From Kutzneria kofuensis (GTDB lineage: Bacteria > Actinomycetota > Actinomycetes > Mycobacteriales > Pseudonocardiaceae): a DNA stretch of 64,000 nt. The notes under the pieces are model-generated. The model made no database searches. It was not told where the DNA came from and saw only the letters and a program-made list of their open reading frames with translations. Made by a program: the position numbers and the translations under genes. Numbering within the stretch: position 1 is the stretch's first letter; each line of letters begins with the position of its first letter. The DNA lies in assembly GCF_014203355.1 (NCBI RefSeq), contig NZ_JACHIR010000001.1, positions 930,001 through 994,000 on the forward strand. The letters are read 5' to 3'. Below, piece by piece: positions 1-64,000 of the stretch.

Positions 1-1036
1 CACTCACGCCCTTTCGGGCCGAGGTCTGGGCCGGCTTCTGCTGCGGCACCGCCCTTGTGCTCGCCGCCGCCTTGGTGGTGGTCGTGGTCGTCGCCGTGGT
101 TGTCGTTGTCGTCGTGGTGGTGACGGTGGTTGAAGTGGTGGTGATCGGCGCCGCGACGGCAATCGGCTCCGGTTCGGTGGGTTTCGGGACGAGCACCGCC
201 GCCAGGACCGCCACGGCTGCGGCAGCCGCCACCAAGGGCTTCGTCGCGGCGTGCTGCCACCAGCGTCGGGGCGCCGGCGGCGACGAGGTCGGCACCGCGC
301 CGAAGTCCGGTGGGATCGGCACCAACGGGATGCCGAGCAGCAGGCGCTCCGCCGGCATCAGGTCGTCACGCAGGCAGCGGCCGCAGTCGCGTACGTGGCG
401 GGCGATTCGCTTGCGCCACAACGGGCTCGGTCGGCCGTCCCATTCCGCTGTGAGGTGTGCCAGCTCCGGGCACCGCACCCTCAACGCCCGCACCACCATG
501 CGCGCCGCGTCCAGCTTGGCCTTCATCCGCTGCACCCGGACGGCCGTGTGCTGCGGCGTCAATCCCAGGCCCGCAGCCACTTCCGCCCTCGTCAGCCGGC
601 CGGCCGCCTCCAGCCACCACAACGACAGCAGTTCGCGTTCGTCGTCCTCCAGCCAGCGCGTCGCCTCGACCAGGTCCCTGCGCTGGTCCACCAGGTGCAG
701 GCGGTCGATCGTCAGGTCGACGAAGTCCGCGCCCGGGTCCGCCACGTCATCCGGCCGCACCGCCGGAAATCCCTCGCCCGTGCGGCGGCGCTTCCGTACC
801 TCGCGCATTGCCATGACCACCAGCCAGGACCGGAAATGCGCCGGGTCTTCCAGGTCGGGCAGGCCGTCCAGGGCCGCGAGCATCGTGTCCTGGACCGCGT
901 CGTCCATGTCCGGGTGGCCCGCCATCGCCCGGCCCACGATGTTGTAGACCAGCGGCAGGTAGGTCGCCACCAGCTCGTCGAGGGCGTCCGCGCGGCCCTT
1001 GCGCGCGGCGATGACCAGGTCCCAGTCGTCGCTCAT
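1..1036 (-). CDS. ECF sigma factor with C-terminal zinc-finger and membrane extension (3' end outside window)
   Basis: The reading frame opens at ATG 1034-1036 and runs off the left edge without a stop (about 345 codons visible). The first ~180 residues are an ECF sigma factor: a region 2 helix with the DDAVQDTML stretch, then region 4 with an LTRAEVAAGLGLTPQHTAVR helix-turn-helix. An HX3CX2C zinc motif (HVRDCGRC) follows, as in anti-sigma zf-HC2 domains, then one hydrophobic segment (about LVAAAAAVAVLAAVLV) and a long threonine-rich linker. Sigma factors carrying their own anti-sigma-like tail and membrane anchor are known in Actinobacteria (ECF52/53-like groups), so extracytoplasmic stress control is likely. 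The family number is inference and the extracytoplasmic part cannot be seen here. Confidence 0.85.
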   Translation of the reverse strand, partial: MSDDWDLVIAARKGRADALDELVATYLPLVYNIVGRAMAGHPDMDDAVQDTMLAALDGLPDLEDPAHFRSWLVVMAMREVRKRRRTGEGFPAVRPDDVADPGADFVDLTIDRLHLVDQRRDLVEATRWLEDDERELLSLWWLEAAGRLTRAEVAAGLGLTPQHTAVRVQRMKAKLDAARMVVRALRVRCPELAHLTAEWDGRPSPLWRKRIARHVRDCGRCLRDDLMPAERLLLGIPLVPIPPDFGAVPTSSPPAPRRWWQHAATKPLVAAAAAVAVLAAVLVPKPTEPEPIAVAAPITTTSTTVTTTTTTTTTATTTTTTKAAASTRAVPQQKPAQTSARKGVS

Positions 1037-1147
1037 CTCACTCCCCGACGCGAGGCGGATTCGTCCGCATGCTCGCACCACGCCCGGGAGTGATCCATGT
1101 GTTCATTTCCACTGGCCCGCTGACCAGCGGATAACAGTTTTCTCTGC

Positions 1148-1753
1148 TCAGAGAATTCGCCGGAACGCCGCGTCCGACACGCTCGCCGGCACCTCGTGTC
1201 CACCCGTGAACTCGCGGTAATCGACCCGGTATCCCACGATGCGCAGCGCCGGCACGATTCGCCGGCTCGTCCCCTCGATCGGCAGCACTCCGTCCTGGCG
1301 CCCGTGCGACACGAACACCTCCGGCTTGCCCGCCCTGGCGCCCGGCACCACGAAGCCCGGCGAGAACGCCACCACGTTGTCGAACAGCGTCCCGTTCGCC
1401 AGCCCCACCGACAGCGCGTACGAGGCCCCGTCCGAGAATCCCGCGATCGCCGCGGTCTTGATCTCGAAGTGCTCGAACAGCTCCGTCAGCGCCCGGTCCA
1501 GCGCCTCCACGTCCGGCCCGAAGTTCCCGTGGATCGCGTCCCAGGTGCGCGCCCTCGACTTGGGCGCGTACACCAGCGCTTCCCGGTCTCTCACCACGGT
1601 CAGCACCCGCTCCGGGTTCGACCCCGCCCCGTGCAGCAGCACCACCAGCGGCACCGGCCCCGTCGGCAGGTCGCTCGGCACGTGCAGCAGCCCTTCCCCG
1701 AACGCGTGCGTCCCCGCCGCCAGCCGCTCCCCCGTGGGCTGCCCCGGCCTCAC
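1148..1753 (-). CDS. alpha/beta hydrolase, phospholipase/carboxylesterase type
   Basis: This 201-aa protein has the fold markers of small carboxylesterases: an oxyanion-hole LLHGAG near residue 40, the nucleophile elbow GFSDG near residue 106, an acidic residue in SHGRQDGV and a catalytic His in GGHEVP. No signal peptide is seen, so a cytoplasmic esterase or lysophospholipase-like role is expected; the substrate is unknown. GTG 1751-1753 is preceded by GGGGGA at a good distance, and an in-frame stop lies 18 nt upstream. It is monocistronic, separated from the acyl-CoA operon by the hairpin at 1925-1977. Confidence 0.8.
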   Translation of the reverse strand: MRPGQPTGERLAAGTHAFGEGLLHVPSDLPTGPVPLVVLLHGAGSNPERVLTVVRDREALVYAPKSRARTWDAIHGNFGPDVEALDRALTELFEHFEIKTAAIAGFSDGASYALSVGLANGTLFDNVVAFSPGFVVPGARAGKPEVFVSHGRQDGVLPIEGTSRRIVPALRIVGYRVDYREFTGGHEVPASVSDAAFRRIL

Positions 1754-1924
1754 CGCCAGTTCCCCCAGCCGTCACCCCGTCCCCAACTGCGCCGTCGTGC
1801 CCATGACCCACCCTCCCTTGTACGACCCTTGTCGTACGTAACCTCCGAGGTCCGAGATTCCATTCCCGCTCCGAGCGAACGGGCAGGCACGAGCCGCCGG
1901 CCGGCACTCCACGGCCGAAGACGG

Positions 1925-1977
1925 GTTCGGAAAGCCCCGTTCCTCCACTCCGAGTAGAGGAACGGCGCTTTCCGAAC
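1925..1977 (-). terminator. long hairpin terminator / dispersed palindromic element, copy 1
   Basis: Outer arms GTTCGGAAAGC (1925-1935) and GCTTTCCGAAC (1967-1977) are perfectly complementary. Inner arms CCGTTCCTC (1937-1945) and GAGGAACGG (1957-1965) extend the stem with one mismatch, and the tip ACT/AGT also pairs. It lies 9 bp after the stop of the minus-strand acyl-CoA dehydrogenase and very probably ends that operon. A related palindrome at 53992-54040 also follows a minus-strand gene, so this is a repeated element rather than a unique terminator. Confidence 0.75.
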
Positions 1978-1985
1978 ATTACCCG

Positions 1986-3139
1986 TCAGTAGGATTTGGG
2001 CAGCCCCAGGGTGTGCTGGGAGACGTAGTTCAGGATCATCTCCCGGCTCACCGGGGCGATCCGGCCCAGGCGGCTGGCGCCGAGCAGCGCCCCCAGGCCG
2101 TACTCGGTGGCGAGGCCGTTGCCGCCGTGGGACTGGATGGCCTGGTCGACGGTGGCGGTGGCGGCCTCGGCGGCGGAGTACTTGGCCATGTTGGCGGCCT
2201 CGCCGGCGCCGCGGTCGTCGCCGGCGTCGTAGAGAGCCGCGGCCTTCTGGGTCATCAGGCGGGCGAGCTCGATCTGGATGGCGCACTGCGCCAGCGGATG
2301 GGAGAGGCCCTGGTGAGCGCCGATGGGCGTGTCCCACACCTTGCGCGTCTTGACGTACTCGGTGGCGCGGGCGAGGGCGTTGCGAGCGAGGCCGGTCGAG
2401 AAGGAAGCGGCCATGATGCGCTCGGGGTTGAGGCCGGCGAACAGCTGGCCGATACCGGCGTCGGGGGCGCCGACCAGGGCGTCGGAGGGCAGACGGACCT
2501 CGTCGAAGAAGAGGGTGAACTGCTTCTCCGGGGACACGATGTCCATCTCGATGGGCTGGAACTCGAAGCCGGGGGCGTCGGTGGGCACGATCATCAGGGA
2601 CGGAAGGAGCCGCTGCCCCTTCGAGTCGACGTGCCGGGCGACGACAAGCACGGCGTCGGCCTCGTCGACGCCGGAGATGTAGGTCTTGCGGCCGCCCAGC
2701 ACCCACTCGTCGCCCTCGCGGCGGATGGAGGTGGCGAGCTTGTGCGAGTTGGAGCCGGCATCGGGCTCGGTGATCGCGAACGCCATCTTCGTGGTGCCGT
2801 CGGCGAACCCGGGAAGCCAGCGCTGCTTCTGCTCGGACGTCCCGAAGCGGGCGATGATGGTGGCGCAGATGGCCGGCGACACGACCATCATCAGCAGCGG
2901 GCTGCCGGCGGCGGCCAGTTCCTCGCACACGGCGGCGAGATCACCGATGCCGCCGCCACCGCCGCCGAACTCCTCGGGCACGGCGACGCCGAGGTAGCCG
3001 AGCTTGCCGGCCTCGGCCCACAGCTCGGTGGTCTTCTCCCCGGCCCGCGCCTTCGCGGTGAAGTACTCGGCCCCGTACCGCGACCCGAAGTCGAAGACGG
3101 CCTTGCGCAGCGCCTGCCGCTCCTCGCTCTCGACGAAGC

Positions 3140-3143
<4 letters not shown>
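1986..3143 (-). CDS. acyl-CoA dehydrogenase
   Basis: A 385-aa FAD-dependent acyl-CoA dehydrogenase of normal length. Visible are the N-terminal helical domain, the mid-domain FAD/substrate loop FAITEPDAGSN, the GRKTYISG strand and the C-terminal QSHGGNGLATEYGL segment that contacts FAD. The position that holds the YEG(T) catalytic Glu in medium-chain enzymes reads APVSRE here, so the base may come from another position, as in some subfamilies; the substrate is not assignable. Start ATG 3141-3143 overlaps the stop of the carboxylase alpha subunit by 4 nt (ATGA). It is the last gene of the coupled operon that starts at the TetR gene. Confidence 0.9.
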
Positions 3144-5050
<1,907 letters not shown>

Positions 5051-5055
5051 GGCCC

Positions 5056-6653
<1,598 letters not shown>

Positions 6654-6654
<1 letters not shown>

Positions 6655-7796
6655 CAGGCGAATCCCATCCTGCGCGCGGCGAGCTCGGCCAGCACCTCGC
6701 GGGTGCCGCCGCCGATGCTGAGGATCCGCGCGTCCCGGTAGTGTCGTTCCACTTCGGACTCCCGCAGGTAGCCGGCGCCGCCGTGCAGCTGGACGGCTTC
6801 GTTCACCACGAAGTCGCACGCGTCGGTGCTGGCGTTCTTTGCCATCGACACCTCGGCGATCACCTCCTCGCCGGCCGCCACCTTGACCGCGACCTCGCGG
6901 GTGTAGGTGCGGGCCAGCGCGGTGCGCTGCGCCATCTCGACCAGCTTGTGCCGCACCACCTGCCGGCTGATCAGCGGCCGGTCGAAGGTGACGCGGTTGC
7001 GGACGTAGTCCACGGCCAGGTCGAGGCAGCGCTGCGCGGTCGCGTACGCCTGCACGGCAAGCGACAGCCGCTCCACCTGGAACTGCTGCATCAGCTGCGG
7101 GAAGCCGCCGTTCTCCGGCCCGACGAGGTTGGCGACCGGCACACAGGCGTCCGAAAAGGACAGTTCGGCGGTGTCGGAGCAGTGCCAGCCCATCTTCTCC
7201 AGCCTGCGGCTGGCGGTGAAGCCGGGCGTGCCGCGCTCCACCACGAGCAGGCTCACGCCCTGGTAACCGGGCTCGCCGGTGCGCACCGCCGTGGTGACGA
7301 AGTCGGCGCGGGTGCCGGAGGTGATGAACATCTTGCTGCCGTTGACGATGTAGTGGTCGCCGTCGCGGACGGCGCGGGTGCGCAGCGACGCCACGTCCGA
7401 GCCGCCGTCCGGCTCGGTGACGGCGAGCGAGCCGATCTTCTCGCCGGCCAGCGCCGGCCGGACGAAGCGCTCGACCTGGTCGGGGTCGCCGGCCGCGACG
7501 ATGTGCGGGATCGCGATGCCGTGCGTGAGCAGGCCGGCGATCAGGCCGGACGAGCCGCCGGCCTGGATCAGCTCCTCGGTGACGACAACCGTGTCGAGCA
7601 GGTCGCCGCCGCTGCCGCCGACCTTCTCGTCGAAACCGACGCCGAGCAGTCCGACCTCGGCCGCCTTGCGGTGCAACGACCTCGGCAGCTCGCCGTCGCG
7701 CTCCCACTGGTCCAAGTTCGGGCGGACCTCGCGCTCGACAAACGCGCGCACGGTGCCGCGCAGCTGCCGCCGTTCCGGAGTCTCCCAGGGACTCAC
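6654..7796 (-). CDS. acyl-CoA dehydrogenase
   Basis: A 380-aa acyl-CoA dehydrogenase with SLAVTEPDGGSDVASL (FAD loop), GSKMFITSG, a VTFDRPL segment and the C-terminal QLHGGAGYLRESEVERHYRDARI. The C-terminal part resembles isovaleryl/citronellyl-CoA dehydrogenases. A longer ATG frame exists, but GTG 7794-7796 forms a GTGA overlap with the AtuA-like gene, and VSPWETPERRQL fits the family N-terminus. It should create the alpha,beta double bond of the substrate carboxylated by the next two gene products. Confidence 0.88.
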
Positions 7797-9439
7797 ACGC
7801 TCACCTCGACCGATCGGAGCCACTCCCCCAGCGCCTTTGCCTGGGGGTCGAACCGGGTGCTGGCCGCGACACCCTCACCGAGCAGGCCGCGGACCACGAA
7901 GTTGACCGCCCGCAGGTTGGCCAGCGGATACCGTTCCACCTGCAGCTCCGCCAGCTCCGGCAGCAACTGCTTGAGCAGCGCGGAACTCAGGGTGGATTCG
8001 AGCCAGGCGTAGTCCTCGTCGGTGCGGGCCCACACGCCGAGGTTGGCGTCGCCGCCCTTGTCGCCGGAGCGCGCGCCGAACCGTTCGCCGATGCGGAACC
8101 TCGACGTGGCAACGGGTTCGCCATCGGGCTCGACACTGGCGGGCGGTTCTGTCGCCGCAGTCTGCGCGGGTGGTGTCACCTCGACACGCCGTCCGTCCGG
8201 CAACACGACCGTGTGCGCAATCGCTTGCTGTGGCAGGAAAGCCGCCGAGTAGACGCCGAACGGGGTGGCGTCCGAGGGCGGCGCGGTGACGTGGAAGCCC
8301 GGGTAGGAGGCCAGCGCCAGCTCGACGGCGGCCTGCGAGAACACTCGTCCGGATCGCTTACCGTCAGCATCCTTGATTGTCACGTGGAGCAGCGCACTGG
8401 CGGATTCCTCGGTCGGCGGGTCGTCGTGCGCGACCGTGCCGAGGCTCCAGGTGACGCCGTCGGAGCCGATGCGCTCGGTCAGCTGGCGCTTGACCAGGTC
8501 CGCCTTGGCCGCCACGTCCAGTCCACACAGGACGAACGTCGTCGAGTTGCGGAAGCCGCCGAGCCGGTTCAGGCACACCTTGGCCTCCGGCGGCGGCGGT
8601 GTTCCCTCGACCCCGCTGATGCTCACCCGGTCCGGGCCGGCCGGCGCGAGCCGGATCGTGTCGAACCGGCTGACCACGTCCGGGCCGAGGTAGTTCGGGC
8701 CGCCGATCTCGTAGAGCAGCTGGGCCGTCACGGTTTCCGTGGTCACCGCGCCGCCGGTGCCGTCGTGTTTGGTGATCACCGATGAGCCGTCGGCCTCGAT
8801 CTCGGCGATCGGGAAGCCGGCGTGCAGCAGGTCCGGGATCTCGGTGAAGAAGGCGAAGTTGCCGCCGGTGGCCTGCGCCCCGCACTCGATGACGTGCCCG
8901 GCGACCGTGGCCCCGGCGAGCGCGTTCCAGTCGTCTCGGGCCCAGCCGTAGTGCGCGGCCGCCGGCCCGACGACCAGCGACGCGTCCGTCACGCGGCCGG
9001 TGACGACGATGTCCGCGCCGGCGTTCAGCGCCTCGACAATGCCCCAGCAGCCCAGATAGGCGTTGGCGGTGAGGAATCCGTCGAACCGGTCGCGCACGTC
9101 GTCACCTTCGACGTGTGCCACCGAGACCGCGACGCCGAGCCGGTCGGCCAGCTCGCCGATCGCGGCCGCCAGGCCGGCCGGGTTCAGGCCACCCGCGTTG
9201 GTGACGATCTTCACACCGCGGTCGACGGCCGTGCCGAGCGAGCCTTCCAGCTGGCGCAGGAACGTTTTGGCGTAGCCCTTGGTCGGGTCCTTCATCAGGT
9301 CCCGGCCCAGGATGAGCATGGTCAACTCGGCCAGGTAGTCGCCGGTGAGCACGTCGAGCGGGCCGCCCTCGAGCATCTCGCGGACGGCGTCGAAGCGGTC
9401 GCCGTAGAAACCGGACGCGTTGCCGATTCGATAGGTCAC
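7793..9439 (-). CDS. AtuA-like protein (acyclic terpene utilization family, DUF1446) with C-terminal AtuA-associated domain
   Basis: This 548-aa protein begins with the YRIGNASGFYGDRFDAVREM signature of DUF1446/AtuA proteins and contains LTGDYLAELTMLILGRD, TNAGGLNP and VTGRVTDASLVVGPAAAHYGW. The last ~100 residues (from GERFGARSGDKGGDANLGVW) form the small domain often fused to or encoded beside AtuA. In Pseudomonas, AtuA belongs to citronellol/geraniol degradation; its biochemical role is unsettled. Start GTG 9437-9439 follows GGTGGGG. The neighbours (dehydrogenases, biotin carboxylase) match the atu/liu logic of branched or isoprenoid acyl-CoA catabolism. No enoyl hydratase or lyase for the pathway is present here. 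Confidence 0.88.
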   Translation of the reverse strand: MTYRIGNASGFYGDRFDAVREMLEGGPLDVLTGDYLAELTMLILGRDLMKDPTKGYAKTFLRQLEGSLGTAVDRGVKIVTNAGGLNPAGLAAAIGELADRLGVAVSVAHVEGDDVRDRFDGFLTANAYLGCWGIVEALNAGADIVVTGRVTDASLVVGPAAAHYGWARDDWNALAGATVAGHVIECGAQATGGNFAFFTEIPDLLHAGFPIAEIEADGSSVITKHDGTGGAVTTETVTAQLLYEIGGPNYLGPDVVSRFDTIRLAPAGPDRVSISGVEGTPPPPEAKVCLNRLGGFRNSTTFVLCGLDVAAKADLVKRQLTERIGSDGVTWSLGTVAHDDPPTEESASALLHVTIKDADGKRSGRVFSQAAVELALASYPGFHVTAPPSDATPFGVYSAAFLPQQAIAHTVVLPDGRRVEVTPPAQTAATEPPASVEPDGEPVATSRFRIGERFGARSGDKGGDANLGVWARTDEDYAWLESTLSSALLKQLLPELAELQVERYPLANLRAVNFVVRGLLGEGVAASTRFDPQAKALGEWLRSVEVSV

Positions 9440-9512
9440 AGCCCCACCTCGCTAGCGCTCGGCGAGTCTGCGACCAAGGCCACTGTGCTTATTGGTGCCA
9501 TCGCAAGCTCGG

Positions 9513-10304
9513 TCACTGAAACTCCCCCGGCTTCCGGCCGCCGCCCGGCAGACCGGCAAACGCTTGCGCCACACGGACGAACTGCTCGGCCACCGGTCCG
9601 ACAACGGTGAGGTCGAGATCGTCGAGGTGCCGGCGTTGCGTGACCAGGAAGCAGAAGTCCAGGGCCGGCCCGGTGATCCGGTTCGCCGCGCCCTCGTCGT
9701 TCCAGGTCCAGGTGTCGCCGTCGGGTCCGGACAGCTCGAACCGGATCGGCTCGGCCGGCACGGGCAGGCCGTTGATCTGGAAGGCGAAACCCATGGCCCG
9801 CACGCCGATGTGGGCCACGTGTCGCAGCCGGGCCGTCGGCTCGCGGCGGACGCCGAGCGTGTCGGCGATGTCCTGGCCGTGCGCCCAGGTCTCCATGATC
9901 CGCGCGGTGGCCATCGACGCCGCCGCCATCGGCGGCCCGAACCACGGCAGCTTCTGTCCACTGGGGACGTTCACAAGCGCTTGCGCCAGCTCGTTTCTCC
10001 CCCGTCGCCACTCCACGAGCAGCTCGGCCGGGTCCTGCTGCGACCACGCCTCGGCCGCCAGGTCGACAAAGCCGGTGGGATTCGCCTGCGCCTGCTCGAC
10101 CGTGTCGGCGAAGGCCTCCTCGTCGGTCGCCGCGAGCGTCGCCTGGCGGTCCGTCCAGGCCAGGTGCGCCACCTGGTGCGCGATCGTCCAGCCCGGCGCC
10201 GGCGTCGACGCCGCCCAGCGCTCCGCCGGCAGGTCCGCCACCAGCGAATCGGCGTCCGCGCTCTCCGCGACCAGATCCGCCACCAGGGCGGAGATGTCCG
10301 TCAT
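9513..10304 (-). CDS. TIGR03084-type maleylpyruvate-isomerase-fold protein
   Basis: A 263-aa protein with the DinB/mycothiol-dependent isomerase fold: a helical N-terminal domain with the metal-ligand His pattern [14 protein letters not shown] (near residue 45) and [15 protein letters not shown] (near residue 147), then an SCP2-like C-terminal half. Members of this family are actinobacterial and often sit with acyl-CoA catabolic genes, but the reaction is not known. Start ATG 10302-10304 overlaps the TetR stop (ATGA). A 73-nt gap separates it from the AtuA gene and may hold an extra ribosome-binding or processing site. Confidence 0.8.
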
Positions 10305-10912
10305 GACTGCTCCTTCAACACGGCGTCGAGCATCGTTGCCCACTGCCGGACGATGCGGGCCCGGCGGCGCGAGTCGTCGGTCAGCTGGTTGGCCAGCGCG
10401 AGCCCGCGGGCCAGGTCCAGCGTCGCCTGCACCGTCTCGCGCACCCCCGGCTTGCCCTCGTCCGCGCCGAGCAGCTCCAGCGTCAGCTTGTGGCACTGCC
10501 GACCGAGGCGCGCCTCCAGGTCGATCACCACCGGCTTCAGCTCCGGGTCCGTGCGGGCCGCCACCCACAGTTCCAGCGCCGCCGTGAACATCGGGCTGGC
10601 GAAGAAGTCCACCACCAGCTCCACCACCGCCCGGGTGCGGTCGGCCGCCGCCGTCACCCGCCCCGACTCCCTGAGCAGCTGCTCCGCGCTCTCGTGGCCG
10701 ACGTACTCCACCGCCGCGGTCACCAGCTCGTTTCGCGTGCGGAAGTGGTGCAGCTGCGCTCCCCTGGACACGCCCGCCCGCTCCGCCACCTGCGTCGTCG
10801 TGGTGCCCGACCAGCCGTGCTCCACCAGGCAGTCGACCGTCGCCTCCATCAGCTTGCGCCTGGTCTCACGGCTGCGGTCGGCCTGCCGCTGCCGCGTCAG
10901 CTCCGGTGCCAT
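10301..10912 (-). CDS. TetR/AcrR family transcriptional regulator
   Basis: About 203 aa. The N-terminal HTH ([21 protein letters not shown]) is typical TetR and the C-terminal helices form the ligand-binding dimer domain. ATG 10910-10912 is preferred; a TTG seven codons upstream would lie inside the operator palindrome. As first gene of the operon that ends at 1986 it is likely an autorepressor that also controls the dehydrogenase/carboxylase genes, with an acyl-CoA or its precursor as inducer (inference). The palindrome just upstream supports this. Confidence 0.9.
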
Positions 10913-10931
10913 GGGAGCGAGTGTTCCGCCC

Positions 10932-10963
10932 AACTAACAAACAGTCAAGACTGATTGTTAGTT
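10932..10963. promoter_or_regulatory. palindromic operator for the TetR regulator
   Basis: Arms AACTAACAA (10932-10940) and TTGTTAGTT (10955-10963) frame inner arms CAGTC (10942-10946) and GACTG (10949-10953), giving a 32-bp near-perfect palindrome broken only at three central or flanking positions. It lies 20 bp upstream of the TetR ATG. Its size and symmetry fit TetR-family operators. It also faces the start of the YCII/sigma unit on the plus strand. Confidence 0.8.
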
Positions 10964-10987
10964 GCGCCTCCATCTCGCCCGGGAAGT

Positions 10988-11036
10988 CACATGCGCTCCT
11001 CACTTGTCATCTGGCGTCACATGCGGAGCGCATGTG
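10988..11036. promoter_or_regulatory. 12-bp inverted repeat upstream of the YCII/sigma pair
   Basis: CACATGCGCTCC (10988-10999) and GGAGCGCATGTG (11025-11036) are perfect inverted copies separated by 25 bp. A further partial copy, GTCACATGCGGAG, starts at 11017. The site lies 100-150 bp before the YCII start, a suitable place for an operator or RNA hairpin; its binder is unknown. Confidence 0.5.
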
Positions 11037-11135
11037 GCAGGGGAGGGCGGGGCGGAGGTTTTTCGTGTCCACTGTCGATCCGCGCGGCAGCCGTTCGTAC
11101 AGAGGGCGAGAATCCGAACCGAGGAGGCGCTCACC

Positions 11136-11474
11136 ATGAAGAACTACCTGCTCAGCGTGTACCAGCCGGACGGCCCGACCCCCGCCCCCGACGTGCTGGG
11201 GCCGATCGTCGAGGCCCTCGGCGCGCTCAACGCGGAGATGAAGGCGGCCGGCGCGTGGGTGTTCGACGGCGGGCTGTTCCCGCCGGAGACGGCGACGGTC
11301 GTCAAGGTGAAGGACGGCGAGGTCGGCATGACCGACGGCCCCTACGTGGAGGGCAAGGAGCACCTCGGCGGCTTCACCATCGTCCGGGCGCCCGACCTGG
11401 ACGCGGCGCTGGAGTGGGGCCGCAAGCTGGCCGCCGCGACGACGCTGCCGATCGAGGTCCGACCGTTCCGGTGA
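11136..11474 (+). CDS. YCII/DGPF-domain protein
   Basis: A 112-aa ferredoxin-like-fold protein with the DGPYVEGKEHLGGF motif that names the DGPF family. ATG 11136 is preceded by GAGGAGG. Proteins of this family are the genomic partners of ECF42 sigma factors; their own activity is unclear. The stop overlaps the sigma factor GTG by 4 nt (GTGA), so the two are translationally coupled. Confidence 0.88.
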   Translation: MKNYLLSVYQPDGPTPAPDVLGPIVEALGALNAEMKAAGAWVFDGGLFPPETATVVKVKDGEVGMTDGPYVEGKEHLGGFTIVRAPDLDAALEWGRKLAAATTLPIEVRPFR

Positions 11475-12676
11475 GCATCGAGCGGGTCTTCGCGGCCGAG
11501 TACGGGCGCGCCGTCGCCGTCCTGGTCCGCGTGTTCGGCGACATCGACATCGCGGAGGAGGCGGTGCAGGAAGCGTTCGCGACGGCGGTGCGGAAGTGGC
11601 CGGAGACGGGAACGCCGCCCAGCCCGGCGGGCTGGATCATCACGACGGCCCGGAACGCGGCGGTCGACCGGCTGCGGCGGGAGTCGGCCCGCCAGGACAA
11701 GCACGCGCAGGCGGCGCTGCTGCGCGCCGAGGACGAGCCGGTGGAGGAGGGACCCGTGCGCGACGACCGGCTCCGGCTGATCTTCACGTGCTGTCACCCG
11801 GCGCTGGCGCCGGCGGCGAGGGTGGCGCTGACGCTGCGGCTGCTCGGCGGGCTGGCCACACCGGAGATCGCGCGGGCGTTCCTGGTGCCGGAGAAGACGA
11901 TGGCGCAGCGGATCGTCCGGGCCAAGGCGAAGATCCGCGACGCCGGCATCCCCTACCGGGTGCCGCGCGACGCCGACCTGCCGGACCGGCTCCGGGCGGT
12001 GCTCGCCGTGCTGTACCTGATCTTCACCGAGGGGCACACCGCGAGCTCCGGCGACGCGCTGGTGCGGGACGACCTGTGCGCGGAGGCGATCCGGCTCGGG
12101 CGGGTGCTGGCGGAGTTGATGCCGGACGAGCCGGAGGTGTGGGGGCTGCTGGCGCTGATGTTGCTGGTGCATTCCCGCCGCGATGCCCGTACGACGGCGT
12201 CCGGCGACCTCGTGCTGCTGGCCGACCAGGACCGGTCGCGCTGGGACGCGGCGCTGGTCGCCGAGGGGCAGGCGATCGTGCGGCGGTGCCTGGGCTGGCG
12301 GCGGCCCGGTCCGTACCAGATCCAGGCCGCGATCAACGCCGTGCACAGCGATCCGCCGACCGACTGGGGACAGATCGTGCAGCTCTACGACCAGTTGCTG
12401 CACTTCACGCCCACGCCGGTGGTGGCACTGCACCGGGCCGTCGCGGTCACCGAGGTGTCGGGGCCGTCGGCCGCCCTGAAGATCGTGGACGAGCTGGATT
12501 TGCCCTCGTACCACGTGTTTCACGTCGTGCGGGCGGATCTGCTGCGGCGGCTCGGTCGCACGGAGGAGGCCGCCGACGCCTATCGCCGCGCCGCCGAACT
12601 CACGGACAACGCGACGGAAAAGGCTTTCCTCCGCCGTCAGAGGGAAAGCGTGGAGCTAAAACACCCGAAAGAGTGA
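11471..12676 (+). CDS. ECF42-type RNA polymerase sigma factor with C-terminal extension
   Basis: A 401-aa sigma factor, twice the usual ECF length. Residues ~1-165 are sigma regions 2 and 4 (DIAEEAVQEAF; LATPEIARAFLVPEKTMAQRI). The C-terminal ~220 residues are a helical TPR/SnoaL-free extension typical of the ECF42 group (LPDRLRAVLAVLYLIFTEGH, YQIQAAINAVH, RAADLLRRLG-like repeats). No anti-sigma gene is adjacent; in this group control is thought to depend on the extension and on the DGPF partner. Start GTG 11471 overlaps the YCII stop. Confidence 0.92.
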   Translation: MSIERVFAAEYGRAVAVLVRVFGDIDIAEEAVQEAFATAVRKWPETGTPPSPAGWIITTARNAAVDRLRRESARQDKHAQAALLRAEDEPVEEGPVRDDRLRLIFTCCHPALAPAARVALTLRLLGGLATPEIARAFLVPEKTMAQRIVRAKAKIRDAGIPYRVPRDADLPDRLRAVLAVLYLIFTEGHTASSGDALVRDDLCAEAIRLGRVLAELMPDEPEVWGLLALMLLVHSRRDARTTASGDLVLLADQDRSRWDAALVAEGQAIVRRCLGWRRPGPYQIQAAINAVHSDPPTDWGQIVQLYDQLLHFTPTPVVALHRAVAVTEVSGPSAALKIVDELDLPSYHVFHVVRADLLRRLGRTEEAADAYRRAAELTDNATEKAFLRRQRESVELKHPKE

Positions 12677-12737
12677 GGGAGATGAACGAGAGCCGGTTCG
12701 GGGAGTGGCGGTGCGACGAAAGAACGAACCGGCGCGG

Positions 12738-12955
12738 AAAGCGGTCGCGCGGCGAAAGGGCCACCCGCCAGAAGCGGTCGCGCGGTGAGAGAGCCCCCCA
12801 CCGAAGCAATGGTGTGACAGCGCCAGCAGCGGGGTGCTTGAGATTGAACCGCCCCGCCGGAGCAATGGCGTGGCAGCGCCAGCGGCCGGGTGCCTGAGAT
12901 CGAACCGCCCCACCGAAGCAGCGGCGTGGCAGCCGCCAGCGGCCGGGTCAGGAAG
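12738..12955. repeat. 56-bp tandem repeat (2.9 copies) and a shorter direct repeat
   Basis: Units starting at 12796, 12852 and 12908 repeat with a strict 56-bp period (CCCCACCGAAGC / CCCCGCCGGAGC / CCCCACCGAAGC ... GTGGCAGC...GCC). Just before them AAGCGGTCGCGCGG occurs twice, near 12739 and 12773. The block fills the gap between the ECF42 stop and the 3' end of the minus-strand hypothetical gene, so it is a convergent intergenic region. No terminator-like U-run is seen. The open frames across it are artefacts of the repeats. Confidence 0.75.
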
Positions 12956-13298
12956 CGACGGCGTGGCGGAGCAGCAGGGTGCCGGGGGTGCGGTCGTCGG
13001 GCAGGCCGAGCAGCTCGGCCAGCACCTCCCCCGCCGTCCCGGCGGCGCGCCAGATGATGCGGGTCGGGTTGAGGAAGTTGGTCTCGTCACCGGGCATCCG
13101 GGTGGCGACGACGTCGTCCTCGCCGCGGAGCCACACGACGTCGATCACGTTGTGGTGGGCCCGAACACCGATCACCGCGACGACATGCCCCTCCGGGTTG
13201 CGGGGGTGCATGAACCGGAAACCGCGGGTGACCAGCTCGGCCAGTCCCAGGTCGGTGGAACGTGGTGCCTCAGTCGAGGAAGTCATCGCATTCGCCAT
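12948..13298 (-). CDS. conserved hypothetical actinobacterial protein
   Basis: A 116-aa soluble protein with no family assigned. Notable features are the central VVAVIGVRAHHNVIDVVWLRGEDDVVATRMPGD-like core (partly quoted: HHNVIDVVWLRGEDDV) and ETNFLNPTRIIWRA. ATG 13298 and ATG 13286 are both possible starts; neither has a strong ribosome-binding site. Codon use is normal for the genome. The last residues overlap the end of the 56-bp repeat array. Confidence 0.65.
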   Translation of the reverse strand: MANAMTSSTEAPRSTDLGLAELVTRGFRFMHPRNPEGHVVAVIGVRAHHNVIDVVWLRGEDDVVATRMPGDETNFLNPTRIIWRAAGTAGEVLAELLGLPDDRTPGTLLLRHAVAS

Positions 13299-13456
13299 TC
13301 TTCGCGCCGGCCGCGATCTCGGCTCGGGTGCGGACGCAACGGGCCGGCCGGGTAGCGGGAGCTGAGCGCGCCGGTGCGCCGGGCAACCGCCCCCAGGGCG
13401 CAGCGTGGACGTCGGCCATGCTCCCCACCCTCCGGACTTGCATTCGGGCTTGCAGC

Positions 13457-13508
13457 TGCACGTGCATCTGAGCGCTGCGTCACATTAGCACGACCACATG
13501 CACGTGCA
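13457..13508. promoter_or_regulatory. two TGCACGTGCA palindromes
   Basis: The 10-bp palindrome TGCACGTGCA occurs at 13457-13466 and 13499-13508 (42 bp apart, about four helical turns), each followed by TCTGA and a CGC-rich stretch. They lie in the 260-bp gap upstream of the minus-strand gene at 12948-13298. A dimeric repressor site is plausible; the regulator is unknown. Confidence 0.45.
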
Positions 13509-13557
13509 TCTGAACGCCGCGCAAGTTGGGCCGGTGGGGTGATCTTCCGGCCAGGGC

Positions 13558-14463
13558 CTAAAGGGCGTCCATCACCTCGGCCAGCGAACGCCGGCTGCGC
13601 TCAGGGGTTTCCGCGTCGACCATCAGCCGGTCCACGACCCGGCTGTACTGCTCGATCTCCTGCCGCTTGTCCAGGTACAGCGCCCCGGTCAGGTGCTCGA
13701 TGTACACCAGGTTCGGCAGCTCCGGCTCGGCGAAGCGCAGCATTGTGAACGAACCCTCGGCCGCGTACCCGCTCAGATCGAACGGAACCACCTGAATGGT
13801 GATGTTGGGACGCTTGGTGTACTCGATCAGCCGCTTCAGCTGCGCCCGCATCACCTCCTTGCCGCCGATCGGCCGGTGCAGCACCGACTCGTCCAGCACC
13901 GCCCACAGCCGCGGCGCGTTCGGCCTGGTCAGCAGCTCCTGCCGCTTCATGCGCAGCCGCACCCGCCGCTCGACCACGTCGCTCGCCGCCTCGGGCCGGC
14001 CTCGCGTGGCGATGGCCCGCGCGTAGTCCTCGGTCTGCAGCAGGCCCGGCACGAACTGCGCCTCGTAGGTCTGGATCCGGGACGCGGACTCCTCCAGGCC
14101 GACGTAGTCCTGGAACCAGTCGGGCATCAGGTCGGTGAAGCGGTGCCACCAGCCGGGCTCGTTGGACCGCTTGACCATCTCGAGGAAGACCTCGCGCTCG
14201 CCGGGATCGTCCACCCCGTACAGCGACAGCAGGTCGGCCACGTCGCGTTCCTTGAAGCTGACCCGGCCGAGCTCCAACCGGCTGATCTTGGACTCGGAGC
14301 CCCGGATGGCGTAACCGGCGTCGGCCCGGGTGATCTCCGCGGCCTCCCGCAGCCGGCGAAGCTGCGATCCGAGCACGATCCGCCGCGCGGTCGGCCCAGC
14401 ACCGTGATCAACCGAGCGGCCGTTACCACTTTCGGATGAATTGGTGGGGTCAATCGCGCCCAT
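13558..14463 (-). CDS. XRE-family regulator with DUF5753 domain
   Basis: A 301-aa protein. The HTH lies at ~30-85 (LGSQLRRLREAAEITRADAGYAIRGSESKISRLELG) and the DUF5753 domain fills the rest (MPDWFQDYVGLEESASRIQTYEAQFVPGLLQTEDYARA). Such regulators are very common in Streptomyces and Pseudonocardiaceae and often sit next to DUF397 or DUF574 genes; here the partner is the divergent DUF574 methyltransferase. ATG 14461-14463 has GGGAGGAG 6 nt upstream. Ligand and targets are unknown. Confidence 0.9.
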   Translation of the reverse strand: MGAIDPTNSSESGNGRSVDHGAGPTARRIVLGSQLRRLREAAEITRADAGYAIRGSESKISRLELGRVSFKERDVADLLSLYGVDDPGEREVFLEMVKRSNEPGWWHRFTDLMPDWFQDYVGLEESASRIQTYEAQFVPGLLQTEDYARAIATRGRPEAASDVVERRVRLRMKRQELLTRPNAPRLWAVLDESVLHRPIGGKEVMRAQLKRLIEYTKRPNITIQVVPFDLSGYAAEGSFTMLRFAEPELPNLVYIEHLTGALYLDKRQEIEQYSRVVDRLMVDAETPERSRRSLAEVMDAL

Positions 14464-14661
14464 TCCGGCTCCTCCCGTACGCCCTCAGCACCCGGGTCGG
14501 CCCTGCGCGTCGGCCCCTCCCCAGGTGCTTCCATCAGGGCCTTTTGCCGGCGAACCCGACTACTCAACGTACACCGGTGCGGGCCGCGCCCGACAGCGCA
14601 CCGCCGTTTACCGCAGTGGCGACGCACCAATAGGCTTACTCGCTCGGTTGTCGGAACCACC

Positions 14662-15501
14662 ATGACGGTCTGCGAGGCGGAGATGCCCGTTCCCAAAGCC
14701 CCAGTGCACATCGACACGACCAAGGCCAGCATTGCCCGGGTCTACGACGCGTTCTTGAACGGGAAGGACAACTACGAGATCGACCGGGAGGTGTTCCGGC
14801 GGGTCAAGTCGGTTGCTCCCGAGGCGGCGCTGCTCGCCGTCGACAACCGGAACTTCCTGATCCGCGCGACGCGCTTCATCGCCAGCCAGACCAACATCAC
14901 GCAGTACCTGGACTGCGGCTCCGGCCTGCCCACGGCGGAGAACACCCACCAGGTGGCGCAGCGGCTCAACCCGGACTCCAAGGTCGTCTACGTGGACAAC
15001 GACCCGGTGGTGATCGCGCACGGCCGCGCGCTGCTGGAGGAGAACGACCAGACCCACTTCAGCGCGGCCGACATCTTCGAGCCGGAGACGCTGCTGCAGG
15101 ACGAGGTCGTGCGCAAGCACATCGACTTCAACGAGCCGCTCGCGCTGTTCCACATGGGCACGCTGCACCACTACGACGGCCAGCGGCCGCCGCAGGACAT
15201 CATGAAGACCTACATCGACGCGCTGCCGTCGGGTTCGTACGTGGGCGTCAGCCACTTCTACGACCCGCAGACGGAGGAGTACAGCGAACTGGCCCGCCGC
15301 ATGGAGGACATGTTCGTGCACAGCCCGATGGGCAGCGGCGTGTTCCGCACCCGCACCGAGATCGAGGGCCTGTTCCCCGGCCTGGAGATGATCGAGCCGG
15401 GCGTGGTGGAGTGCGCGCGCTGGTGGCCGGACGGCCCGCAGATCAAGCCGATGGACCCGGTGCAGTACTGCATCGTCGGCGGCATCGGGCGCAAGCCGTA
15501 G
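14662..15501 (+). CDS. DUF574 / Methyltransf_19 SAM-dependent methyltransferase
   Basis: A 279-aa class I methyltransferase-like protein with the family signature ARVYDAFLNGKDNYEID, the SAM loop YLDCGSGLPTAENTHQ and acidic strand VVYVDNDPVV. The substrate is unknown for the whole family. The first ATG (14662) or MPVPK (14683) could be the start. It is divergent from the XRE-DUF5753 gene with 198 bp between them, which must hold both promoters. A paralogue with the same motifs is encoded inside the mobile element (21725-22567). Confidence 0.85.
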   Translation: MTVCEAEMPVPKAPVHIDTTKASIARVYDAFLNGKDNYEIDREVFRRVKSVAPEAALLAVDNRNFLIRATRFIASQTNITQYLDCGSGLPTAENTHQVAQRLNPDSKVVYVDNDPVVIAHGRALLEENDQTHFSAADIFEPETLLQDEVVRKHIDFNEPLALFHMGTLHHYDGQRPPQDIMKTYIDALPSGSYVGVSHFYDPQTEEYSELARRMEDMFVHSPMGSGVFRTRTEIEGLFPGLEMIEPGVVECARWWPDGPQIKPMDPVQYCIVGGIGRKP

Positions 15502-15507
15502 TCGTTG

Positions 15508-16365
15508 CTACAACAGAGTCAGCTGCTCCTGGTCGACGCGGTGGGCAGGGGCCACCGCGTCGACCGGCAGCGCCCCGGCGGGCCAGGTCGCGTCCTCCTC
15601 GGCGCCGGGAACGCCGGTGGCGGCGGCGTCCCTGGCGACCTTGGGCGCGAGGCCGTGCTTGCGCACCAACGGTTCCACCAGGCCCGCGAGCCGGCGCCGG
15701 TAGCGGCGGTCCGCGTAGCTCCCGTTGCCGTAGAGCTCGCGGTAGCCAGGGACCAATGACGGGTGTTCCCGTTTCAGCCACCCCGCAAACCATTCTCGCG
15801 CCCCCGGACGCAGGTGCAGCGCCAGCACGGTCACGCCGGTGGCGCCCGCCTCGGCGATCGCGCCGAGCAGATCGTCCAGCTGCTGCGCCGAATCGGTGAG
15901 GCCGGGCAGCACGGGGGCGATGAACACGCCGCACGGCAGGCCGGCATCGGCGAGCCGGCGGACCAGCTCCAGCCGGGCCTGCGGGCTGGGCGTGCCGGGC
16001 TCCAGGGTGTGGTGGATCTCCTTGTCCAGCAACGCGATCGACACGCCCAGCCCGACCGGCACCCGCTTGGCCGCCGCGGCCAGCAGTGGGATGTCGCGGG
16101 ACATCGTGGTGCCCTTGGTGAGGATGGAGAACGGGGTGCCGGTGTCGGCCAGCGCCTGGATGATGCCGGGCATCAGCCGGTAGCGCCCCTCGGCCCGCTG
16201 GTACGGGTCGGTGTTGGTGCCCATGGCGACGTGCTCACGGGTCCAGCGCGGGGAGGAGAGCCTGGCGCGCAACGCTTCCGCGGCATTGACCTTGACCACG
16301 ACCTGGCTGTCGAAGTCGTGCCCGGAGTCGAGGTCGAGATAGGTGTGGGTGTTGCGGGCGAAGCA
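15508..16365 (-). pseudogene. Rv2578c/SplB-like radical SAM protein, C-terminal part (gene split by element)
   Basis: 285 codons from the +1 Cys (TGC 16363-16365) encode CFARNTHTYLDLDSGHDFDS, GTNTDPYQRAEGRYRLMPGI, FSILTKGTTMSRD and VLPGLTDS, the conserved body of the Rv2578c family (COG1533, SplB-like). The N-terminal part with two of the three cluster cysteines lies 22.2 kb away at 38472-39659. The frame runs on into element DNA to a TTG at 16488, adding an artificial leader, but without the rest of CxxxCxxC no [4Fe-4S] cluster can form. It should be a dead fragment unless the element excises. Confidence 0.9.
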
Positions 16366-16394
16366 GTTGTGGTCAGCGCAAGTGCACACACCTG
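16364..16394. other. left attachment site
   Basis: Core CAGTTGTGG (16364-16372) adjoins chromosome on the left and element on the right. On the element side CACACCTG (16387-16394) is the inverted match of CAGGTGTG (38555-38562) near the right end, so the rebuilt attP has an 8-bp inverted pair around the core. Short identity and crossover inside a gene fit large serine integrases, which cut at a 2-bp core; which dinucleotide is used cannot be told from the product. Confidence 0.85.
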
Positions 16395-16464
16395 CACCCC
16401 GCCCACTGCCGAGGTCGCGGAGCACGCCCAGACGGGGCCACCGTGACGGGCGCGCGTCGCGTTT

Positions 16465-16535
16465 CGTGATGCTTTTCGTGACACTCAAGGGGTCGACATG
16501 TAGTCTGACCAGCAGATGTCACGAAATGAGTCACG
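16465..16535 (+). promoter_or_regulatory. promoter with two GTCACG-type operators
   Basis: A sigma70-like promoter TGACAC (16479-16484), 16 bp, TAGTCT (16501-16506) precedes the zinc-ribbon gene. It is flanked by two copies of GTCACGAAAnnnGTCACG: 16465-16482 (reverse orientation, ATCACG in the second half) over the -35, and 16518-16535 just before the ribosome-binding site. More copies lie at 16860-16877, 16920-16937, 29070-29087 and, imperfect, 29152-29169. This layout suggests autorepression by an element-encoded regulator (inference). Confidence 0.6.
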
Positions 16536-16550
16536 GTGAGGTGGTGGGTG

Positions 16551-17258
16551 ATGGGCACGCAATGCCTGGGCTGCGGAGAGGCGTTGAGCGCGGGCGCCAG
16601 TCGGGGACGTCCGGCCCGCTACCACGGACCGACATGCCGGCAGCGCGCCCGTCGCGCCCGACTGGCCGTGATTAACAGTGAGGTACTGGACGCCGTAGCG
16701 GTCGTCGAATCCACCATCAGTGAGGTGCGCCGTGCAGTTCTCGCCGGGGAGAGTCCCGGCGAGGCTGGCCACCAACTCGTGCGGGCTGCCGCCGAGCTCG
16801 CCGAGCGGCTTGGACTCTCCGGCGCGGGCTCGCCCGCCGATCCCAGCGCCGACCGCCCTGTCACGAAATCTGTCACGTTGCCGAGCGATCAGACCGAACC
16901 GTCCATGACCGCGCCGGCTGTCACGAAATCTGTCACGAAGCGGGTGCGGCCGCCACGCCGTCCGCACGTGCGATCAGCCGTGCCCGCGCTCCTTGATTTG
17001 GACACCGTCCGGCAGGAGCGTTCCACCGACCCCCTACGTCCGGGTTGGCGGGTCGTTGCTGGCGCAGCTGACGCCCCTGTGTTGGTGGGGTTCCTAGAGC
17101 CGACGTATTCGGCCACTGGACGGCGGTCCAGTCGCTGGGAGGCTCGAACAGATCGGCTCACGCTCGTGTCCGGCGGCCCCTGGCCCAACCGCGCTACGGC
17201 ACTGGCCAACCTTGTGGCCGTATACCAGCGAGTGGCAAAGCACATGTCGGACGGCTGA
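16551..17258 (+). CDS. hypothetical protein with N-terminal zinc ribbon
   Basis: A 235-aa protein. Residues 5-35 hold CLGCGEAL...GRPARYHGPTCRQRARRAR, a CxxC...C pattern like the small zinc ribbons of actinobacterial mobile-element proteins, followed by a helical segment rich in Ala and Glu and two VTKSVT stretches encoded by the GTCACG repeats. ATG 16551 (after GAGGTGG) is chosen over GTG 16536, which overlaps the operator. It is the first gene at the left end of the element. It could be a DNA-binding regulator or replication accessory; no function is assigned. Confidence 0.6.
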   Translation: MGTQCLGCGEALSAGASRGRPARYHGPTCRQRARRARLAVINSEVLDAVAVVESTISEVRRAVLAGESPGEAGHQLVRAAAELAERLGLSGAGSPADPSADRPVTKSVTLPSDQTEPSMTAPAVTKSVTKRVRPPRRPHVRSAVPALLDLDTVRQERSTDPLRPGWRVVAGAADAPVLVGFLEPTYSATGRRSSRWEARTDRLTLVSGGPWPNRATALANLVAVYQRVAKHMSDG

Positions 17259-17456
17259 GAGGGCGGTTCGGAGGTTACGTCCGTTTTTGGGTGACGCCTT
17301 GCGTTCGCTCATTACCAGCCCTGCGCAGCCGAGAACCGGGCAGCCTCACCACCAGTCAGAACATCACTCCATCATACGACGACGAACTACAAGAAACTCG
17401 CAAACCGCCTTCTCAGACGCACGCTCGTACCAGCTGTCAGGCATAGCCACAGTCGC

Positions 17457-17669
17457 TCACTTCGGTGGCCGGATTACTTCCAGAATCAAGCGGAACACTT
17501 TCTGGGCCGCTAGCCGGCGATCGCGTTTCCGTGACCATACGCCAGGGATGACCACGCCAAGAATGATAAAGGCTACTGCGGCAAGCGCGAGAACGACCAC
17601 GCGAGCATCAGCTGCCGCGGCGGCTCCAATCACGGCACAAATCGTGGTTCTCGGGGACAGCAATGGCAT
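17457..17669 (-). CDS. small membrane protein
   Basis: A 70-aa protein with one or two hydrophobic helices (about residues 6-20 and VVVLALAAVAFIILGVVIPG at 22-41), then the basic tail SRKRDRRLAAQKVFRL. ATG 17667-17669 has AGGAGA 8 nt upstream, which supports it over the longer frame. It is divergent from the HTH protein at 17883. No family recognised. Confidence 0.6.
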   Translation of the reverse strand: MPLLSPRTTICAVIGAAAAADARVVVLALAAVAFIILGVVIPGVWSRKRDRRLAAQKVFRLILEVIRPPK

Positions 17670-17882
17670 GGTCTCGTTCTCCTGAGGTACCCCCAAGCCG
17701 GCATGTACCGACTTGGGGAGTTCGACAACTGCTTCCAAGGAGACACGAAGCGACGGCCATCGTCGAACTTCTCGTACAACCCCGACGATGCCCAGTTGCC
17801 GGCCAGCTGGGTGCCGTATGCTTCGTGCAACCCCAGACGAGTCCAGACGAACCCAGACACCCCCGCACCAGGGAAGGTCGGC

Positions 17883-19007
17883 ATGAGTGAGCCTCTTCCG
17901 GCAGTGGCTGCATTGGCTGAGCAGCTGCGCGAGCTCAAGCTGCTGGCCGGCAATCCTTCGCTGACGCAGCTCGAGAAGCTCACGGTCGAACTGGGCGATC
18001 GCATCCCACGTGCCACGATCAGTGAGAAGCTGACCGGGCGGAGCAAGCCGGACCTCGACCAGCTAAACACCCTCGTGCAGGCATGCCGTGTGCACGCGGA
18101 GCGAGTCGGCCTGCCGCTGCCACCGGACCTCCGCGACAAGGCGAAGTGGCGCGAACGCTGGCTTGAGATGAGCCGGTCGCGGTCCGACCAACGGCGCCGA
18201 CAGGAACGTACTCCGCAAACGGATAACAACACTCCTGCCGATGACAGCAACGCTGCACCAAAGCAAGACGGCCACCTGGAGTCGATAGGCCAGTCTTTGT
18301 CCGAAGCCCTCGCCGCCCGCATCGCAGCGACGCGCGAGAGTGATCGCACACTCTTCCGCCGCGTTGCAACCAGTCCCACAAAAGGCTCGGTGTTCAGCGC
18401 ACTAGATCGCGCTGTCGAACTTGGCTTGATCCCGCAGAACGGTTGCCGCGTACGACTATCTCACACAAGCGCGTTCATAAGGTTTGCGCCCGACCCGGAG
18501 GAACGGGATCGCTGGAGCCCTATGGGTTTTAGCCTTGAACGATCTGATACCAAGCAGCTCTCGTTCGTCGAATGGGACGATGACGCGAGCGCGCTCGACT
18601 TCTTGCTCAAGATGACCGAAACCGTTCAGGCAATTGGGCTTTACCCTGGCGATTCCAGATTCACTCCCGATCAAGCTTTCTCCGATCTAGAATCGATCCT
18701 GCAACTTGCTTACCGCCAGTCCATCGCCGAAGACGGCGATGCGCAGGCACCGGCAATTCCGATCATCCAGATCTGCCCACCACAGTGGGCTATCACTACA
18801 AGTGGACTCATCAGCATTCGCAACGTTCAGGGATACTTCATCCCGAACGCACGTTTGGATGAACAAAATTGGACTGAACACCTACAATCCAAGCCTTGGG
18901 TTGATCAGGATAATTTCGATGAGGCTTTCGAGGATGCGAAGCACCTATACGAAGCCTGGCGCCGCGAATCACAACGGTACATCCCGAACGAAGAACCACC
19001 ATTCTAA
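17883..19007 (+). CDS. HTH-domain protein of unknown function
   Basis: A 374-aa protein. Residues ~5-70 look like the divergent XRE domain found in many Streptomyces proteins (VAALAEQLRELKLLAGNPSL ... PRATISEKLTGRSKPDLDQL). A polar, Gln/Asn-rich linker follows, then a ~230-aa domain with FIRFAPDPEERDRWSPMGF and WAITTSGLISIRNVQGYF, not recognised. Codon use is clearly less GC-rich than the flanking chromosome. ATG 17883 with AGGGAAGG upstream is preferred to an ATG 60 codons earlier. It ends in an inverted repeat and converges on the methyltransferase operon. Confidence 0.7.
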   Translation: MSEPLPAVAALAEQLRELKLLAGNPSLTQLEKLTVELGDRIPRATISEKLTGRSKPDLDQLNTLVQACRVHAERVGLPLPPDLRDKAKWRERWLEMSRSRSDQRRRQERTPQTDNNTPADDSNAAPKQDGHLESIGQSLSEALAARIAATRESDRTLFRRVATSPTKGSVFSALDRAVELGLIPQNGCRVRLSHTSAFIRFAPDPEERDRWSPMGFSLERSDTKQLSFVEWDDDASALDFLLKMTETVQAIGLYPGDSRFTPDQAFSDLESILQLAYRQSIAEDGDAQAPAIPIIQICPPQWAITTSGLISIRNVQGYFIPNARLDEQNWTEHLQSKPWVDQDNFDEAFEDAKHLYEAWRRESQRYIPNEEPPF

Positions 19008-19019
19008 CGCAATGAAAAC

Positions 19020-19103
19020 CCGTCGTGCCGTGTAGTGCGGTGAGTGCACGACGGTTGGTGGCGCGCGACGACACGCACACAACGACGGGGTGTGAACCAC
19101 GTC
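19020..19103. terminator. convergent terminator region
   Basis: CCGTCGTGC (19020-19028) pairs with GCACGACGG (19046-19054), and GGGGTGTG pairs with CACACCCC a few bases further on (about 19085-19120). The two hairpins sit between the convergent 3' ends of the HTH gene and the PIMT-like gene. No long U-tract is seen, as usual in this GC range. Confidence 0.5.
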
Positions 19104-19172
19104 CGGTCCACACCCCGGGCGGGCACAGCAGCCGACGCGCCTGTATGACGCTGCGTCGGTCGTGATCAATTG

Positions 19173-20304
19173 TCAGGGCACAGAGACGCTCTGCCGGTCC
19201 GGGGCCACCACCCACTCCCAGTCCTCAATCCCCGGCTTGTTGACGCTCTCCCACCAGCGGTAGGCGGCCTCTGCCTCGTCCCACAACCGGCGCGGCCCGA
19301 ACTGCCGCACCCCATACGTGCTGTGCGTCGTCGGCGCGATCCCCACGACTCCGAGACCGGGTCGGTCAGCCACGCCACCCCGTGATCCCGCTCCGCTGTG
19401 CGGGGCTCCACGTCGTACCGGCACGACGGGACCGCGACCGCGACCGCCCACCGCGACGCCTCCCCCAGCAGCATCGGGAACGGGCTGACCGATGTCGTCG
19501 ACTCCTGCCTGGCGGCATCCCATGCCAACTCCGCCCGGGGCAGGGACCGCACACGGTGGCTGCGCAGTTCCATGAACCCCACCCGCAGCGGCACGGCCCG
19601 TCCCCGCGCGATCCCGTGATCATCGACCGTGAACCGCACCAGCGGACCGGACGCGAGATCGCCCCGCATCGGCGCGAGCAGCACGCCCCCGGGCCGCGTG
19701 CTGTGCACCCACGAATAGGGCAGGTGTCCCAGGTGCACGCTCGCGGTCGCGATGACCCGATCAAATGCGCCGGTTACGGCCTTGGCTGCCGCGTCGTGAG
19801 TACGGACGTCAACAAACGACCCCGCCTGATCGAGGTTCCGGCATGCGAGGGTCGCGAGCCGTGCATCGATCTCCAGACTCGTCACCGCGCCGGACCGTCC
19901 CACCATTGTTGCGAGCAACGCGGCGTTGAATCCCGTGCCCGTGCCGATCTCCAGAACCGAGTGCCCCTGTCTGATGTCCAGCGCGGCCAGCATTCCGGCG
20001 ACGGCGGACGGCATCGACGCCGAACAGGTCGGGCGGGCCCGACATCGGGCCACACGGTGTGCCCGTCGTCGAACTGCGTCACGATGACCCGGTCCGAGTA
20101 CACGTAGCCGAGCCAGCGGCCCGGTTCGTTCACCCGGTCCACCGGCACGTACGGGCCGTCATCGTCGGGTTGGACCCACATCTTGTCGGGAATGAACTGC
20201 TCGCGCCGCACCTGCTCAAACGCCGAGACGCACGCGGCCGGCAACAAGCCGGCCGCGTGCAGACTCGCCGCCAAGGTGAGCGCAGTGTCACTACTGGCGG
20301 TCAT
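19173..20304 (-). pseudogene. PIMT-type (protein-isoaspartate O-methyltransferase-like) RiPP methyltransferase, two frameshifts
   Basis: Three consecutive frames encode one protein of about 377 aa. It starts at ATG 20304 (MTASSDTALTLAASLHAAGL ... VTQFDDGHTVWPDVG), continues from ~20035 in the next frame (RPTCSASMPSAVAGMLAALD, SAM loop VLEIGTGTGFNAALLA) and from ~19342 in the third (VRQFGPRRLWDEAEAAYRWW to the stop at 19173). Adding one C near 20034-20039 and one G at the 19341-19344 run restores it. The C-terminal extension beyond the PIMT core is typical of RiPP-associated PIMTs. These enzymes methylate Asp carboxylates to drive aspartimide formation. It lies 13 nt after the small peptide gene. 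Confidence 0.75.
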
Positions 20305-20317
20305 ATTTGGGTCAACC

Positions 20318-20494
20318 CTACTTCTTCTTCTCGAAATCCTTCGGGTCGATCGGCGTGCTCGGCCCGCCTCGCTTGTCATCCTCCGCCGAGTGCTTGTCGC
20401 CCATGCGGACCCGCGAGACCAACCGTTGCCACAGCACGTCGTCCAGCATCGACCGGTGCTGCAACGCCGGACGGTCGGACACCACAGTGGACAT
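20318..20494 (-). CDS. small peptide, candidate RiPP precursor
   Basis: A 58-aa peptide with an N-terminal leader-like half (RPALQHRSMLDDVLWQRLVS, residues 8-27), then a polar half with GDKHSAEDDKRGG and the tail STPIDPKDFEKKK. ATG 20492-20494 has AGGGAAGGA at a suitable distance. It precedes the PIMT-like methyltransferase by 13 nt and follows the 360-aa unknown protein. Asp residues near the C-terminus (IDP, KDF) could be aspartimide sites if the locus is imiditide-like. No Cys is present, so a lanthipeptide is excluded. Assignment as precursor rests on context and size. Confidence 0.65.
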   Translation of the reverse strand: MSTVVSDRPALQHRSMLDDVLWQRLVSRVRMGDKHSAEDDKRGGPSTPIDPKDFEKKK

Positions 20495-20613
20495 AGCGTG
20501 TTTCCTTCCCTGGTTGGGATTCTCGTACCCGCGCTGTGTCGGCGCATCGTCTTTCGCCGCGCTGACACAGGGTTGTCTGCGGGTTGCTCGTGGCCATACC
20601 GCGAGCGCCGTCT

Positions 20614-21696
20614 TCAACGCGTGAACGCCGCCGGTCTGGGTGAGACCGGGTGGGGCAGCGCCAGCGCGTGGTCGAACGCCTCCCACGCGTCTGTTGCGTC
20701 AATCCGCGTGAACGGTGGCGGCGCGGTCAAGGATGCCTGACGCAGGTTCACGGTGGCTGTGGGCTCGGGGGTGGTCTCCCAGACGGTGACGGTGACGCTG
20801 TCGTCGGTGTCGCGGGTCGCGGTGAACCGCTCGCCAGGAACGCCAGTCAGCGGGTGCACCAAGGCGGCGGCGACCTGGGCTGCGGTCCGCCCGCCAGCCC
20901 ACTGCACGCGTAGGCCGGTGGGTCCGTCCACGCGGATGGTCAGCCACACCGTGTCGCCGAGGACCCTGAGCCTGCGCAGCAGCGCGCTGGCCACAGGGAC
21001 GGGGCCGGGAACGCGGCCCGCCGCGATCGCGGTCTGTTCCGGTGTCGTCAGTGGGTCCTGGAAGGCCGGCTGCCAGTGGCGGCCGGTCAGTGTGCGGGCG
21101 AATGCGAGCATGGCGGCCCACTGGCGATAGCTCGTGCTGGCCAGCGAGACCGACACGTCCTCGCCGCTGTCGATGAGGTACAGCTCCACGTGCCGGCGGC
21201 ACAGGCGTACGCGTAGCCCGGGAAGGCCGTGCACGTGGTCGTCGACGATGCGGGGAAGCAGGGTGGTGATCATCGGCGTGGCGGTGGCGGGGCGTAGGTG
21301 CAGGACCGTGTGTGCGGTGTGGTGGGTGTCGTCGAGGACAGGGCGGACCATGAAGCACACCGGCATGGGCGCGACCACGGCGGTTGCCGGCCACTGGTAG
21401 GGGCCGATCTGGCCCAGCGCGAGCAGGATGCCGGCTTCCAGCTGCTGTTGGGCGGGGTCGGTGGTGTCGGCCAGCACGGTGCGGCGGATGTGCTCTTCCA
21501 CTGGTGGACCTGGGTTCTCGCCGAGGAGGCGGGTCTCGTAGCCGCTGTTGAGCGTCGTGAGGATGGTGGCGCGGTCTGGTGGGGTGAGTGCGGTCATGCC
21601 TGCGGTGACGGTGGCGCGCAGGGTGCTGTCGGTCTCTCCGGTGTAGGTCCGGCGGAGGTCGCCGACCCGGCGAGTCAAGGGGAGTCGGGTGGCCAT
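20614..21696 (-). CDS. hypothetical protein of the putative RiPP operon
   Basis: A 360-aa protein of unknown family. It is Thr/Val/Arg-rich and predicted soluble, with MVRPVLDDTHHTAHTVLHL, a LCRRHVELYLIDSGEDVSV strand and a C-terminal beta-rich half. ATG 21694-21696 is chosen (CGGAG 10 nt upstream) over an ATG eight codons earlier. It lies between the DUF574 methyltransferase (28 nt upstream) and the peptide gene (119 nt downstream). A role in recognition or transport of the peptide is possible but not shown. Confidence 0.65.
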   Translation of the reverse strand: MATRLPLTRRVGDLRRTYTGETDSTLRATVTAGMTALTPPDRATILTTLNSGYETRLLGENPGPPVEEHIRRTVLADTTDPAQQQLEAGILLALGQIGPYQWPATAVVAPMPVCFMVRPVLDDTHHTAHTVLHLRPATATPMITTLLPRIVDDHVHGLPGLRVRLCRRHVELYLIDSGEDVSVSLASTSYRQWAAMLAFARTLTGRHWQPAFQDPLTTPEQTAIAAGRVPGPVPVASALLRRLRVLGDTVWLTIRVDGPTGLRVQWAGGRTAAQVAAALVHPLTGVPGERFTATRDTDDSVTVTVWETTPEPTATVNLRQASLTAPPPFTRIDATDAWEAFDHALALPHPVSPRPAAFTR

Positions 21697-21724
21697 AACG
21701 TGAGTACTCCGGGCAAGCAAGGGG

Positions 21725-22567
21725 TCAGGGCAGGTAGGCGAGGGCGGCGAAGGCCAGCGACTCGGCGGGGTCGCCGACGTCGGCCCAGTGCTCGGGTCGC
21801 CACTGCGGGGTGTAGACGACGCCGGGGAACACCAGGTGTTCGAACGGGGCCAGCATGGTCGTGATCTCCGAACGCGTGCGCAGGTGTGCGGTGTTCTGGG
21901 TCTGCCGGTAGATGGCGATCACGTCGGCGAGCTGGTCGGGGTAGTCGGTGGCGGTGGCGTGGGAGAGCGCGAGGTAGCTGCCCGACGCCATCGCGTCGGA
22001 GTAGGCGCGCACGACGTCGGCGGGGCGGCGTTCGTCGGGGATGAAGTGCAGCACCGCGCACATCAGCACCATGATCGGCTGGGAGAAGTCGAGTAGCCGC
22101 GTGGTCTCCGGATGATGCAGCACGCTGTTCGGGCGGGTGATGTCTTCCTGGATGCAGGTGGCGTAGGGGTTGTCGCGGAGCAGGTCGAGGCTGTGGGCGA
22201 CGGCGACGGGTTCGTTGTCGACGTAGACCACGCGGGCGTCCGGCACGGCGCGGTGGGCGATCTCGTGGACGTTGCCGGCGGTGGGCAGGCCGGAGCCGAG
22301 GTCGAGGAACTGCCGCACCCCGTGCCCGATGCCGTAGTGGACGGCGCGGCGGAGGAAGCTGCGGTTGTGCCGGGCGAACGTGCGGGCTTCGGGCAGCACG
22401 CTCAAGACTGCCTCGGCCGTGGTTCGGTCGACCTCGAAGTTGTAGGAGCCGCCGAGGTAGTAGTCGTACATGCGGGCGGCGCTGGCGCGTTCTGTGTCCA
22501 CTTCGGATGGTCGCCAGTCCGCGTTGTGGCTCCACTGGGTCGGGTCGTGGCCCTCAGCCATGCCCAT
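21725..22567 (-). CDS. DUF574 / Methyltransf_19 SAM-dependent methyltransferase
   Basis: A 280-aa paralogue of the chromosomal 14662-15501 protein, with ASAARMYDYYLGGSYNFEVD, SAM loop FLDLGSGLPTAGNVHE and VVYVDNEPVAV. ATG 22565-22567 has GAGGAG 8 nt upstream. It is the third gene of a minus-strand operon of six that ends with the PIMT-like gene. Substrate unknown; the presence of two different methyltransferases with a small peptide suggests joint action (inference). Confidence 0.82.
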   Translation of the reverse strand: MGMAEGHDPTQWSHNADWRPSEVDTERASAARMYDYYLGGSYNFEVDRTTAEAVLSVLPEARTFARHNRSFLRRAVHYGIGHGVRQFLDLGSGLPTAGNVHEIAHRAVPDARVVYVDNEPVAVAHSLDLLRDNPYATCIQEDITRPNSVLHHPETTRLLDFSQPIMVLMCAVLHFIPDERRPADVVRAYSDAMASGSYLALSHATATDYPDQLADVIAIYRQTQNTAHLRTRSEITTMLAPFEHLVFPGVVYTPQWRPEHWADVGDPAESLAFAALAYLP

Positions 22568-22577
22568 GGCGTGCTCC

Positions 22578-22937
22578 TCATTCGGGGTGTCGCAACTCAG
22601 CGCGGCGAATCGGGACGCGAACCGGGGCCGCCGCTGTGCGGGGCGACGGCACCACCGGCCCTGACTTCACCGCCGCGCATACAGCCGGGTTCGGAACCGT
22701 GCTGCGCAAGGGTGCAAGCGTGATCTGGTGAGTCGGACCGACCTGCTGTCGCGCCCGGTGCGGCGCAGCACGGATGGTCCGAAGGTGACGGCGCATACGG
22801 GCGCGTGCCCGTCGTGTCAACAACAGGACGTCGCCAGGGCACAGATGATAGGTGCTCATGTAAGCCAACGTGAGCATTCCTAGAGACAGCAAGGCGAATC
22901 CTGCCACGATTGCCCAGCTGCACAGTTCAACGATCAT
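22578..22937 (-). CDS. small membrane protein
   Basis: 119 aa: one N-terminal hydrophobic helix (WAIVAGFALLSLGMLTLAYM, about residues 8-27), then an arginine-rich cytoplasmic tail (LTRRARARMRRHLR) and a Pro/Arg-rich end. ATG 22935-22937 has GGGAG upstream and overlaps the end of the preceding small gene by 11 nt; the stop is 10 nt before the DUF574 start. No family recognised. Confidence 0.55.
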   Translation of the reverse strand: MIVELCSWAIVAGFALLSLGMLTLAYMSTYHLCPGDVLLLTRRARARMRRHLRTIRAAPHRARQQVGPTHQITLAPLRSTVPNPAVCAAVKSGPVVPSPRTAAAPVRVPIRRAELRHPE

Positions 22938-23253
22938 CGTGGCTCCCACTTGCCAACCATCGGTAGACCGGGCCGAACACACGCCGGATGACGATGGCAA
23001 GCGCGAGTCGGACACCACCGAGCAGCACGACGGCGACGAGCGCGGACATGACCAGCGCTGCCACGGCGGCGTGAAGGCCGACGACCCACACGAGCGTGCT
23101 AGCCACGACGTACCCCTGTCGGTTGGTTGCGGTCGGCGCGCTGAGGCCGGGGTCACTCAGCGCGCCGGCCGCCATCGGGTGTCCGGCGGTGGGCGAGGTG
23201 GGCGCGGAGCCCCCACCGCCGGACGGCTCGGGTGACCGCCATAAGACGGCCAT
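22927..23253 (-). CDS. small membrane protein
   Basis: 108 aa: a Pro/Ser/Gly-rich N-terminus followed by two hydrophobic stretches (VVASTLVWVVGLHAAVAALV and LVAVVLLGGVRLALAIVI), ending in a short polar tail. First gene of the minus-strand operon down to 19173; a start further inside the frame is possible because ATG 23253 lacks a clear ribosome-binding site. Divergent from the HTH gene at 23361. Export, immunity or anchoring roles are only guesses. Confidence 0.5.
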   Translation of the reverse strand: MAVLWRSPEPSGGGGSAPTSPTAGHPMAAGALSDPGLSAPTATNRQGYVVASTLVWVVGLHAAVAALVMSALVAVVLLGGVRLALAIVIRRVFGPVYRWLASGSHDDR

Positions 23254-23360
23254 GGCAAACTGAAATCACCATGTCATCAGCGCGTCGTCAGCGGAACGAT
23301 CTACAGGCGACATGTGGGCGACATGGAACGACACCCGTAGCGAGGGCGGGAGGGCGAGCG

Positions 23361-24962
23361 ATGCGCGTGTTTCGGACAGTGCTGGAGCAGAAGGTTTGGG
23401 AACGACGGCAGACGCTCGAAGAGTTCGCCGAGTACGCGGAGACCTACGCGCGCGAGCACAAGGAGCCCGGCAGCATCGGCCTCCGACACCTACAGCGGCT
23501 GGCGTCTGGTCGTGGCCCGAAAGGTCAGCCGCTTGGGCCAGTGAAGCCGGCAACCGCGAGGCTACTCGAAAGCATCCTCGGTCTCAGCATTGACGAGCTA
23601 CTCCGCCCAACGAACGAATCACCGCAAGATTCCGACCTGAACCGTCAGCACGTGTCAGCTCAACCCCTGCACGCGAGCCCCGATTTCTCCGCCGCGTTCG
23701 ACTGGCTAGACGAGCGCGCGAGTTGGCCACCGGGAACGGCCCAAACGAAGGTATCAGCGAGACTCGCCGAGGTGAGCACTGGCGAACTGCGAGACCGAAA
23801 CACGCGGCGCAGGAAAGTAAACCGAAGCCAAGTAGCAAGAGCCCTATCGGCTTACTACGCGGCCAGTGAGCCAGACTATGGACTGTACCAAGTGGAAGGC
23901 GCCGGACAAAAAATTGTGACGAGCGTCCTCACATCGCCCGACTGGCTAAACCTCAATTGTGCACTAAACGCGCGCAACGACCGACTGACACTCACCAGCC
24001 TGGCAACACACCCTGACATCGAGCTGGATAACGAGGGCGTGGAGGCCGCTGTTCAACAGTTGGCCGAGACGATGGCAACGAAAATCCGGCTCGTGGACAT
24101 GCCACTGTACCGATTGCTCGATATCAAGATTGACAGGGATTCTATAGCTGGCTCGGTTGGCGTCACACGCTTCGTAAACTATGCCCTGACAATGGATCTA
24201 CTGGAAAACGAGTTGGTCGACGCTATTGCCGCAGACCTCCCTCTGCGGCGAGGTTCATTGCCACTACGTGACCGATACCTGCCCAACCTAGCGTCTGTTC
24301 TCAACATCTCCGCTCGGCCCTGCGTCGGCGGCACCCTTGCCCTGTGTGCGATCGCCCGCCCATTCGATCCATATCGTGGCGCGCGAGACTATGCGCTTCT
24401 AGTGCAGGAGCGGTCGGGCCATGTTGTCAATGCTGCCCGGCGCCTCGCGGTCATCCCGAAGGGTTTTCATCAACCGGATACAGATATCCGTTCAGATACC
24501 CAGATCGGCGGCACACTGCGACGCGAAATGGAAGAGGAGCTGTTCGGGCGCGACGAGGTGGACAACACCTGTGGTGAACGGCGGGCGGCAGCGCCGATGC
24601 ATCCACAACGATTGTCGAATCCAATGCGTTGGCTCATGGGCAACGCCGATCAGCTGCGCATGGAGAGCACTGGATTCGGACTGAATCTTGTGAGCGGCAA
24701 TTTCGAGTTCGCCAGCATCGTTGTCGTTGACGATGAGGAGTTCTGGACACGCTACGGCGGCGACATCGAAGCCAACTGGGAGTCGAGTGGGCTACGCCTG
24801 TACTCCAGCCTCGACCGCGAACTGCTGACCGAGCTGATCTCAGACGAGGCTTGGAGCAATGAGGGCGTTTTCGCCTTGTGCCAAGGACTTCGACGTCTCG
24901 CGGAGCTCGCCGACGAGCGCGTGAACCTGCCGACTATGGCAGCGACGGCCAACGGACGGTGA
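23361..24962 (+). CDS. HTH protein with conserved C-terminal domain and degenerate Nudix-like helix (paralogue A)
   Basis: 533 aa. N-terminal ~70 residues are an HTH-like unit (VLEQKVWERRQTLEEFAEYA ... LRHLQRLASGRG). From residue ~115 it matches the protein encoded at 25284-26831 almost block by block: DWLDERASWPPGTA, VRLVDMPLYRLLD-like, YALTMDLLENELVDA, CVGGTLALCAIARPF. Near residue 388 is REMEEELFG, close to the REUXEEXGU helix of Nudix hydrolases but without the full box. ATG 23361 has GGGAGGG upstream. GC is lower than in the chromosome. Function unknown. Confidence 0.7.
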   Translation: MRVFRTVLEQKVWERRQTLEEFAEYAETYAREHKEPGSIGLRHLQRLASGRGPKGQPLGPVKPATARLLESILGLSIDELLRPTNESPQDSDLNRQHVSAQPLHASPDFSAAFDWLDERASWPPGTAQTKVSARLAEVSTGELRDRNTRRRKVNRSQVARALSAYYAASEPDYGLYQVEGAGQKIVTSVLTSPDWLNLNCALNARNDRLTLTSLATHPDIELDNEGVEAAVQQLAETMATKIRLVDMPLYRLLDIKIDRDSIAGSVGVTRFVNYALTMDLLENELVDAIAADLPLRRGSLPLRDRYLPNLASVLNISARPCVGGTLALCAIARPFDPYRGARDYALLVQERSGHVVNAARRLAVIPKGFHQPDTDIRSDTQIGGTLRREMEEELFGRDEVDNTCGERRAAAPMHPQRLSNPMRWLMGNADQLRMESTGFGLNLVSGNFEFASIVVVDDEEFWTRYGGDIEANWESSGLRLYSSLDRELLTELISDEAWSNEGVFALCQGLRRLAELADERVNLPTMAATANGR

Positions 24963-25284
24963 TGACAACCGAGTCCGAAATGGCTTCCCATGAGTGGTCA
25001 ATCCCCGGCCCCCACGTGACGTAGTCGCCCTGCCTTTCCAGGATGGCGCTGCCCTCGGTGAGGTCGAGCCGAAAACAGCCTTCGACCAACAGGAGAAGTG
25101 TGGTGCGCTGGTCATCAGAGGTCCACTCAGGACGCTTGTCGCCGGCCGGGTGGACACCCCACTTGACTTCGACATCCTTTGTCGAACGGACACCTTTTGA
25201 CGGGTCGATGAAGTGGCCCAGGATCCAACCGCGGTTCTCTTGGCCGTCGTCGGCGGCATTTCCGTGGTGCCAGTTGGTGCCCAT
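24934..25284 (-). CDS. cupin-fold protein
   Basis: 116 aa with a small cupin core: TTLLLLVEGCFRLDL, ILERQGDYVTWGPGIDHSW and VVITVRW. The GHFIDPSKGVRSTKDVEVKW N-terminal half is strongly conserved in relatives that are often mis-annotated as signal peptidase I. ATG 25282-25284 overlaps the stop of paralogue B by one base (TAATG), so the two are coupled. Its 3' end overlaps that of paralogue A by 29 bp (convergent). Possible small-molecule sensing or isomerase role; unproven. Confidence 0.75.
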   Translation of the reverse strand: MGTNWHHGNAADDGQENRGWILGHFIDPSKGVRSTKDVEVKWGVHPAGDKRPEWTSDDQRTTLLLLVEGCFRLDLTEGSAILERQGDYVTWGPGIDHSWEAISDSVVITVRWPSLP

Positions 25285-26831
25285 TACTCAACCTTCCACT
25301 CGATCGCTGGCAGGTCCACCCGCGACCCGCCAATCTGCGCCAGCCGTCGAAGTCCTTGCAGCAGCGCAAAGAGTCCTTCGTTGCTCCAGGCTACATCACT
25401 GATCAGCTCGGCCAACAGAAGGGGGTCGAGGCTGGAGTATTGGCGCAGGTTCGACGATTCCCAGTTCGCTTCGATAACTCCGCCGTAGCGCGTCCAGAAT
25501 TCCTCGTCTTCGATGACGATCAGGCCCGGAAACTCGAAATTTCCACTCACGAGGTTCAGGCCGAAGCCGCTGCACTCCATGCGCAGACGGCCTGGCCGCT
25601 CCATTAGCCACCGCATCGGCTCAGAGAGTCGGCTCGGGTGCATCGGATCAGCGCGGCGCTGGTCCGATACCGTGTTGTCGATGTCGTCCCGCCCGAAGAA
25701 CTCCTCTTCCATCTCACGTCGGAGCGTCGCGCCGATCTGTGCGTCTGCTCGGATATCGGTGAGAGGTTGGTGGAAGCCCTTCGGGATGACTGCCAGTCGC
25801 CGAGCAGCGTTGAGGACATAGCCAGAGCGCTCCTGCACCAAGAGCACATAGTCAGCGTCGCCACGAAACGGGCTCGCCGGGCGAGCGATTGCGCACAGAG
25901 CGAGCGTGCCACCGGCACAAAGCCGACCGGAGACGTTGAGCACGGCCGCGAGATCTGGCAAGTACTGGTCGCGCAGCGGCAGAGAACCGAGTATCGGGGA
26001 ATCAGCGGCGAGAGCGTCAACCAACTCGTTTTCAAGCAAGTCCATGGTCAGGGCGTAGCCAACGAAGCGCGACACCCCAGCTTGCCCGCCGATTCGGCCC
26101 TTGTGCACATCGATGCCGAGCAGTCGGTACAGCGGCATATCGACGATTCGGGTGCCCGTCGCCAACGTCTCAGCCAGCCGCTGTACTGCTCGGGCAGTGG
26201 CCTCCTCGCTCAGTGGCATACGGGCGTCTTCGGCTGCCCGAATGACCGAAAGCCGGTCAGCCGTCGCGATGAGCGGGCATTCCAGATCGAGCCAATCGGG
26301 TTGGGTGAGAATGCTTGTGGTCGCGGCCGAGCCGTCATAGGTGGCGCTGTACGTGCCGTATGGGGCGGTTCGAGCGCCGTAGTAGTCGGCAAGTGCTTCG
26401 GCGATTCGCCGTTGATCCACCCTCGCTCGACGGCTCCCCCTGTCACGGAGCGCCTGAACGTCGACAAGGCCGAGACGAGCCGCCACGCGGCCGCGAGCCG
26501 TACCCGGCTCCCATCCTGCGTGATGGTCGAGCCAGTCGAGTCCAGCGACGATGTTCGGATCGGCCGCAAGTCGCTGTTCTGCGTCGCTCGGCGGAGTGGA
26601 CGGCCCAGCCGTGAGCTGCGCGAACCGCGATTTGACTGCCGATGTCGCGTTCTCCAGAGCGGTATCGAGAAGCTGCTGCATGGCTGACTGCGGCTTGGTG
26701 TTGGGCTTCTCATGCCAGCCAGCGACCGTTCGGACACCGATGCGGAGATACGCGGCAAACGCATCATTGCTCATCTGCAACGCGGCCTGAAGCGCACACG
26801 CGGTCTCGCCTGTCCAGCTCACCGAATCCAT
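25284..26831 (-). CDS. HTH protein with conserved C-terminal domain and degenerate Nudix-like helix (paralogue B)
   Basis: 515 aa. The HTH (MSNDAFAAYLRIGVRTVAGW, residues ~18-37) differs from that of paralogue A, but from ~110 onward both share the same domain: GLDWLDHHAGWEPGTA, SILTQPDWLDLECPL, RIVDMPLYRLLG, RREMEEEFFGRDDIDN and GFGLNLVSGNFEF. ATG 26829-26831 has a GGGGG tract upstream; an ATG 18 codons earlier is possible. Coupled to the cupin gene. Two full-length diverged copies facing each other suggest a functional unit in which different HTHs present the same effector domain. Confidence 0.7.
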   Translation of the reverse strand: MDSVSWTGETACALQAALQMSNDAFAAYLRIGVRTVAGWHEKPNTKPQSAMQQLLDTALENATSAVKSRFAQLTAGPSTPPSDAEQRLAADPNIVAGLDWLDHHAGWEPGTARGRVAARLGLVDVQALRDRGSRRARVDQRRIAEALADYYGARTAPYGTYSATYDGSAATTSILTQPDWLDLECPLIATADRLSVIRAAEDARMPLSEEATARAVQRLAETLATGTRIVDMPLYRLLGIDVHKGRIGGQAGVSRFVGYALTMDLLENELVDALAADSPILGSLPLRDQYLPDLAAVLNVSGRLCAGGTLALCAIARPASPFRGDADYVLLVQERSGYVLNAARRLAVIPKGFHQPLTDIRADAQIGATLRREMEEEFFGRDDIDNTVSDQRRADPMHPSRLSEPMRWLMERPGRLRMECSGFGLNLVSGNFEFPGLIVIEDEEFWTRYGGVIEANWESSNLRQYSSLDPLLLAELISDVAWSNEGLFALLQGLRRLAQIGGSRVDLPAIEWKVE

Positions 26832-26961
26832 CGGCCCGATGCCCCCAGAATTGTCTTTCGCATGGCTTCCGCACTGGTTCCGCACCGTTTACACATGATT
26901 TCCGCCGCGAATTTCCGGTGGAATTACTGGCATGCGAAACACCGAAACCAGCGGCCCGGTC

Positions 26962-27345
26962 CTACCGATCCGGGCGGACATGATCGATCACCGTCGAGAT
27001 GCTGGACTCGATGCCGTCGAGGCGCTCGGTGATCTCTGCCAGGCGCTGTTCGAGCGCATCCAGCCGGGACCACAGGGTGTCGCCAGCGTCTGTCACGGGC
27101 TCGTCGACCTCGGGCGGCCTTTGCCCGCGCAGCACGGCTTCCAGGTGCTTCGGGTGCCAACCGAGCGTCGTCGACAGCGACTCCAACGTCCGCGTGCTGC
27201 GGCGCCGTTCGACGGTGTGGTGCTGCACCTCGCGGACGATCGCCTGCGAGACGTGCGACCTCTCCGCGAGTTCGCGTTGACGCCATCCGAGCTCATTCAC
27301 GCGCTCGTTGATGGCCTTGCTGACCGCCGCCCAATCCTCCGACAC
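26962..27345 (-). CDS. XRE-family regulator
   Basis: 127 aa. HTH at ~20-45 (WRQRELAERSHVSQAIVREVQ) and a C-terminal amphipathic helix (LWSRLDALEQRLAEITERLD) that may dimerise. GTG 27343-27345 has GGAGGAAT upstream. It is divergent from the small HTH/WhiB/tra operon, with a palindrome at 27459-27480 between them, so it probably represses transfer genes, as KorSA-type regulators do in related elements (inference). Confidence 0.8.
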   Translation of the reverse strand: MSEDWAAVSKAINERVNELGWRQRELAERSHVSQAIVREVQHHTVERRRSTRTLESLSTTLGWHPKHLEAVLRGQRPPEVDEPVTDAGDTLWSRLDALEQRLAEITERLDGIESSISTVIDHVRPDR

Positions 27346-27458
27346 CTATTCCTCCGCGCTCCGCCTCAGCGCCGAGATTAGCGGCTTCTCATCGCTCGAC
27401 CGCGGGACACGGCCGTTGTCATGCGGCGGTTAGCGAAACGCGCCTCAATATGCGCTGA

Positions 27459-27480
27459 TTTCAACAACATACTGTTGAAA
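27459..27480. promoter_or_regulatory. 8-bp inverted repeat operator between divergent units
   Basis: TTTCAACA (27459-27466) and TGTTGAAA (27473-27480) are perfect inverted arms with a 6-bp spacer. The site is 34 bp before the small HTH gene and 114 bp from the XRE start, in an AT-richer promoter region. The neighbouring XRE protein is the obvious candidate binder. Confidence 0.6.
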
Positions 27481-27513
27481 CCATCAGACTTTCTCTCTCG
27501 AAGGACATTTCTC

Positions 27514-27708
27514 ATGCGCACTTCCATGCCCAAGCAGACCTACTACTCCGTCCGACAGGCCGCGTGGCTTCTCGGCATCGACCCGTCGACCGCATCCAGG
27601 GCCGTCCGGCTCGGCAGCCTGCGGACCGTCCGGCGGCGTGGCCGGCTCGTCGTTCCGGCGACGGCCGTGGCACGGCTGCTCAGCGAGCCCTCCGGGGGTG
27701 TCTCCTGA
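27514..27708 (+). CDS. small helix-turn-helix protein, excisionase-like
   Basis: 64 aa: YYSVRQAAWLLGIDPSTASRAVRLGSLRTVRRRGRLVVPA matches the MerR-like winged HTH of excisionases (SVRQAAWLLGID quoted as the helix pair). ATG 27514 has AAGGA 9 nt upstream. It begins a tightly packed plus-strand operon (WhiB-like, two membrane proteins, TraB). It could act as recombination directionality factor for the serine integrase or as a regulator; position next to transfer genes does not decide this. Confidence 0.7.
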   Translation: MRTSMPKQTYYSVRQAAWLLGIDPSTASRAVRLGSLRTVRRRGRLVVPATAVARLLSEPSGGVS

Positions 27709-28049
27709 CCACCTTCGATCAGTGGCTGGTCGTGGTCGCCTGGCAGCTTGACCGGCTGCGCTGGGTGCCCGATGACGTGCTCAGCAACATCGTGCGTGAC
27801 GCCGGTACCTGCATGTTCCCGACCACCGAGGACGAGCCGACCGGGAACGACGACTACGTGACCGATCGACAGTTGGCCGCACGGCTGTGCGCCGGCTGCC
27901 CAGCCCAGGACGAATGCCTAGAGCTGGAGCTACGAACCGCAGGCGAACACACGGTGGGCGTGTGGGGCGGTTTGACGGACGACGACCGGCGGGCGCTGCA
28001 CTGGCACTGGCGTCAGCGGGGCGAGCGTGCCGAGGGAGGTTCCCAATGA
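27705..28049 (+). CDS. WhiB-like iron-sulfur regulator, probable CTG start
   Basis: 114 aa if read from CTG 27705, which overlaps the preceding TGA (CTGA). Four Cys in WhiB order (GTCMFP, LCAGCPAQDEC) would bind [4Fe-4S], and GVWGGLTDDDRR is the family's G[VI]WGG turn with the basic helix after it. No ATG or GTG is placed well for a full-length protein, and GGGGGTG lies just upstream of the CTG. WhiB-like proteins are frequent in actinomycete phages and integrative elements and control sigma-dependent transcription. Confidence 0.82.
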   Translation: MTTFDQWLVVVAWQLDRLRWVPDDVLSNIVRDAGTCMFPTTEDEPTGNDDYVTDRQLAARLCAGCPAQDECLELELRTAGEHTVGVWGGLTDDDRRALHWHWRQRGERAEGGSQ

Positions 28050-28378
28050 CGCTCAGTCTGACGCCCGTCGAGATCATGGCGGGTCTTGGAGTCCTCCTGG
28101 CCCTGGGTTTCGTCTGGCGTGCGGGTGCGCGGCGGGCGAAGGCTGCCGCCGAGGCCGCGCGGACCGGTGCACGGCTGATGTCGCTGGCCGGGCGGGTGCT
28201 GTTCACCGCCGCACTCATCGTCGCCGTGCAATGGCTGGTGCTCACCCATGAGCCGGGCGTGTGGCTGACGCTGGGTGTCCTCGGGGTTCCGGCGCTGTTC
28301 GCGTCCCACACCCTGACTCGCGCGTTGACCATCACCACGCACGACGTGCCGCGTCGCCGGGGTGGTGAGCGCCGATGA
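28046..28378 (+). CDS. small membrane protein of transfer operon (spread-like)
   Basis: 110 aa with three hydrophobic segments (IMAGLGVLLALGFVW, VLFTAALIVAVQWLVL, WLTLGVLGVPALFA) and basic ends. ATGA overlaps join it to the WhiB-like gene before and the next membrane gene after. Position and topology resemble the Spd proteins that help mycelial spread of actinomycete plasmids; sequence alone does not prove it. Confidence 0.6.
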   Translation: MTLSLTPVEIMAGLGVLLALGFVWRAGARRAKAAAEAARTGARLMSLAGRVLFTAALIVAVQWLVLTHEPGVWLTLGVLGVPALFASHTLTRALTITTHDVPRRRGGERR

Positions 28379-29109
28379 CCAGAAACGAGACGAGTGGGCA
28401 GCTGCGGCCGTCCACCCGGCCCGTCGGGGCCGAACCGGTCGACCACGTCGCCACCCAGGTGGACCGGCTGTGCTGGACCGGCATCCTGCTCGGGCTGGCG
28501 TTCACGATGACCAACGTTCAGCAGTTCGCCGCGAACGGTGCCCCTCTGTGGTCGCTGTCCTGGTGGTCGGCGTGGCTGTTGGACCCCATGGTGTCGCTGG
28601 TGTTGTTGGCGATTTTGCGGGCCGAGCAGGTCACCGCCCGCTACCGGGTGCGAACCGGTGGATGGGTGCGGGCGGCGAAGTGGTTCACGCTCGCGGCCAC
28701 CTACGTCATGAACACCTGGCAGGCGTTCACGGCCGGATCACCCGCGTTGGTGGTGCTGCACTCGGTGCCGCCGCTGGTCGTGTTCGTCGCGGCTGAGGCG
28801 GTCACCGATCTGCGGGAGAAGTTGGGCCAGGCGGTCACGGCGGCGTTCATGAACACGGCTGGGTTCATGAACACGGCGTCCAAGCCTGCGAGTGACTCCG
28901 ACGAGCCTGCGCCGCCGACTCGGCGGACGTCCTTCACCGATTACCTGGCCATGGCGCGTGGTGCTCGCACGCCGGAGGTGGTCGTGACCCCAGCGTGGGT
29001 GCGGCAGGTCACCGGCTGCTCGCGGGGGCTGTCGTCCCGGTTGGCCGCTGCGCTGCGCGCGGACGATTCCGTGACGGATTTCGTGACAGGAACGGAGGTG
29101 GGTTCATGA
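28375..29109 (+). CDS. DUF2637/SpdB-like membrane protein
   Basis: 244 aa: four hydrophobic segments in residues ~30-140 (ILLGLAFTMTNVQQF, AWLLDPMVSLVLLAIL, FTLAATYVMNTWQAF, LVVLHSVPPLVVFVAA) and a C-terminal cytoplasmic part with two FMNTA repeats and a possible HTH near WVRQVTGCSRGLSSRL. It is coupled to the gene before and to traB by ATGA overlaps. SpdB2-type proteins with this layout accompany TraB in conjugative elements and are thought to aid intramycelial spread. Confidence 0.7.
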   Translation: MTRNETSGQLRPSTRPVGAEPVDHVATQVDRLCWTGILLGLAFTMTNVQQFAANGAPLWSLSWWSAWLLDPMVSLVLLAILRAEQVTARYRVRTGGWVRAAKWFTLAATYVMNTWQAFTAGSPALVVLHSVPPLVVFVAAEAVTDLREKLGQAVTAAFMNTAGFMNTASKPASDSDEPAPPTRRTSFTDYLAMARGARTPEVVVTPAWVRQVTGCSRGLSSRLAAALRADDSVTDFVTGTEVGS

Positions 29110-29111
29110 AC
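28845..29111. repeat. three GTTCATGAAC palindromes
   Basis: The 10-bp perfect palindrome GTTCATGAAC occurs at 28845-28854, 28863-28872 and 29102-29111, each followed by AC. The first two are in the 3' part of the SpdB-like gene (encoding FMNT twice) 18 bp apart; the third covers the traB ATG. Binding there could block traB expression. Confidence 0.5.
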
Positions 29112-29169
29112 ACCTCCGGTGAGCGGGAAAACCCCGCCGTGACCAGCGCCGGTCACGAAACTGGGCACG
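29070..29169. promoter_or_regulatory. GTCACG-type operators around the traB start
   Basis: On the minus strand, 29070-29087 reads GTCACGAAATCCGTCACG, identical in design to the copies at 16518, 16860 and 16920. On the plus strand, 29152-29169 reads GTCACGAAACTGGGCACG (one half imperfect). They straddle the traB start at 29106. The same motif controls, by position, the promoter at the left end of the element, so both may answer to one regulator. Confidence 0.55.
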
Positions 29170-31511
29170 GCAGGACCGGCCCGGACGGTTCCGCTGCGTC
29201 GTCTGTGAACGGTCATGTCAACGGCGGGGCCGCCACGATGGAACGGAAGGTGTTCGACGCGGAGTTCGCCGAGGACCGGTCCCACACCACCACCGTGTTG
29301 AGTCCACATCAGAGGGTCCGCGCGGGCGTGGCTGCCGGGGTACTGGCCGGGCTGGTCGGATTCGTGGGGCGGTTGGTCGCCCGGTACGCGCGGCGGGTGT
29401 GGGACTCACCGACCAGTCAGCGCGTGCGTGCGGTAACCGCCTATCGCGCCCGGAAGGCACCGACCGACGTGGCACGGCTGGTGTGGTTCGTGCTGCGGGG
29501 CAACTGGCGGTGGCTAGTCAAGTTCTGGAGTTGGGCCACCTATGCCGACCTTCGCGCCGATGCCCGGCGCGCTCGGCTGGCCGGCGATGCCCAAACTAGG
29601 CGGACCGCTCAGGAATTGATCCGGTCGGATGCCACCGCGCGATGGGCCAAGGCCGGAATCGTGGTGCGACGGTTAGTGATCACGGCCCGGATCATCGGCC
29701 CGGTAGCCGTGCTGCTGTGGGCGGTTAACTCCTGGATGGTTCGCGCGGCGATGTGGCCGTGGCTGGCCGGACTATATGCGGCACTGGACACGGCGTGGTC
29801 GATGCTGGTCGTGGTCGCGCCGGCTGTGCTGTCTGCGTTGCCCGTGGTGTGGGTGGTCGCGGCGGCGTTCGAGGGTCGGGACAAGACCCCTGGCGCCGGC
29901 TGGCTTGTCCGACCGGACCGGGATGACGCCGATTCGTGGATCGATGAGCGTATGATCTCCAAAGCGTTGGCGCACTTGGGAATCAGTCCGCTCGATCGGT
30001 TCTACAAGGACGGTGGCGAGCTGGTCTACACCGTCGCGGCCCGTAAAGACGGTGACGGCACCTTCGCGCAGATCAGGTTGCCGATGGGTGTCACCGCGGA
30101 CATGGTGGCCGCGCGTCGGTCCAAGCTGGCCGCGAACCTGGGGCGTGCGTCGCTGGAAACCTGGCCCACCAAGGGAGACGAGGACGGAATCCTTGACCTG
30201 TGGGTCGCCGACAAGGGCGTTCTGCGGGGCGGAGCGGGCGAGTGGCCCTTGGTCCATGATGGACAGGTCGACCTGTTCGAGGGTGTCCCGTTCGGGCTGT
30301 CGCAACGCGGTCTGGTCATCAACGCCCCGTTGATCGGCGTCAACTGGCTGATCGGCGGCAGGCCCGGACAAGGAAAGTCGGCCGCGCTGCGGACTCTATT
30401 GCTGGGCGCGGCACTGGACCCCACGGCGGAGTTGTGGGTGTTCGTGATGGGCCAGTCACCCGACTTCGACCCGTTCGCCCCGCGTCTTGCCCGCTACCAC
30501 ATGGGCATGGACGACAGCGTCGCCGAAGCGGCCACGCGAGCACTGGAGGACCTTCTGTCCGAGATGGAGCGACGCGGCAAGGTGCTCGGTGAGCAGCCGG
30601 GCCGACCGCCCAAGGTGTCCCGCAAGCTCGCCGACCGGCGCGCGCTCGGGCTGCATCCGTTGGTGTGCGGGATCGATGAGTGTCACGAGTTGTTCCAACA
30701 CCCCCGGTTGGGCAAGAAGGCGGCGGAGTTGGCCGTTCGGTTGATCAAGCGGGGCCGCAAGTACGGCATCGTGTTGTTGCTGGCGACTCAGTCACCCACC
30801 AAGGACAGCATCCCGCGTGAGGTCACCCGCAACATCTCGTGTGGTGTCGCGTTCTCCGTGGCCGATCAGGTCGCCAACGACGGCCTGTTGGGGTCTGGCA
30901 AGTACGCGGCCGGCATCCGCGCGACCGAGCTCCGCATCAACACCGACAGGGGAACGTGCGTCGCGGTCGGCATCACCGATGAGACCTTCGAGTTGGTGCG
31001 CACGTTCTACGTGCCGTTGGAGGACGGGGCCGACGAGGTGAGTCCAGTCATCGCCCGCGCGATGGCGTTGATCGATGACGCGGGCCGCACGATCGCATCC
31101 AGCGCACGACTGGAGATCGGACCGGCCGCACCGGCAGAGGTGGACGAGTTGGCCGATCTCGCCGCTGTGGTGGGCCGTGAGGATCGGGTACGGACACAGC
31201 AGGTGTTGGCCAGGCTGGTGGAGCACAACCCCGACCACTACAGCGGGTGGAGCTTCGCCGCGCTGGCTTCGATGCTCGCCGATCACGGCATCACCGCGCG
31301 CAAGTCCCACGGCGTGATGACCGTGCACGCTGCCGACGTCACGGCCGCGCTCGCACGCCGTGACACCGCCGAGACGCACGGGGACGCGGCCGGGGAGCAG
31401 TCGGGGACGCGGGGAGTTCTCCCCACCACCTCCCCCGCCGAAACTCCCCGCGCTGACCAGGGCAAACATGACTCGGGGAGGTGGGGAGATGCTGACCAGG
31501 GCACCCGCTGA
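29106..31511 (+). CDS. TraB/TraSA-type FtsK-SpoIIIE DNA translocase
   Basis: 801 aa. A hydrophobic stretch lies at ~72-90 and a second cluster of membrane segments at ~190-255. The AAA+ motor has Walker A GRPGQGKS (~418-425) and Walker B VCGIDE (~519-524), then LLLATQSPTKDSIPREVTRNI. The C-terminal region (SFAALASMLADHGITARKSHG) looks like the winged helix that reads clt repeats. One such protein suffices for double-strand DNA transfer in actinomycete conjugation. ATG 29106 overlaps the preceding stop. The Pro/Thr-rich last 60 residues are unusual. Confidence 0.92.
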   Translation: MNTSGERENPAVTSAGHETGHGRTGPDGSAASSVNGHVNGGAATMERKVFDAEFAEDRSHTTTVLSPHQRVRAGVAAGVLAGLVGFVGRLVARYARRVWDSPTSQRVRAVTAYRARKAPTDVARLVWFVLRGNWRWLVKFWSWATYADLRADARRARLAGDAQTRRTAQELIRSDATARWAKAGIVVRRLVITARIIGPVAVLLWAVNSWMVRAAMWPWLAGLYAALDTAWSMLVVVAPAVLSALPVVWVVAAAFEGRDKTPGAGWLVRPDRDDADSWIDERMISKALAHLGISPLDRFYKDGGELVYTVAARKDGDGTFAQIRLPMGVTADMVAARRSKLAANLGRASLETWPTKGDEDGILDLWVADKGVLRGGAGEWPLVHDGQVDLFEGVPFGLSQRGLVINAPLIGVNWLIGGRPGQGKSAALRTLLLGAALDPTAELWVFVMGQSPDFDPFAPRLARYHMGMDDSVAEAATRALEDLLSEMERRGKVLGEQPGRPPKVSRKLADRRALGLHPLVCGIDECHELFQHPRLGKKAAELAVRLIKRGRKYGIVLLLATQSPTKDSIPREVTRNISCGVAFSVADQVANDGLLGSGKYAAGIRATELRINTDRGTCVAVGITDETFELVRTFYVPLEDGADEVSPVIARAMALIDDAGRTIASSARLEIGPAAPAEVDELADLAAVVGREDRVRTQQVLARLVEHNPDHYSGWSFAALASMLADHGITARKSHGVMTVHAADVTAALARRDTAETHGDAAGEQSGTRGVLPTTSPAETPRADQGKHDSGRWGDADQGTR

Positions 31512-31594
31512 ACCGCCGGAGACGCGGGTACTCGCGACCACGTGCGGCTCTCTCCCTGGTTCCCCGCCGACGGGCAGAGGGGCGGTGATCCCCT

Positions 31595-32230
31595 TTGACC
31601 GACTACCCCGCCAATGATCCACAACCGAGGACAAGGCGGCATCCACGGAAGGGCAGTGACCATGATCGTCAACACCACGGGGCACCACGCGACGGACACA
31701 CAACGCCGGGCAACGGCGACCGCTGCCCGGATGGCACCCCGCCCGCCTCAGCGGACGGCAGTCGGGACAGCAGCGGGAAGCAGGCGCAGACCGACCGCAC
31801 CCGACCTGACCGACAGGGCACCCCCGTAGGACGACTGAAACGGGCCGTGGGCCGCTCAACACCGCCTGCGTCGGCCGATGCTGCATCCGACCGCGCTACG
31901 GGTACCACAGGACGCGGCAGGCACCGTGTCAGCCGACAGCGGCCGACATCCACGCCAGAAGAATTGGCACAGCAACAACTGACGACCGCGCTTCCCCAGT
32001 CACCACAGACCGCCGACCCGACGCAGTACCAGGCAAACAGCAATGATCAGGAAGCAGAAGGCGCGGGAATCAACCCGGTGTCGGACAAGTACGGAAATCG
32101 GGAGGTCCGCACCCTCCCACCCATGACCCCGGAGGAAATAGATTGGACTGACAGATTTCTAGCCAAATTGGAAGCTAGAGGATTCTTTGACGAAACCAAG
32201 TCCAGAGACATCCGAGCGATATTCGAGTAA
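31595..32230 (+). CDS. hypothetical hydrophilic protein downstream of traB
   Basis: 211 aa if read from TTG 31595; a later start is possible because the first ~110 residues are low-complexity (Arg, Thr, Pro, Asp). The C-terminal half is more convincing: NPVSDKYGNREVRTLPPMTP and EEIDWTDRFLAKLEARGFFD. It ends directly before a strong terminator, which supports it as last gene of the transfer operon. Function unknown. Confidence 0.45.
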   Translation: MTDYPANDPQPRTRRHPRKGSDHDRQHHGAPRDGHTTPGNGDRCPDGTPPASADGSRDSSGKQAQTDRTRPDRQGTPVGRLKRAVGRSTPPASADAASDRATGTTGRGRHRVSRQRPTSTPEELAQQQLTTALPQSPQTADPTQYQANSNDQEAEGAGINPVSDKYGNREVRTLPPMTPEEIDWTDRFLAKLEARGFFDETKSRDIRAIFE

Positions 32231-32233
32231 AGC

Positions 32234-32270
32234 AAACACCCCTTGACCATTCAGATCAGGGGGTGTTTTT
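32234..32270 (+). terminator. rho-independent terminator of the transfer operon
   Basis: AAACACCCCTTGA (32234-32246) pairs with TCAGGGGGTGTTT (32256-32268) with one G-U pair, loop of 9 nt, followed by a T run. It lies 4 nt after the stop of the last operon gene. Confidence 0.85.
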
Positions 32271-32289
32271 CTCGACTTCTACACTCTAA

Positions 32290-33715
32290 TACTACAGCCG
32301 CAGGCTGTGATGTTTGCGGTGTTGCCGCTGGTAGTGGCATCGCCGGGCGTGGGTCTGATGAAGTCGCCGCCAGTCCGACCATCGATCAGTGTGCGCTCGG
32401 GGGTGCGTCGGTCGCGTCAGGATGGCCCACAAACGTCTGATCTCGTTGCACGACAACGGGATCAAACACTCGTGGCCGGCTGTGACGCCCCCTTTGCGTC
32501 GCGGTCGCGTTCAGCGGACGCGGTCACGGCCAGGAACGCGGCGGCCAGCATCGACAGCGTGACATGTCGGTACCACGCCTGATACTTGCGGACCTGGTAG
32601 TGGTCCAAGCCGGTCTCGTTCTTGGCGAACTGGAAGGTTTCCTCGACACCCCAACGACTGCCGGCGACCCGGACAAGTTCTGCCAACGGCACGGGACGGC
32701 GGGTGTGGCAGATGTAGTACGCCAACTCGTCCGGCTTGCTGATCGACCGGCGCACCACGAGAAGGTGCTCGTCCGCGCCCGGGTCCAGCAGCAGCCAGTC
32801 ATACAGCCGGCGCCCCTTGCTGCCCTCACCGGCCGACAGGCGTTGCCAGCCCTTGCGCGGTGCGCTGCGAGCCAACGCATCCGCCCGCACAGCGCCTTTC
32901 GGGGTGGTGAAGCGCTGATCGCAGGAAACGGCCATGACGTAGTCGATGTCGTTGTCTTCTAGCCAGGTTCGCAGGCCGGGATTGTCGCCGTATGCCTCGT
33001 CCGCGGTGAACCAGTCGATGTCCCTTCCCGCCTCCAGCAGGCGAGCCAGCATGTGTTGGGCCAGCACGGGCTTGGTCGCGAACTCCACATCCTCGTCGAT
33101 CCCGGCCTCCGCGCAGCGCTCGCGGTCGTCGGTCCAGGACGCGGGCAGGTAGAGCTCGCGGTCGATCAACGCCCGCCCCCGGGCCGACACGTAGGTCAAG
33201 AACACGCCGAGTTGGCAGTTCTCGATCCGACCGGCGGTGCCGGAGTACTGCCGTTGGACACCGGCGGATTTGGTGCCTTTCTTGAGGAATCCGGTCTCGT
33301 CGGCGACCACGACCCCGGTGGGATCAGTGATCTGGTCCAGCACGTAGTCCCGCAGGTCGTCTCGGACCGCGTCGGCGTCCCAGCGGTAGAAGTTCAGCAG
33401 GCGCTGCATGCCGTCAGGGGCCAGGTCACCGGCCTGCTCGGCGATCGTCCAGGAGTTCTTGCGCTCGGCGCCCGACAGCAAGCCCAGCAGGTACATCCTG
33501 GCCCGGTGGCGTGAGTCTGCCTGTGCGAACCGGCCTGCGACCAGCGCGAACATGTCCTCGAACCCTGCCCGCCACCGCGCCAGGCGATCGTCCGCGTTCG
33601 TCTCCGGTAGGGCCGTGAGGTCCTGCTCCATGTCCGGCACACCCAAGTCGATCACGCATCGGCGGTCTCCGTGAACACGACACGCCGACAAGTATCACAC
33701 CGTGCGGCTGTAGTA
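32290..33715 (-). mobile_element. IS701-family insertion sequence with intact ends
   Basis: A 1426-bp element. The left end TACTACAGCCGCAGGCTGTG and the right end (reverse) TACTACAGCCGCACGGTGTG share 13 perfect bases and more beyond. CTAA flanks it directly at 32286-32289 and 33716-33719, a 4-bp target duplication that fits the YTAR preference of the IS701 family. It landed in the gap after the transfer-operon terminator and disrupts no visible gene. Confidence 0.92.
32462..33631 (-). CDS. IS701-family transposase
   Basis: About 389 aa (409 from an upstream TTG). DDE-type: the first Asp is in VVADETGFLKKGTKSAGVQRQ-like text (VVADETGFLKKG), the second in DWFTADEAYGD and the Glu in SRWGVEETFQFAKNETGLDHY. 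The N-terminal DRLARWRAGFEDMFALVAGRF segment is standard for IS701. Full length and complete ends suggest it may still be active. The ATG at 33629-33631 matches the usual MEQDLTALPE start. Confidence 0.88.
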   Translation of the reverse strand: MEQDLTALPETNADDRLARWRAGFEDMFALVAGRFAQADSRHRARMYLLGLLSGAERKNSWTIAEQAGDLAPDGMQRLLNFYRWDADAVRDDLRDYVLDQITDPTGVVVADETGFLKKGTKSAGVQRQYSGTAGRIENCQLGVFLTYVSARGRALIDRELYLPASWTDDRERCAEAGIDEDVEFATKPVLAQHMLARLLEAGRDIDWFTADEAYGDNPGLRTWLEDNDIDYVMAVSCDQRFTTPKGAVRADALARSAPRKGWQRLSAGEGSKGRRLYDWLLLDPGADEHLLVVRRSISKPDELAYYICHTRRPVPLAELVRVAGSRWGVEETFQFAKNETGLDHYQVRKYQAWYRHVTLSMLAAAFLAVTASAERDRDAKGASQPATSV

Positions 33716-33780
33716 CTAATCGCTCAATGCAGACCGCTCCGACAGTGTCGAACTGTAGACATAATTGACGCCGTCAATAT

Positions 33781-34508
33781 TCATGCGCTTCCCGGTTTCT
33801 CACCTGAGGCCATCGCCTTCAACTGCTCCGCCAGGAACGGTGTCACAAACGTCTTGACCACATCTTTTTCAGTGGGACACTGATCCAAGTTGGGGCAAAC
33901 TAGGGGTATCAGCACACGCAACGCGTTCGTCAAGTGGGCAATGGGGGTGTGGCCTAGCGCGATCTTCAATCCGAGTCCGGCACCAGCGCCCAGCACGTTC
34001 GCCATGCACCTCGGCATGCCCAACGCTATCAGACCGTCTCGTGTCGGCTTCTGAATTTGCGCAGCGTAGGTTCCGGGATCCACGCCTTTAGCAAGACCAT
34101 TGAGACGTAGGCACAGCCAGTGGCCACGCCGTCGACCACGATGCCAGATCGGCACGTGATCAAGCAGACGCCCAGCCAATCCGGAATAAAACCCATCTCG
34201 ATTGAATATATAGGTCAACACCTCGTTATTGACGTCCAAGCGGCTCGACGCGAGCGATCGCTTTGCCTGTTCCCGACTTACTTGGCGCTGCGACAGGCGT
34301 CCATGGGGCTGCGGCGATCCACTCGAACGTTGTGGCGATACCGCCATAAACGATTTCCCGACAGGTTGCGGCTGACGATGTCGTTTGACTCGGGTTGTTT
34401 GAAGGGTCGGCACGGGCGGTACATAAATCGTTGACCGACGAGTCCTACCGCACTCCCGACCGGCCCGAGAACCGTACTTATGACGCCCGCCGCAGCTTGA
34501 GCAGTCAT
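33781..34508 (-). pseudogene. hypothetical element protein, one frameshift
   Basis: ATG 34506-34508 has GAGGAATCAG directly upstream and opens MTAQAAAGVISTVLGPVG, a hydrophobic N-terminus, but the frame stops at 34278. From about 34315 the next frame carries on (PHGRLSQRQVSREQAKRSLA ... WHRGRRRGHWLCLRLNGLA ... QIQKPTRDGLIALGMP) to 33781. One extra G on the plus strand at the GGGG run 34314-34317 joins them into one protein of about 242 aa. Without it the second part could start at ATG 34347 with only a weak ribosome-binding site. No family recognised. Confidence 0.55.
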
Positions 34509-35119
34509 ACTGATTCCTCGGCGTTGCACGCCTTCGAGCTGCCACCATGACCAGATGTCTTACTGCATCAGAGCATCCTCAACTGTGTCATACGACACAT
34601 TCACCCGTTTGATCTTGACCGCTCCGAAGCTGACTGCGGCATCAGACGCTTCCACAGTGGCCCAACTGCGGTGCATCGACAGGTGCACACGGGCTTGACG
34701 CGTGCTCACAGGCGCTGGTCGGCAAAGTTTCGGCACCATAGGCGCAGCACGCGTCAGTCTCCAGCGACGACGTGTCTCACTGGCCAGCTTCGTTCTTCAC
34801 CTCACTTGGGGACGAGTCAACCCACACCTGACAGGTTCGAGGTCTGGTTTGCCGTTGTCTCGCAACGACTTCCACCACACTTCACAGCCTGCAACGTTCG
34901 CAAACGAGAACGTCCACTACAGACGGTCAACGACGGTCGTCTGCCATCGTTTGATGGGGGAAAAGTATGGAGATGATCTTGACTACCCCTAAGGTGTCCA
35001 CCAGCTCGACAAGCAAGCGACGATAACAGTACAGCATCTATATGACATGCGCACGTAACACCTGGTCTACTAAATCGATTTTCCACGCAACGACGGACTC
35101 CCCACACAAGGAACAGTCG
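34509..35119. other. 611-bp stretch without a supported gene
   Basis: The region is relatively AT-rich. Several open frames of about 100 codons exist on both strands, but none has a ribosome-binding site with plausible composition, and they overlap one another. It must contain the promoters of the divergent units starting at 34508 (minus) and 35120 (plus). No clear tRNA, hairpin terminator or repeat array is seen. Confidence 0.5.
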
Positions 35120-35539
35120 ATGGATCTTACAATTCTCTTAGCCGATGCCGCTCAAGTGAGCCACGACCAGAAGGTCAGCGCACTCGGGCTCGGCTGGACA
35201 GCTACGCAAGCACCACTTCCACCTCACGCTGTCGTAGTCTTTTTCGAAATCGACTGGAACGAGACAAACCAAAGAGTTCACACCAAGATCATCCTCGTCA
35301 ATGCGGACGGACATCCCGTTAGACAGCAGACCGAAACAGGCGAGCAAGAGATATTCGCCGAGGGCGAAATGGAATTTGGCCGACCGCCAGGACTACCAGC
35401 CGGTACACCTATTACATTTCCAATCACGTTTGGCATCGCGCCAGGAATCCAACTACCCTCCGGACGCTATGAATGGCGAGCATCCGTCGACGGCCACGAG
35501 AAGACACACTGGCGTCGAGCATTTCTCGTAATGTCGTAG
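35120..35539 (+). CDS. DUF6941-like protein
   Basis: 139 aa, beta-rich: MDLTILLADAAQVSHDQKVS, HAVVVFFEIDWNETNQRVHT, PAGTPITFPITFGIAPGIQL and SGRYEWRASVDG. This pattern fits the DUF6941 group of small soluble proteins found in bacterial accessory regions. ATG 35120 follows AAGGAAC. It starts a plus-strand group of three genes with lower GC than the chromosome. Function unknown. Confidence 0.6.
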   Translation: MDLTILLADAAQVSHDQKVSALGLGWTATQAPLPPHAVVVFFEIDWNETNQRVHTKIILVNADGHPVRQQTETGEQEIFAEGEMEFGRPPGLPAGTPITFPITFGIAPGIQLPSGRYEWRASVDGHEKTHWRRAFLVMS

Positions 35540-35570
35540 TTTGCCCACGCTGTGAACACAAGGGGGATCT

Positions 35571-36041
35571 GTGGCCGACTTCGTTACACCGCTCCTAGCT
35601 GCCCTAGGTACGATCATCGCAGCACTTGGGGGACCAACAGTCGCTGGCGCACTACAGAACCGGCGCGACGGAAGGCTGCGAGCATCGTTTACCAGCAACA
35701 AAGAGTTACTCAAGGAGCTCGACGAAAAACCTTCACTACTGAACGAATCACAGAAACAAGATCTTCAGGCGCTAGTGAACGAGCAAGCCGCCGCTCTCGT
35801 TTCTCGCGAGCGAGCACGACTTAACAAGCGTCGCGAATGGTCCAACTTAGGTGTAGTTATATTTCTACTTTGCACTTTCGGCTGGATCCCGGTCTGGATG
35901 TGGTTTATCCAAACATGGTGGTCATGGATCATTTTCGGCCTGGTTGGAATATTCCTTGCGGCCTGCACGATAACAGGGACAATTCAAACCTTTCGACCAT
36001 CAGAATCCTCCAGAAAACGGAAGTCAACAGTGAACGAGTAG
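35571..36041 (+). CDS. membrane protein with coiled-coil-like middle
   Basis: 156 aa: an N-terminal hydrophobic helix (TPLLAALGTIIAALGGPTVA), a charged helical stretch (LKELDEKPSLLNESQKQDLQ ... VNEQAAALVSRERARLNK) and two C-terminal membrane helices (VVIFLLCTFGWIPVWMWFI and WIIFGLVGIFLAACTITG). GTG 35571 is preceded by AGGGGGATC. Layout with two membrane anchors around a helical rod is seen in some accessory/defence membrane proteins; no family assigned. Confidence 0.65.
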   Translation: MADFVTPLLAALGTIIAALGGPTVAGALQNRRDGRLRASFTSNKELLKELDEKPSLLNESQKQDLQALVNEQAAALVSRERARLNKRREWSNLGVVIFLLCTFGWIPVWMWFIQTWWSWIIFGLVGIFLAACTITGTIQTFRPSESSRKRKSTVNE

Positions 36042-36244
36042 TGGGTGCTCAGGCATTACTACACCGCAAGGGAGGGGCTTCGCGCCATCCCGGAGACCGG
36101 CCGCGCGGCGAGCGCTGCGTTGACTCTGTTCGGCGGCGCAGGCCGCCGGCCTGCTGCTTCTTCGATCGCGACCTACAGGGTAACGCAACAGGTCGATTCA
36201 GCGACCTACGTTCTGCTACTGCTCCGACGAATAAGGATGACCAT

Positions 36245-36754
36245 ATGAGGAACATCTCTTCAGCAGTCGCAGTCAGTGTGCTCGCGCTATCACTTTCAGC
36301 ATGTGCCACGACGTCGCAAATGGATGCCCATCGGACGGCCACGATACATGGCGTGGTTGCTCTAACTGACAGTCATGGCGGCGCGTGGCTCACTCAGAAC
36401 AGCGTAACGGATGGAGCATCCTGCGCAGTGACACAGGACTTAATACCCGGATTTAACGGCGGAACCCGAGCATTCCCTGGTGATGCGCAAGTGGTGGTAA
36501 AGAATCAATCCGACACTACTTTGGGAGCAGTCGCCCTAGACTCACCTAAATCCGGAATCGTACGCCACGCGCCGCAGTCAAACACAAGATATTACTGTGA
36601 GTTCTCCTGGCAAATCATAGTTCCAGCAGCCAACCTGTATTCGATTGAATTTCCTGGGGCAACAACACAGCGATTCGAAGCGAACTCTGTTCCGCCCGTG
36701 GTTAGGCTTAGCATAGGAAATGGAGCTGGGTTCACACCTCAAGGTGTTGGTTAG
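36245..36754 (+). CDS. putative lipoprotein
   Basis: 169 aa with a type II signal peptide ending in the lipobox LSAC (SVLALSLSACATT), so it should be anchored outside the membrane. The mature part is beta-rich with two Cys (DGASCAV and RYYCEFSW) that could form a disulfide. ATG 36245 has AAGGA upstream. Third gene of the 35.1-36.8 kb cargo group; the 204-bp gap before it contains a GC-rich stretch unlike its neighbours. Could serve in exclusion, signalling or surface defence (unknown). Confidence 0.7.
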   Translation: MRNISSAVAVSVLALSLSACATTSQMDAHRTATIHGVVALTDSHGGAWLTQNSVTDGASCAVTQDLIPGFNGGTRAFPGDAQVVVKNQSDTTLGAVALDSPKSGIVRHAPQSNTRYYCEFSWQIIVPAANLYSIEFPGATTQRFEANSVPPVVRLSIGNGAGFTPQGVG

Positions 36755-37030
36755 CGTTGGCTGTTCGTCAGACACCCACGGTCCCCGCCGCCGAGTTGTC
36801 GCCGCCGAGGACTGACCGTTATTCCTCACCGCGGCTTGCGGGGTGGCCGGAGGCCGAGGCCCCGACGAGCCGCCGAGCGGCCCCCTCAAGGGGGCCGCCT
36901 TGATCCAGTGAAGAAGGTGTGAATACAGCAAGCGTCCGCGCGATTGTCGTGGTTCGACCAATGCTTGACGCGGCCAGACGGAGCAGCAGCGCCGTTAAGC
37001 GCGAAATTCAAGGTTTGTACGGTCTACGCA
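36755..37030. terminator. intergenic region with a perfect GC-rich hairpin
   Basis: GCGGCCCCCT (36877-36886) and AGGGGGCCGC (36889-36898) form a perfect stem with a 2-nt gap, placed between the convergent lipoprotein and integrase genes; it is likely a bidirectional terminator. The surrounding 276 bp hold no supported gene. Confidence 0.55.
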
Positions 37031-38521
37031 TTATTCGGGAAAGACTAGCTGATCAGGGTGGAATCTCACGCCCTGTCCGACTGCTTTGACACCAACGACT
37101 GGAAAGAACCTACGAATAGTGTCTCGCTGCTTGCCGATGTCCTTAGACTTGAGGAAGGACTCAGCATCGTCTAGAGGCAACGGTTGAGGCTTAGCTTTTT
37201 GCTCTTTCCTTAGTGTATCAATCTTCTTCTGAGCATCCTGCCGAATATCCGCCAGAGTAGCTATGTCAATACGGTCATCCTTGAAAGCCTGCACCGCATC
37301 GTCAATCTTTCCCTGTTGCCGAGCTATCTCACTTCCGGTTGTGTCTACCACCTTCTCAACCACAACGGGTAGACGCTTGATTGCCTTGTAGGTCAACTGG
37401 ATGAAGAACTTCTCTAGCGCGTCGGCATTCCTGGAGACACTTCCACAACCGCCGCGCGGTTTTTGGCATCGATAGACGTAATGACGCTTCTTAGTTCCGT
37501 CCTTGTGCTTCTTGCCGTACTTGTGGCCGTACGCCATCTTCGTGGCACATTCAGCGCATACAAGGATGCCCGTCAGCAGATGCTTGGGCGCTTTCTCCGT
37601 TGCCCACGACTTGTTTTTCGACAGAATCTCTACTACCTCATAGTGCTCATCTTCCGTAAAGATCCTTGGCCAACTCCCCCTGGCGACAACTTCACCCTTG
37701 GGAATAACCCTTCCCTCAACCTCGATGTCTCGTGTAAATACGCGCAATGCGGCATAGGCAGGGTTGCGCAACAACCTACTCAAGTCGGTAACAAAGTAAG
37801 GCTTGCCATTTGGCTTCACGACGCCTTGTTCACGCATTTCATTACAGATGCTCGACAGCGACCGTCCGGCAACAACCTTCTTGCGCGCACGCCGCAACAT
37901 CTTAGCCTCTTCCCAGTCGATAGCTTCATAGCCAAGCGTGTAGCCAATCCGCTTTACTCGACTAGCAGGAGCCTTACCCTGAATGGCTCGAAGTTCCTTC
38001 CGGGCTCGTTGCCTATGGCCGGTGATCTTAGACTCGGAGCGGCTCAACACAGCGATGATGCCGGTAGTTACATCGTCTTTGATCTCCCGGCCGGACGAAT
38101 CGAAAGTGCGAACCTTCGACAGGTCAGTAATTACGTGGTACTCCTCAAGAACCGAGGACTCCCTACGACTGAGCCTATCCTGATCCCGCACGATAACGAA
38201 GCGTCCAGACAACTCGCCAGACATGATGTCTGACATGAGCTTGTTGTAGCCCGGACGCTCAATATCCTTGGAACCCGACTTATCGTCGTCGTAATAGACG
38301 CCATCGGTTCCCACCGAGGCATCAAGACGCAGTCCCGAACTTCTCGCGTATTGCACGCATCGGAGGACCTGGGTAGCGAAGTCGTCACCGATGGACTTGC
38401 GGAAGTAGAACACGCAAGGTTGGCGCGACATGTCGCCATCGATCAGGTAGGCCCTGTCCTCCGACAGGGCCTCAGGGAAGATGTCCTCTGTCCTCATCGG
38501 ACGAGCGTTTGTCCTGGTCAT
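37031..38521 (-). CDS. large serine recombinase (integrase)
   Basis: 496 aa. The catalytic domain has VFYFRKS (nucleophile Ser near 43) and the arginine-rich FVIVRDQDRLSRRESS. The recombinase domain spans RVKRIGYTLGYEAID to RLLRNPAYAAL, then the zinc ribbon CAECATKM...YRCQKPRGGCGS and the coiled-coil region near QQGKIDDAVQAFKDD. ATG 38519-38521 with GGGAG 7 nt upstream is chosen over an ATG four codons earlier. It lies 63 bp from the right core, the usual attP-proximal position. Codon use is markedly AT-richer than the host. Confidence 0.93.
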   Translation of the reverse strand: MTRTNARPMRTEDIFPEALSEDRAYLIDGDMSRQPCVFYFRKSIGDDFATQVLRCVQYARSSGLRLDASVGTDGVYYDDDKSGSKDIERPGYNKLMSDIMSGELSGRFVIVRDQDRLSRRESSVLEEYHVITDLSKVRTFDSSGREIKDDVTTGIIAVLSRSESKITGHRQRARKELRAIQGKAPASRVKRIGYTLGYEAIDWEEAKMLRRARKKVVAGRSLSSICNEMREQGVVKPNGKPYFVTDLSRLLRNPAYAALRVFTRDIEVEGRVIPKGEVVARGSWPRIFTEDEHYEVVEILSKNKSWATEKAPKHLLTGILVCAECATKMAYGHKYGKKHKDGTKKRHYVYRCQKPRGGCGSVSRNADALEKFFIQLTYKAIKRLPVVVEKVVDTTGSEIARQQGKIDDAVQAFKDDRIDIATLADIRQDAQKKIDTLRKEQKAKPQPLPLDDAESFLKSKDIGKQRDTIRRFFPVVGVKAVGQGVRFHPDQLVFPE

Positions 38522-38554
38522 CTCGACTCCCATCCCACCGACACGGTACCGCGC

Positions 38555-38592
38555 CAGGTGTGCGTGTCGAGAGTGAACACGAACAGTTGTGG
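38555..38592. other. right attachment site
   Basis: Core CAGTTGTGG (38584-38592) with element on the left and chromosome on the right. CAGGTGTG (38555-38562) is the right arm of the inverted pair around the rebuilt attP. On the coding (minus) strand the core covers the codons for His, Asn and Cys at the intein C-terminal junction. Confidence 0.85.
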
Positions 38593-39446
38593 CTCACCAC
38601 GCCGTCGGCGACGAAGTCGCCGGTGCCGGTGGTGATGTCGTAGAGGTGCCGGGTGTCCAGGCGTTCGATCTTCGTCACGGTCAGGTTCGCACCGGGCGCG
38701 AGTTCGCCGTCGAGAGCCAGCCGGCCGGCCGTCGCCGGGTCCACGGTCTGCCGGAACCGCAGCCGCTCGGCCAGGTCCGCGGTCAGCACGACGGCCCGGC
38801 GGTCCTCGGTGACGTGGTGGTCGAAGTCGAGTTCCTTCAACGCCAGGCAGATCGCGTCCAGCAGCCGGGCGTCCCGGGTGAAGATCCGCGGCACGCCGTC
38901 GCGAACGCTGCCGCGGGCGTCGAAGATGCCGGCCAGCAGGCCCTTGTGCCAGTCGAGGCCGGGCGCGAGCGGCAGTTCGTCCGGCACCGCCGAGGTGCCG
39001 AGCTCGGACAGGTAGCGCTCGGTGCGGTCGATGCCCTCGGCGCCGGCCAGCGCGACCCGGAAGCCGTGCGTGCCACCGCCCTGCACCATGCCGCAGAGGT
39101 AACCCCGTTGGTAGTTCTCGGTTTCCTCCGGCGGTAAGGCGAACTTCCCGGTGCCGACCAGTTCCGTGCCGACCGTCAGATGTGGACGCATGGTGCCGGT
39201 GACGTGCCGCCAGCCGTCCGCGGCGAGGAAGCGGTGGTCGCCGCTGGCCACCATCTCCGTGCCGTCGTCCAGGGTGATCCGGTAGGCGCGCTTGGTGGTC
39301 CGCCAGTGCGCCAGCACCTTCGTGCGGACGTAGCGGCGCTCCCCGCCGACCGCCTGAGTGCCGACGATGTCGTCGCCGACCTCCAGTCGTGCCAACGGCT
39401 TCGTGCTGCCGTCGGCCAACAGGATCGGCGTCTGCCCGTCCAGGCA
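38586..39446 (-). other. intein in the radical SAM cluster motif, degenerate homing endonuclease
   Basis: 287 residues: block A CLDGQTPILLADGS, block B VASGDHRFLAADGWR, C-terminal blocks HLYDITTGTGDFVADGVVSHN. The middle has LAGLIDADG-like motifs, YLCGMVQGGG and LLAGIFDARG. In the first the usual Asp is Gly, so cleavage activity is probably lost. The insertion point is the third Cys of CxxxCxxC: C72 of the precursor is intein Cys1, and the spliced product takes its third cluster Cys from the C-extein. Confidence 0.88.
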
Positions 39447-39667
39447 GTAGACGCACGCGTGCGTGCAGCCGCGATAGGGGTTGACGGTCCAGCTGAACGG
39501 CATCGGCGAGCCGCCGGGCACCCGGTTGAGCACGGTCCTGGCCCGCACCTCGTGGAAGACCACGCCGGCGAACTCCGGCGAGCGCACCGACCTGATCAGG
39601 CCGGACAGTCCCAGCAGGGCAGGTTCGTCACGGTCCACCCGTTGCTCGTCCCATCGCACCCCTGCAG

Positions 39668-39683
39668 TCGAACACATGTTCGA
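39668..39683. promoter_or_regulatory. LexA (SOS) box upstream of the radical SAM gene
   Basis: TCGAACACATGTTCGA has both half-sites of the actinobacterial LexA consensus TCGAAC-N4-GTTCGA without mismatch. It ends 9 bp before the GTG start on the minus strand and 117 bp before the YibE/F start on the plus strand. The mycobacterial homologue Rv2578c is reported in the SOS regulon, which fits. Confidence 0.85.
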
Positions 39684-39800
39684 TCGAACGTCAACCGGAT
39701 CGGCGTTCGGAGCAACCGAACAGGTGGTCCCGGAGTCTGCACCGGCATGGAGAACGGCACCCGCGGCGAGTCCGAAGCGGGGACCAGTCAGGATGTGGTG

Positions 39801-41381
39801 ATGAGCCACGGGCACGGGCACGGCCACGAACCGGCGGCCCCGGCGTCGGCCCGGGTGCGCCGACTGGTCGTGGGCCTGCTGCTGCCCCTGGTCGCGCTGA
39901 CGGTTGTCGGCGCGGCACTGCTCTACCCGTGGGGCGGCCACGCGGCCGCGGGCAAGCCCGTGGACGGGCCGACCGTCACCGAGCACGGCGTGGTGACGAA
40001 GGTGGTGGCCAGCGACTGCGGTGGGGGTGGCGGCGCCAAGCAGTGCGAGGCCATCACCGTGCAGCTGGACAACCGGCAGAACATCACCGAGCCGATGCCG
40101 GTCGAGCCGTCCACGCCGCGGTTCACCGTCGGCGACAAGGTGGTGCTCGGCTACAACGGCGGCGATCCGAACGATCCCGCTTCGTACCAGTTGCTGGACT
40201 TCCAGCGCGGTTTCCCGTTGGCGCTGCTGGGTGTGCTGTTCGCGGCGGCGGTGCTGATCCTGGGCCGGATGCAGGGCCTGAAGGCGTTGGGCGCGCTGGT
40301 GCTCACCTTCGTGGTCATCGTCCTTTTTGTACTGCCGGCGATGATTGCCGGGAAGGACCCGCTCTCGGTCGGCATCGTCGGGGCGGCGCTGATCATGTTC
40401 CTGGTGCTGTACCTGACGCACGGGTTGTCCGCCCGGACGTCCACGGCCGTGGTCGGAACCTTGGTCAGCCTCGGCCTGATCGGCGTGCTGGGCTGGCTGT
40501 TCTCCGTGGTGGCCGACCTGACCGGTCTGGACGAGGACACCGCCAACCTGATCACCGTGCTGGGGCACGGCATCGACGCCCGCGGACTGCTGCTGGCCGG
40601 CATCGTCATCGGCTCCGTCGGCGTGCTCGACGACGTCACCGTCACGCAGACCAGCGCCGTGTGGGAGCTGCGGCGGGCCAACCCGAAGCTCGGCTGGCGC
40701 GAGCTGTACGCCGCCGGGCTGCGGATCGGCCGCGACCACATGTCGTCCTCCGTCAACACCCTCGTGATGGCCTACGCCGGCGCGGGCCTGCCGCTGCTGC
40801 TGGCGTACTCGGCGAGCGGGCGCGGGCTGACGGACCTGCTGACCGCCGAGACGGTGGCGCAGGAGATCGTGCGGACCCTGGTCGGCAGCATCGGCCTGGT
40901 GGCGTCCGTGCCGATCACCACCGTCCTGGCGGCGCTGATCGCCAGGCAGGAGAAGGTCGGCCCGCCGGAGGTCGACCCGCCCGAAGTCCCAGCGCCCGAG
41001 GCCCCGGAACCGGAGACGGTGGCGCCGGTCCGCCGCAAGCGGGTCAACCCGGACGACATGCCGACCGAACGCTTCGAGGCCGTGGGCCGGCCACGCCCCC
41101 AGCGCCCACCGGAGGACCGGCAGCAGGCCACGGACGCCCCGCGCCGGCAGCGCCCGGAGCGGCCGCGCCGGCAGCCACCATCCGAGCAGCACACCCAGGT
41201 GGCGCCGCGTCGCGGGCAGCTCCCTTCAACGCCGCCGCGGCGGCAGCCACCGCCGGGACAGGCCCGCCGGCTGCCGCCACCGCCCGAGCTTCCGGGCGGC
41301 CATCCGTCCGCGCCGCCCGAACTCCGGAGCCGGCCCTATCCCCCGCCGGGCGCCAGCGCCGAGGAACCGCCCCGGCACTGA
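39801..41381 (+). CDS. YibE/F family membrane protein
   Basis: 526 aa. A His-rich start (SHGHGHGHE) is followed by one membrane anchor (~22-42), an extracytoplasmic domain (ITVQLDNRQNITEPMPVEPS; FTVGDKVVLGYNGG) and about eight membrane helices with the family signature LDDVTVTQTSAVWELRRANP. The last ~130 residues are a Pro/Arg/Gln-rich cytoplasmic tail absent from shorter homologues. Probable transport role, substrate unknown. ATG 39801 is chosen for the SHGHGH start; an ATG at 39748 is possible. Confidence 0.88.
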   Translation: MSHGHGHGHEPAAPASARVRRLVVGLLLPLVALTVVGAALLYPWGGHAAAGKPVDGPTVTEHGVVTKVVASDCGGGGGAKQCEAITVQLDNRQNITEPMPVEPSTPRFTVGDKVVLGYNGGDPNDPASYQLLDFQRGFPLALLGVLFAAAVLILGRMQGLKALGALVLTFVVIVLFVLPAMIAGKDPLSVGIVGAALIMFLVLYLTHGLSARTSTAVVGTLVSLGLIGVLGWLFSVVADLTGLDEDTANLITVLGHGIDARGLLLAGIVIGSVGVLDDVTVTQTSAVWELRRANPKLGWRELYAAGLRIGRDHMSSSVNTLVMAYAGAGLPLLLAYSASGRGLTDLLTAETVAQEIVRTLVGSIGLVASVPITTVLAALIARQEKVGPPEVDPPEVPAPEAPEPETVAPVRRKRVNPDDMPTERFEAVGRPRPQRPPEDRQQATDAPRRQRPERPRRQPPSEQHTQVAPRRGQLPSTPPRRQPPPGQARRLPPPPELPGGHPSAPPELRSRPYPPPGASAEEPPRH

Positions 41382-41397
41382 GAGCCGGGGCGCGCCG

Positions 41398-42654
41398 TCA
41401 CTTGCCGAGCGGCCGTTCCTCCGGCTGCTCGGTGTCGGCCTTGAGGTGGATCAGCGAGGTGAAGCCGGCGGCCTCCAGCCGGCCCAGCTGCGCGCCGAAC
41501 TTGCCGGAGCGCGGCTGCACGGCGGCGGTGCGCCCGCCGGAGCGGACCTCGCGGGCGACCCGGAAGACGTTGGCCAGCGGCACATCCGACTCGAACAGCA
41601 CGGCGACGCTGTCCTTGCGGGGCAGCTCGCCGAGCATGTCGACGATGCGCTCGAAGCCGATGGAGAACCCGCACGCCGGCACGTCCTTGCCCAGCGTCCG
41701 GCCGATCAGCTTGTCGTAGCGGCCGCCGCCGGCCAGCGAGAACGGCACGGACGGGTGGCCGACCTCGAAGATCTGCCCGGTGTAGTAGCCCATGCCGCGC
41801 ACCAGCGTCGGGTCGAACTCCCAGGTGAGCCCGGACAGCTCGTCCAGGCAGCCGGCGACCGTGCCCAGGTCGGCCACGACACTGTCGTCCAGCGACGGAA
41901 CGGTGTCCGACAGCGTGTCGGCGACCTTGTCCGCGGACAGCCCGGTCAGCGCCTCGATCCGCTCCCGCGCGGCGTCGACCGACGAGGCCGGCAGGTCGCG
42001 CCCGGTCAGCTCGGCGCGGACGCCGTCCCACCCGATCTTGTCGAGCTTGTCCAGGCCGATGAAGAACGTGGACCACGTCTCCTCCGCCAACCCGACCGCG
42101 GCGGCCAGGGCGGACAGGAAGCGCCGGTCGGACAGCCGCACGGTGGTGCCGGACAGCCCGACGCCGGCCAGCGCCTGCGCGGTCGCCTCGATCAGTTCCA
42201 CCTCGGCCAGCACCGACGGCTCGCCGATCAGGTCGATGTCGCACTGGTAGAACTGGCGGTAGCGGCCCTTCTGCGGCCGCTCCGCCCGCCACACCGGCCC
42301 GAACTGGAACGACCGGAACGGCAGCGGCAGCGTCGCCTGGTTGTTGCCGTAGAACCGGGTCAGCGGCACGGTCAGGTCGAAGCGCAGGCCGAGGTCGACC
42401 AGCTCGGCCAGCGGCGTCCCCGCCTCGACGGTGCCGGGCAGGCCGCGGCGCAGCACCTGGAAGACCAGCTTCTCGTTCTCGCCGCCCTGGCCGCCGGTCA
42501 GCCGGGTGATGTCCTCCAGCGCCGGCGTCTCGATCCGCTGGTAGCCGAACCGGTGGTAGACCTCCGTGATCGTCGCGAGCACGTGGTCACGGGTGGCCAC
42601 GGCCGACGGGAGCAGGTCACGGGTGCCCCTCGCGGGGCTGTTGTCCATCTTCAC
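41398..42654 (-). CDS. hisS: histidyl-tRNA synthetase
   Basis: 418 aa class II synthetase: motif 1 region RIETPALEDITRL, motif 2 FGPVWRAERPQKGRYRQFYQ, the histidine loop LVRGMGYYTGQIFEV and motif 3 GFSIGFERIVDML. It charges tRNA-His. Motif 2 continues FYQCDID, as in the eukaryote/archaea-like and one bacterial subgroup, not the F-H-Q-L-G type of E. coli. It sits in the syntenic hisS position next to the MBL, ppiB and relA genes. ATG 42652-42654 (an in-frame ATG two codons later is equally good). Confidence 0.92.
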   Translation of the reverse strand: MKMDNSPARGTRDLLPSAVATRDHVLATITEVYHRFGYQRIETPALEDITRLTGGQGGENEKLVFQVLRRGLPGTVEAGTPLAELVDLGLRFDLTVPLTRFYGNNQATLPLPFRSFQFGPVWRAERPQKGRYRQFYQCDIDLIGEPSVLAEVELIEATAQALAGVGLSGTTVRLSDRRFLSALAAAVGLAEETWSTFFIGLDKLDKIGWDGVRAELTGRDLPASSVDAARERIEALTGLSADKVADTLSDTVPSLDDSVVADLGTVAGCLDELSGLTWEFDPTLVRGMGYYTGQIFEVGHPSVPFSLAGGGRYDKLIGRTLGKDVPACGFSIGFERIVDMLGELPRKDSVAVLFESDVPLANVFRVAREVRSGGRTAAVQPRSGKFGAQLGRLEAAGFTSLIHLKADTEQPEERPLGK

Positions 42655-42675
42655 CTTGCGGTCCTTAGCGAGTGG

Positions 42676-43308
42676 TTACGAGTCGAGCGTGGCCACGAAA
42701 CGGGTCACGGCGTCGGTCTGGATGCGTTGTGCCAGCTTGCCGGCCGGCACAGTGGTGGCCAACTGATATAGCGGTCGCCCGGCGGCGTCCTCGCCGCGGG
42801 CCTCGGCGCGCAGCTGGGCCACCAGCAGCTCGGCGAACACCAGCGGGGCGGGGTCGCCGGCGCCGGACAGGCCGTCGGCGAGCTTGCGCAGCGCCAGCAC
42901 GCCCTGCTCGCGGCCGCCGATCGCGTTGTACATGGCCAGGGCGACGTTGATGGTGCGGCCCTTCGGCGCGCCGGTGATCAACAACCCGATCGTGCGGTTG
43001 CCGCGCACGTCGGTGACCATCAGGTCCAGGGCGGTCAGGCCGTGCAGGTCCACGGTGCGAGTGCCGAGCGCCCGCACCGACACCCGGGAGCCGTCCAGCC
43101 ACACCCGACGGCGGGCCTCCACGACGGCGAGCACGATCAGCGGCGCCGCGACCACCACGGCCGCGATCCCGCCGGCGAGAAAGCCGCCGAGCAACGCCAC
43201 CAGCTCGCCGATCACCAGGCCCAGCACCAGGGCGGCGACCACCACGAAGCGGGCGCGCTTGCGCACCACCGCCACGTCCAGCAGGTCAAGCGGGATGCGC
43301 TCGGGCAC
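42676..43308 (-). CDS. conserved membrane protein
   Basis: 210 aa: two adjacent hydrophobic helices (FVVVAALVLGLVIGELVALL and AAVVVAAPLIVLAVVEA, residues ~21-62), then a ~140-aa soluble domain with VSVRALGTRTVDLHGLTALD and NRTIGLLITGAPKGRTINVA. GTG 43306-43308 lies 3 nt after the MBL gene stop and the stop 21 nt before hisS, so it is within the operon MBL-this-hisS. No function known. Confidence 0.75.
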   Translation of the reverse strand: MPERIPLDLLDVAVVRKRARFVVVAALVLGLVIGELVALLGGFLAGGIAAVVVAAPLIVLAVVEARRRVWLDGSRVSVRALGTRTVDLHGLTALDLMVTDVRGNRTIGLLITGAPKGRTINVALAMYNAIGGREQGVLALRKLADGLSGAGDPAPLVFAELLVAQLRAEARGEDAAGRPLYQLATTVPAGKLAQRIQTDAVTRFVATLDS

Positions 43309-43311
43309 GCC

Positions 43312-44007
43312 TCACATCCCCTGTCGCGGCGCGGCCGGCCGATCGTCCAGGCCGAGCAGGAACGGATTGCCGGCGCGCTCCCGGCCGATGGTGGTGGTGC
43401 CGCCGTGGCCGGGCAGCACGACGGTGTCGTCGGGCAGGGTCAACACCTTGTCCCGCAACGACTCCAGCATCGCGGAGTGGTCGCCGCCGGGCAGGTCGGT
43501 GCGGCCGATCGAGCCGGCGAACAGGGTGTCGCCGGACAGCACCAGCCGGCCGCCCTCCTCGGTGCCGGCGCGGAACATCACCGATCCGCCGGTGTGGCCC
43601 GGGGTGTGGTCGACCAGCAGCCGCAGCCCGGCCAGGTCCAGGGTCACGCCGTCGGTCAGCTCACGGACGTCGGACGGCTCGCGCATCTCCAGCCGGCCGC
43701 CGAAGAAGGCGGCCGTCTCCCGGCTCACGCCCTTGAGCGGGTCGGACAGCATGGCGCGGTCGTCCGGGTGGATCCAGGCCGGCACGTCGTTGCCGTCGCA
43801 CACCGGCGTGACCGAGAAGGCGTGATCGAAATGACCGTGCGTGAGCAGCACCGCGACCGGCGACAGCCGGTGCTTGCGCAGCGCCTCGGTGACCGGCTCC
43901 ACGGCGTCCTGGCCGGGGTCGACGATGACACAAGCCGCGCCCTCACCGGCCGCGAGCAGGTAGCAGTTGGCCTGGAGGGCGCCGGTCGGGAACCCGACGA
44001 CGAGCAC
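43312..44007 (-). CDS. MBL-fold hydrolase, glyoxalase II-like
   Basis: 231 aa with the metal motif THGHFDHAF (HxHxDH), the later metal ligands HTPGHTGGS and DTLF, and PGHGGTTTIG. It corresponds by position and sequence pattern to mycobacterial Rv2581c. GTG 44005-44007 (VLVVGFPTGALQANCYLLAA) has GGAGG 8 nt upstream and is preferred to ATG 44022. It is the first gene of the unit ending with hisS. The thiol-ester substrate is not known. Confidence 0.85.
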   Translation of the reverse strand: MLVVGFPTGALQANCYLLAAGEGAACVIVDPGQDAVEPVTEALRKHRLSPVAVLLTHGHFDHAFSVTPVCDGNDVPAWIHPDDRAMLSDPLKGVSRETAAFFGGRLEMREPSDVRELTDGVTLDLAGLRLLVDHTPGHTGGSVMFRAGTEEGGRLVLSGDTLFAGSIGRTDLPGGDHSAMLESLRDKVLTLPDDTVVLPGHGGTTTIGRERAGNPFLLGLDDRPAAPRQGM

Positions 44008-44136
44008 GGGCGGAACCTCCATCCGAGGGCGGATCGAACCCGCCAAGCCTACCGGGCGGGGACCACCACACAGCGGTCACACCCCGTCGTCCTACACTCG
44101 CGGCAGTCTTGTCGTCACTACCAGGGGAGAGCGCAG

Positions 44137-44991
44137 GTGCCGAGCAACGAACAGCGCCGCGAGGCCGCGAAGCGGAAGTTGGAGCGGCAGCTCGTTCGTC
44201 GAGCTCAGCGGGCCCGCCGTCGCCGTATCACCAGCATCTCCGTGACCGCGGTGGTGGTGCTGGTGGCCGCGGGCGGCATCTGGTGGGCCGTGGCCGCGAG
44301 CGGCACCAGCTCCTCCGACGCGGCGTCGTCCTCCAACGCGCCCACGACGACGTCGAAGCCGCCGATCACCATCCCGACCGCGCTGGCTCCCGCGCCGAAG
44401 CGGCCCACGCCGCTGGCGGCGACGGTGAACTGCACGTACACCAAGGACGGCGACGCGGCCAAGCCGAACAACCTGCCCAACGGCGCCAACATCTCCAGCC
44501 AGGGCACCGTGTCGGTGACGCTGAAGACCAACGACGGCGACATCCCGCTGACGCTGGACCGCTCGCTGGCGCCGTGCGCGGTGAACAACTTCGTCAGCCT
44601 GTCCAGCCAGGGCTACTACGACAACACCAGCTGCCACCGGCTGAGCACCCAGGGCCTGCAGATGCTGCAGTGCGGCGACCCCAAGGGCGACGGCACCGGC
44701 GGCCCCGGCTACAAGTTCGACGACGAGGTGTGGCCGTCGCTGACCTACGGCCGCGGCTACCTGGCGATGGCCAACTCCGGCCCGAACACCAACGGCAGCC
44801 AGTTCTTCCTGGTCTACGGTGACGCGCAGCTGCAGCCGAACTACACCGTCTTCGGCACCATCTCCGAGGCCGGCCTGAAGGTGATCGACGACATCGCCAA
44901 GGCCGGCGACGACGGCGCCTTCGACAGCAGCGCCGGCGGCGGCCACCCCAACAAGAAGGTGACCATCACCAAGTCCCAGGTCGCGGCCTGA
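44137..44991 (+). CDS. ppiB: membrane-anchored cyclophilin-type peptidyl-prolyl isomerase
   Basis: 284 aa: basic N-terminus (REAAKRKLERQLVRRAQRAR), a membrane helix (ISVTAVVVLVAAGGIWWAV, ~35-53), a Ser/Thr/Pro linker and a cyclophilin domain (NNFVSLSSQGYYDNTSCHRL; GRGYLAMANSGPNTNGSQFF). Should act on proteins outside the membrane. GTG 44137 after AGGGGAGAG. Matches mycobacterial PpiB (Rv2582) in position and layout. Divergent from the MBL gene, convergent with relA. Confidence 0.9.
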   Translation: MPSNEQRREAAKRKLERQLVRRAQRARRRRITSISVTAVVVLVAAGGIWWAVAASGTSSSDAASSSNAPTTTSKPPITIPTALAPAPKRPTPLAATVNCTYTKDGDAAKPNNLPNGANISSQGTVSVTLKTNDGDIPLTLDRSLAPCAVNNFVSLSSQGYYDNTSCHRLSTQGLQMLQCGDPKGDGTGGPGYKFDDEVWPSLTYGRGYLAMANSGPNTNGSQFFLVYGDAQLQPNYTVFGTISEAGLKVIDDIAKAGDDGAFDSSAGGGHPNKKVTITKSQVAA

Positions 44992-45003
44992 CCCGAGACG
45001 ACG

Positions 45004-45033
45004 AAGGGGCCCCGCCGAACGGCGGGGCCCCTT
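45004..45033. terminator. bidirectional terminator between ppiB and relA
   Basis: AAGGGGCCCCGCC (45004-45016), loop GAAC, GGCGGGGCCCCTT (45021-45033): a 13-bp perfect stem flanked by A and T bases on both sides. It lies 12 nt after the ppiB stop and 12 nt before the relA stop, so it can serve both genes. Confidence 0.9.
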
Positions 45034-45045
45034 TTCGTGTCTGCG

Positions 45046-47346
45046 TCAGGAAGCCGAGGTCACGCGGTACACGTCGTAGACGCCCTCGACGCTGCGGACC
45101 ACCTTGAGCACGTGGCCGAGGTGCTTGGGGTCGCCCATCTCGAACGAGAAGCGGCTGACCGCCACCCGGTCCTTGGACGTGGTCACCGACGCCGACAGGA
45201 TGTTGACCTTCTCGTCGGCCAGCACCTTGGTGATGTCGGACAGCAGCCGGTGCCGGTCCAGCGCCTCCACCTGGATGGCCACCAGGAACAGCGAGGACGA
45301 GTTCGGCGCCCACTCCACGTCCACCAGCCGCTCCGGCGAGGCGAGCAGCTCGCTGGCGTTGGTGCAGTCGGTGCGGTGCACGCTGACGCCGCCGCCCCGG
45401 GTGACGAAGCCGAGGATGTCGTCGCCGGGCACCGGGGTGCAGCAGCGGGCCAGCTTCACCCACACGTCGCTGGCGTCCTTGACGACCACGCCCGGGTCGC
45501 CGGGCGCGCGCCGCCGGACGGCCGTCGACGGCGTGGACCGCTCGGCCAGCTCCTCCTCGGCGTGGTCGACGCCGCCGAGCAGCGCCACCAGCCGCTGCAC
45601 GAGGTGCCGGCCGGAGACCTGCCCCTCGCCGACGGCCCGGTACAGCGCGCTGACGTCGGCCAGCCGCAGCTCGCGGGCCAGCGCGCCCATCGAGTCGGCG
45701 GTGACCAGCCGCTGGATCGGCAGCCCGACCCGGCGCACCTCCTTGGCGATCGACTCCTTGCCGGCCTCGATCGCCTCCTCGCGGCGCTCCTTGGCGAACC
45801 ACTGCTTGATCTTGGCGCGGGCCCGCGGCGAGGCGGCGAAGGCCAGCCAGTCCCGGCTGGGACCGGCGCCCTCGGCCTTCGAGGTGAAGATCTCGACGAC
45901 CTCGCCGTTCTCCAGCTTGCGCTCCAGCGCCACTAGCCGGCCGTTGACCCGGGCGCCGATGCACCGGTTGCCGACCTCGGTGTGCACGGCGTAGGCGAAG
46001 TCGACCGGGGTGGAGCCGGCCGGCAGCGTCTGCACGTCGCCCTTGGGCGTGAAGACGAAGATCTCGCGGGCGGCCAGGTCGTAGCGCAGCGCCTCGAGGA
46101 ACTCGCCGGGGTCGGCGGCCTCCCGCTGCCAGTCCAGCAGCTGCCGCATCCAGGCCATCTCGTCGACCTCGACGCCACGGCCGGAGTGGGTGCCCTTGGT
46201 CTCCTTGTACCGCCAGTGCGCGGCGATGCCGTACTCGGCGGTGCGGTGCATGTCGTGGGTGCGGATCTGCACCTCGAGCGGCTTGCCGTCCGGCCCGATC
46301 ACGGTGGTGTGCAGCGACTGGTAGACGCCGAACCGGGGCTGGGCGATGTAGTCCTTGAACCGGCCGGGCATCGGCTGCCACAGCGCGTGCACCACGCCCA
46401 TCGCGGCGTAGCAGTCGCGCACGTCGTCCACCATGATGCGGACGCCGACCAGGTCGTGGATGTCGTCGAAGTCGCGGCCCCGGACGATCATCTTCTGGTT
46501 GATCGAGTAGTAGTGCTTGGGCCGGCCCTCGACCTTGGCCTGCAGCCGCGAGGACTCCAGCTGGCTGTTCAGCTCGTCGACCACCTTGCGCAGGTAGGTG
46601 TCCCGGGACGGGGCGCGGTTGGCCACCAGCCGCACGATCTCGTCGTACTTCTTGGGCTGCAGGATGGCGAAGGCCAGGTCCTCCAGCTCCCACTTGACGG
46701 TGGCCATGCCCAGCCGGTGCGCCAGCGGGGCCAGCACCTCCAGCGTCTCGCGGGCCTTGCGGGCCTGCTTCTCCGGCGGCAGGAAGCGCATCGTGCGCAT
46801 GTTGTGCAGCCGGTCGGCCAGCTTGATCACCAGGACGCGGGGGTCGCGGGCCATGGCGATGACCATCTTGCGGATGGTCTCGGCCTCGGCGGCCGCGCCC
46901 AGCTTGACCTTGTCCAGTTTGGTGACGCCGTCGACCAGGTGCGCCACCTCGTCGCCGAAGTCCTCGCTGAGCAGCTCCAGCGAGTAGTCGGTGTCCTCGA
47001 CGGTGTCGTGCAGCAGGGCGGCGACCAGCGTGGTGGTGTCCATGCCCAGCTCGGCCAGGATGGTGGCGACGGCCAGCGGGTGCGTGATGTACGGGTCGCC
47101 GGACTTGCGCCGCTGGTTGCGGTGCTTCTCCTCGGCGACGTCGTAGGCGAACTGCAGCAGGCCCAGGTCGGCCTTGGGGTGCAGCTCGCGGTGCACCGCG
47201 GCCAGCGGCTCCAACACCTGCTTGACCGGTGCGGCGCGCTGCGCGGTGATCCGGCGGGCCAGGCGCGCGCGTACCCGACGCGTCGCCGAGGGTGGCCGAG
47301 CGGCCACCGGCTGTGGCGATGCCGCGGGTTCGACGTCTTGGCTCAA
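45046..47346 (-). CDS. relA: bifunctional (p)ppGpp synthetase/hydrolase
   Basis: 766 aa Rel protein. Hydrolase HD domain with LLHDTVEDT (His-Asp at 113-114), synthetase domain with [20 protein letters not shown] and the YQSLHTTV loop, TGS domain ([20 protein letters not shown]), the conserved [11 protein letters not shown] zinc-finger region and a C-terminal ACT domain. It makes and degrades the stringent alarmones. The likely start is TTG 47344-47346 behind GGGAGAG; no ATG or GTG fits. Gene order with apt, secF and secD is as in mycobacteria. Confidence 0.95.
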
Positions 47347-47520
47347 CCACTCTCCCGGTGCGACTGGAGCTGAAACGTTCCTGCACCGAGGATAACTCTG
47401 GATCGAACCGGACGTTCCCAGGTCGCGACAAGCGTGCCGCTCGACACGACGAACGCGGCCCGAATATCGGCCCAGCTAGTCAGCCCCGTTCAGCAGACCG
47501 CACCGCCCACCCCGGCGGGA

Positions 47521-48045
47521 TCAGTGGGTGAGCAGGGCGGTGACGTCGACGCCGGGGACGCGGGCGCGGCCCTTGAGGCCGGCCAGTTCCAGGATCACCG
47601 ACACGCCGGCGACCACTCCCCCGGCGTGCTCGACCAGCTCGCGGGTCGCGGCGACGGTGCCGCCGGTGGCGAGCACGTCGTCCACGATCACCACGCGCTG
47701 GCCGCCCCGGATGGTGTCCTCGGGCAGCTCCAGGGTGGCGGTGCCGTACTCCAGGGCGTAGCTGACCCGGTGCCGCACCGCCGGCAGCTTGCCCGGCTTG
47801 CGCACGCACACCAGACCTAGGCCGGCGGCGTACGCGATGGCGGCGCCCAGGATGAAGCCGCGGGCCTCGATGGCCACGACGGCGTCGGTGCCGGCCGGGA
47901 GCCCGGCGGCCATGGCGTCCGACAGGACGCGGAAGGCCGCCGGGTCGGCGAGCACCGGGCTGATGTCCCGGAACAGCACGCCGGGCTCGGGGAAGTCGGG
48001 GACCTCCCGGATGAGCCCGAGCGCGCCGTCGAGTGTGCTGGTCAG
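47521..48045 (-). CDS. apt: adenine phosphoribosyltransferase, probable CTG start
   Basis: 174 aa from CTG 48043-48045. The APRT N-terminus GALGLIREVPDFPEPGVLFR is encoded upstream of the first ATG/GTG-type codon, so starting at VLFRD would cut it off. The CTG overlaps the secF stop (CTGA) and has GGGAAGAGG upstream. The PRPP loop VVIVDDVLATGGT and LVCVRKPGKLP are intact. It salvages adenine to AMP. Operon secD-secF-apt, then relA after 174 bp. Confidence 0.9.
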   Translation of the reverse strand: MTSTLDGALGLIREVPDFPEPGVLFRDISPVLADPAAFRVLSDAMAAGLPAGTDAVVAIEARGFILGAAIAYAAGLGLVCVRKPGKLPAVRHRVSYALEYGTATLELPEDTIRGGQRVVIVDDVLATGGTVAATRELVEHAGGVVAGVSVILELAGLKGRARVPGVDVTALLTH

Positions 48046-49268
48046 TGCCGCCTCTTCCCGCTGGGCCGGCCGCTCTTGCCGGACGGCCGGGCCTTGGGCG
48101 TGCGCGACGGCGTGCTCGCCGCCGCGGCCATGGCCTTCTCCTTGCGGATTTCGGCGGCCAGCGCCTCGTCGTCGGCCGGGTCGAAGTCCTCGCCCGCCTC
48201 GACGCCCTGCGCCGCCAGCTGGGCCTTGCGGGCCAGGTTGGCCCGGCGGGCCGCGACCCGCTCGGCCTGCAGCTTGTACTTCGGGTCGCGCATCTTCAGG
48301 TCCACCACCAGCGGGGTGGCCAGGAAGATCGACGACACGGCGCCGACCAACATACCGGTGAGCTGGATCAGGGCCAGGTCCTGCAGCGTCCCCACGCCCA
48401 GCAGCACGACGCCGACGACGAGCAGGCCGAGGACCGGCAGCAGCGCGATCAGCGAGGTGTTGATGGAACGCATCAGGGTCTGGTTGACCGCCAGGTTGGC
48501 GGCCTCGCCGTAGGTGCGCCGGGTCAGCTTGAGCAGGCCGCGGGTGTTCTCCCGGACCTTGTCGAACACGACCACCGTGTCGTACAGCGAGAAGCCCAGG
48601 ATGGTCAGGAAGCCGATCACCGTCGCGGGCGTGACCTCGAAGCCGATGATCGAGTACACGCCGGCGGTGACGATCAGGTCGTTGGCCAGCGAGGCCAGCG
48701 CGGCGGCCGCCATCGCGCGTTCGAAGTAGAACGCCAGGAAGATGGTCACCAGCACCAGGAACACGGCGAGCGCGATGAGCGCCTGCCGGGAGATCTCGCC
48801 GCCCCAGGACGAGCTGACCGCGCTGTCGCTGATGGCCTGCTGGCTGGGCTGGCCGTTCGTGGCCAGCGGCTTGAACTTGGCGAACAGCGCTTCCTTGAGC
48901 TTGACGACCTGAGTGCCGTCCAGCGGGACCGAGCGCAGTTGGACGGTCTCGGAGTTGCCCGAGCCGACCGTCTGCGCCTGCTCGGCGTCGCGGCCCAGCG
49001 TCTGCTTGTAGACCTGCAGCACGCCGTCCACGGTGGCGTTGCCGCTCTGGCCCTTCACCGGCATCTGGATCTGCGTGCCGCCGGTGAACTCGATGCCGTA
49101 GTTGAAGCCGCGGATGGCCATCGAGCCGAGGCAGATGGCGATGACCACGGCGAACGCGATGTACCAGCGCTTGCGCTTGCCGATGATGTCGAACGCGCCG
49201 GTGCCGACGTAAAGGTTGTGCAGCAGGCCGTGCCGCGGCTGCGGGGTCACGGGAGTCGGAGTCGACAC
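48042..49268 (-). CDS. secF: protein translocase subunit SecF
   Basis: 408 aa, six membrane helices around the P1-like periplasmic domain: RWYIAFAVVIAICLG, GFNYGIEFTGGTQI, then the SecDF signature GFSLYDTVVVFDKVREN near residue 220 and a long basic, Pro-rich C-terminal tail (last ~80 residues). Works with SecD to pull proteins across the membrane using the proton gradient. GTG 49266-49268 lies 1 nt after the secD stop. Confidence 0.95.
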   Translation of the reverse strand: MSTPTPVTPQPRHGLLHNLYVGTGAFDIIGKRKRWYIAFAVVIAICLGSMAIRGFNYGIEFTGGTQIQMPVKGQSGNATVDGVLQVYKQTLGRDAEQAQTVGSGNSETVQLRSVPLDGTQVVKLKEALFAKFKPLATNGQPSQQAISDSAVSSSWGGEISRQALIALAVFLVLVTIFLAFYFERAMAAAALASLANDLIVTAGVYSIIGFEVTPATVIGFLTILGFSLYDTVVVFDKVRENTRGLLKLTRRTYGEAANLAVNQTLMRSINTSLIALLPVLGLLVVGVVLLGVGTLQDLALIQLTGMLVGAVSSIFLATPLVVDLKMRDPKYKLQAERVAARRANLARKAQLAAQGVEAGEDFDPADDEALAAEIRKEKAMAAAASTPSRTPKARPSGKSGRPSGKRRH

Positions 49269-49269
49269 G

Positions 49270-51042
49270 TCACGCCTCCTTCACGGCGGGGTTGGCCGCG
49301 CGCTCGGCGGCACGCAGCTCCACGCCGGCCTGCTGCACGGCACCGAGGCCGGAGAAGGACGGCTTGGACAGGGTCTTGGAGCGGGAGGCCAGGGCCACCA
49401 GCGGGTGCGTGACCAGGAAGACCACGAACAGGTCGATCACGGTGGACATGCCGGTGGTGAACGCGAAGCCGCGCACGTCGCCGACGGCCAGCGTGTACAG
49501 CACGGCGGCGGCGAGGAAGCTGACCGCGTCGGCGGACAGGATCGTGCGCCGCGCCCGGACCCAGGCCCTCGGCACCGCGGAGCGGAACGAGCGGCCCTCG
49601 CGCACTTCGTCCTTCATGCGTTCGAAGAACACCACGAAGGAGTCCGCCGTGATACCGATGGCGATGATGAAACCGGCGATGCCCGGCAGGTCCAGGCTGT
49701 AGTTGATCCACCGGCCGAACAGCACCAGCACCGCGTACACGGTCAGGCCGGAGCAGACCAGCGACAGCAGGGTCAGCACGCCCAGCGCCCGGTAGTAGAA
49801 GAGGCAGTAGACGATCACCAGGAGCAGGCCGATGCCGCCGGCGAGCAGGCCCGCCTGCATCGAGGACAGGCCCAGCGTCGCGGACACCGTCTGGTTCTCG
49901 GACATGGTGAACGACAGCGGCAGCGAGCCGTAGCTGAGCACGTTGGCCAGTTCCTTGGCCGACTGCTGGGTGAACGAGCCGCTGATCTCGGTGTTGCCGA
50001 TGATCTGCTGGTTGATCTTCGGCGCGGACTGCACCTGGCCGTCCAGCGTGAAGGCGGCCTGCTGGCCGACGTTCTTGCCGGTGTAGTCGGCCCAGGTCTT
50101 GGCGCCGTCCGGCTTGAAGGTCAGCGTCACGATCCACTTGGCCTGCTGCTGGTCGAAGCCGGACTGCGCGGTCGCGATCTGCCGGCCGTCCAGGAACGAC
50201 GCGCCCAGGATGTACTTGTTCTGGTGGTCGGTGTCGCAGGTGACCAGCGGCTTGTCGGGGTCGTCGTAGCCGGCCAGCGGGTCGGGCTTGGAGCAGTCCA
50301 GCGCGGCGAACGCGGCCGCCTGGGCGTTCTGGTCGGTGGCCACGGCCGGGTTCTGGCGCAGCGCCTTCGCGGTCTGGATCGCCTTGGCCTGGTTCGGGTC
50401 CGCGACGCCGCTGATGCTCGGCGGCGGGGTGCTCGCGCTCGTCGACGAGGCGGCGGTGGACGACGGCGGGTTGGTGGTCGTCGTCGGCGCGGCCTGCTTC
50501 ATCGGCACCGGCGCGCCCTGCGGCTTCGGCGAGGTGGTCGTCGCCGGCGCGGAGGTGCTGGTGCCGCTCGGCGTGGTCGTGCCGCTCGGCTTGGCCGTGT
50601 TGCTCGTCGACGGCTTGCCCGAGGTGCTCGGCGGCGTGGCCGGCAGGATCATCGGCTGGTTCGAGGACGGGTCCGTCAGCACGGGCCGGAACCGCAGCAC
50701 GGCGGCCTTGCCCAGGGCCTTGAGCTGGTCGCCGTCGTTGCCCGGCGCGGTGATCACCAGGTTGCTGCCGTCCTGGACGATCTCGGCGCCGGTGACGCCG
50801 TTGCCGTTGACGCGGTCGGACAGGATCTGCTTGGCCAGGGTGAGGGAGTCCTGTGCCGGTGGCTTGCCGTCCGGGGAGATCGCGGTCAGCGTGACCCTGG
50901 TGCCCCCCTGCAGGTCGATACCGAGTTTGGGCGTCGGCTGTCCATTCCCGGTGAAGAACACCAAGGCATAGAGCACGACCACGATGAGGGCGAAGACACC
51001 CAGGTAACGCACTGGGCGGATCTGCCCGGCCGGAGGTGCCAC
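49270..51042 (-). CDS. secD: protein translocase subunit SecD
   Basis: 590 aa. First membrane helix YLGVFALIVVVLYALVFF, then PKLGIDLQGGTRVTLTAI, the large periplasmic P1 domain with an inserted Ser/Thr/Pro/Ala-rich stretch of ~100 residues (roughly 105-225) that enlarges it, and five C-terminal helices with IAIGITADSFVVFFERMKDE. GTG 51040-51042 follows GAGGAG. Neighbours yajC, secF and apt form the standard group. Confidence 0.95.
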   Translation of the reverse strand: MAPPAGQIRPVRYLGVFALIVVVLYALVFFTGNGQPTPKLGIDLQGGTRVTLTAISPDGKPPAQDSLTLAKQILSDRVNGNGVTGAEIVQDGSNLVITAPGNDGDQLKALGKAAVLRFRPVLTDPSSNQPMILPATPPSTSGKPSTSNTAKPSGTTTPSGTSTSAPATTTSPKPQGAPVPMKQAAPTTTTNPPSSTAASSTSASTPPPSISGVADPNQAKAIQTAKALRQNPAVATDQNAQAAAFAALDCSKPDPLAGYDDPDKPLVTCDTDHQNKYILGASFLDGRQIATAQSGFDQQQAKWIVTLTFKPDGAKTWADYTGKNVGQQAAFTLDGQVQSAPKINQQIIGNTEISGSFTQQSAKELANVLSYGSLPLSFTMSENQTVSATLGLSSMQAGLLAGGIGLLLVIVYCLFYYRALGVLTLLSLVCSGLTVYAVLVLFGRWINYSLDLPGIAGFIIAIGITADSFVVFFERMKDEVREGRSFRSAVPRAWVRARRTILSADAVSFLAAAVLYTLAVGDVRGFAFTTGMSTVIDLFVVFLVTHPLVALASRSKTLSKPSFSGLGAVQQAGVELRAAERAANPAVKEA

Positions 51043-51172
51043 GGTCGGTCGGTCTCCTCGTGCTGATAGTCGTTGTCGGTGTGCCCCGGGCGACCCGGGG
51101 AGCCCTCACGTGGCGGTCAGAGTGCGGGCGAGGGTGCAGCGTACTCCCCGCCGTGTGAGGCGCGCGTCACTG

Positions 51173-51204
51173 TGCGAGGTCGCCCCTGCTCGGGCGACCT
51201 CGCA
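51173..51204 (-). terminator. terminator after yajC
   Basis: TGCGAGGTCGCCC (51173-51185) and GGGCGACCTCGCA (51192-51204) form a perfect 13-bp stem with loop CTGCTC, 14 nt after the yajC stop. It separates yajC from secD transcription, at least partly. Confidence 0.8.
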
Positions 51205-51217
51205 TCGGCCGGACGGC

Positions 51218-51589
51218 TCAGCCCTTGCTCTTGCTCTCCAGCGGCGGGGCCACCTCGGCGGTGCTCGCCGGCTCGCCCGCGACCAGCTCCTCGTCCTCGG
51301 ACTCCACGACGTCCGACTCGGTCGTCGGGTTCACCTTCTCGCGGACCGCGGCCCGCAGCCACGTGGTGACCACGCCCGGCGCGATCTCGATGTCGATGTC
51401 GGTGTCCGAGTCGACGCCCGCCACCGTGCCGAACAGGCCGGAGGTGGTCATCACCCGGTCGCCGACCTGGAGCGAGGTCTGCAGCTTCTGCTGCTCGGCG
51501 ACCGCCTTGCGCTGCCGGCGGCTGCCGAAGAAGAGCATGCCGCCCACCAGCACGATGAGCAGGGGGAGCAGCAAAGTCTGGGGGTCCAT
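51218..51589 (-). CDS. yajC: preprotein translocase subunit YajC
   Basis: 123 aa: membrane helix LLLPLLIVLVGGMLFF at the N-terminus, then QRKAVAEQQKLQTSLQVGDR and VMTTSGLFGTVAGV, the family core, and an acidic tail (SDVVESEDEEL). It associates with SecDF. Of two adjacent ATG codons, 51589 has GGAGA at the right distance. Confidence 0.92.
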   Translation of the reverse strand: MDPQTLLLPLLIVLVGGMLFFGSRRQRKAVAEQQKLQTSLQVGDRVMTTSGLFGTVAGVDSDTDIDIEIAPGVVTTWLRAAVREKVNPTTESDVVESEDEELVAGEPASTAEVAPPLESKSKG

Positions 51590-51669
51590 CATTCTCCGTT
51601 CGGTGTGACGGCCCATACCTTCACAGGGCGTCACATGCTGGGGTATGCCCACTGAGTCTGCCACACGGC

Positions 51670-52719
51670 TTATCGCCCATACGCCGTGGCAGGGGGCTCG
51701 CCCGGCGCGTGCTCCGGCGGCGTCAGACCCATGTGGTGCCAGGCCGCGGCGGTCGCGACCCGTCCCCGCGGAGTGCGGGCGAGCATGCCGGCGCGGACCA
51801 GGAACGGCTCGCAGACCTCCTCGACGGTGGTCGGCTCCTCCCCCACCGCGACGGCCAGCGTCGCCACCCCGACCGGTCCCCCGTTGAAGCTCCTGACCAG
51901 CGCGTTCAGCACCGCCCGGTCCAGTCGGTCCAGGCCCAGCTCGTCCACGTCGTAGACGGCGAGCGCGGCGCGGGCGACGTCGGTGCTGATCGAGCCGTTC
52001 GCGCGCACCTCGGCGTAGTCGCGGACCCGGCGCAGCAGCCGGTTGGCGATCCGGGGTGTGCCCCGGGACCTCCTCGCGATCTCGGCGGCGCCGTCGCCCG
52101 GCAGGTCGATGCCGAGGATCGCGGCCGAACGGTTGAGCACCTGCTCCAGTTCCTCCGGCGAGTAGAACTCCATGTGGCCGGTGAAGCCGAAGCGGTCGCG
52201 CAGCGGGCCGGTCAGCGACCCGGACCGGGTGGTCGCGCCGACCAGCGTGAACGGGGCGATCTCCAGCGGGATGCTGGTCGCGCCGGGGCCCTTGCCGACG
52301 ACGACGTCGACCCGGAAGTCCTCCATCGCCAGGTACAGCATCTCCTCGGCCGGGCGGGCGATGCGGTGGATCTCGTCGATGAACAGGACGTCGCCCTCGA
52401 CCAGGTTGGACAGCATCGCGGCGAGATCGCCGGCCCGCTCCAGCGCCGGGCCCGAGGTGATCCGGATGGCGCTGCCCAGCTCGGCGGCGATGATCATGGA
52501 GAGGCTGGTCTTGCCCAGGCCGGGCGGCCCGGACAGCAGCACGTGGTCCGGCGGCTGGCCGCGCATCTGCGCGCCGCGCAACACCAGTTCCAGCTGCTCG
52601 CGCACGCGGGGCTGGCCGACGAACTCCGACATCCGGCGCGGCCGCAGCGTCGACTCGACGTCGCGCTCGGCCGGTTCGGCGAGCGCGGACAGCGGCCCGT
52701 GCTCCTCGAAGTCGCTCAT
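51670..52719 (-). CDS. ruvB: Holliday junction helicase RuvB
   Basis: 349 aa AAA+ motor: Walker [10 protein letters not shown] (64-72), Walker B LFIDEIH (112-118), sensor [18 protein letters not shown], and a C-terminal winged helix ([20 protein letters not shown]). Drives branch migration with RuvA. ATG 52717-52719 overlaps the ruvA stop (ATGA). Last gene of ruvCAB. Confidence 0.96.
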
Positions 52720-53315
52720 CGCTTACGTCCCAACGACGTCAGCGCCTGCCGCAGCACGGCCGCCGTGTTCTGGGCGCCGTCCTTGGCCAGCACCGCGTCC
52801 ACCGCCTGCTCCGCCGCCTTCGCCGCGAAGCCCAGGCCCAGCAACGCCTCCGTGACCTGCGCGCGCACCAGCTCGGCGTCCGCGCCGACCTCGGGGCCGG
52901 GCGTGCCGCTGGTCAGCGCGCCGACCTTGTCCCGCAGCTCGATGATCAGCCGCTCCGCGCCCTTGCGGCCGATGCCCGGCACCTGCGTGAGCATCGAGGT
53001 GTTGCCCTCCGCCAGCGCCGCCCGCAGCTTGTCCGGCTCCAACACCGCCAGCGTCGCCAGCGCGATCTTCGGGCCGATGCCGGACACCGTCAGCAGCAGG
53101 CCGAACAGCTGCCGCGCGTCCGGGTCGGTGAAGCCGTACAGGGTCAGCGAGTCCTCACGCACGATCAGCGCCGTGAACAGCTGCGCCTCGTCGCCGCGCC
53201 GCAGGCTCGCCAGGGTCGTCGGGGTCGCCAGCACCGCGAAGCCGACGCCGCCGACCTCGATGACGGCATGGTCCAGGCCGATGGACAGCACCGGCCCACG
53301 TACCGACGAGATCAC
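52716..53315 (-). CDS. ruvA: Holliday junction DNA-binding protein RuvA
   Basis: 199 aa: N-terminal OB fold ([20 protein letters not shown]), tandem helix-hairpin-helix motifs ([40 protein letters not shown]) and the C-terminal domain that contacts RuvB ([20 protein letters not shown]). GTG 53313-53315 forms a GTGA overlap with ruvC. Confidence 0.95.
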
Positions 53316-53884
53316 CGGGCGACTCCCCTGTTCGCGGCCTCGGCCAGCCGGGCCTTGTGTCGACGTTGCAGTTCCGCGGCACGGGCCTCCGCCTGCGCCA
53401 GCCGGGCCGCCAGCGGCGCCCGCCACAGGTGGCAGATGCCGAGCGCCAGCGCGTCGGCGGCGTCCGCCGGCTTCGGCGCCACCGCCAGGCCCAGCAGGCG
53501 CGTCACCATGGTCGTGACCTGCGCCTTGTCCGCCGTGCCGGAGCCGGTGACCGCCGCCTTCACCTCGCTCGGCGTGTGGAAGGCGACCGGCAGGCCGCGC
53601 TTGGCCGCCAGCAACGCCACCACGCCGCCGGCCTGGGCGGTGCCCATCGCCGTGCGGACATTGTGCTGGCTGAACACCCGCTCGATCGCCACCACCTCGG
53701 GGCGGTGGCGATCCAGCCAGTCCTCCACGACCTCGGACAGCGCCAGCAGCCGATGGGCGAGGTCCTCGTCCGCCGGGGTCCGGGCCACGCCCACGTCCAC
53801 GCAGCGCACCGTGCGTCCCGGCCCGCCGTCGACCACGCCCAGACCGCACCGAGTCAGCCCAGGGTCGACACCCAGCACCCGCAC
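53312..53884 (-). CDS. ruvC: Holliday junction resolvase RuvC
   Basis: 190 aa nuclease with the four acidic residues in VLGVDPGL (Asp7), VAIERVF (Glu68) and [15 protein letters not shown]. It cuts junctions moved by RuvAB. Start GTG 53882-53884. The SOS-type box 24 bp upstream predicts DNA-damage control of the whole ruvCAB operon. Confidence 0.95.
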
Positions 53885-53907
53885 TTCGTCCCGCCTCCGG
53901 AATATCG

Positions 53908-53923
53908 CCGAACACCCGTTCGA
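53908..53923. promoter_or_regulatory. LexA-type box upstream of ruvC
   Basis: CCGAACACCCGTTCGA matches TCGAAC-N4-GTTCGA with one change in the left half-site. It lies 24 bp before the ruvC start. ruvC is LexA-controlled in mycobacteria. Confidence 0.75.
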
Positions 53924-53991
53924 GCGGCGACATTACCGGGCGGCGTGATCAGGCTTCGCACCAACACGCCGCTACGCCGCCGGAGCGCTGT

Positions 53992-54040
53992 GAAAGCGAC
54001 CTTCCTAAACCCCGAGTTGAGGAATGGTCCGTTCCGAACG
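53992..54040 (-). terminator. hairpin terminator / dispersed palindromic element, copy 2
   Basis: An imperfect palindrome whose right half (GAGTTGAGGAATGG, then TTCCGAAC at 54032-54039) closely follows copy 1 at 1925-1977 (GAGTAGAGGAACGG, TTTCCGAAC). It ends 2 bp before the stop of the minus-strand methyltransferase and so probably serves as its terminator. Confidence 0.65.
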
Positions 54041-54041
54041 T

Positions 54042-54827
54042 CTAGCGGACCGCCGTCAGGGAGTAGGTCAGCGGGATCTTGGGCCGGTGCGCCGGCAGCC
54101 GCCACCAGCCGGTGACCGGATCCCGCTCCATGCCCGGCCACTGGTCCCAGGCCAGCACCGGGTGTTCGTGCAGCTCGGTGACGCGGAGGCCGGCCCGGTT
54201 GAGCGTCGTCACGAGCTCGCCGAGCGAATGGTTCCACTGATAGTTCACGGTGTCGGCGGCCAGCTCGGGACCGTCGGTGTAGGTGCGCGACGAGTCGTAG
54301 CTGGTGGCCTCGGGCAGGTAGTTGCCCACGATCTCGAAGTCCTGGTTGAGCATCCAGGCCAGGGGATGGAACTCCACCAGGTACAGCCGTCCGCCCGGGG
54401 CGAGCAGGTCCCGCACGATCTCGGCCCAGCGGTACAGGTCCGGCAGCCACATCAGCGAACCCTTGCCGGTGTAGACCAGGTCGAAGCCGCCGCCCAGCGC
54501 CTCGACGGCGTCGTGCACGTCGGACTGCACGTAGGTGATGTCGAGGTCGCCAGCCAGCTCCCGGGCCGCCGCGACCGAGGACTCGCTGAAGTCCAGGCCG
54601 GTCATCTTCGCCCCGGCCCGGGCCAGGCAGCGGGTGTCCGTGCCGAGATGGCACTGCAGGTGCGCGATCCTCAGCCCGGCGACGTCCCCCAGCTCCGCCC
54701 ACTCGAACGGGGCCAGCCGGTCGGTGTCGTTGTGCACGTCGTAGAACCGGCTCGCCAGGTGCACCGGGGTCCGAGCTTCCCAGTTGCGGCGATTGGTCTC
54801 GACCTTGCTCCGAATGTCGGCATCCAC
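54042..54827 (-). CDS. class I SAM-dependent methyltransferase
   Basis: 261 aa from GTG 54825-54827 (VDADIRSKVETNRRNWEART). Motif I is IAHLQCHLGTDTRCLA-ARAGAKMTGLDFS (IAHLQCHLGTDT quoted), and YVQSDVHDAVEALGGGFDLVYTGKG-type text supplies motifs II and III; the C-terminal half has YLVEFHPLAWML. A TTG at 54857, directly after the previous stop, would give a longer form. Substrate unknown. Follows the DUF4262 gene in the same direction. Confidence 0.8.
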   Translation of the reverse strand: MDADIRSKVETNRRNWEARTPVHLASRFYDVHNDTDRLAPFEWAELGDVAGLRIAHLQCHLGTDTRCLARAGAKMTGLDFSESSVAAARELAGDLDITYVQSDVHDAVEALGGGFDLVYTGKGSLMWLPDLYRWAEIVRDLLAPGGRLYLVEFHPLAWMLNQDFEIVGNYLPEATSYDSSRTYTDGPELAADTVNYQWNHSLGELVTTLNRAGLRVTELHEHPVLAWDQWPGMERDPVTGWWRLPAHRPKIPLTYSLTAVR

Positions 54828-54857
54828 CGCGCCAGTATCTCGACCGCCGCCAGCCAA

Positions 54858-55391
54858 TTACGCGCCGTCGACGCCCGGCCGCCACGACTCCGGGCGGCCG
54901 CTCATGGTCAGCACCGGCTGCCACTGCGCGAAGCCCTGCGGCGCCTGGGGATGCCACGGCCAGTACCCGCCCTCGGACGGCACGATCAGCTGCACCGCGG
55001 GGAAATCACCGGTGGGGTGCAACAGGAAGGCGCTGCCGAAGTACTCCGGGTAGAAGCCGCGCGCCACCCGCTCCACGGTGATCGGCACGCCGTTGAAGAA
55101 CTGCCGGTACAGCTGCCCCGGCTGGAACCGCACGCCCTGCCGCGCCTCGTTCACGTACGCGGTGACGAGCACCCGCCCCAGTTCCAGCGGCAGCCCGATG
55201 ACCACGGCCTCGGCGACGCCGAAGCGCCGCCACGCGCCGACGGTGAAGCAGTACGGCGCGCCGTGCTCGTCGCCGGCCACCTCGACCACCGCGTTGCCGT
55301 GGTCCTCCGCCTGCTTGAGCAACCACTGGCGCAGGTCACGGTCGGACTCGGAGAGCTTGTTCATCGCGGAGTGAGGGGGCACGGGCGTCAT
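54858..55391 (-). CDS. DUF4262 domain protein
   Basis: 177 aa soluble protein with the DUF4262 pattern: GNAVVEVAGDEHGAPYCFTV at the start, GLPLELGRVLVTAYVNEARQG in the middle and WPWHPQAPQGFAQWQPVL near the end. ATG 55391 or the internal ATG ten codons later may be the start. The following methyltransferase begins immediately after. Function unknown. Confidence 0.75.
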   Translation of the reverse strand: MTPVPPHSAMNKLSESDRDLRQWLLKQAEDHGNAVVEVAGDEHGAPYCFTVGAWRRFGVAEAVVIGLPLELGRVLVTAYVNEARQGVRFQPGQLYRQFFNGVPITVERVARGFYPEYFGSAFLLHPTGDFPAVQLIVPSEGGYWPWHPQAPQGFAQWQPVLTMSGRPESWRPGVDGA

Positions 55392-55420
55392 TCTGCCCAG
55401 AAAGGGCGTTAACTAAAAGT

Positions 55421-55450
55421 GTTGCCCGGCAACTTTCGTTACCGGGCAAC
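55421..55450 (-). terminator. terminator after yebC
   Basis: GTTGCCCGG (55421-55429) and CCGGGCAAC (55442-55450) pair perfectly, and AAC/GTT inside extend the stem around a TTTC loop. It follows the yebC stop by 15 nt. Confidence 0.8.
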
Positions 55451-55465
55451 GGAAAGCTGTGAACC

Positions 55466-56218
55466 TCAGGCGTCGACCTCGGCCATGACCTCGTCGGACA
55501 CGTCGAAGTTGGCGTAGACGTTCTGCACGTCGTCGCAGTCCTCCAGCGCGTCGATCAGCTTGAACATCTTGCGCGCGCCGTCGGCCTCCAGCTGGACCGT
55601 CATCGACGGCACGAAGTTCGCCTCGGCCGACTCGTAGTCGTAGCCGGCGTCCTGCAGCGCCTTGCGCACCGGGATGAGATCGCCGGCCTCGGACACCACC
55701 TCAAAGCTGTCACCGAGGTCGTTGACCTCCTCGGCGCCCGCGTCCAGCACGGCCATCAGGACGTCGTCCTCGGACAGGTCGTTCTTCGGCAGCGTCACCA
55801 CGCCCTTGCGGGTGAACAGGTACGCCACCGAGCCCGGGTCGGCCATGCTGCCGCCGTTGCGGGTCATCGCCGTGCGCACCTCGGACGCCGCGCGGTTGCG
55901 GTTGTCGGTGAGGCACTCGATCAGGATGGCCACGCCGTTCGGGCCGTAGCCCTCGTACATGATCGTCTGCCAGTCGGCGCCGCCGGCCTCCTCGCCGCCG
56001 CCGCGCTTGCGGGCGCGCTCGATGTTGTCCAGCGGGACCGAGTTCTTGCGCGCCTTCTGGATGGCGTCGAACAGCGTGGGGTTGCCGTCCGGGTCGCTGC
56101 CCCCGGTGCGGGCCGCGACCTCGATGTTCTTGATCAGCCGCGCGAACAGCTTGCCGCGCTTGGCGTCGATCGCGGCCTTCTTGTGCTTGGTAGTCGCCCA
56201 CTTGGAGTGGCCGCTCAT
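55466..56218 (-). CDS. yebC: YebC/PmpR family regulatory protein
   Basis: 250 aa, family length. N-terminal [20 protein letters not shown] is the hallmark, followed by GGSDPDGNP and [20 protein letters not shown]. Members act as transcription regulators or, for the YebC1/TACO1 group, help ribosomes pass proline-rich stretches. ATG 56216-56218 has GGAGGAAG upstream. Same strand and order as pdxT upstream, as in mycobacteria. Confidence 0.95.
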
Positions 56219-56266
56219 GAAACTTCCTCCGTCAGACTCGACGACTCGACGACCGTTCCCACGCCG

Positions 56267-56884
56267 TTAGGCCGCGCGGACAGTCTCCACGAACAGGCGG
56301 TGCACGCGCTCGTCGCCGGTGAGCTCGGGATGGAACGCGGTCGCGAGCACGGACCCCTGCCGAACTGCGACGATCCTACCGGCGGCGGCGCCGCTGGCCG
56401 GTATGTCGGGCACCCGGGCGAGGACCTCGACGCCCTCGCCGACCGACTCCACCCAGGGGGCGCGGATGAACACCGCGTGCACCGGGCCGCCGTCGACCCC
56501 GGTGACCGGCAGCTCGCACTCGAACGAGTCGACCTGCCGGCCGAAGGCGTTGCGCCGGACCACCATGTTCACGGCGGCCAGCTGCTGCTGGTCGGGGCGG
56601 CCGTCGACGACCGTCCCGGCCAGCAGGATCATGCCGGCGCACGAGCCGTACGCGGGCAGGCCGTCGGCCAGCCGCTTGCGCAGCGGTTCGAGCAGCTCGA
56701 AGGTCTCCAGCAGCCGGCTCATCGTGGTCGACTCGCCGCCGGGCAGCACGATGCCGTCGACCTCGGCGAGCTCCTCCGGCCTGCGCACCGGCCGGGCGAT
56801 CACGTCGCACTCGGCCAGCGACACGAGGTGCTCGCGCACGTCGCCCTGCAAGGCGAGCACGCCGATGACGGGCTGGGCGGGCAC
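56267..56884 (-). CDS. pdxT: pyridoxal 5'-phosphate synthase glutaminase subunit PdxT
   Basis: 205 aa class I glutaminase: [21 protein letters not shown], nucleophile Cys82 in YGSCAGM, and the His-Glu pair in [11 protein letters not shown]. It feeds ammonia to PdxS; pdxS is not in this window, and an amino acid permease follows upstream instead. GTG 56882-56884 with GGAGGTCG upstream. Confidence 0.93.
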
Positions 56885-56926
56885 GGGTGAGCGACCTCCT
56901 GGACGGGCAGTACCTGAACCTCCAGC

Positions 56927-58342
56927 TTATTGACCGGCGACGGGGACCGCGCTGGAGGGGTCGGACTCGGCCGCCCGGCGCCGGCGGCTGACCGCCCACC
57001 AGCCGATCGCGATGACCGCCGCGATGCCCGGGATGGAGAAGAAGGCGACCTGCTCGGCGCCGCCGGCGAAGCCCATCATCACCACGATCAGCGCCAGGAA
57101 CGCCAGCGTCAGCCAGCCGGTCCAGGGCGCGCCCGGCATCCGGTAGCTCGGCCGCTCCAGCTCGCCGCGCAGCGCCGCCTGGCGCAGCCGCATCTGGCAG
57201 AACACCAGCGTGGCCCAGGTGGCGACGACGCCGAGCGAGGCGATCGCGGTGGCGATGTCGAACGCGGCGGTCGCGCCCTTGAACTGGTTGAGCGCGACAC
57301 CGGCGACGTAGACGACGGAGGTGAACAGGATGCCGCCGTACGGGACGTGCCGGCTGCTCATCCTGCCGGCGAAGGCGGGGGCCTCCTTCTTGTCGGCCAG
57401 CGAGCGCAGCACGCGGCCGGTGGAGTACAGGCCGGAGTTGCAGGAGGACAGGGCCGCCGTGAGCACGATCGCGTTCATCACGTCGCCGACCCAGGGCAGG
57501 CCCAGCGCGCTGAACACGGTGACGAACGGGCTGGTGGAGCTGCTGTACATGATCGAGGGCAGCAGCATCGCCAGCAGGGTGACCGAGCCGACGTAGAAGA
57601 TCGCGATCCGCCAGACGACGCCGTTGATGGCCTTCGGCATGACCTTGTGCGGGTCCTTGGTCTCGCCGGCGGCGATGCCGACCAGCTCGATCGCCGAGTA
57701 CGCGAAGATGACCGCCTGCAGCGCGATCAGCGCGACGCCGATGCCGTGCGGGAAGAAGCCGCCGTCGGCGACCAGGTTGGCCGGGCCGGCCGGGTGGCCG
57801 GCGATGTTCGTGGACGTGACCACCAGGCCGATGCCGACCAGCAGGAACACCACGATCGCGGTGACCTTGATGACGGAGAACCAGAACTCCAGCTCGCCGA
57901 ACAGCTTCACCGACACCAGGTTGATCACCAGCAGCGCCACCAGCGCGATCAGCGCGGTGATCCAGGTCGGCAGGTTCGGCAGCCAGCGCTGCACGTAGAT
58001 GCCGACCGCGGTGATCTCGGCGACGCCGGTCATCGCCCAGTTCAGCCAGTACATCCAGCCCGAGGTGAAGCCGGCCCAGGGGCCGATGAACTCGCGGGCG
58101 TAGGTGACGAAGCTGCCGGACGTCGGCCGGTAGAGCACCAGCTCGCCCAGTGCCCGCATGACGAAGAAGGCGGCCAGGCCGCACAGCGCGTAGGACAGGA
58201 TCAGGCCGGGGCCGGCGGCGTGCAGGCGGCCGCCGGCGCCGAGGAACAGGCCGACGCCGATGGCGCCGCCCATCGCGATCATCTGCACCTGGCGGTTGCC
58301 GAGGGACTTCGCATAGCCCTCGCCGTCACGGGAAAAATCCAC
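56927..58342 (-). CDS. APC-family amino acid permease
   Basis: 471 aa, 12 predicted membrane helices. The N-terminal KSLGNRQVQMIAMGGAIGVG is the consensus of the amino acid transporter (AAT) family, with GLGLFLGAGGRLHAAGP-type helix 1 and the conserved IFAYSAIELVGIAAGETKDP. Similar to GABA, aromatic or Asn permeases; substrate unclear. GTG 58340-58342 has AAGGGA 9 nt upstream and is preferred to the longer frame. Confidence 0.9.
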   Translation of the reverse strand: MDFSRDGEGYAKSLGNRQVQMIAMGGAIGVGLFLGAGGRLHAAGPGLILSYALCGLAAFFVMRALGELVLYRPTSGSFVTYAREFIGPWAGFTSGWMYWLNWAMTGVAEITAVGIYVQRWLPNLPTWITALIALVALLVINLVSVKLFGELEFWFSVIKVTAIVVFLLVGIGLVVTSTNIAGHPAGPANLVADGGFFPHGIGVALIALQAVIFAYSAIELVGIAAGETKDPHKVMPKAINGVVWRIAIFYVGSVTLLAMLLPSIMYSSSTSPFVTVFSALGLPWVGDVMNAIVLTAALSSCNSGLYSTGRVLRSLADKKEAPAFAGRMSSRHVPYGGILFTSVVYVAGVALNQFKGATAAFDIATAIASLGVVATWATLVFCQMRLRQAALRGELERPSYRMPGAPWTGWLTLAFLALIVVMMGFAGGAEQVAFFSIPGIAAVIAIGWWAVSRRRRAAESDPSSAVPVAGQ

Positions 58343-58515
58343 GGAAACGGTCCCTTCGGTACTGCGAAAGGCGCGCGGAACCGCCCCGGCTCCGGCGCTG
58401 GAGAACTCGACCCCGGGTGAGGCGGACCACACCCGATGAGGTCGGGACTCTACTGAGCGAACGGAGCAGCGCTCTATTCCGTTTGAGCAAGCCTTGATGT
58501 GACGAATGCCACCGT

Positions 58516-58824
58516 TTAAGCGACGCCGACCAGTCGCAGTGCCGCCGTCGTGGCCGCCGCCAACACGACCACCAGCACGAACGGCACCTTGCGCCAGGCC
58601 GCCACGCCGCCGACAAATACACCGGCGGCCAGCGCCCAGCCGCCGAATTTGCCGCCGGGCACGAACGCGTTGACCGCCACGAGGGCAAGGAGCAGTGCCG
58701 TCGCGGCCATTGACAGCAGCATTTGCACGCGGGCCGGCACGGTGATGCGATTGCGCAGTTGGGGGCCGGCGAAGCGAATCCCATAGGTGCCGGCGGCAAG
58801 TGCGAGGACGACTGCCAGCGTCAT
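58516..58824 (-). CDS. azlD: AzlD-type branched-chain amino acid exporter subunit
   Basis: 102 aa with four hydrophobic helices (LAVVLALAAGTYGIRFAGPQ, MLLSMAATALLLALVAVNAF, GWALAAGVFVGGVAAW, PFVLVVVLAAATTAALRL). ATG 58822-58824 overlaps the azlC stop (ATGA). Small partner of AzlC. Confidence 0.88.
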   Translation of the reverse strand: MTLAVVLALAAGTYGIRFAGPQLRNRITVPARVQMLLSMAATALLLALVAVNAFVPGGKFGGWALAAGVFVGGVAAWRKVPFVLVVVLAAATTAALRLVGVA

Positions 58825-59525
58825 GCCGTCACCGCCTTCTTCCGGGTGGGCAGCGCCGCGATCACACCCAAAGCCGCCAGCACCACCGGAATTCCCGGCG
58901 GCAGGAACGGCGTCGTCGCGACGGCGATCGCCGCCCCCAGCAGCGCCACCCGCAGCGTGACGCGGTCCTTCAGCGCCGGGAGGACGAGCGCGAACATCGC
59001 GGCGGGGAACGCGGCGTCCATGCCGAAGCGGTTCGGGTCGCCGATGACCTGCCCGATCAGGGCTCCCACCAGCGTGCCGCTGTTCCACGTGAGAAGGAGG
59101 GCCAGGCCGCAGGTCCAGAACGCCGCCTTGGCCCGCTTGCGGTCGCCCTGGGCCATCGCGAACGCCACCGACTCGTCGACGAGGATGTGGCTGCCGATGA
59201 CGCGGGTCGCCAGCCGCTCGCCGAGCACGTCGCCGATGGCCAGGCCGAACGGCAGGTGCCGGGCGTTGAGCAGCAGGCCCGCGAACACCGCCGCGATCGG
59301 GCTGCCGCCCGCGGCGACGATGCCCACCACCATGAACTGCGAGCCGCCCGCGAAGACCAGCAGCGACATCGCGCAGACGAGCCAGATCGGGATGTGCGCG
59401 GCCACCGCGATCGCGCCGAAGGACGCTCCCGTGACGAACGCGGTCAGGGCTATGGGCGAGACATTGCGGATCAACGCCAGATCTAGTTGTCTCCGGTCTA
59501 ATGTTCGCCAGATCGAACGAACCAT
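58821..59525 (-). CDS. azlC: AzlC-type branched-chain amino acid exporter subunit
   Basis: 234 aa, six or seven helices. The family core is SPIALTAFVTGASFGAIAVA, LVFAGGSQFMVVG, NARHLPFGLAIGDVLG and HILVDESVAFAM. Together with AzlD it exports branched-chain or related amino acids. ATG 59523-59525. Divergent from the XRE-cupin regulator, whose likely operators lie between them. Confidence 0.9.
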   Translation of the reverse strand: MVRSIWRTLDRRQLDLALIRNVSPIALTAFVTGASFGAIAVAAHIPIWLVCAMSLLVFAGGSQFMVVGIVAAGGSPIAAVFAGLLLNARHLPFGLAIGDVLGERLATRVIGSHILVDESVAFAMAQGDRKRAKAAFWTCGLALLLTWNSGTLVGALIGQVIGDPNRFGMDAAFPAAMFALVLPALKDRVTLRVALLGAAIAVATTPFLPPGIPVVLAALGVIAALPTRKKAVTA

Positions 59526-59568
59526 AGCCCATACTGAACAGACGCCCCGGCGTTCGTCAAGCCGAACG
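59503..59568. promoter_or_regulatory. paired GTTCG-N6-CGAAC operators between azlC and its regulator
   Basis: GTTCG (59503-59507)/CGAAC (59514-59518) and CGTTCG (59551-59556)/CGAACG (59563-59568) have identical geometry (16 bp from GTTCG to CGAAC) and are 49 bp apart. The first overlaps the azlC start, the second lies 23 bp before the regulator GTG. They fit autoregulation and azlCD repression by the XRE protein. Confidence 0.6.
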
Positions 59569-59590
59569 TCCCGACCGATGGAACGAACAC

Positions 59591-60154
59591 GTGGATCAGG
59601 ACCGCAGTTCCGCCCCGCTGGACGTGATCGCCGCCGCGCTGCGCCGGGAACGCGACCGCGTCGGCCTGTCCCTCTCCGAGCTGGCCAAGCGCGCCGGCAT
59701 CGCCAAGTCGACGCTGTCCCAGCTCGAGTCCGGCGCGGGCAACCCGAGCGTCGAGACCCTGTGGGCCCTGGGCGTGGCGCTCGGCGTCCCCTTTTCCCGC
59801 CTCGTCGATCCCCCCAAGCCCGCCGTCCTCGTCGTCCGCTTCGGCGAGGGGCCCTACGTTCGCTCCGAGCAGTCCAACTACTCCGCCACCCTGCTCTCCG
59901 CCTGTCCCCCGGGCGCGCGGCGGGACATCTACCTGATCACCATGAGCACCGACTCCGGCCGCCAGTCCGTGCCGCACATCCCGGGCTCCGTCGAGCACCT
60001 CATCGTCTCCACCGGCCGCGTGCTCGCCGGCCCCGCCGACGACCCCAGGGAACTCGGCCCCGGCGACTACCTCTCGTACCCCGGCGACGTCCCGCACATC
60101 TACCAGGCCCTCGACCCCGGCACCGTGGCGGTCCTGGTGATGGAGCACGTGTGA
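59591..60154 (+). CDS. XRE-family regulator with cupin sensor domain
   Basis: 187 aa: HTH at ~10-65 (ERDRVGLSLSELAKRAGIAK STLSQLE split here) and a cupin at ~110-187 (HIPGSVEHLIVSTGRVLAGP, PGDYLSYPGDVPHIYQAL). This architecture often controls divergent azlCD or amino acid transport genes. GTG 59591. Followed by a long imperfect hairpin. Confidence 0.9.
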   Translation: MDQDRSSAPLDVIAAALRRERDRVGLSLSELAKRAGIAKSTLSQLESGAGNPSVETLWALGVALGVPFSRLVDPPKPAVLVVRFGEGPYVRSEQSNYSATLLSACPPGARRDIYLITMSTDSGRQSVPHIPGSVEHLIVSTGRVLAGPADDPRELGPGDYLSYPGDVPHIYQALDPGTVAVLVMEHV

Positions 60155-60160
60155 GCCCCG

Positions 60161-60269
60161 GCGAGTCACGCTCTGGGAACCACCGAATGCGGGTTTCCGG
60201 CAGAACTGAGTCCCGAGGCTCAGTTCTGCCCAGTTCCTACATTTCGGTGTGCCGCAGAGCGTGACTCGC
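60161..60269. terminator. 109-bp interrupted inverted repeat
   Basis: Outer arms GCGAGTCACGCTCTG (60161-60175) and CAGAGCGTGACTCGC (60255-60269) pair perfectly over 15 bp, and inner arms GGCAGAACTGAG (60199-60210) and CTCAGTTCTGCC (60219-60230) over 12 bp. CACCGAA and TTCGGTG pair between them with small bulges. It is 7 nt after the regulator stop and may end its transcript, but it is far longer than a normal terminator and looks like a small non-autonomous repeat. Confidence 0.65.
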
Positions 60270-60317
60270 GGGGGTTTGCGTTGACAGGGGCGGAAAGGCG
60301 TGGCTAACGTCGGGGAC

Positions 60318-60407
60318 GGAGTCGAGAGGCGCTGCAGCGGACCGTGTCCGCCACGCTCGGCTCCGTGTGAACGTCACAAGGGCGCCTCCCCAGCGGGAGG
60401 CGCCCTT
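60318..60407 (+). promoter_or_regulatory. S-adenosylhomocysteine (SAH) riboswitch-like leader with terminator
   Basis: P1 GGAGTCGAG (60318-60326)/CTCGGCTCC (60356-60364); P2 GCGGAC (60337-60342)/GTCCGC (60346-60351); the conserved GAGGCGCTGC segment lies between P1 and P2. Its GAGGCGC (60326-60332) is complementary to GCGCCTC (60382-60388), the pseudoknot of this class. The same 3' strand also belongs to a 13-bp terminator hairpin (60378-60390 with 60395-60407). The two pairings exclude each other, so SAH binding would favour ahcY expression. It lies 46 nt before ahcY. Confidence 0.8.
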
Positions 60408-60452
60408 CGTCGTACGGGCCGCCTCCCCGCGAAGCATGCGGAGGAAACCGGA

Positions 60453-61913
<1,461 letters not shown>

Positions 61914-61936
61914 TACAGTCGCCTCACCGCCGCTGA

Positions 61937-61950
61937 TGAAAACGTTTACA
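61937..61950. promoter_or_regulatory. LacI/GalR-type operator
   Basis: TGAAAACGTTTACA fits the cre-like consensus TGNNANCGNTNNCA of LacI-family regulators without mismatch, with a central CG. It ends 21 nt before the start of the secreted lyase-like gene and 23 nt after the ahcY stop, a good site for sugar-dependent repression. Confidence 0.65.
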
Positions 61951-61971
61951 GACGTTCAGTGGAGTGAGGCG

Positions 61972-62622
61972 ATGAGAAAACTCCTGACCGCGCTGGCCAT
62001 CGCCGGCGCGTCCCTGACGGGAGTGGTCGCGCCTGCGGCGCACGCCGCGCCGCAGGCCGACCCGACCGCCGGTCTCAAGCAGTACAGCGACACGTTCAAG
62101 GTCCAGCATCCGTACGACCTGCCCCAGTCCGCACGCTTCTCCACGTCCGCGGGCCCGGTGTACAACGCCTGGATCATGAAGGGCGACAAGCCCTTCTCAC
62201 AGGGGTCGGGCACCGGACCGCGGACCGAGATGCGCTGGGGCACCAACTGGTCGCGGACCGAGCACCAGTGGTCGGCCGACGTGCTGGTCGACTCCGGCAC
62301 CGAGGGCGCCTGCATCATGCAGGTCAAGGGCGACACGGGTGGCGAGGCCGTCTACCTCAACGTGCACAACAACGGAAGTCTCTACAACAGCGTCAACAAG
62401 ACGCCGATCGCCACCGGCCTGTGGGGCAAGTGGTTCCACCTGAACACCGACTTCAACCCGGCCGACGGGTCCTTCCGGGTGTGGATCGACGGCAGGCAGG
62501 TGCTCTCCGGCCACTACTCCGCGCCGGCCAGCAAGGTCTGGTACTTCAAGAACGGCGTCTACAACACCAACGGGGCCAAGGCCGAGGCCCACTTCAAGAA
62601 CATCACCTTCTGGCAGAAGTAG
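61972..62622 (+). CDS. secreted polysaccharide lyase-like protein
   Basis: 216 aa with a Sec signal peptide (MRKLLTALAIAGASLTGVVA, cleavage after AHA near residue 28). The mature ~190 residues have the concanavalin-like pattern of small polysaccharide lyases: KPFSQGSGTGPRTEMRW, WSADVLVDSGTEGACIMQVK, WFHLNTDFNPADGSFRVWID and WYFKNGVYNTNG. Likely acts on or binds an extracellular uronate-containing polymer; the exact family is uncertain. ATG 61972 with GGAGTGAGG upstream. The operator suggests carbohydrate control. Confidence 0.7.
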   Translation: MRKLLTALAIAGASLTGVVAPAAHAAPQADPTAGLKQYSDTFKVQHPYDLPQSARFSTSAGPVYNAWIMKGDKPFSQGSGTGPRTEMRWGTNWSRTEHQWSADVLVDSGTEGACIMQVKGDTGGEAVYLNVHNNGSLYNSVNKTPIATGLWGKWFHLNTDFNPADGSFRVWIDGRQVLSGHYSAPASKVWYFKNGVYNTNGAKAEAHFKNITFWQK

Positions 62623-63378
62623 TCAGTGGTGGCGGCTGCGGGACAGGAACGCCGTCACGCCGCGCTGGAAGTCCTCATAGGACACCGCCGGCCCACTGGC
62701 GAAGCTGTCGGCGGCGGCGCGGGTGGGTGACAGCCCGACGCTGACGGCCTGTTTCGCGGCGACCAACGCGGCCCGGGGCTGGGCGGCCACGGCGGCCACC
62801 AGCTCCGCGGTCGCGCCGGACAACTCCGCCGACGGCACCCGCCGGTTGGCCAGCCCGGCGGCGACGGCCTCGGCGGCGTCCAGCAACCGCCCGGTGTACA
62901 GCAACTCCCGCGCCAGGCCGTGCCCGGCGAGCAGCGCCAGCCGGGCGGCGAAGGCCGGGCTGACAAGGATCCCCAGCCGCGCGATGGGCATGCCGATGCG
63001 GGCGTCGTCGGCGAAGACCCGCAGGTCACAGGCCAGGGCCAGCTGGCAGCCGGCGCCGGCGGCGACGCCGCTGACCTGCGCGATCACCGGCGTCGGACAC
63101 TCCTCGATGGCGGTGCAGGCGGCCTCCATCGCGGCGAAGGCCCGGTCCACGTCGTCGGGGGCGGCGTGCACCCACTCGCGCAGGTCCGAGCCGGCGCTGA
63201 AGGTGCTGCCGCTGCCCCGGACGACGATCACGCGAATGTCCTCGTCCCGGGCGAACTGCCGGAACGCCGTCTCCAGCGCACGCCAATCGTCGTGCCCCAA
63301 CGCATTGGCGCTGCCGCCGGAACCGAGCACCACCTCCGCGCTGCGCCCCTGGCCGCGGACCAAGACGTTCGCCGACAC
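62623..63378 (-). CDS. enoyl-CoA hydratase/isomerase family protein
   Basis: 251 aa crotonase: SAGSDLREWV (first oxyanion loop), GVAAGAGCQLALACDLRVFA (second, where the catalytic Glu of typical hydratases would sit downstream as IGMPIARLG, lacking the common E-x-x-x-G Glu), and the trimerisation helices. The reaction may therefore differ from simple hydration. GTG 63376-63378 follows GGGGAGG. Its stop abuts the stop of the lyase gene (convergent). Its 5' side borders a truncated permease. Confidence 0.85.
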   Translation of the reverse strand: MSANVLVRGQGRSAEVVLGSGGSANALGHDDWRALETAFRQFARDEDIRVIVVRGSGSTFSAGSDLREWVHAAPDDVDRAFAAMEAACTAIEECPTPVIAQVSGVAAGAGCQLALACDLRVFADDARIGMPIARLGILVSPAFAARLALLAGHGLARELLYTGRLLDAAEAVAAGLANRRVPSAELSGATAELVAAVAAQPRAALVAAKQAVSVGLSPTRAAADSFASGPAVSYEDFQRGVTAFLSRSRHH

Positions 63379-63395
63379 CGGACCTCCCCGAAGTA

Positions 63396-64000
63396 GCCAC
63401 GGTCGCGCTGGTGGCGAACACCGCGCCGGTGGCGTTCGGCGCGCTCGCGGTGCCGATCACCACCCTGGCCACGGTGACCGGCCTGCCGCTGCACGACCTG
63501 GCGGCGATGGTCGGTCGGCAGACGCCGGTGCTGGCGCTGTTCGTGCCGATGGCACTGGTCGGCATCATCGGCGGCTGGCGCGGCGTCCGGGAGACACTGC
63601 CGGCGACGATCGCGTGCGGCGTCACGTTCGCGGTCGCTCAGTACGCGGTGGCCAACTTCTTCAGCGCTCCCCTGACGGACATCGTCGCCTCGCTGCTCAG
63701 CGCGCTGGCGGTGGTGGTCGCGGTGCGCCGCCGCAGCAAGGAGGAGAACACCGACAGCCGGGCCGAGGTGCTGCGCGCCTACGCCCCGTACGCGATCATC
63801 ATCGCCGTGTTCGCGCTGGCCCAGGTGCCGGCGATCAAGGACGCGCTGACCAGCGTCACCGTCACGTTCAACTGGCCCGGCCTGCACCTGGCCACCGTCG
63901 GCGGCAAGCCGTCCACGCTGCCGGTGTTCAAGTTCGACTGGCTGGACGCGGCCGGCAGCCTGCTGATCATCGCCGGCCTCGTCACCGTTCCGGTGATCAG
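63396..64000 (+). pseudogene. 5'-truncated L-lactate permease (LctP family), continues beyond window
   Basis: From ~63396 the frame encodes ATVALVANTAPVAFGALAVP, TGLPLHDLAAMVGRQTPVLA and GIIGGWRGVRETLPATIACG, the middle of LctP/LldP permeases. About 145 N-terminal residues, including several membrane helices, are missing: similarity stops within 20 bp of the divergent enoyl-CoA hydratase start, and no ATG/GTG with a ribosome-binding site is placed to restore it. The gene runs off the right edge. Deletion or rearrangement at this junction is the simplest reading. Confidence 0.75.

Follow-up and report, generated by a model that had tools for sequence, protein, structure and literature searches.

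A 22,220-bp element carrying a large serine integrase and an FtsK-like protein lies in the 64,000-nucleotide stretch of Kutzneria kofuensis DNA analysed here (the window). It very probably used as its attB the DNA across the C-terminal splice junction of an intein, within an Rv2578c-family radical SAM gene. At the level of sequence comparison, the integration site, its recurrence in three genomes, the empty sites of relatives and the symmetry of attP are all demonstrated.

The element is flanked by CAGTTGTGG at positions 16364-16372 and 38584-38592, as the initial annotation had placed it. The plus strand of the window contains exactly 2 copies of this core and 0 copies of its complement. A 9-mer common to both ends is not rare by chance: when 60-bp stretches were paired at random, 705 of 20,000 pairs shared one. 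The repeat alone was therefore not taken as evidence; the junction stands above chance level because the joined flanks read as one gene. With the element removed and one core copy kept, the minus strand can be read without a stop as a 649-aa Rv2578c-family radical SAM protein that includes its intein, composed of an N-extein (77 aa), an intein (287 aa, CLDGQT...VVSHN) and a C-extein (CFARNTH..., stop at 15508). Against the 700-bit cut-off of NF038136, "intein-containing Rv2578c family radical SAM protein", this protein scored 827 bits; the gene of another genome in the genus, where nothing interrupts it, scored 828 bits, and the separate halves scored 466 and 352 bits, each below the cut-off. 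The stop-free frame and its score confirm the earlier claim that joining the flanks restores an intact intein end plus C-extein. The joined host gene thus qualifies for the NF038136 family; in the window, however, the element breaks it at the C-terminal splice junction, and the family model is silent on integration.

On the minus strand, the N-extein occupies 39447..39677 (77 codons, ending ...NPYRGCTHACVY), and the complete intein, read from C1 to VVSHN, occupies 38586..39446. The C-extein (15508..16365) was recognized by Pfam Radical_SAM and by the C-terminal part of NF038136. From the joined flanks and from occupied and empty sites in relatives, the integrated element was delimited, TG to TG, as 16366..38585. 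The attR core on the intein side (38584..38592) and the attL core on the C-extein side (16364..16372) both read CCACAACTG on the minus strand, as judged from the shared core and symmetry. Between them lie the two attP arms, also given on the minus strand. The arm on the integrase side (38544..38583) holds the inverted-repeat end ...CACACCT and adds the in-frame tail CSCSLSTRTPG... after the intein; the arm at the opposite end (16366..16405) holds the inverted-repeat end CAGGTGTGTG.... No tRNA was found within the window.

The initial annotation spoke of split inteins, wrongly, for the intein itself is unbroken. Cys1, the C-terminal His-Asn and the +1 Cys are all present by direct reading, at occupied and empty sites alike, and on this list of motifs we take the intein to be class 1. 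The nearest solved structure is the gp41-1 intein. Pfam Intein_splicing scored 31.2, below its cut-off of 35.8, and in the test for a homing endonuclease domain the LAGLIDADG_3 match (E 0.0039, 17.9 bits) was under the cut-off of 22.5. Among 297 genomes of the family, 7 of them from the host genus, the gene is present in 260 and the intein in 160.

The integrase (500 aa, 37031..38533, minus strand) carries Pfam Resolvase, Recombinase and Zn_ribbon_recom domains (PF00239, PF07508 and PF13408, all over their cut-offs) and matches phrog_95 integrase; at E <= 0.001 a search of its own genome found no match but itself. An FtsK/SpoIIIE-type translocase of 838 aa (28995..31511, plus strand; Pfam FtsK_SpoIIIE, PF01580, 47 bits versus a cut-off of 24) is a candidate conjugation pump. 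Its best matches in the plasmid collection, at 35-39%, come from Pseudonocardia and Streptomyces records, where they are annotated FtsK, and from a stretch without annotation in a Nonomuraea record; it had no match in the phage collection. The plus strand also encodes a WhiB-like regulator (27564..28049, Pfam Whib) and a conserved protein of unassigned function (28375..29109) that is common to the K. buriramensis element described below (76% over 220 columns). On the minus strand lie a DDE transposase of an insertion sequence within the element (32462..33691, Pfam DDE_5 and DDE_Tnp_1) and two cargo genes, encoding a SAM-dependent methyltransferase (21725..22567, Pfam Methyltransf_19) and a PCMT-like methyltransferase (19166..20053, Pfam PCMT). 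No replication initiator was recognized among the part of the element ORFs that was scanned. A PHROGs scan of 10 element proteins returned integrase-type, FtsK-like and unknown families, with the FtsK-like ATPase also matching a terminase weakly, and no phage genes were recognized among the element proteins scanned.

As the initial annotation had anticipated for relatives lacking the element, the same gene and intein are uninterrupted, with the site empty, in three genomes of the host genus (92% identity in G057 and 90% in G142, both over query residues 1-649, and 90% in G126 over residues 2-649). These make up 3 of the 7 genomes of the genus; G019 and G087, also unoccupied, are without the intein. 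Its suggestion that such integrases be sought in other genomes was likewise productive: relatives of the same group occupy the same intein-extein junction in two other genomes of the 297, with both junctions read in each. In G109, a K. buriramensis contig, the integrase is 80% identical and the element is about 13.85 kb long. In G148, from another genus, the integrase is about 69% identical (68-73% by segment) and the intein 46-49%; this element spans two contigs, and the case rests on two junctions read separately. The five other genomes of that genus all have the gene and intein in one unbroken match, and none of them gave an integrase match at E <= 1e-60. In 3 of 3 occupied genomes the intein stays complete, with His-Asn-Cys followed by a new tail (HNC, then SCSL). 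At the C-extein junction a CxCAxxNC peptide precedes CFAR in all three, for which the simplest explanation is in-frame reading of the conserved attP arm. In G223 and G239 the gene had looked interrupted, but it is frameshifted in the one and truncated in the other; both were rejected as insertions at the junction, which is intact.

The elements of K. kofuensis (G000) and G109 have the integrase, one conserved protein and the WhiB and FtsK-like genes in common, and little else. Their DNA identity is 77.7% in the integrase region, 88.4% in the intein and 90.4% in the C-extein. In pairwise comparison no host allele is closer to that of G000 than the unoccupied allele of G142 (91.2 and 91.6%). Host-gene trees did not settle the order of G000, G109, G057 and G142, so separate acquisition within the genus rests on cargo and pairwise identity. 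Taken together, the differing cargo and the different genus argue for separate integration events. That a single old insertion passed down by descent, or an assembly artefact, accounts for the pattern is highly improbable: two of the three cases fall in one genus and the trees leave the sisterhood of G000 and G109 unsettled, but the third lies in another genus with an intein at 46-49% identity, both genera have empty sites, and the G000 and G109 elements differ in cargo and length.

For the crossover point, attP symmetry was summed over three sites at even centres within 4 bases. The highest value, 41, fell at TG and the runner-up centre reached 35; shuffled controls had a mean of 20.0 (sd 3.8), and 0 of 5,000 shuffles were as high, although the three attP sites are related and do not amount to three independent tests. 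Within single sites, TG is tied by centre +1 in G148, and in both G000 and G148 an odd centre lying 10-12 bases off reaches the same score, 12. From this symmetry and the shared cores we infer a crossover at the dinucleotide TG, with which the +1 Cys codon begins (38585-38584 at attR and 16365-16364 at attL), which would put it on the splice junction itself, in agreement with the earlier statement that insertion was exactly there. In G109 the two junctions have different bases immediately before TG, the one on the intein side being that of the G057 empty site. Taken alone, G109 would also allow a crossover within ACAA, at the very end of the intein, but TG is the more likely of the two given the symmetry result and the empty site of G057.

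In the proposed mechanism, the large serine integrase would recombine attP with attB. The two attB half-sites would be ~20-25 bp each, a length that we assume from typical sizes: one is the end of the intein (...VVSHN), the other the start of the C-extein (CFARNTH). Crossover at TG would make the DNA exchange fall on the protein-splicing junction. The half-sites would encode motifs that are hard to change, namely the His-Asn-Cys of the intein and a cluster cysteine of the radical SAM enzyme, and would for that reason offer a stable landing site. Insertion splits the radical SAM gene in two and keeps the intein whole, with its +1 Cys supplied by attP, and the truncated intein product may go on splicing. 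Excision, if active, would restore the gene scarlessly, and the element may be transferred by conjugation.

Regulated gene-interrupting elements have precedents in the skin and fdxN elements. A comparable role, with excision restoring the gene in part of the life cycle, is improbable here. The scarless join is kept, and of the NCBIfam models the one that the integrase matches best is XisF, the fdxN element recombinase (NF041201); however, its 71 bits against a cut-off of 375 indicate superfamily resemblance, relatives have empty sites, and the gene content suggests a transfer element. XisF is likewise a serine recombinase whose action would restore an interrupted gene by excision, whereas the target here is an intein junction.

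The initial annotation held that the integrase uses the His-Asn-Cys-encoding DNA as its attB. Use of the junction recurs in G109 and G148, but close relatives of the integrase sit elsewhere: in Solihabitans fulvus a relative (79%) adjoins a P450 gene and not an intein, and in G205 a relative (63%) lies within a CMD gene, the intein-containing gene of that genome being uninterrupted elsewhere. The fetched flanks of five more distant relatives (38-49%) gave no match to the gene or the intein. By eye, the sites at the P450 and CMD genes seemed to look like an inverted C-extein half-site, an impression given no weight here. In 325 phage records, integrase relatives were all below 60% identity; a scan of viral contigs gave 4 pattern matches and 0 confirmed relatives; and an order-wide search of 397 genomes returned G000 and three distant relatives that were already known.

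One possible reading, which we hold tentatively, is that the integrase depends on the intein half, so that only intein-invaded sites are open to it and the element is a layered parasite that spares its own parasite host. The reverse, that the radical SAM (C-extein) half defines the site, with the intein half merely tolerated and inteinless alleles enterable at the same codon, appears rather unlikely. In its favour, TG and a comparable C-extein half are also present in inteinless alleles (31 distinct sites, with the Cys codon part of the search pattern), the integrase relatives occupy quite different genes, and phage Samy shows that another integrase can use the inteinless gene. Set against this, 3 of 3 insertions are in intein alleles, although this has a chance of about 1 in 4 (160 versus 260 of 297 genomes) and includes G000, the starting case. 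Moreover, CACAAYTG occurs at 33 of 33 distinct intein junctions versus 0 of 31 inteinless sites, a count in which His, Asn and Cys were demanded by the search pattern and codon choice alone was free. The 33 junctions represent 35 uninterrupted loci, all HNCFAR, with the occupied C-extein junctions L028, L029, L035 and L070 left out. Half-site symmetry with the intein averaged 8.6 of 22 (shuffled 5.8), and without it 6.5 (shuffled 5.9). If dependence on the intein half holds, the intein would make the niche of the element and its loss would end that niche; the intein would splice onto a decoy tail, using the +1 Cys from attP, with the host enzyme off.

Actinomycete integrative and conjugative elements integrate into the chromosome, carry an FtsK-type protein and usually use a tyrosine integrase and a tRNA-gene attB. 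The present element is similar in size, in chromosomal integration and in an FtsK-type protein like those in actinomycete plasmid records; it differs in its serine integrase, its protein-coding attB and the lack of a recognized replication gene among the ORFs scanned. A closer parallel in target is the Streptomyces phage Samy, whose large serine integrase enters an Rv2578c-family radical SAM gene and inactivates it (PMC12924846). The two are alike in having a large serine integrase and the same target gene family; however, Samy is a phage, whereas the element here has an FtsK-like protein and no recognized phage gene. The integrases share 22% over 227 columns. The best candidate for the Samy core, one mismatch off, is present in 7 of 7 loci of a genus group that is probably Streptomyces, where it lies 139 bp upstream of the Cys codon; a placement close to that codon was dropped. 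We infer that the Samy site differs from the junction, being about 46 codons upstream of the Cys codon. The main text of the Samy paper has 0 mentions of "intein" (PMC12924846).

The initial annotation knew of no described site of this kind. No report of an attB at an intein junction was found in the literature searched, which covers subscription journals thinly and includes PMC12924846, PMC8270828, PMC11078007 and PMC9262239. The claim holds to that extent; the host gene, as Samy shows, is already a target, at a site that appears to be different. The integrase is of an ordinary serine type, and its target is apparently without precedent.

Mobile elements usually pick constant sites, such as tRNA genes and essential coding motifs. 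Here the constant sequence would be the joint product of an intein and a host enzyme, one mobile element supplying the docking site of another, and this offers a way to test whether one selfish element depends on another. The predicted range for spread is the intein-carrying alleles, found in 160 of 297 family genomes. The host of the element is a soil actinobacterium. With a defined candidate attP/attB pair, the integrase may also be of use in actinomycete genetics.

Two copies of the core, CAGTTGTGG, are present on the plus strand (16364-16372 and 38584-38592), and the window itself lies within a 10.4-Mb genome (G000:C1:930001-994000). When the element and one core copy were removed, the flanks joined into a minus-strand open frame of 649 codons, in which an N-extein of 77 residues ending in ...NPYRGCTHACVY is followed by an intein of 287 residues (starting with CLDGQT and ending with VVSHN) and a C-extein that starts with CFARNTH and has its stop at 15508. 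The joined protein scored 827 bits with the NF038136 profile, against a cut-off of 700, while the uninterrupted gene of the relative G057 scored 828 bits and the unjoined halves only 466 and 352 bits. The joined gene thus bears out the initial annotation, which had placed the element at an intein-extein splice junction. The intein's +1 residue is the third of the cysteines in the radical SAM cluster motif CTHACVYC.

A serine-integrase element occupies the intein-extein junction here, and related elements do likewise in two further species. Among seven genomes of the genus, an element is present at the junction in the window genome (G000) and in Kutzneria buriramensis (G109), and the gene lacks the intein in G019 and G087; in G057, G142, and G126 the gene and intein are uninterrupted, as the initial annotation had expected of relatives without the element. 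Searching 297 family genomes for the integrase (E <= 1e-40) gave matches in 9 of them, and in 3 (G000, G109, and G148) the integrase adjoins the intein end, with the C-extein-side junction located in all 3. Integrases beside inteins elsewhere, also proposed at the outset, were therefore found in two more genomes with both junctions. G148 belongs to a different genus, with an intein sharing 46-49% identity with the G000 intein. Its two junctions lie on separate contigs and its integrase gene has broken frames; this intein-adjoining copy (G148:C240, loci L005 and L037) is either decaying or affected by an assembly error. The five remaining genomes of that genus carry the gene and intein as a single unbroken match. 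Because of the other genus and the empty relatives, it is clear that the G148 element was acquired separately. Separate acquisition is likely, though not proven, for the G109 element, judging from cargo and sequence identities. Besides the integrase, the elements of G000 (22,220 bp) and G109 (about 13.85 kb) have in common a single conserved protein, WhiB-like and FtsK-like genes, and little more; their DNA identity is 77.7% in the integrase region, 88.4% in the intein, and 90.4% in the C-extein. By pairwise identity, the closest host allele to G000 is the empty G142 allele (91.2 and 91.6%), and host-gene trees gave no resolved order among these Kutzneria species.

To locate the crossover, attP was reconstructed for each of the three elements, and inverted symmetry was scored at even centres within four bases. 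The summed score was highest at TG (41 matches of 78; next centre, 35), and none of 5,000 shuffles of the arms (mean 20.0, sd 3.8) reached 41, a score that does not amount to three independent tests since the attP sites are related among themselves. The symmetry centres of individual sites show ties, and the crossover may alternatively lie in ACAA, within the His-Asn codons. The base preceding TG in G109 is T at the intein junction and C at the other; it is T in the empty site of G057 and C in the attP of G000 and G148, a pattern that would be expected if strands are exchanged at TG. As TG forms bases 1-2 of the +1 Cys codon, exchange there would put the DNA crossover on the splice junction.

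For an attB of normal size, one half must be intein DNA, and the direct evidence on dependence on the intein is positional. CACAAYTG is unchanged in 33 of 33 distinct intein junctions and absent from all 31 inteinless sites, a count informative for codon choice only, because His, Asn, and Cys were fixed by the search pattern. The intein occurs in 160 (E <= 1e-20) and the radical SAM gene in 260 (E <= 1e-25) of the 297 family genomes, so the three insertions in intein alleles (chance about 1 in 4, with G000 as the starting case) are weak statistical evidence for dependence. The integrase of Solihabitans fulvus (L013, 1567-3039), 79% identical to that of the window, adjoins a cytochrome P450 gene (PF00067), indicating that the integrase group can change target; this P450 gene apparently lacks its start. 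A related element in G205 (G205:C1, about 3706532 to 3716300; L038 and L003), with an integrase of 63% identity, splits a carboxymuconolactone decarboxylase (CMD)-family gene (PF02627) between RASQINGCGF and CVDMHT, and both gene pieces were found. Five remoter integrase relatives (38-49%) have neither the gene nor the intein in the fetched flanks. A tree built from a 220-residue stretch of the integrase interleaves, with modest support, the relatives at P450 and CMD genes with those at inteins; a switch of target seems to have occurred in this group. These two cases and the remoter relatives speak against strict intein dependence of the group.

On the intein side, the frame runs on as HN-CSCSLSTRTPG... 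to a stop 37 residues past the intein, and HNCSCSL is present in all three occupied sites. In this way the intein retains a +1 Cys, one provided by attP. By known intein chemistry it should remain splicing-competent, and splicing would now be onto a short tail. The spliced N-terminal product would hold all three cluster cysteines, the third from attP, but lack the entire C-extein including the radical SAM domain match, and the C-terminal fragment would be without the first two. The enzyme should be inactive in either form; excision would give back a scarless gene. The attP arm at the C-extein junction (16366-16400) contains an in-frame CxCAxxNCFAR in 3/3 elements, probably just a conserved attP arm. 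The intein-containing radical SAM genes at two other loci, L101 (G239) and L100 (G223), are apparently truncated or frameshifted within the C-extein, and the gene may often be dispensable.

Mechanistically, the recombinase is an ordinary serine integrase; the apparently new part is its target, the intein-extein splice junction. The intein-containing Rv2578c gene is already a curated NCBI family (NF038136), and the Rv2578c gene family is the integration target of the Streptomyces phage Samy, as experimentally shown in six strains (PMC12924846); the word intein is absent from the main text of that paper. In 7/7 loci of one genus group, probably Streptomyces, a site that differs from the Samy core by one mismatch lies 139 bp upstream of the Cys codon. 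From this match we infer that Samy uses the same target gene family at a different site. Within the accessible parts of the literature found, no integration site at an intein junction is reported among the matches listed, in agreement with the initial annotation, which knew of no described site of this kind.

The element encodes an FtsK/SpoIIIE-type protein (28995-31511) whose relatives come from actinomycete plasmid records, with none in the phage collection. It also carries an insertion sequence and genes for methyltransferases and a WhiB-like regulator. The scanned proteins, which represent part of its ORFs, included no recognisable phage structural protein or replication protein. The element is probably conjugative and is not placed in an actinomycete integrative-conjugative family. 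Its PCMT-like methyltransferase (19166-20053) also matches part of the PADLOC defence model mads_2 (48 bits), and the PADLOC scan returned no defence matches for nine further element proteins. Just beyond the element, an ORF at 14662-15501 resembles, by eye, the S-adenosyl methyltransferase at 21725-22567 within it.
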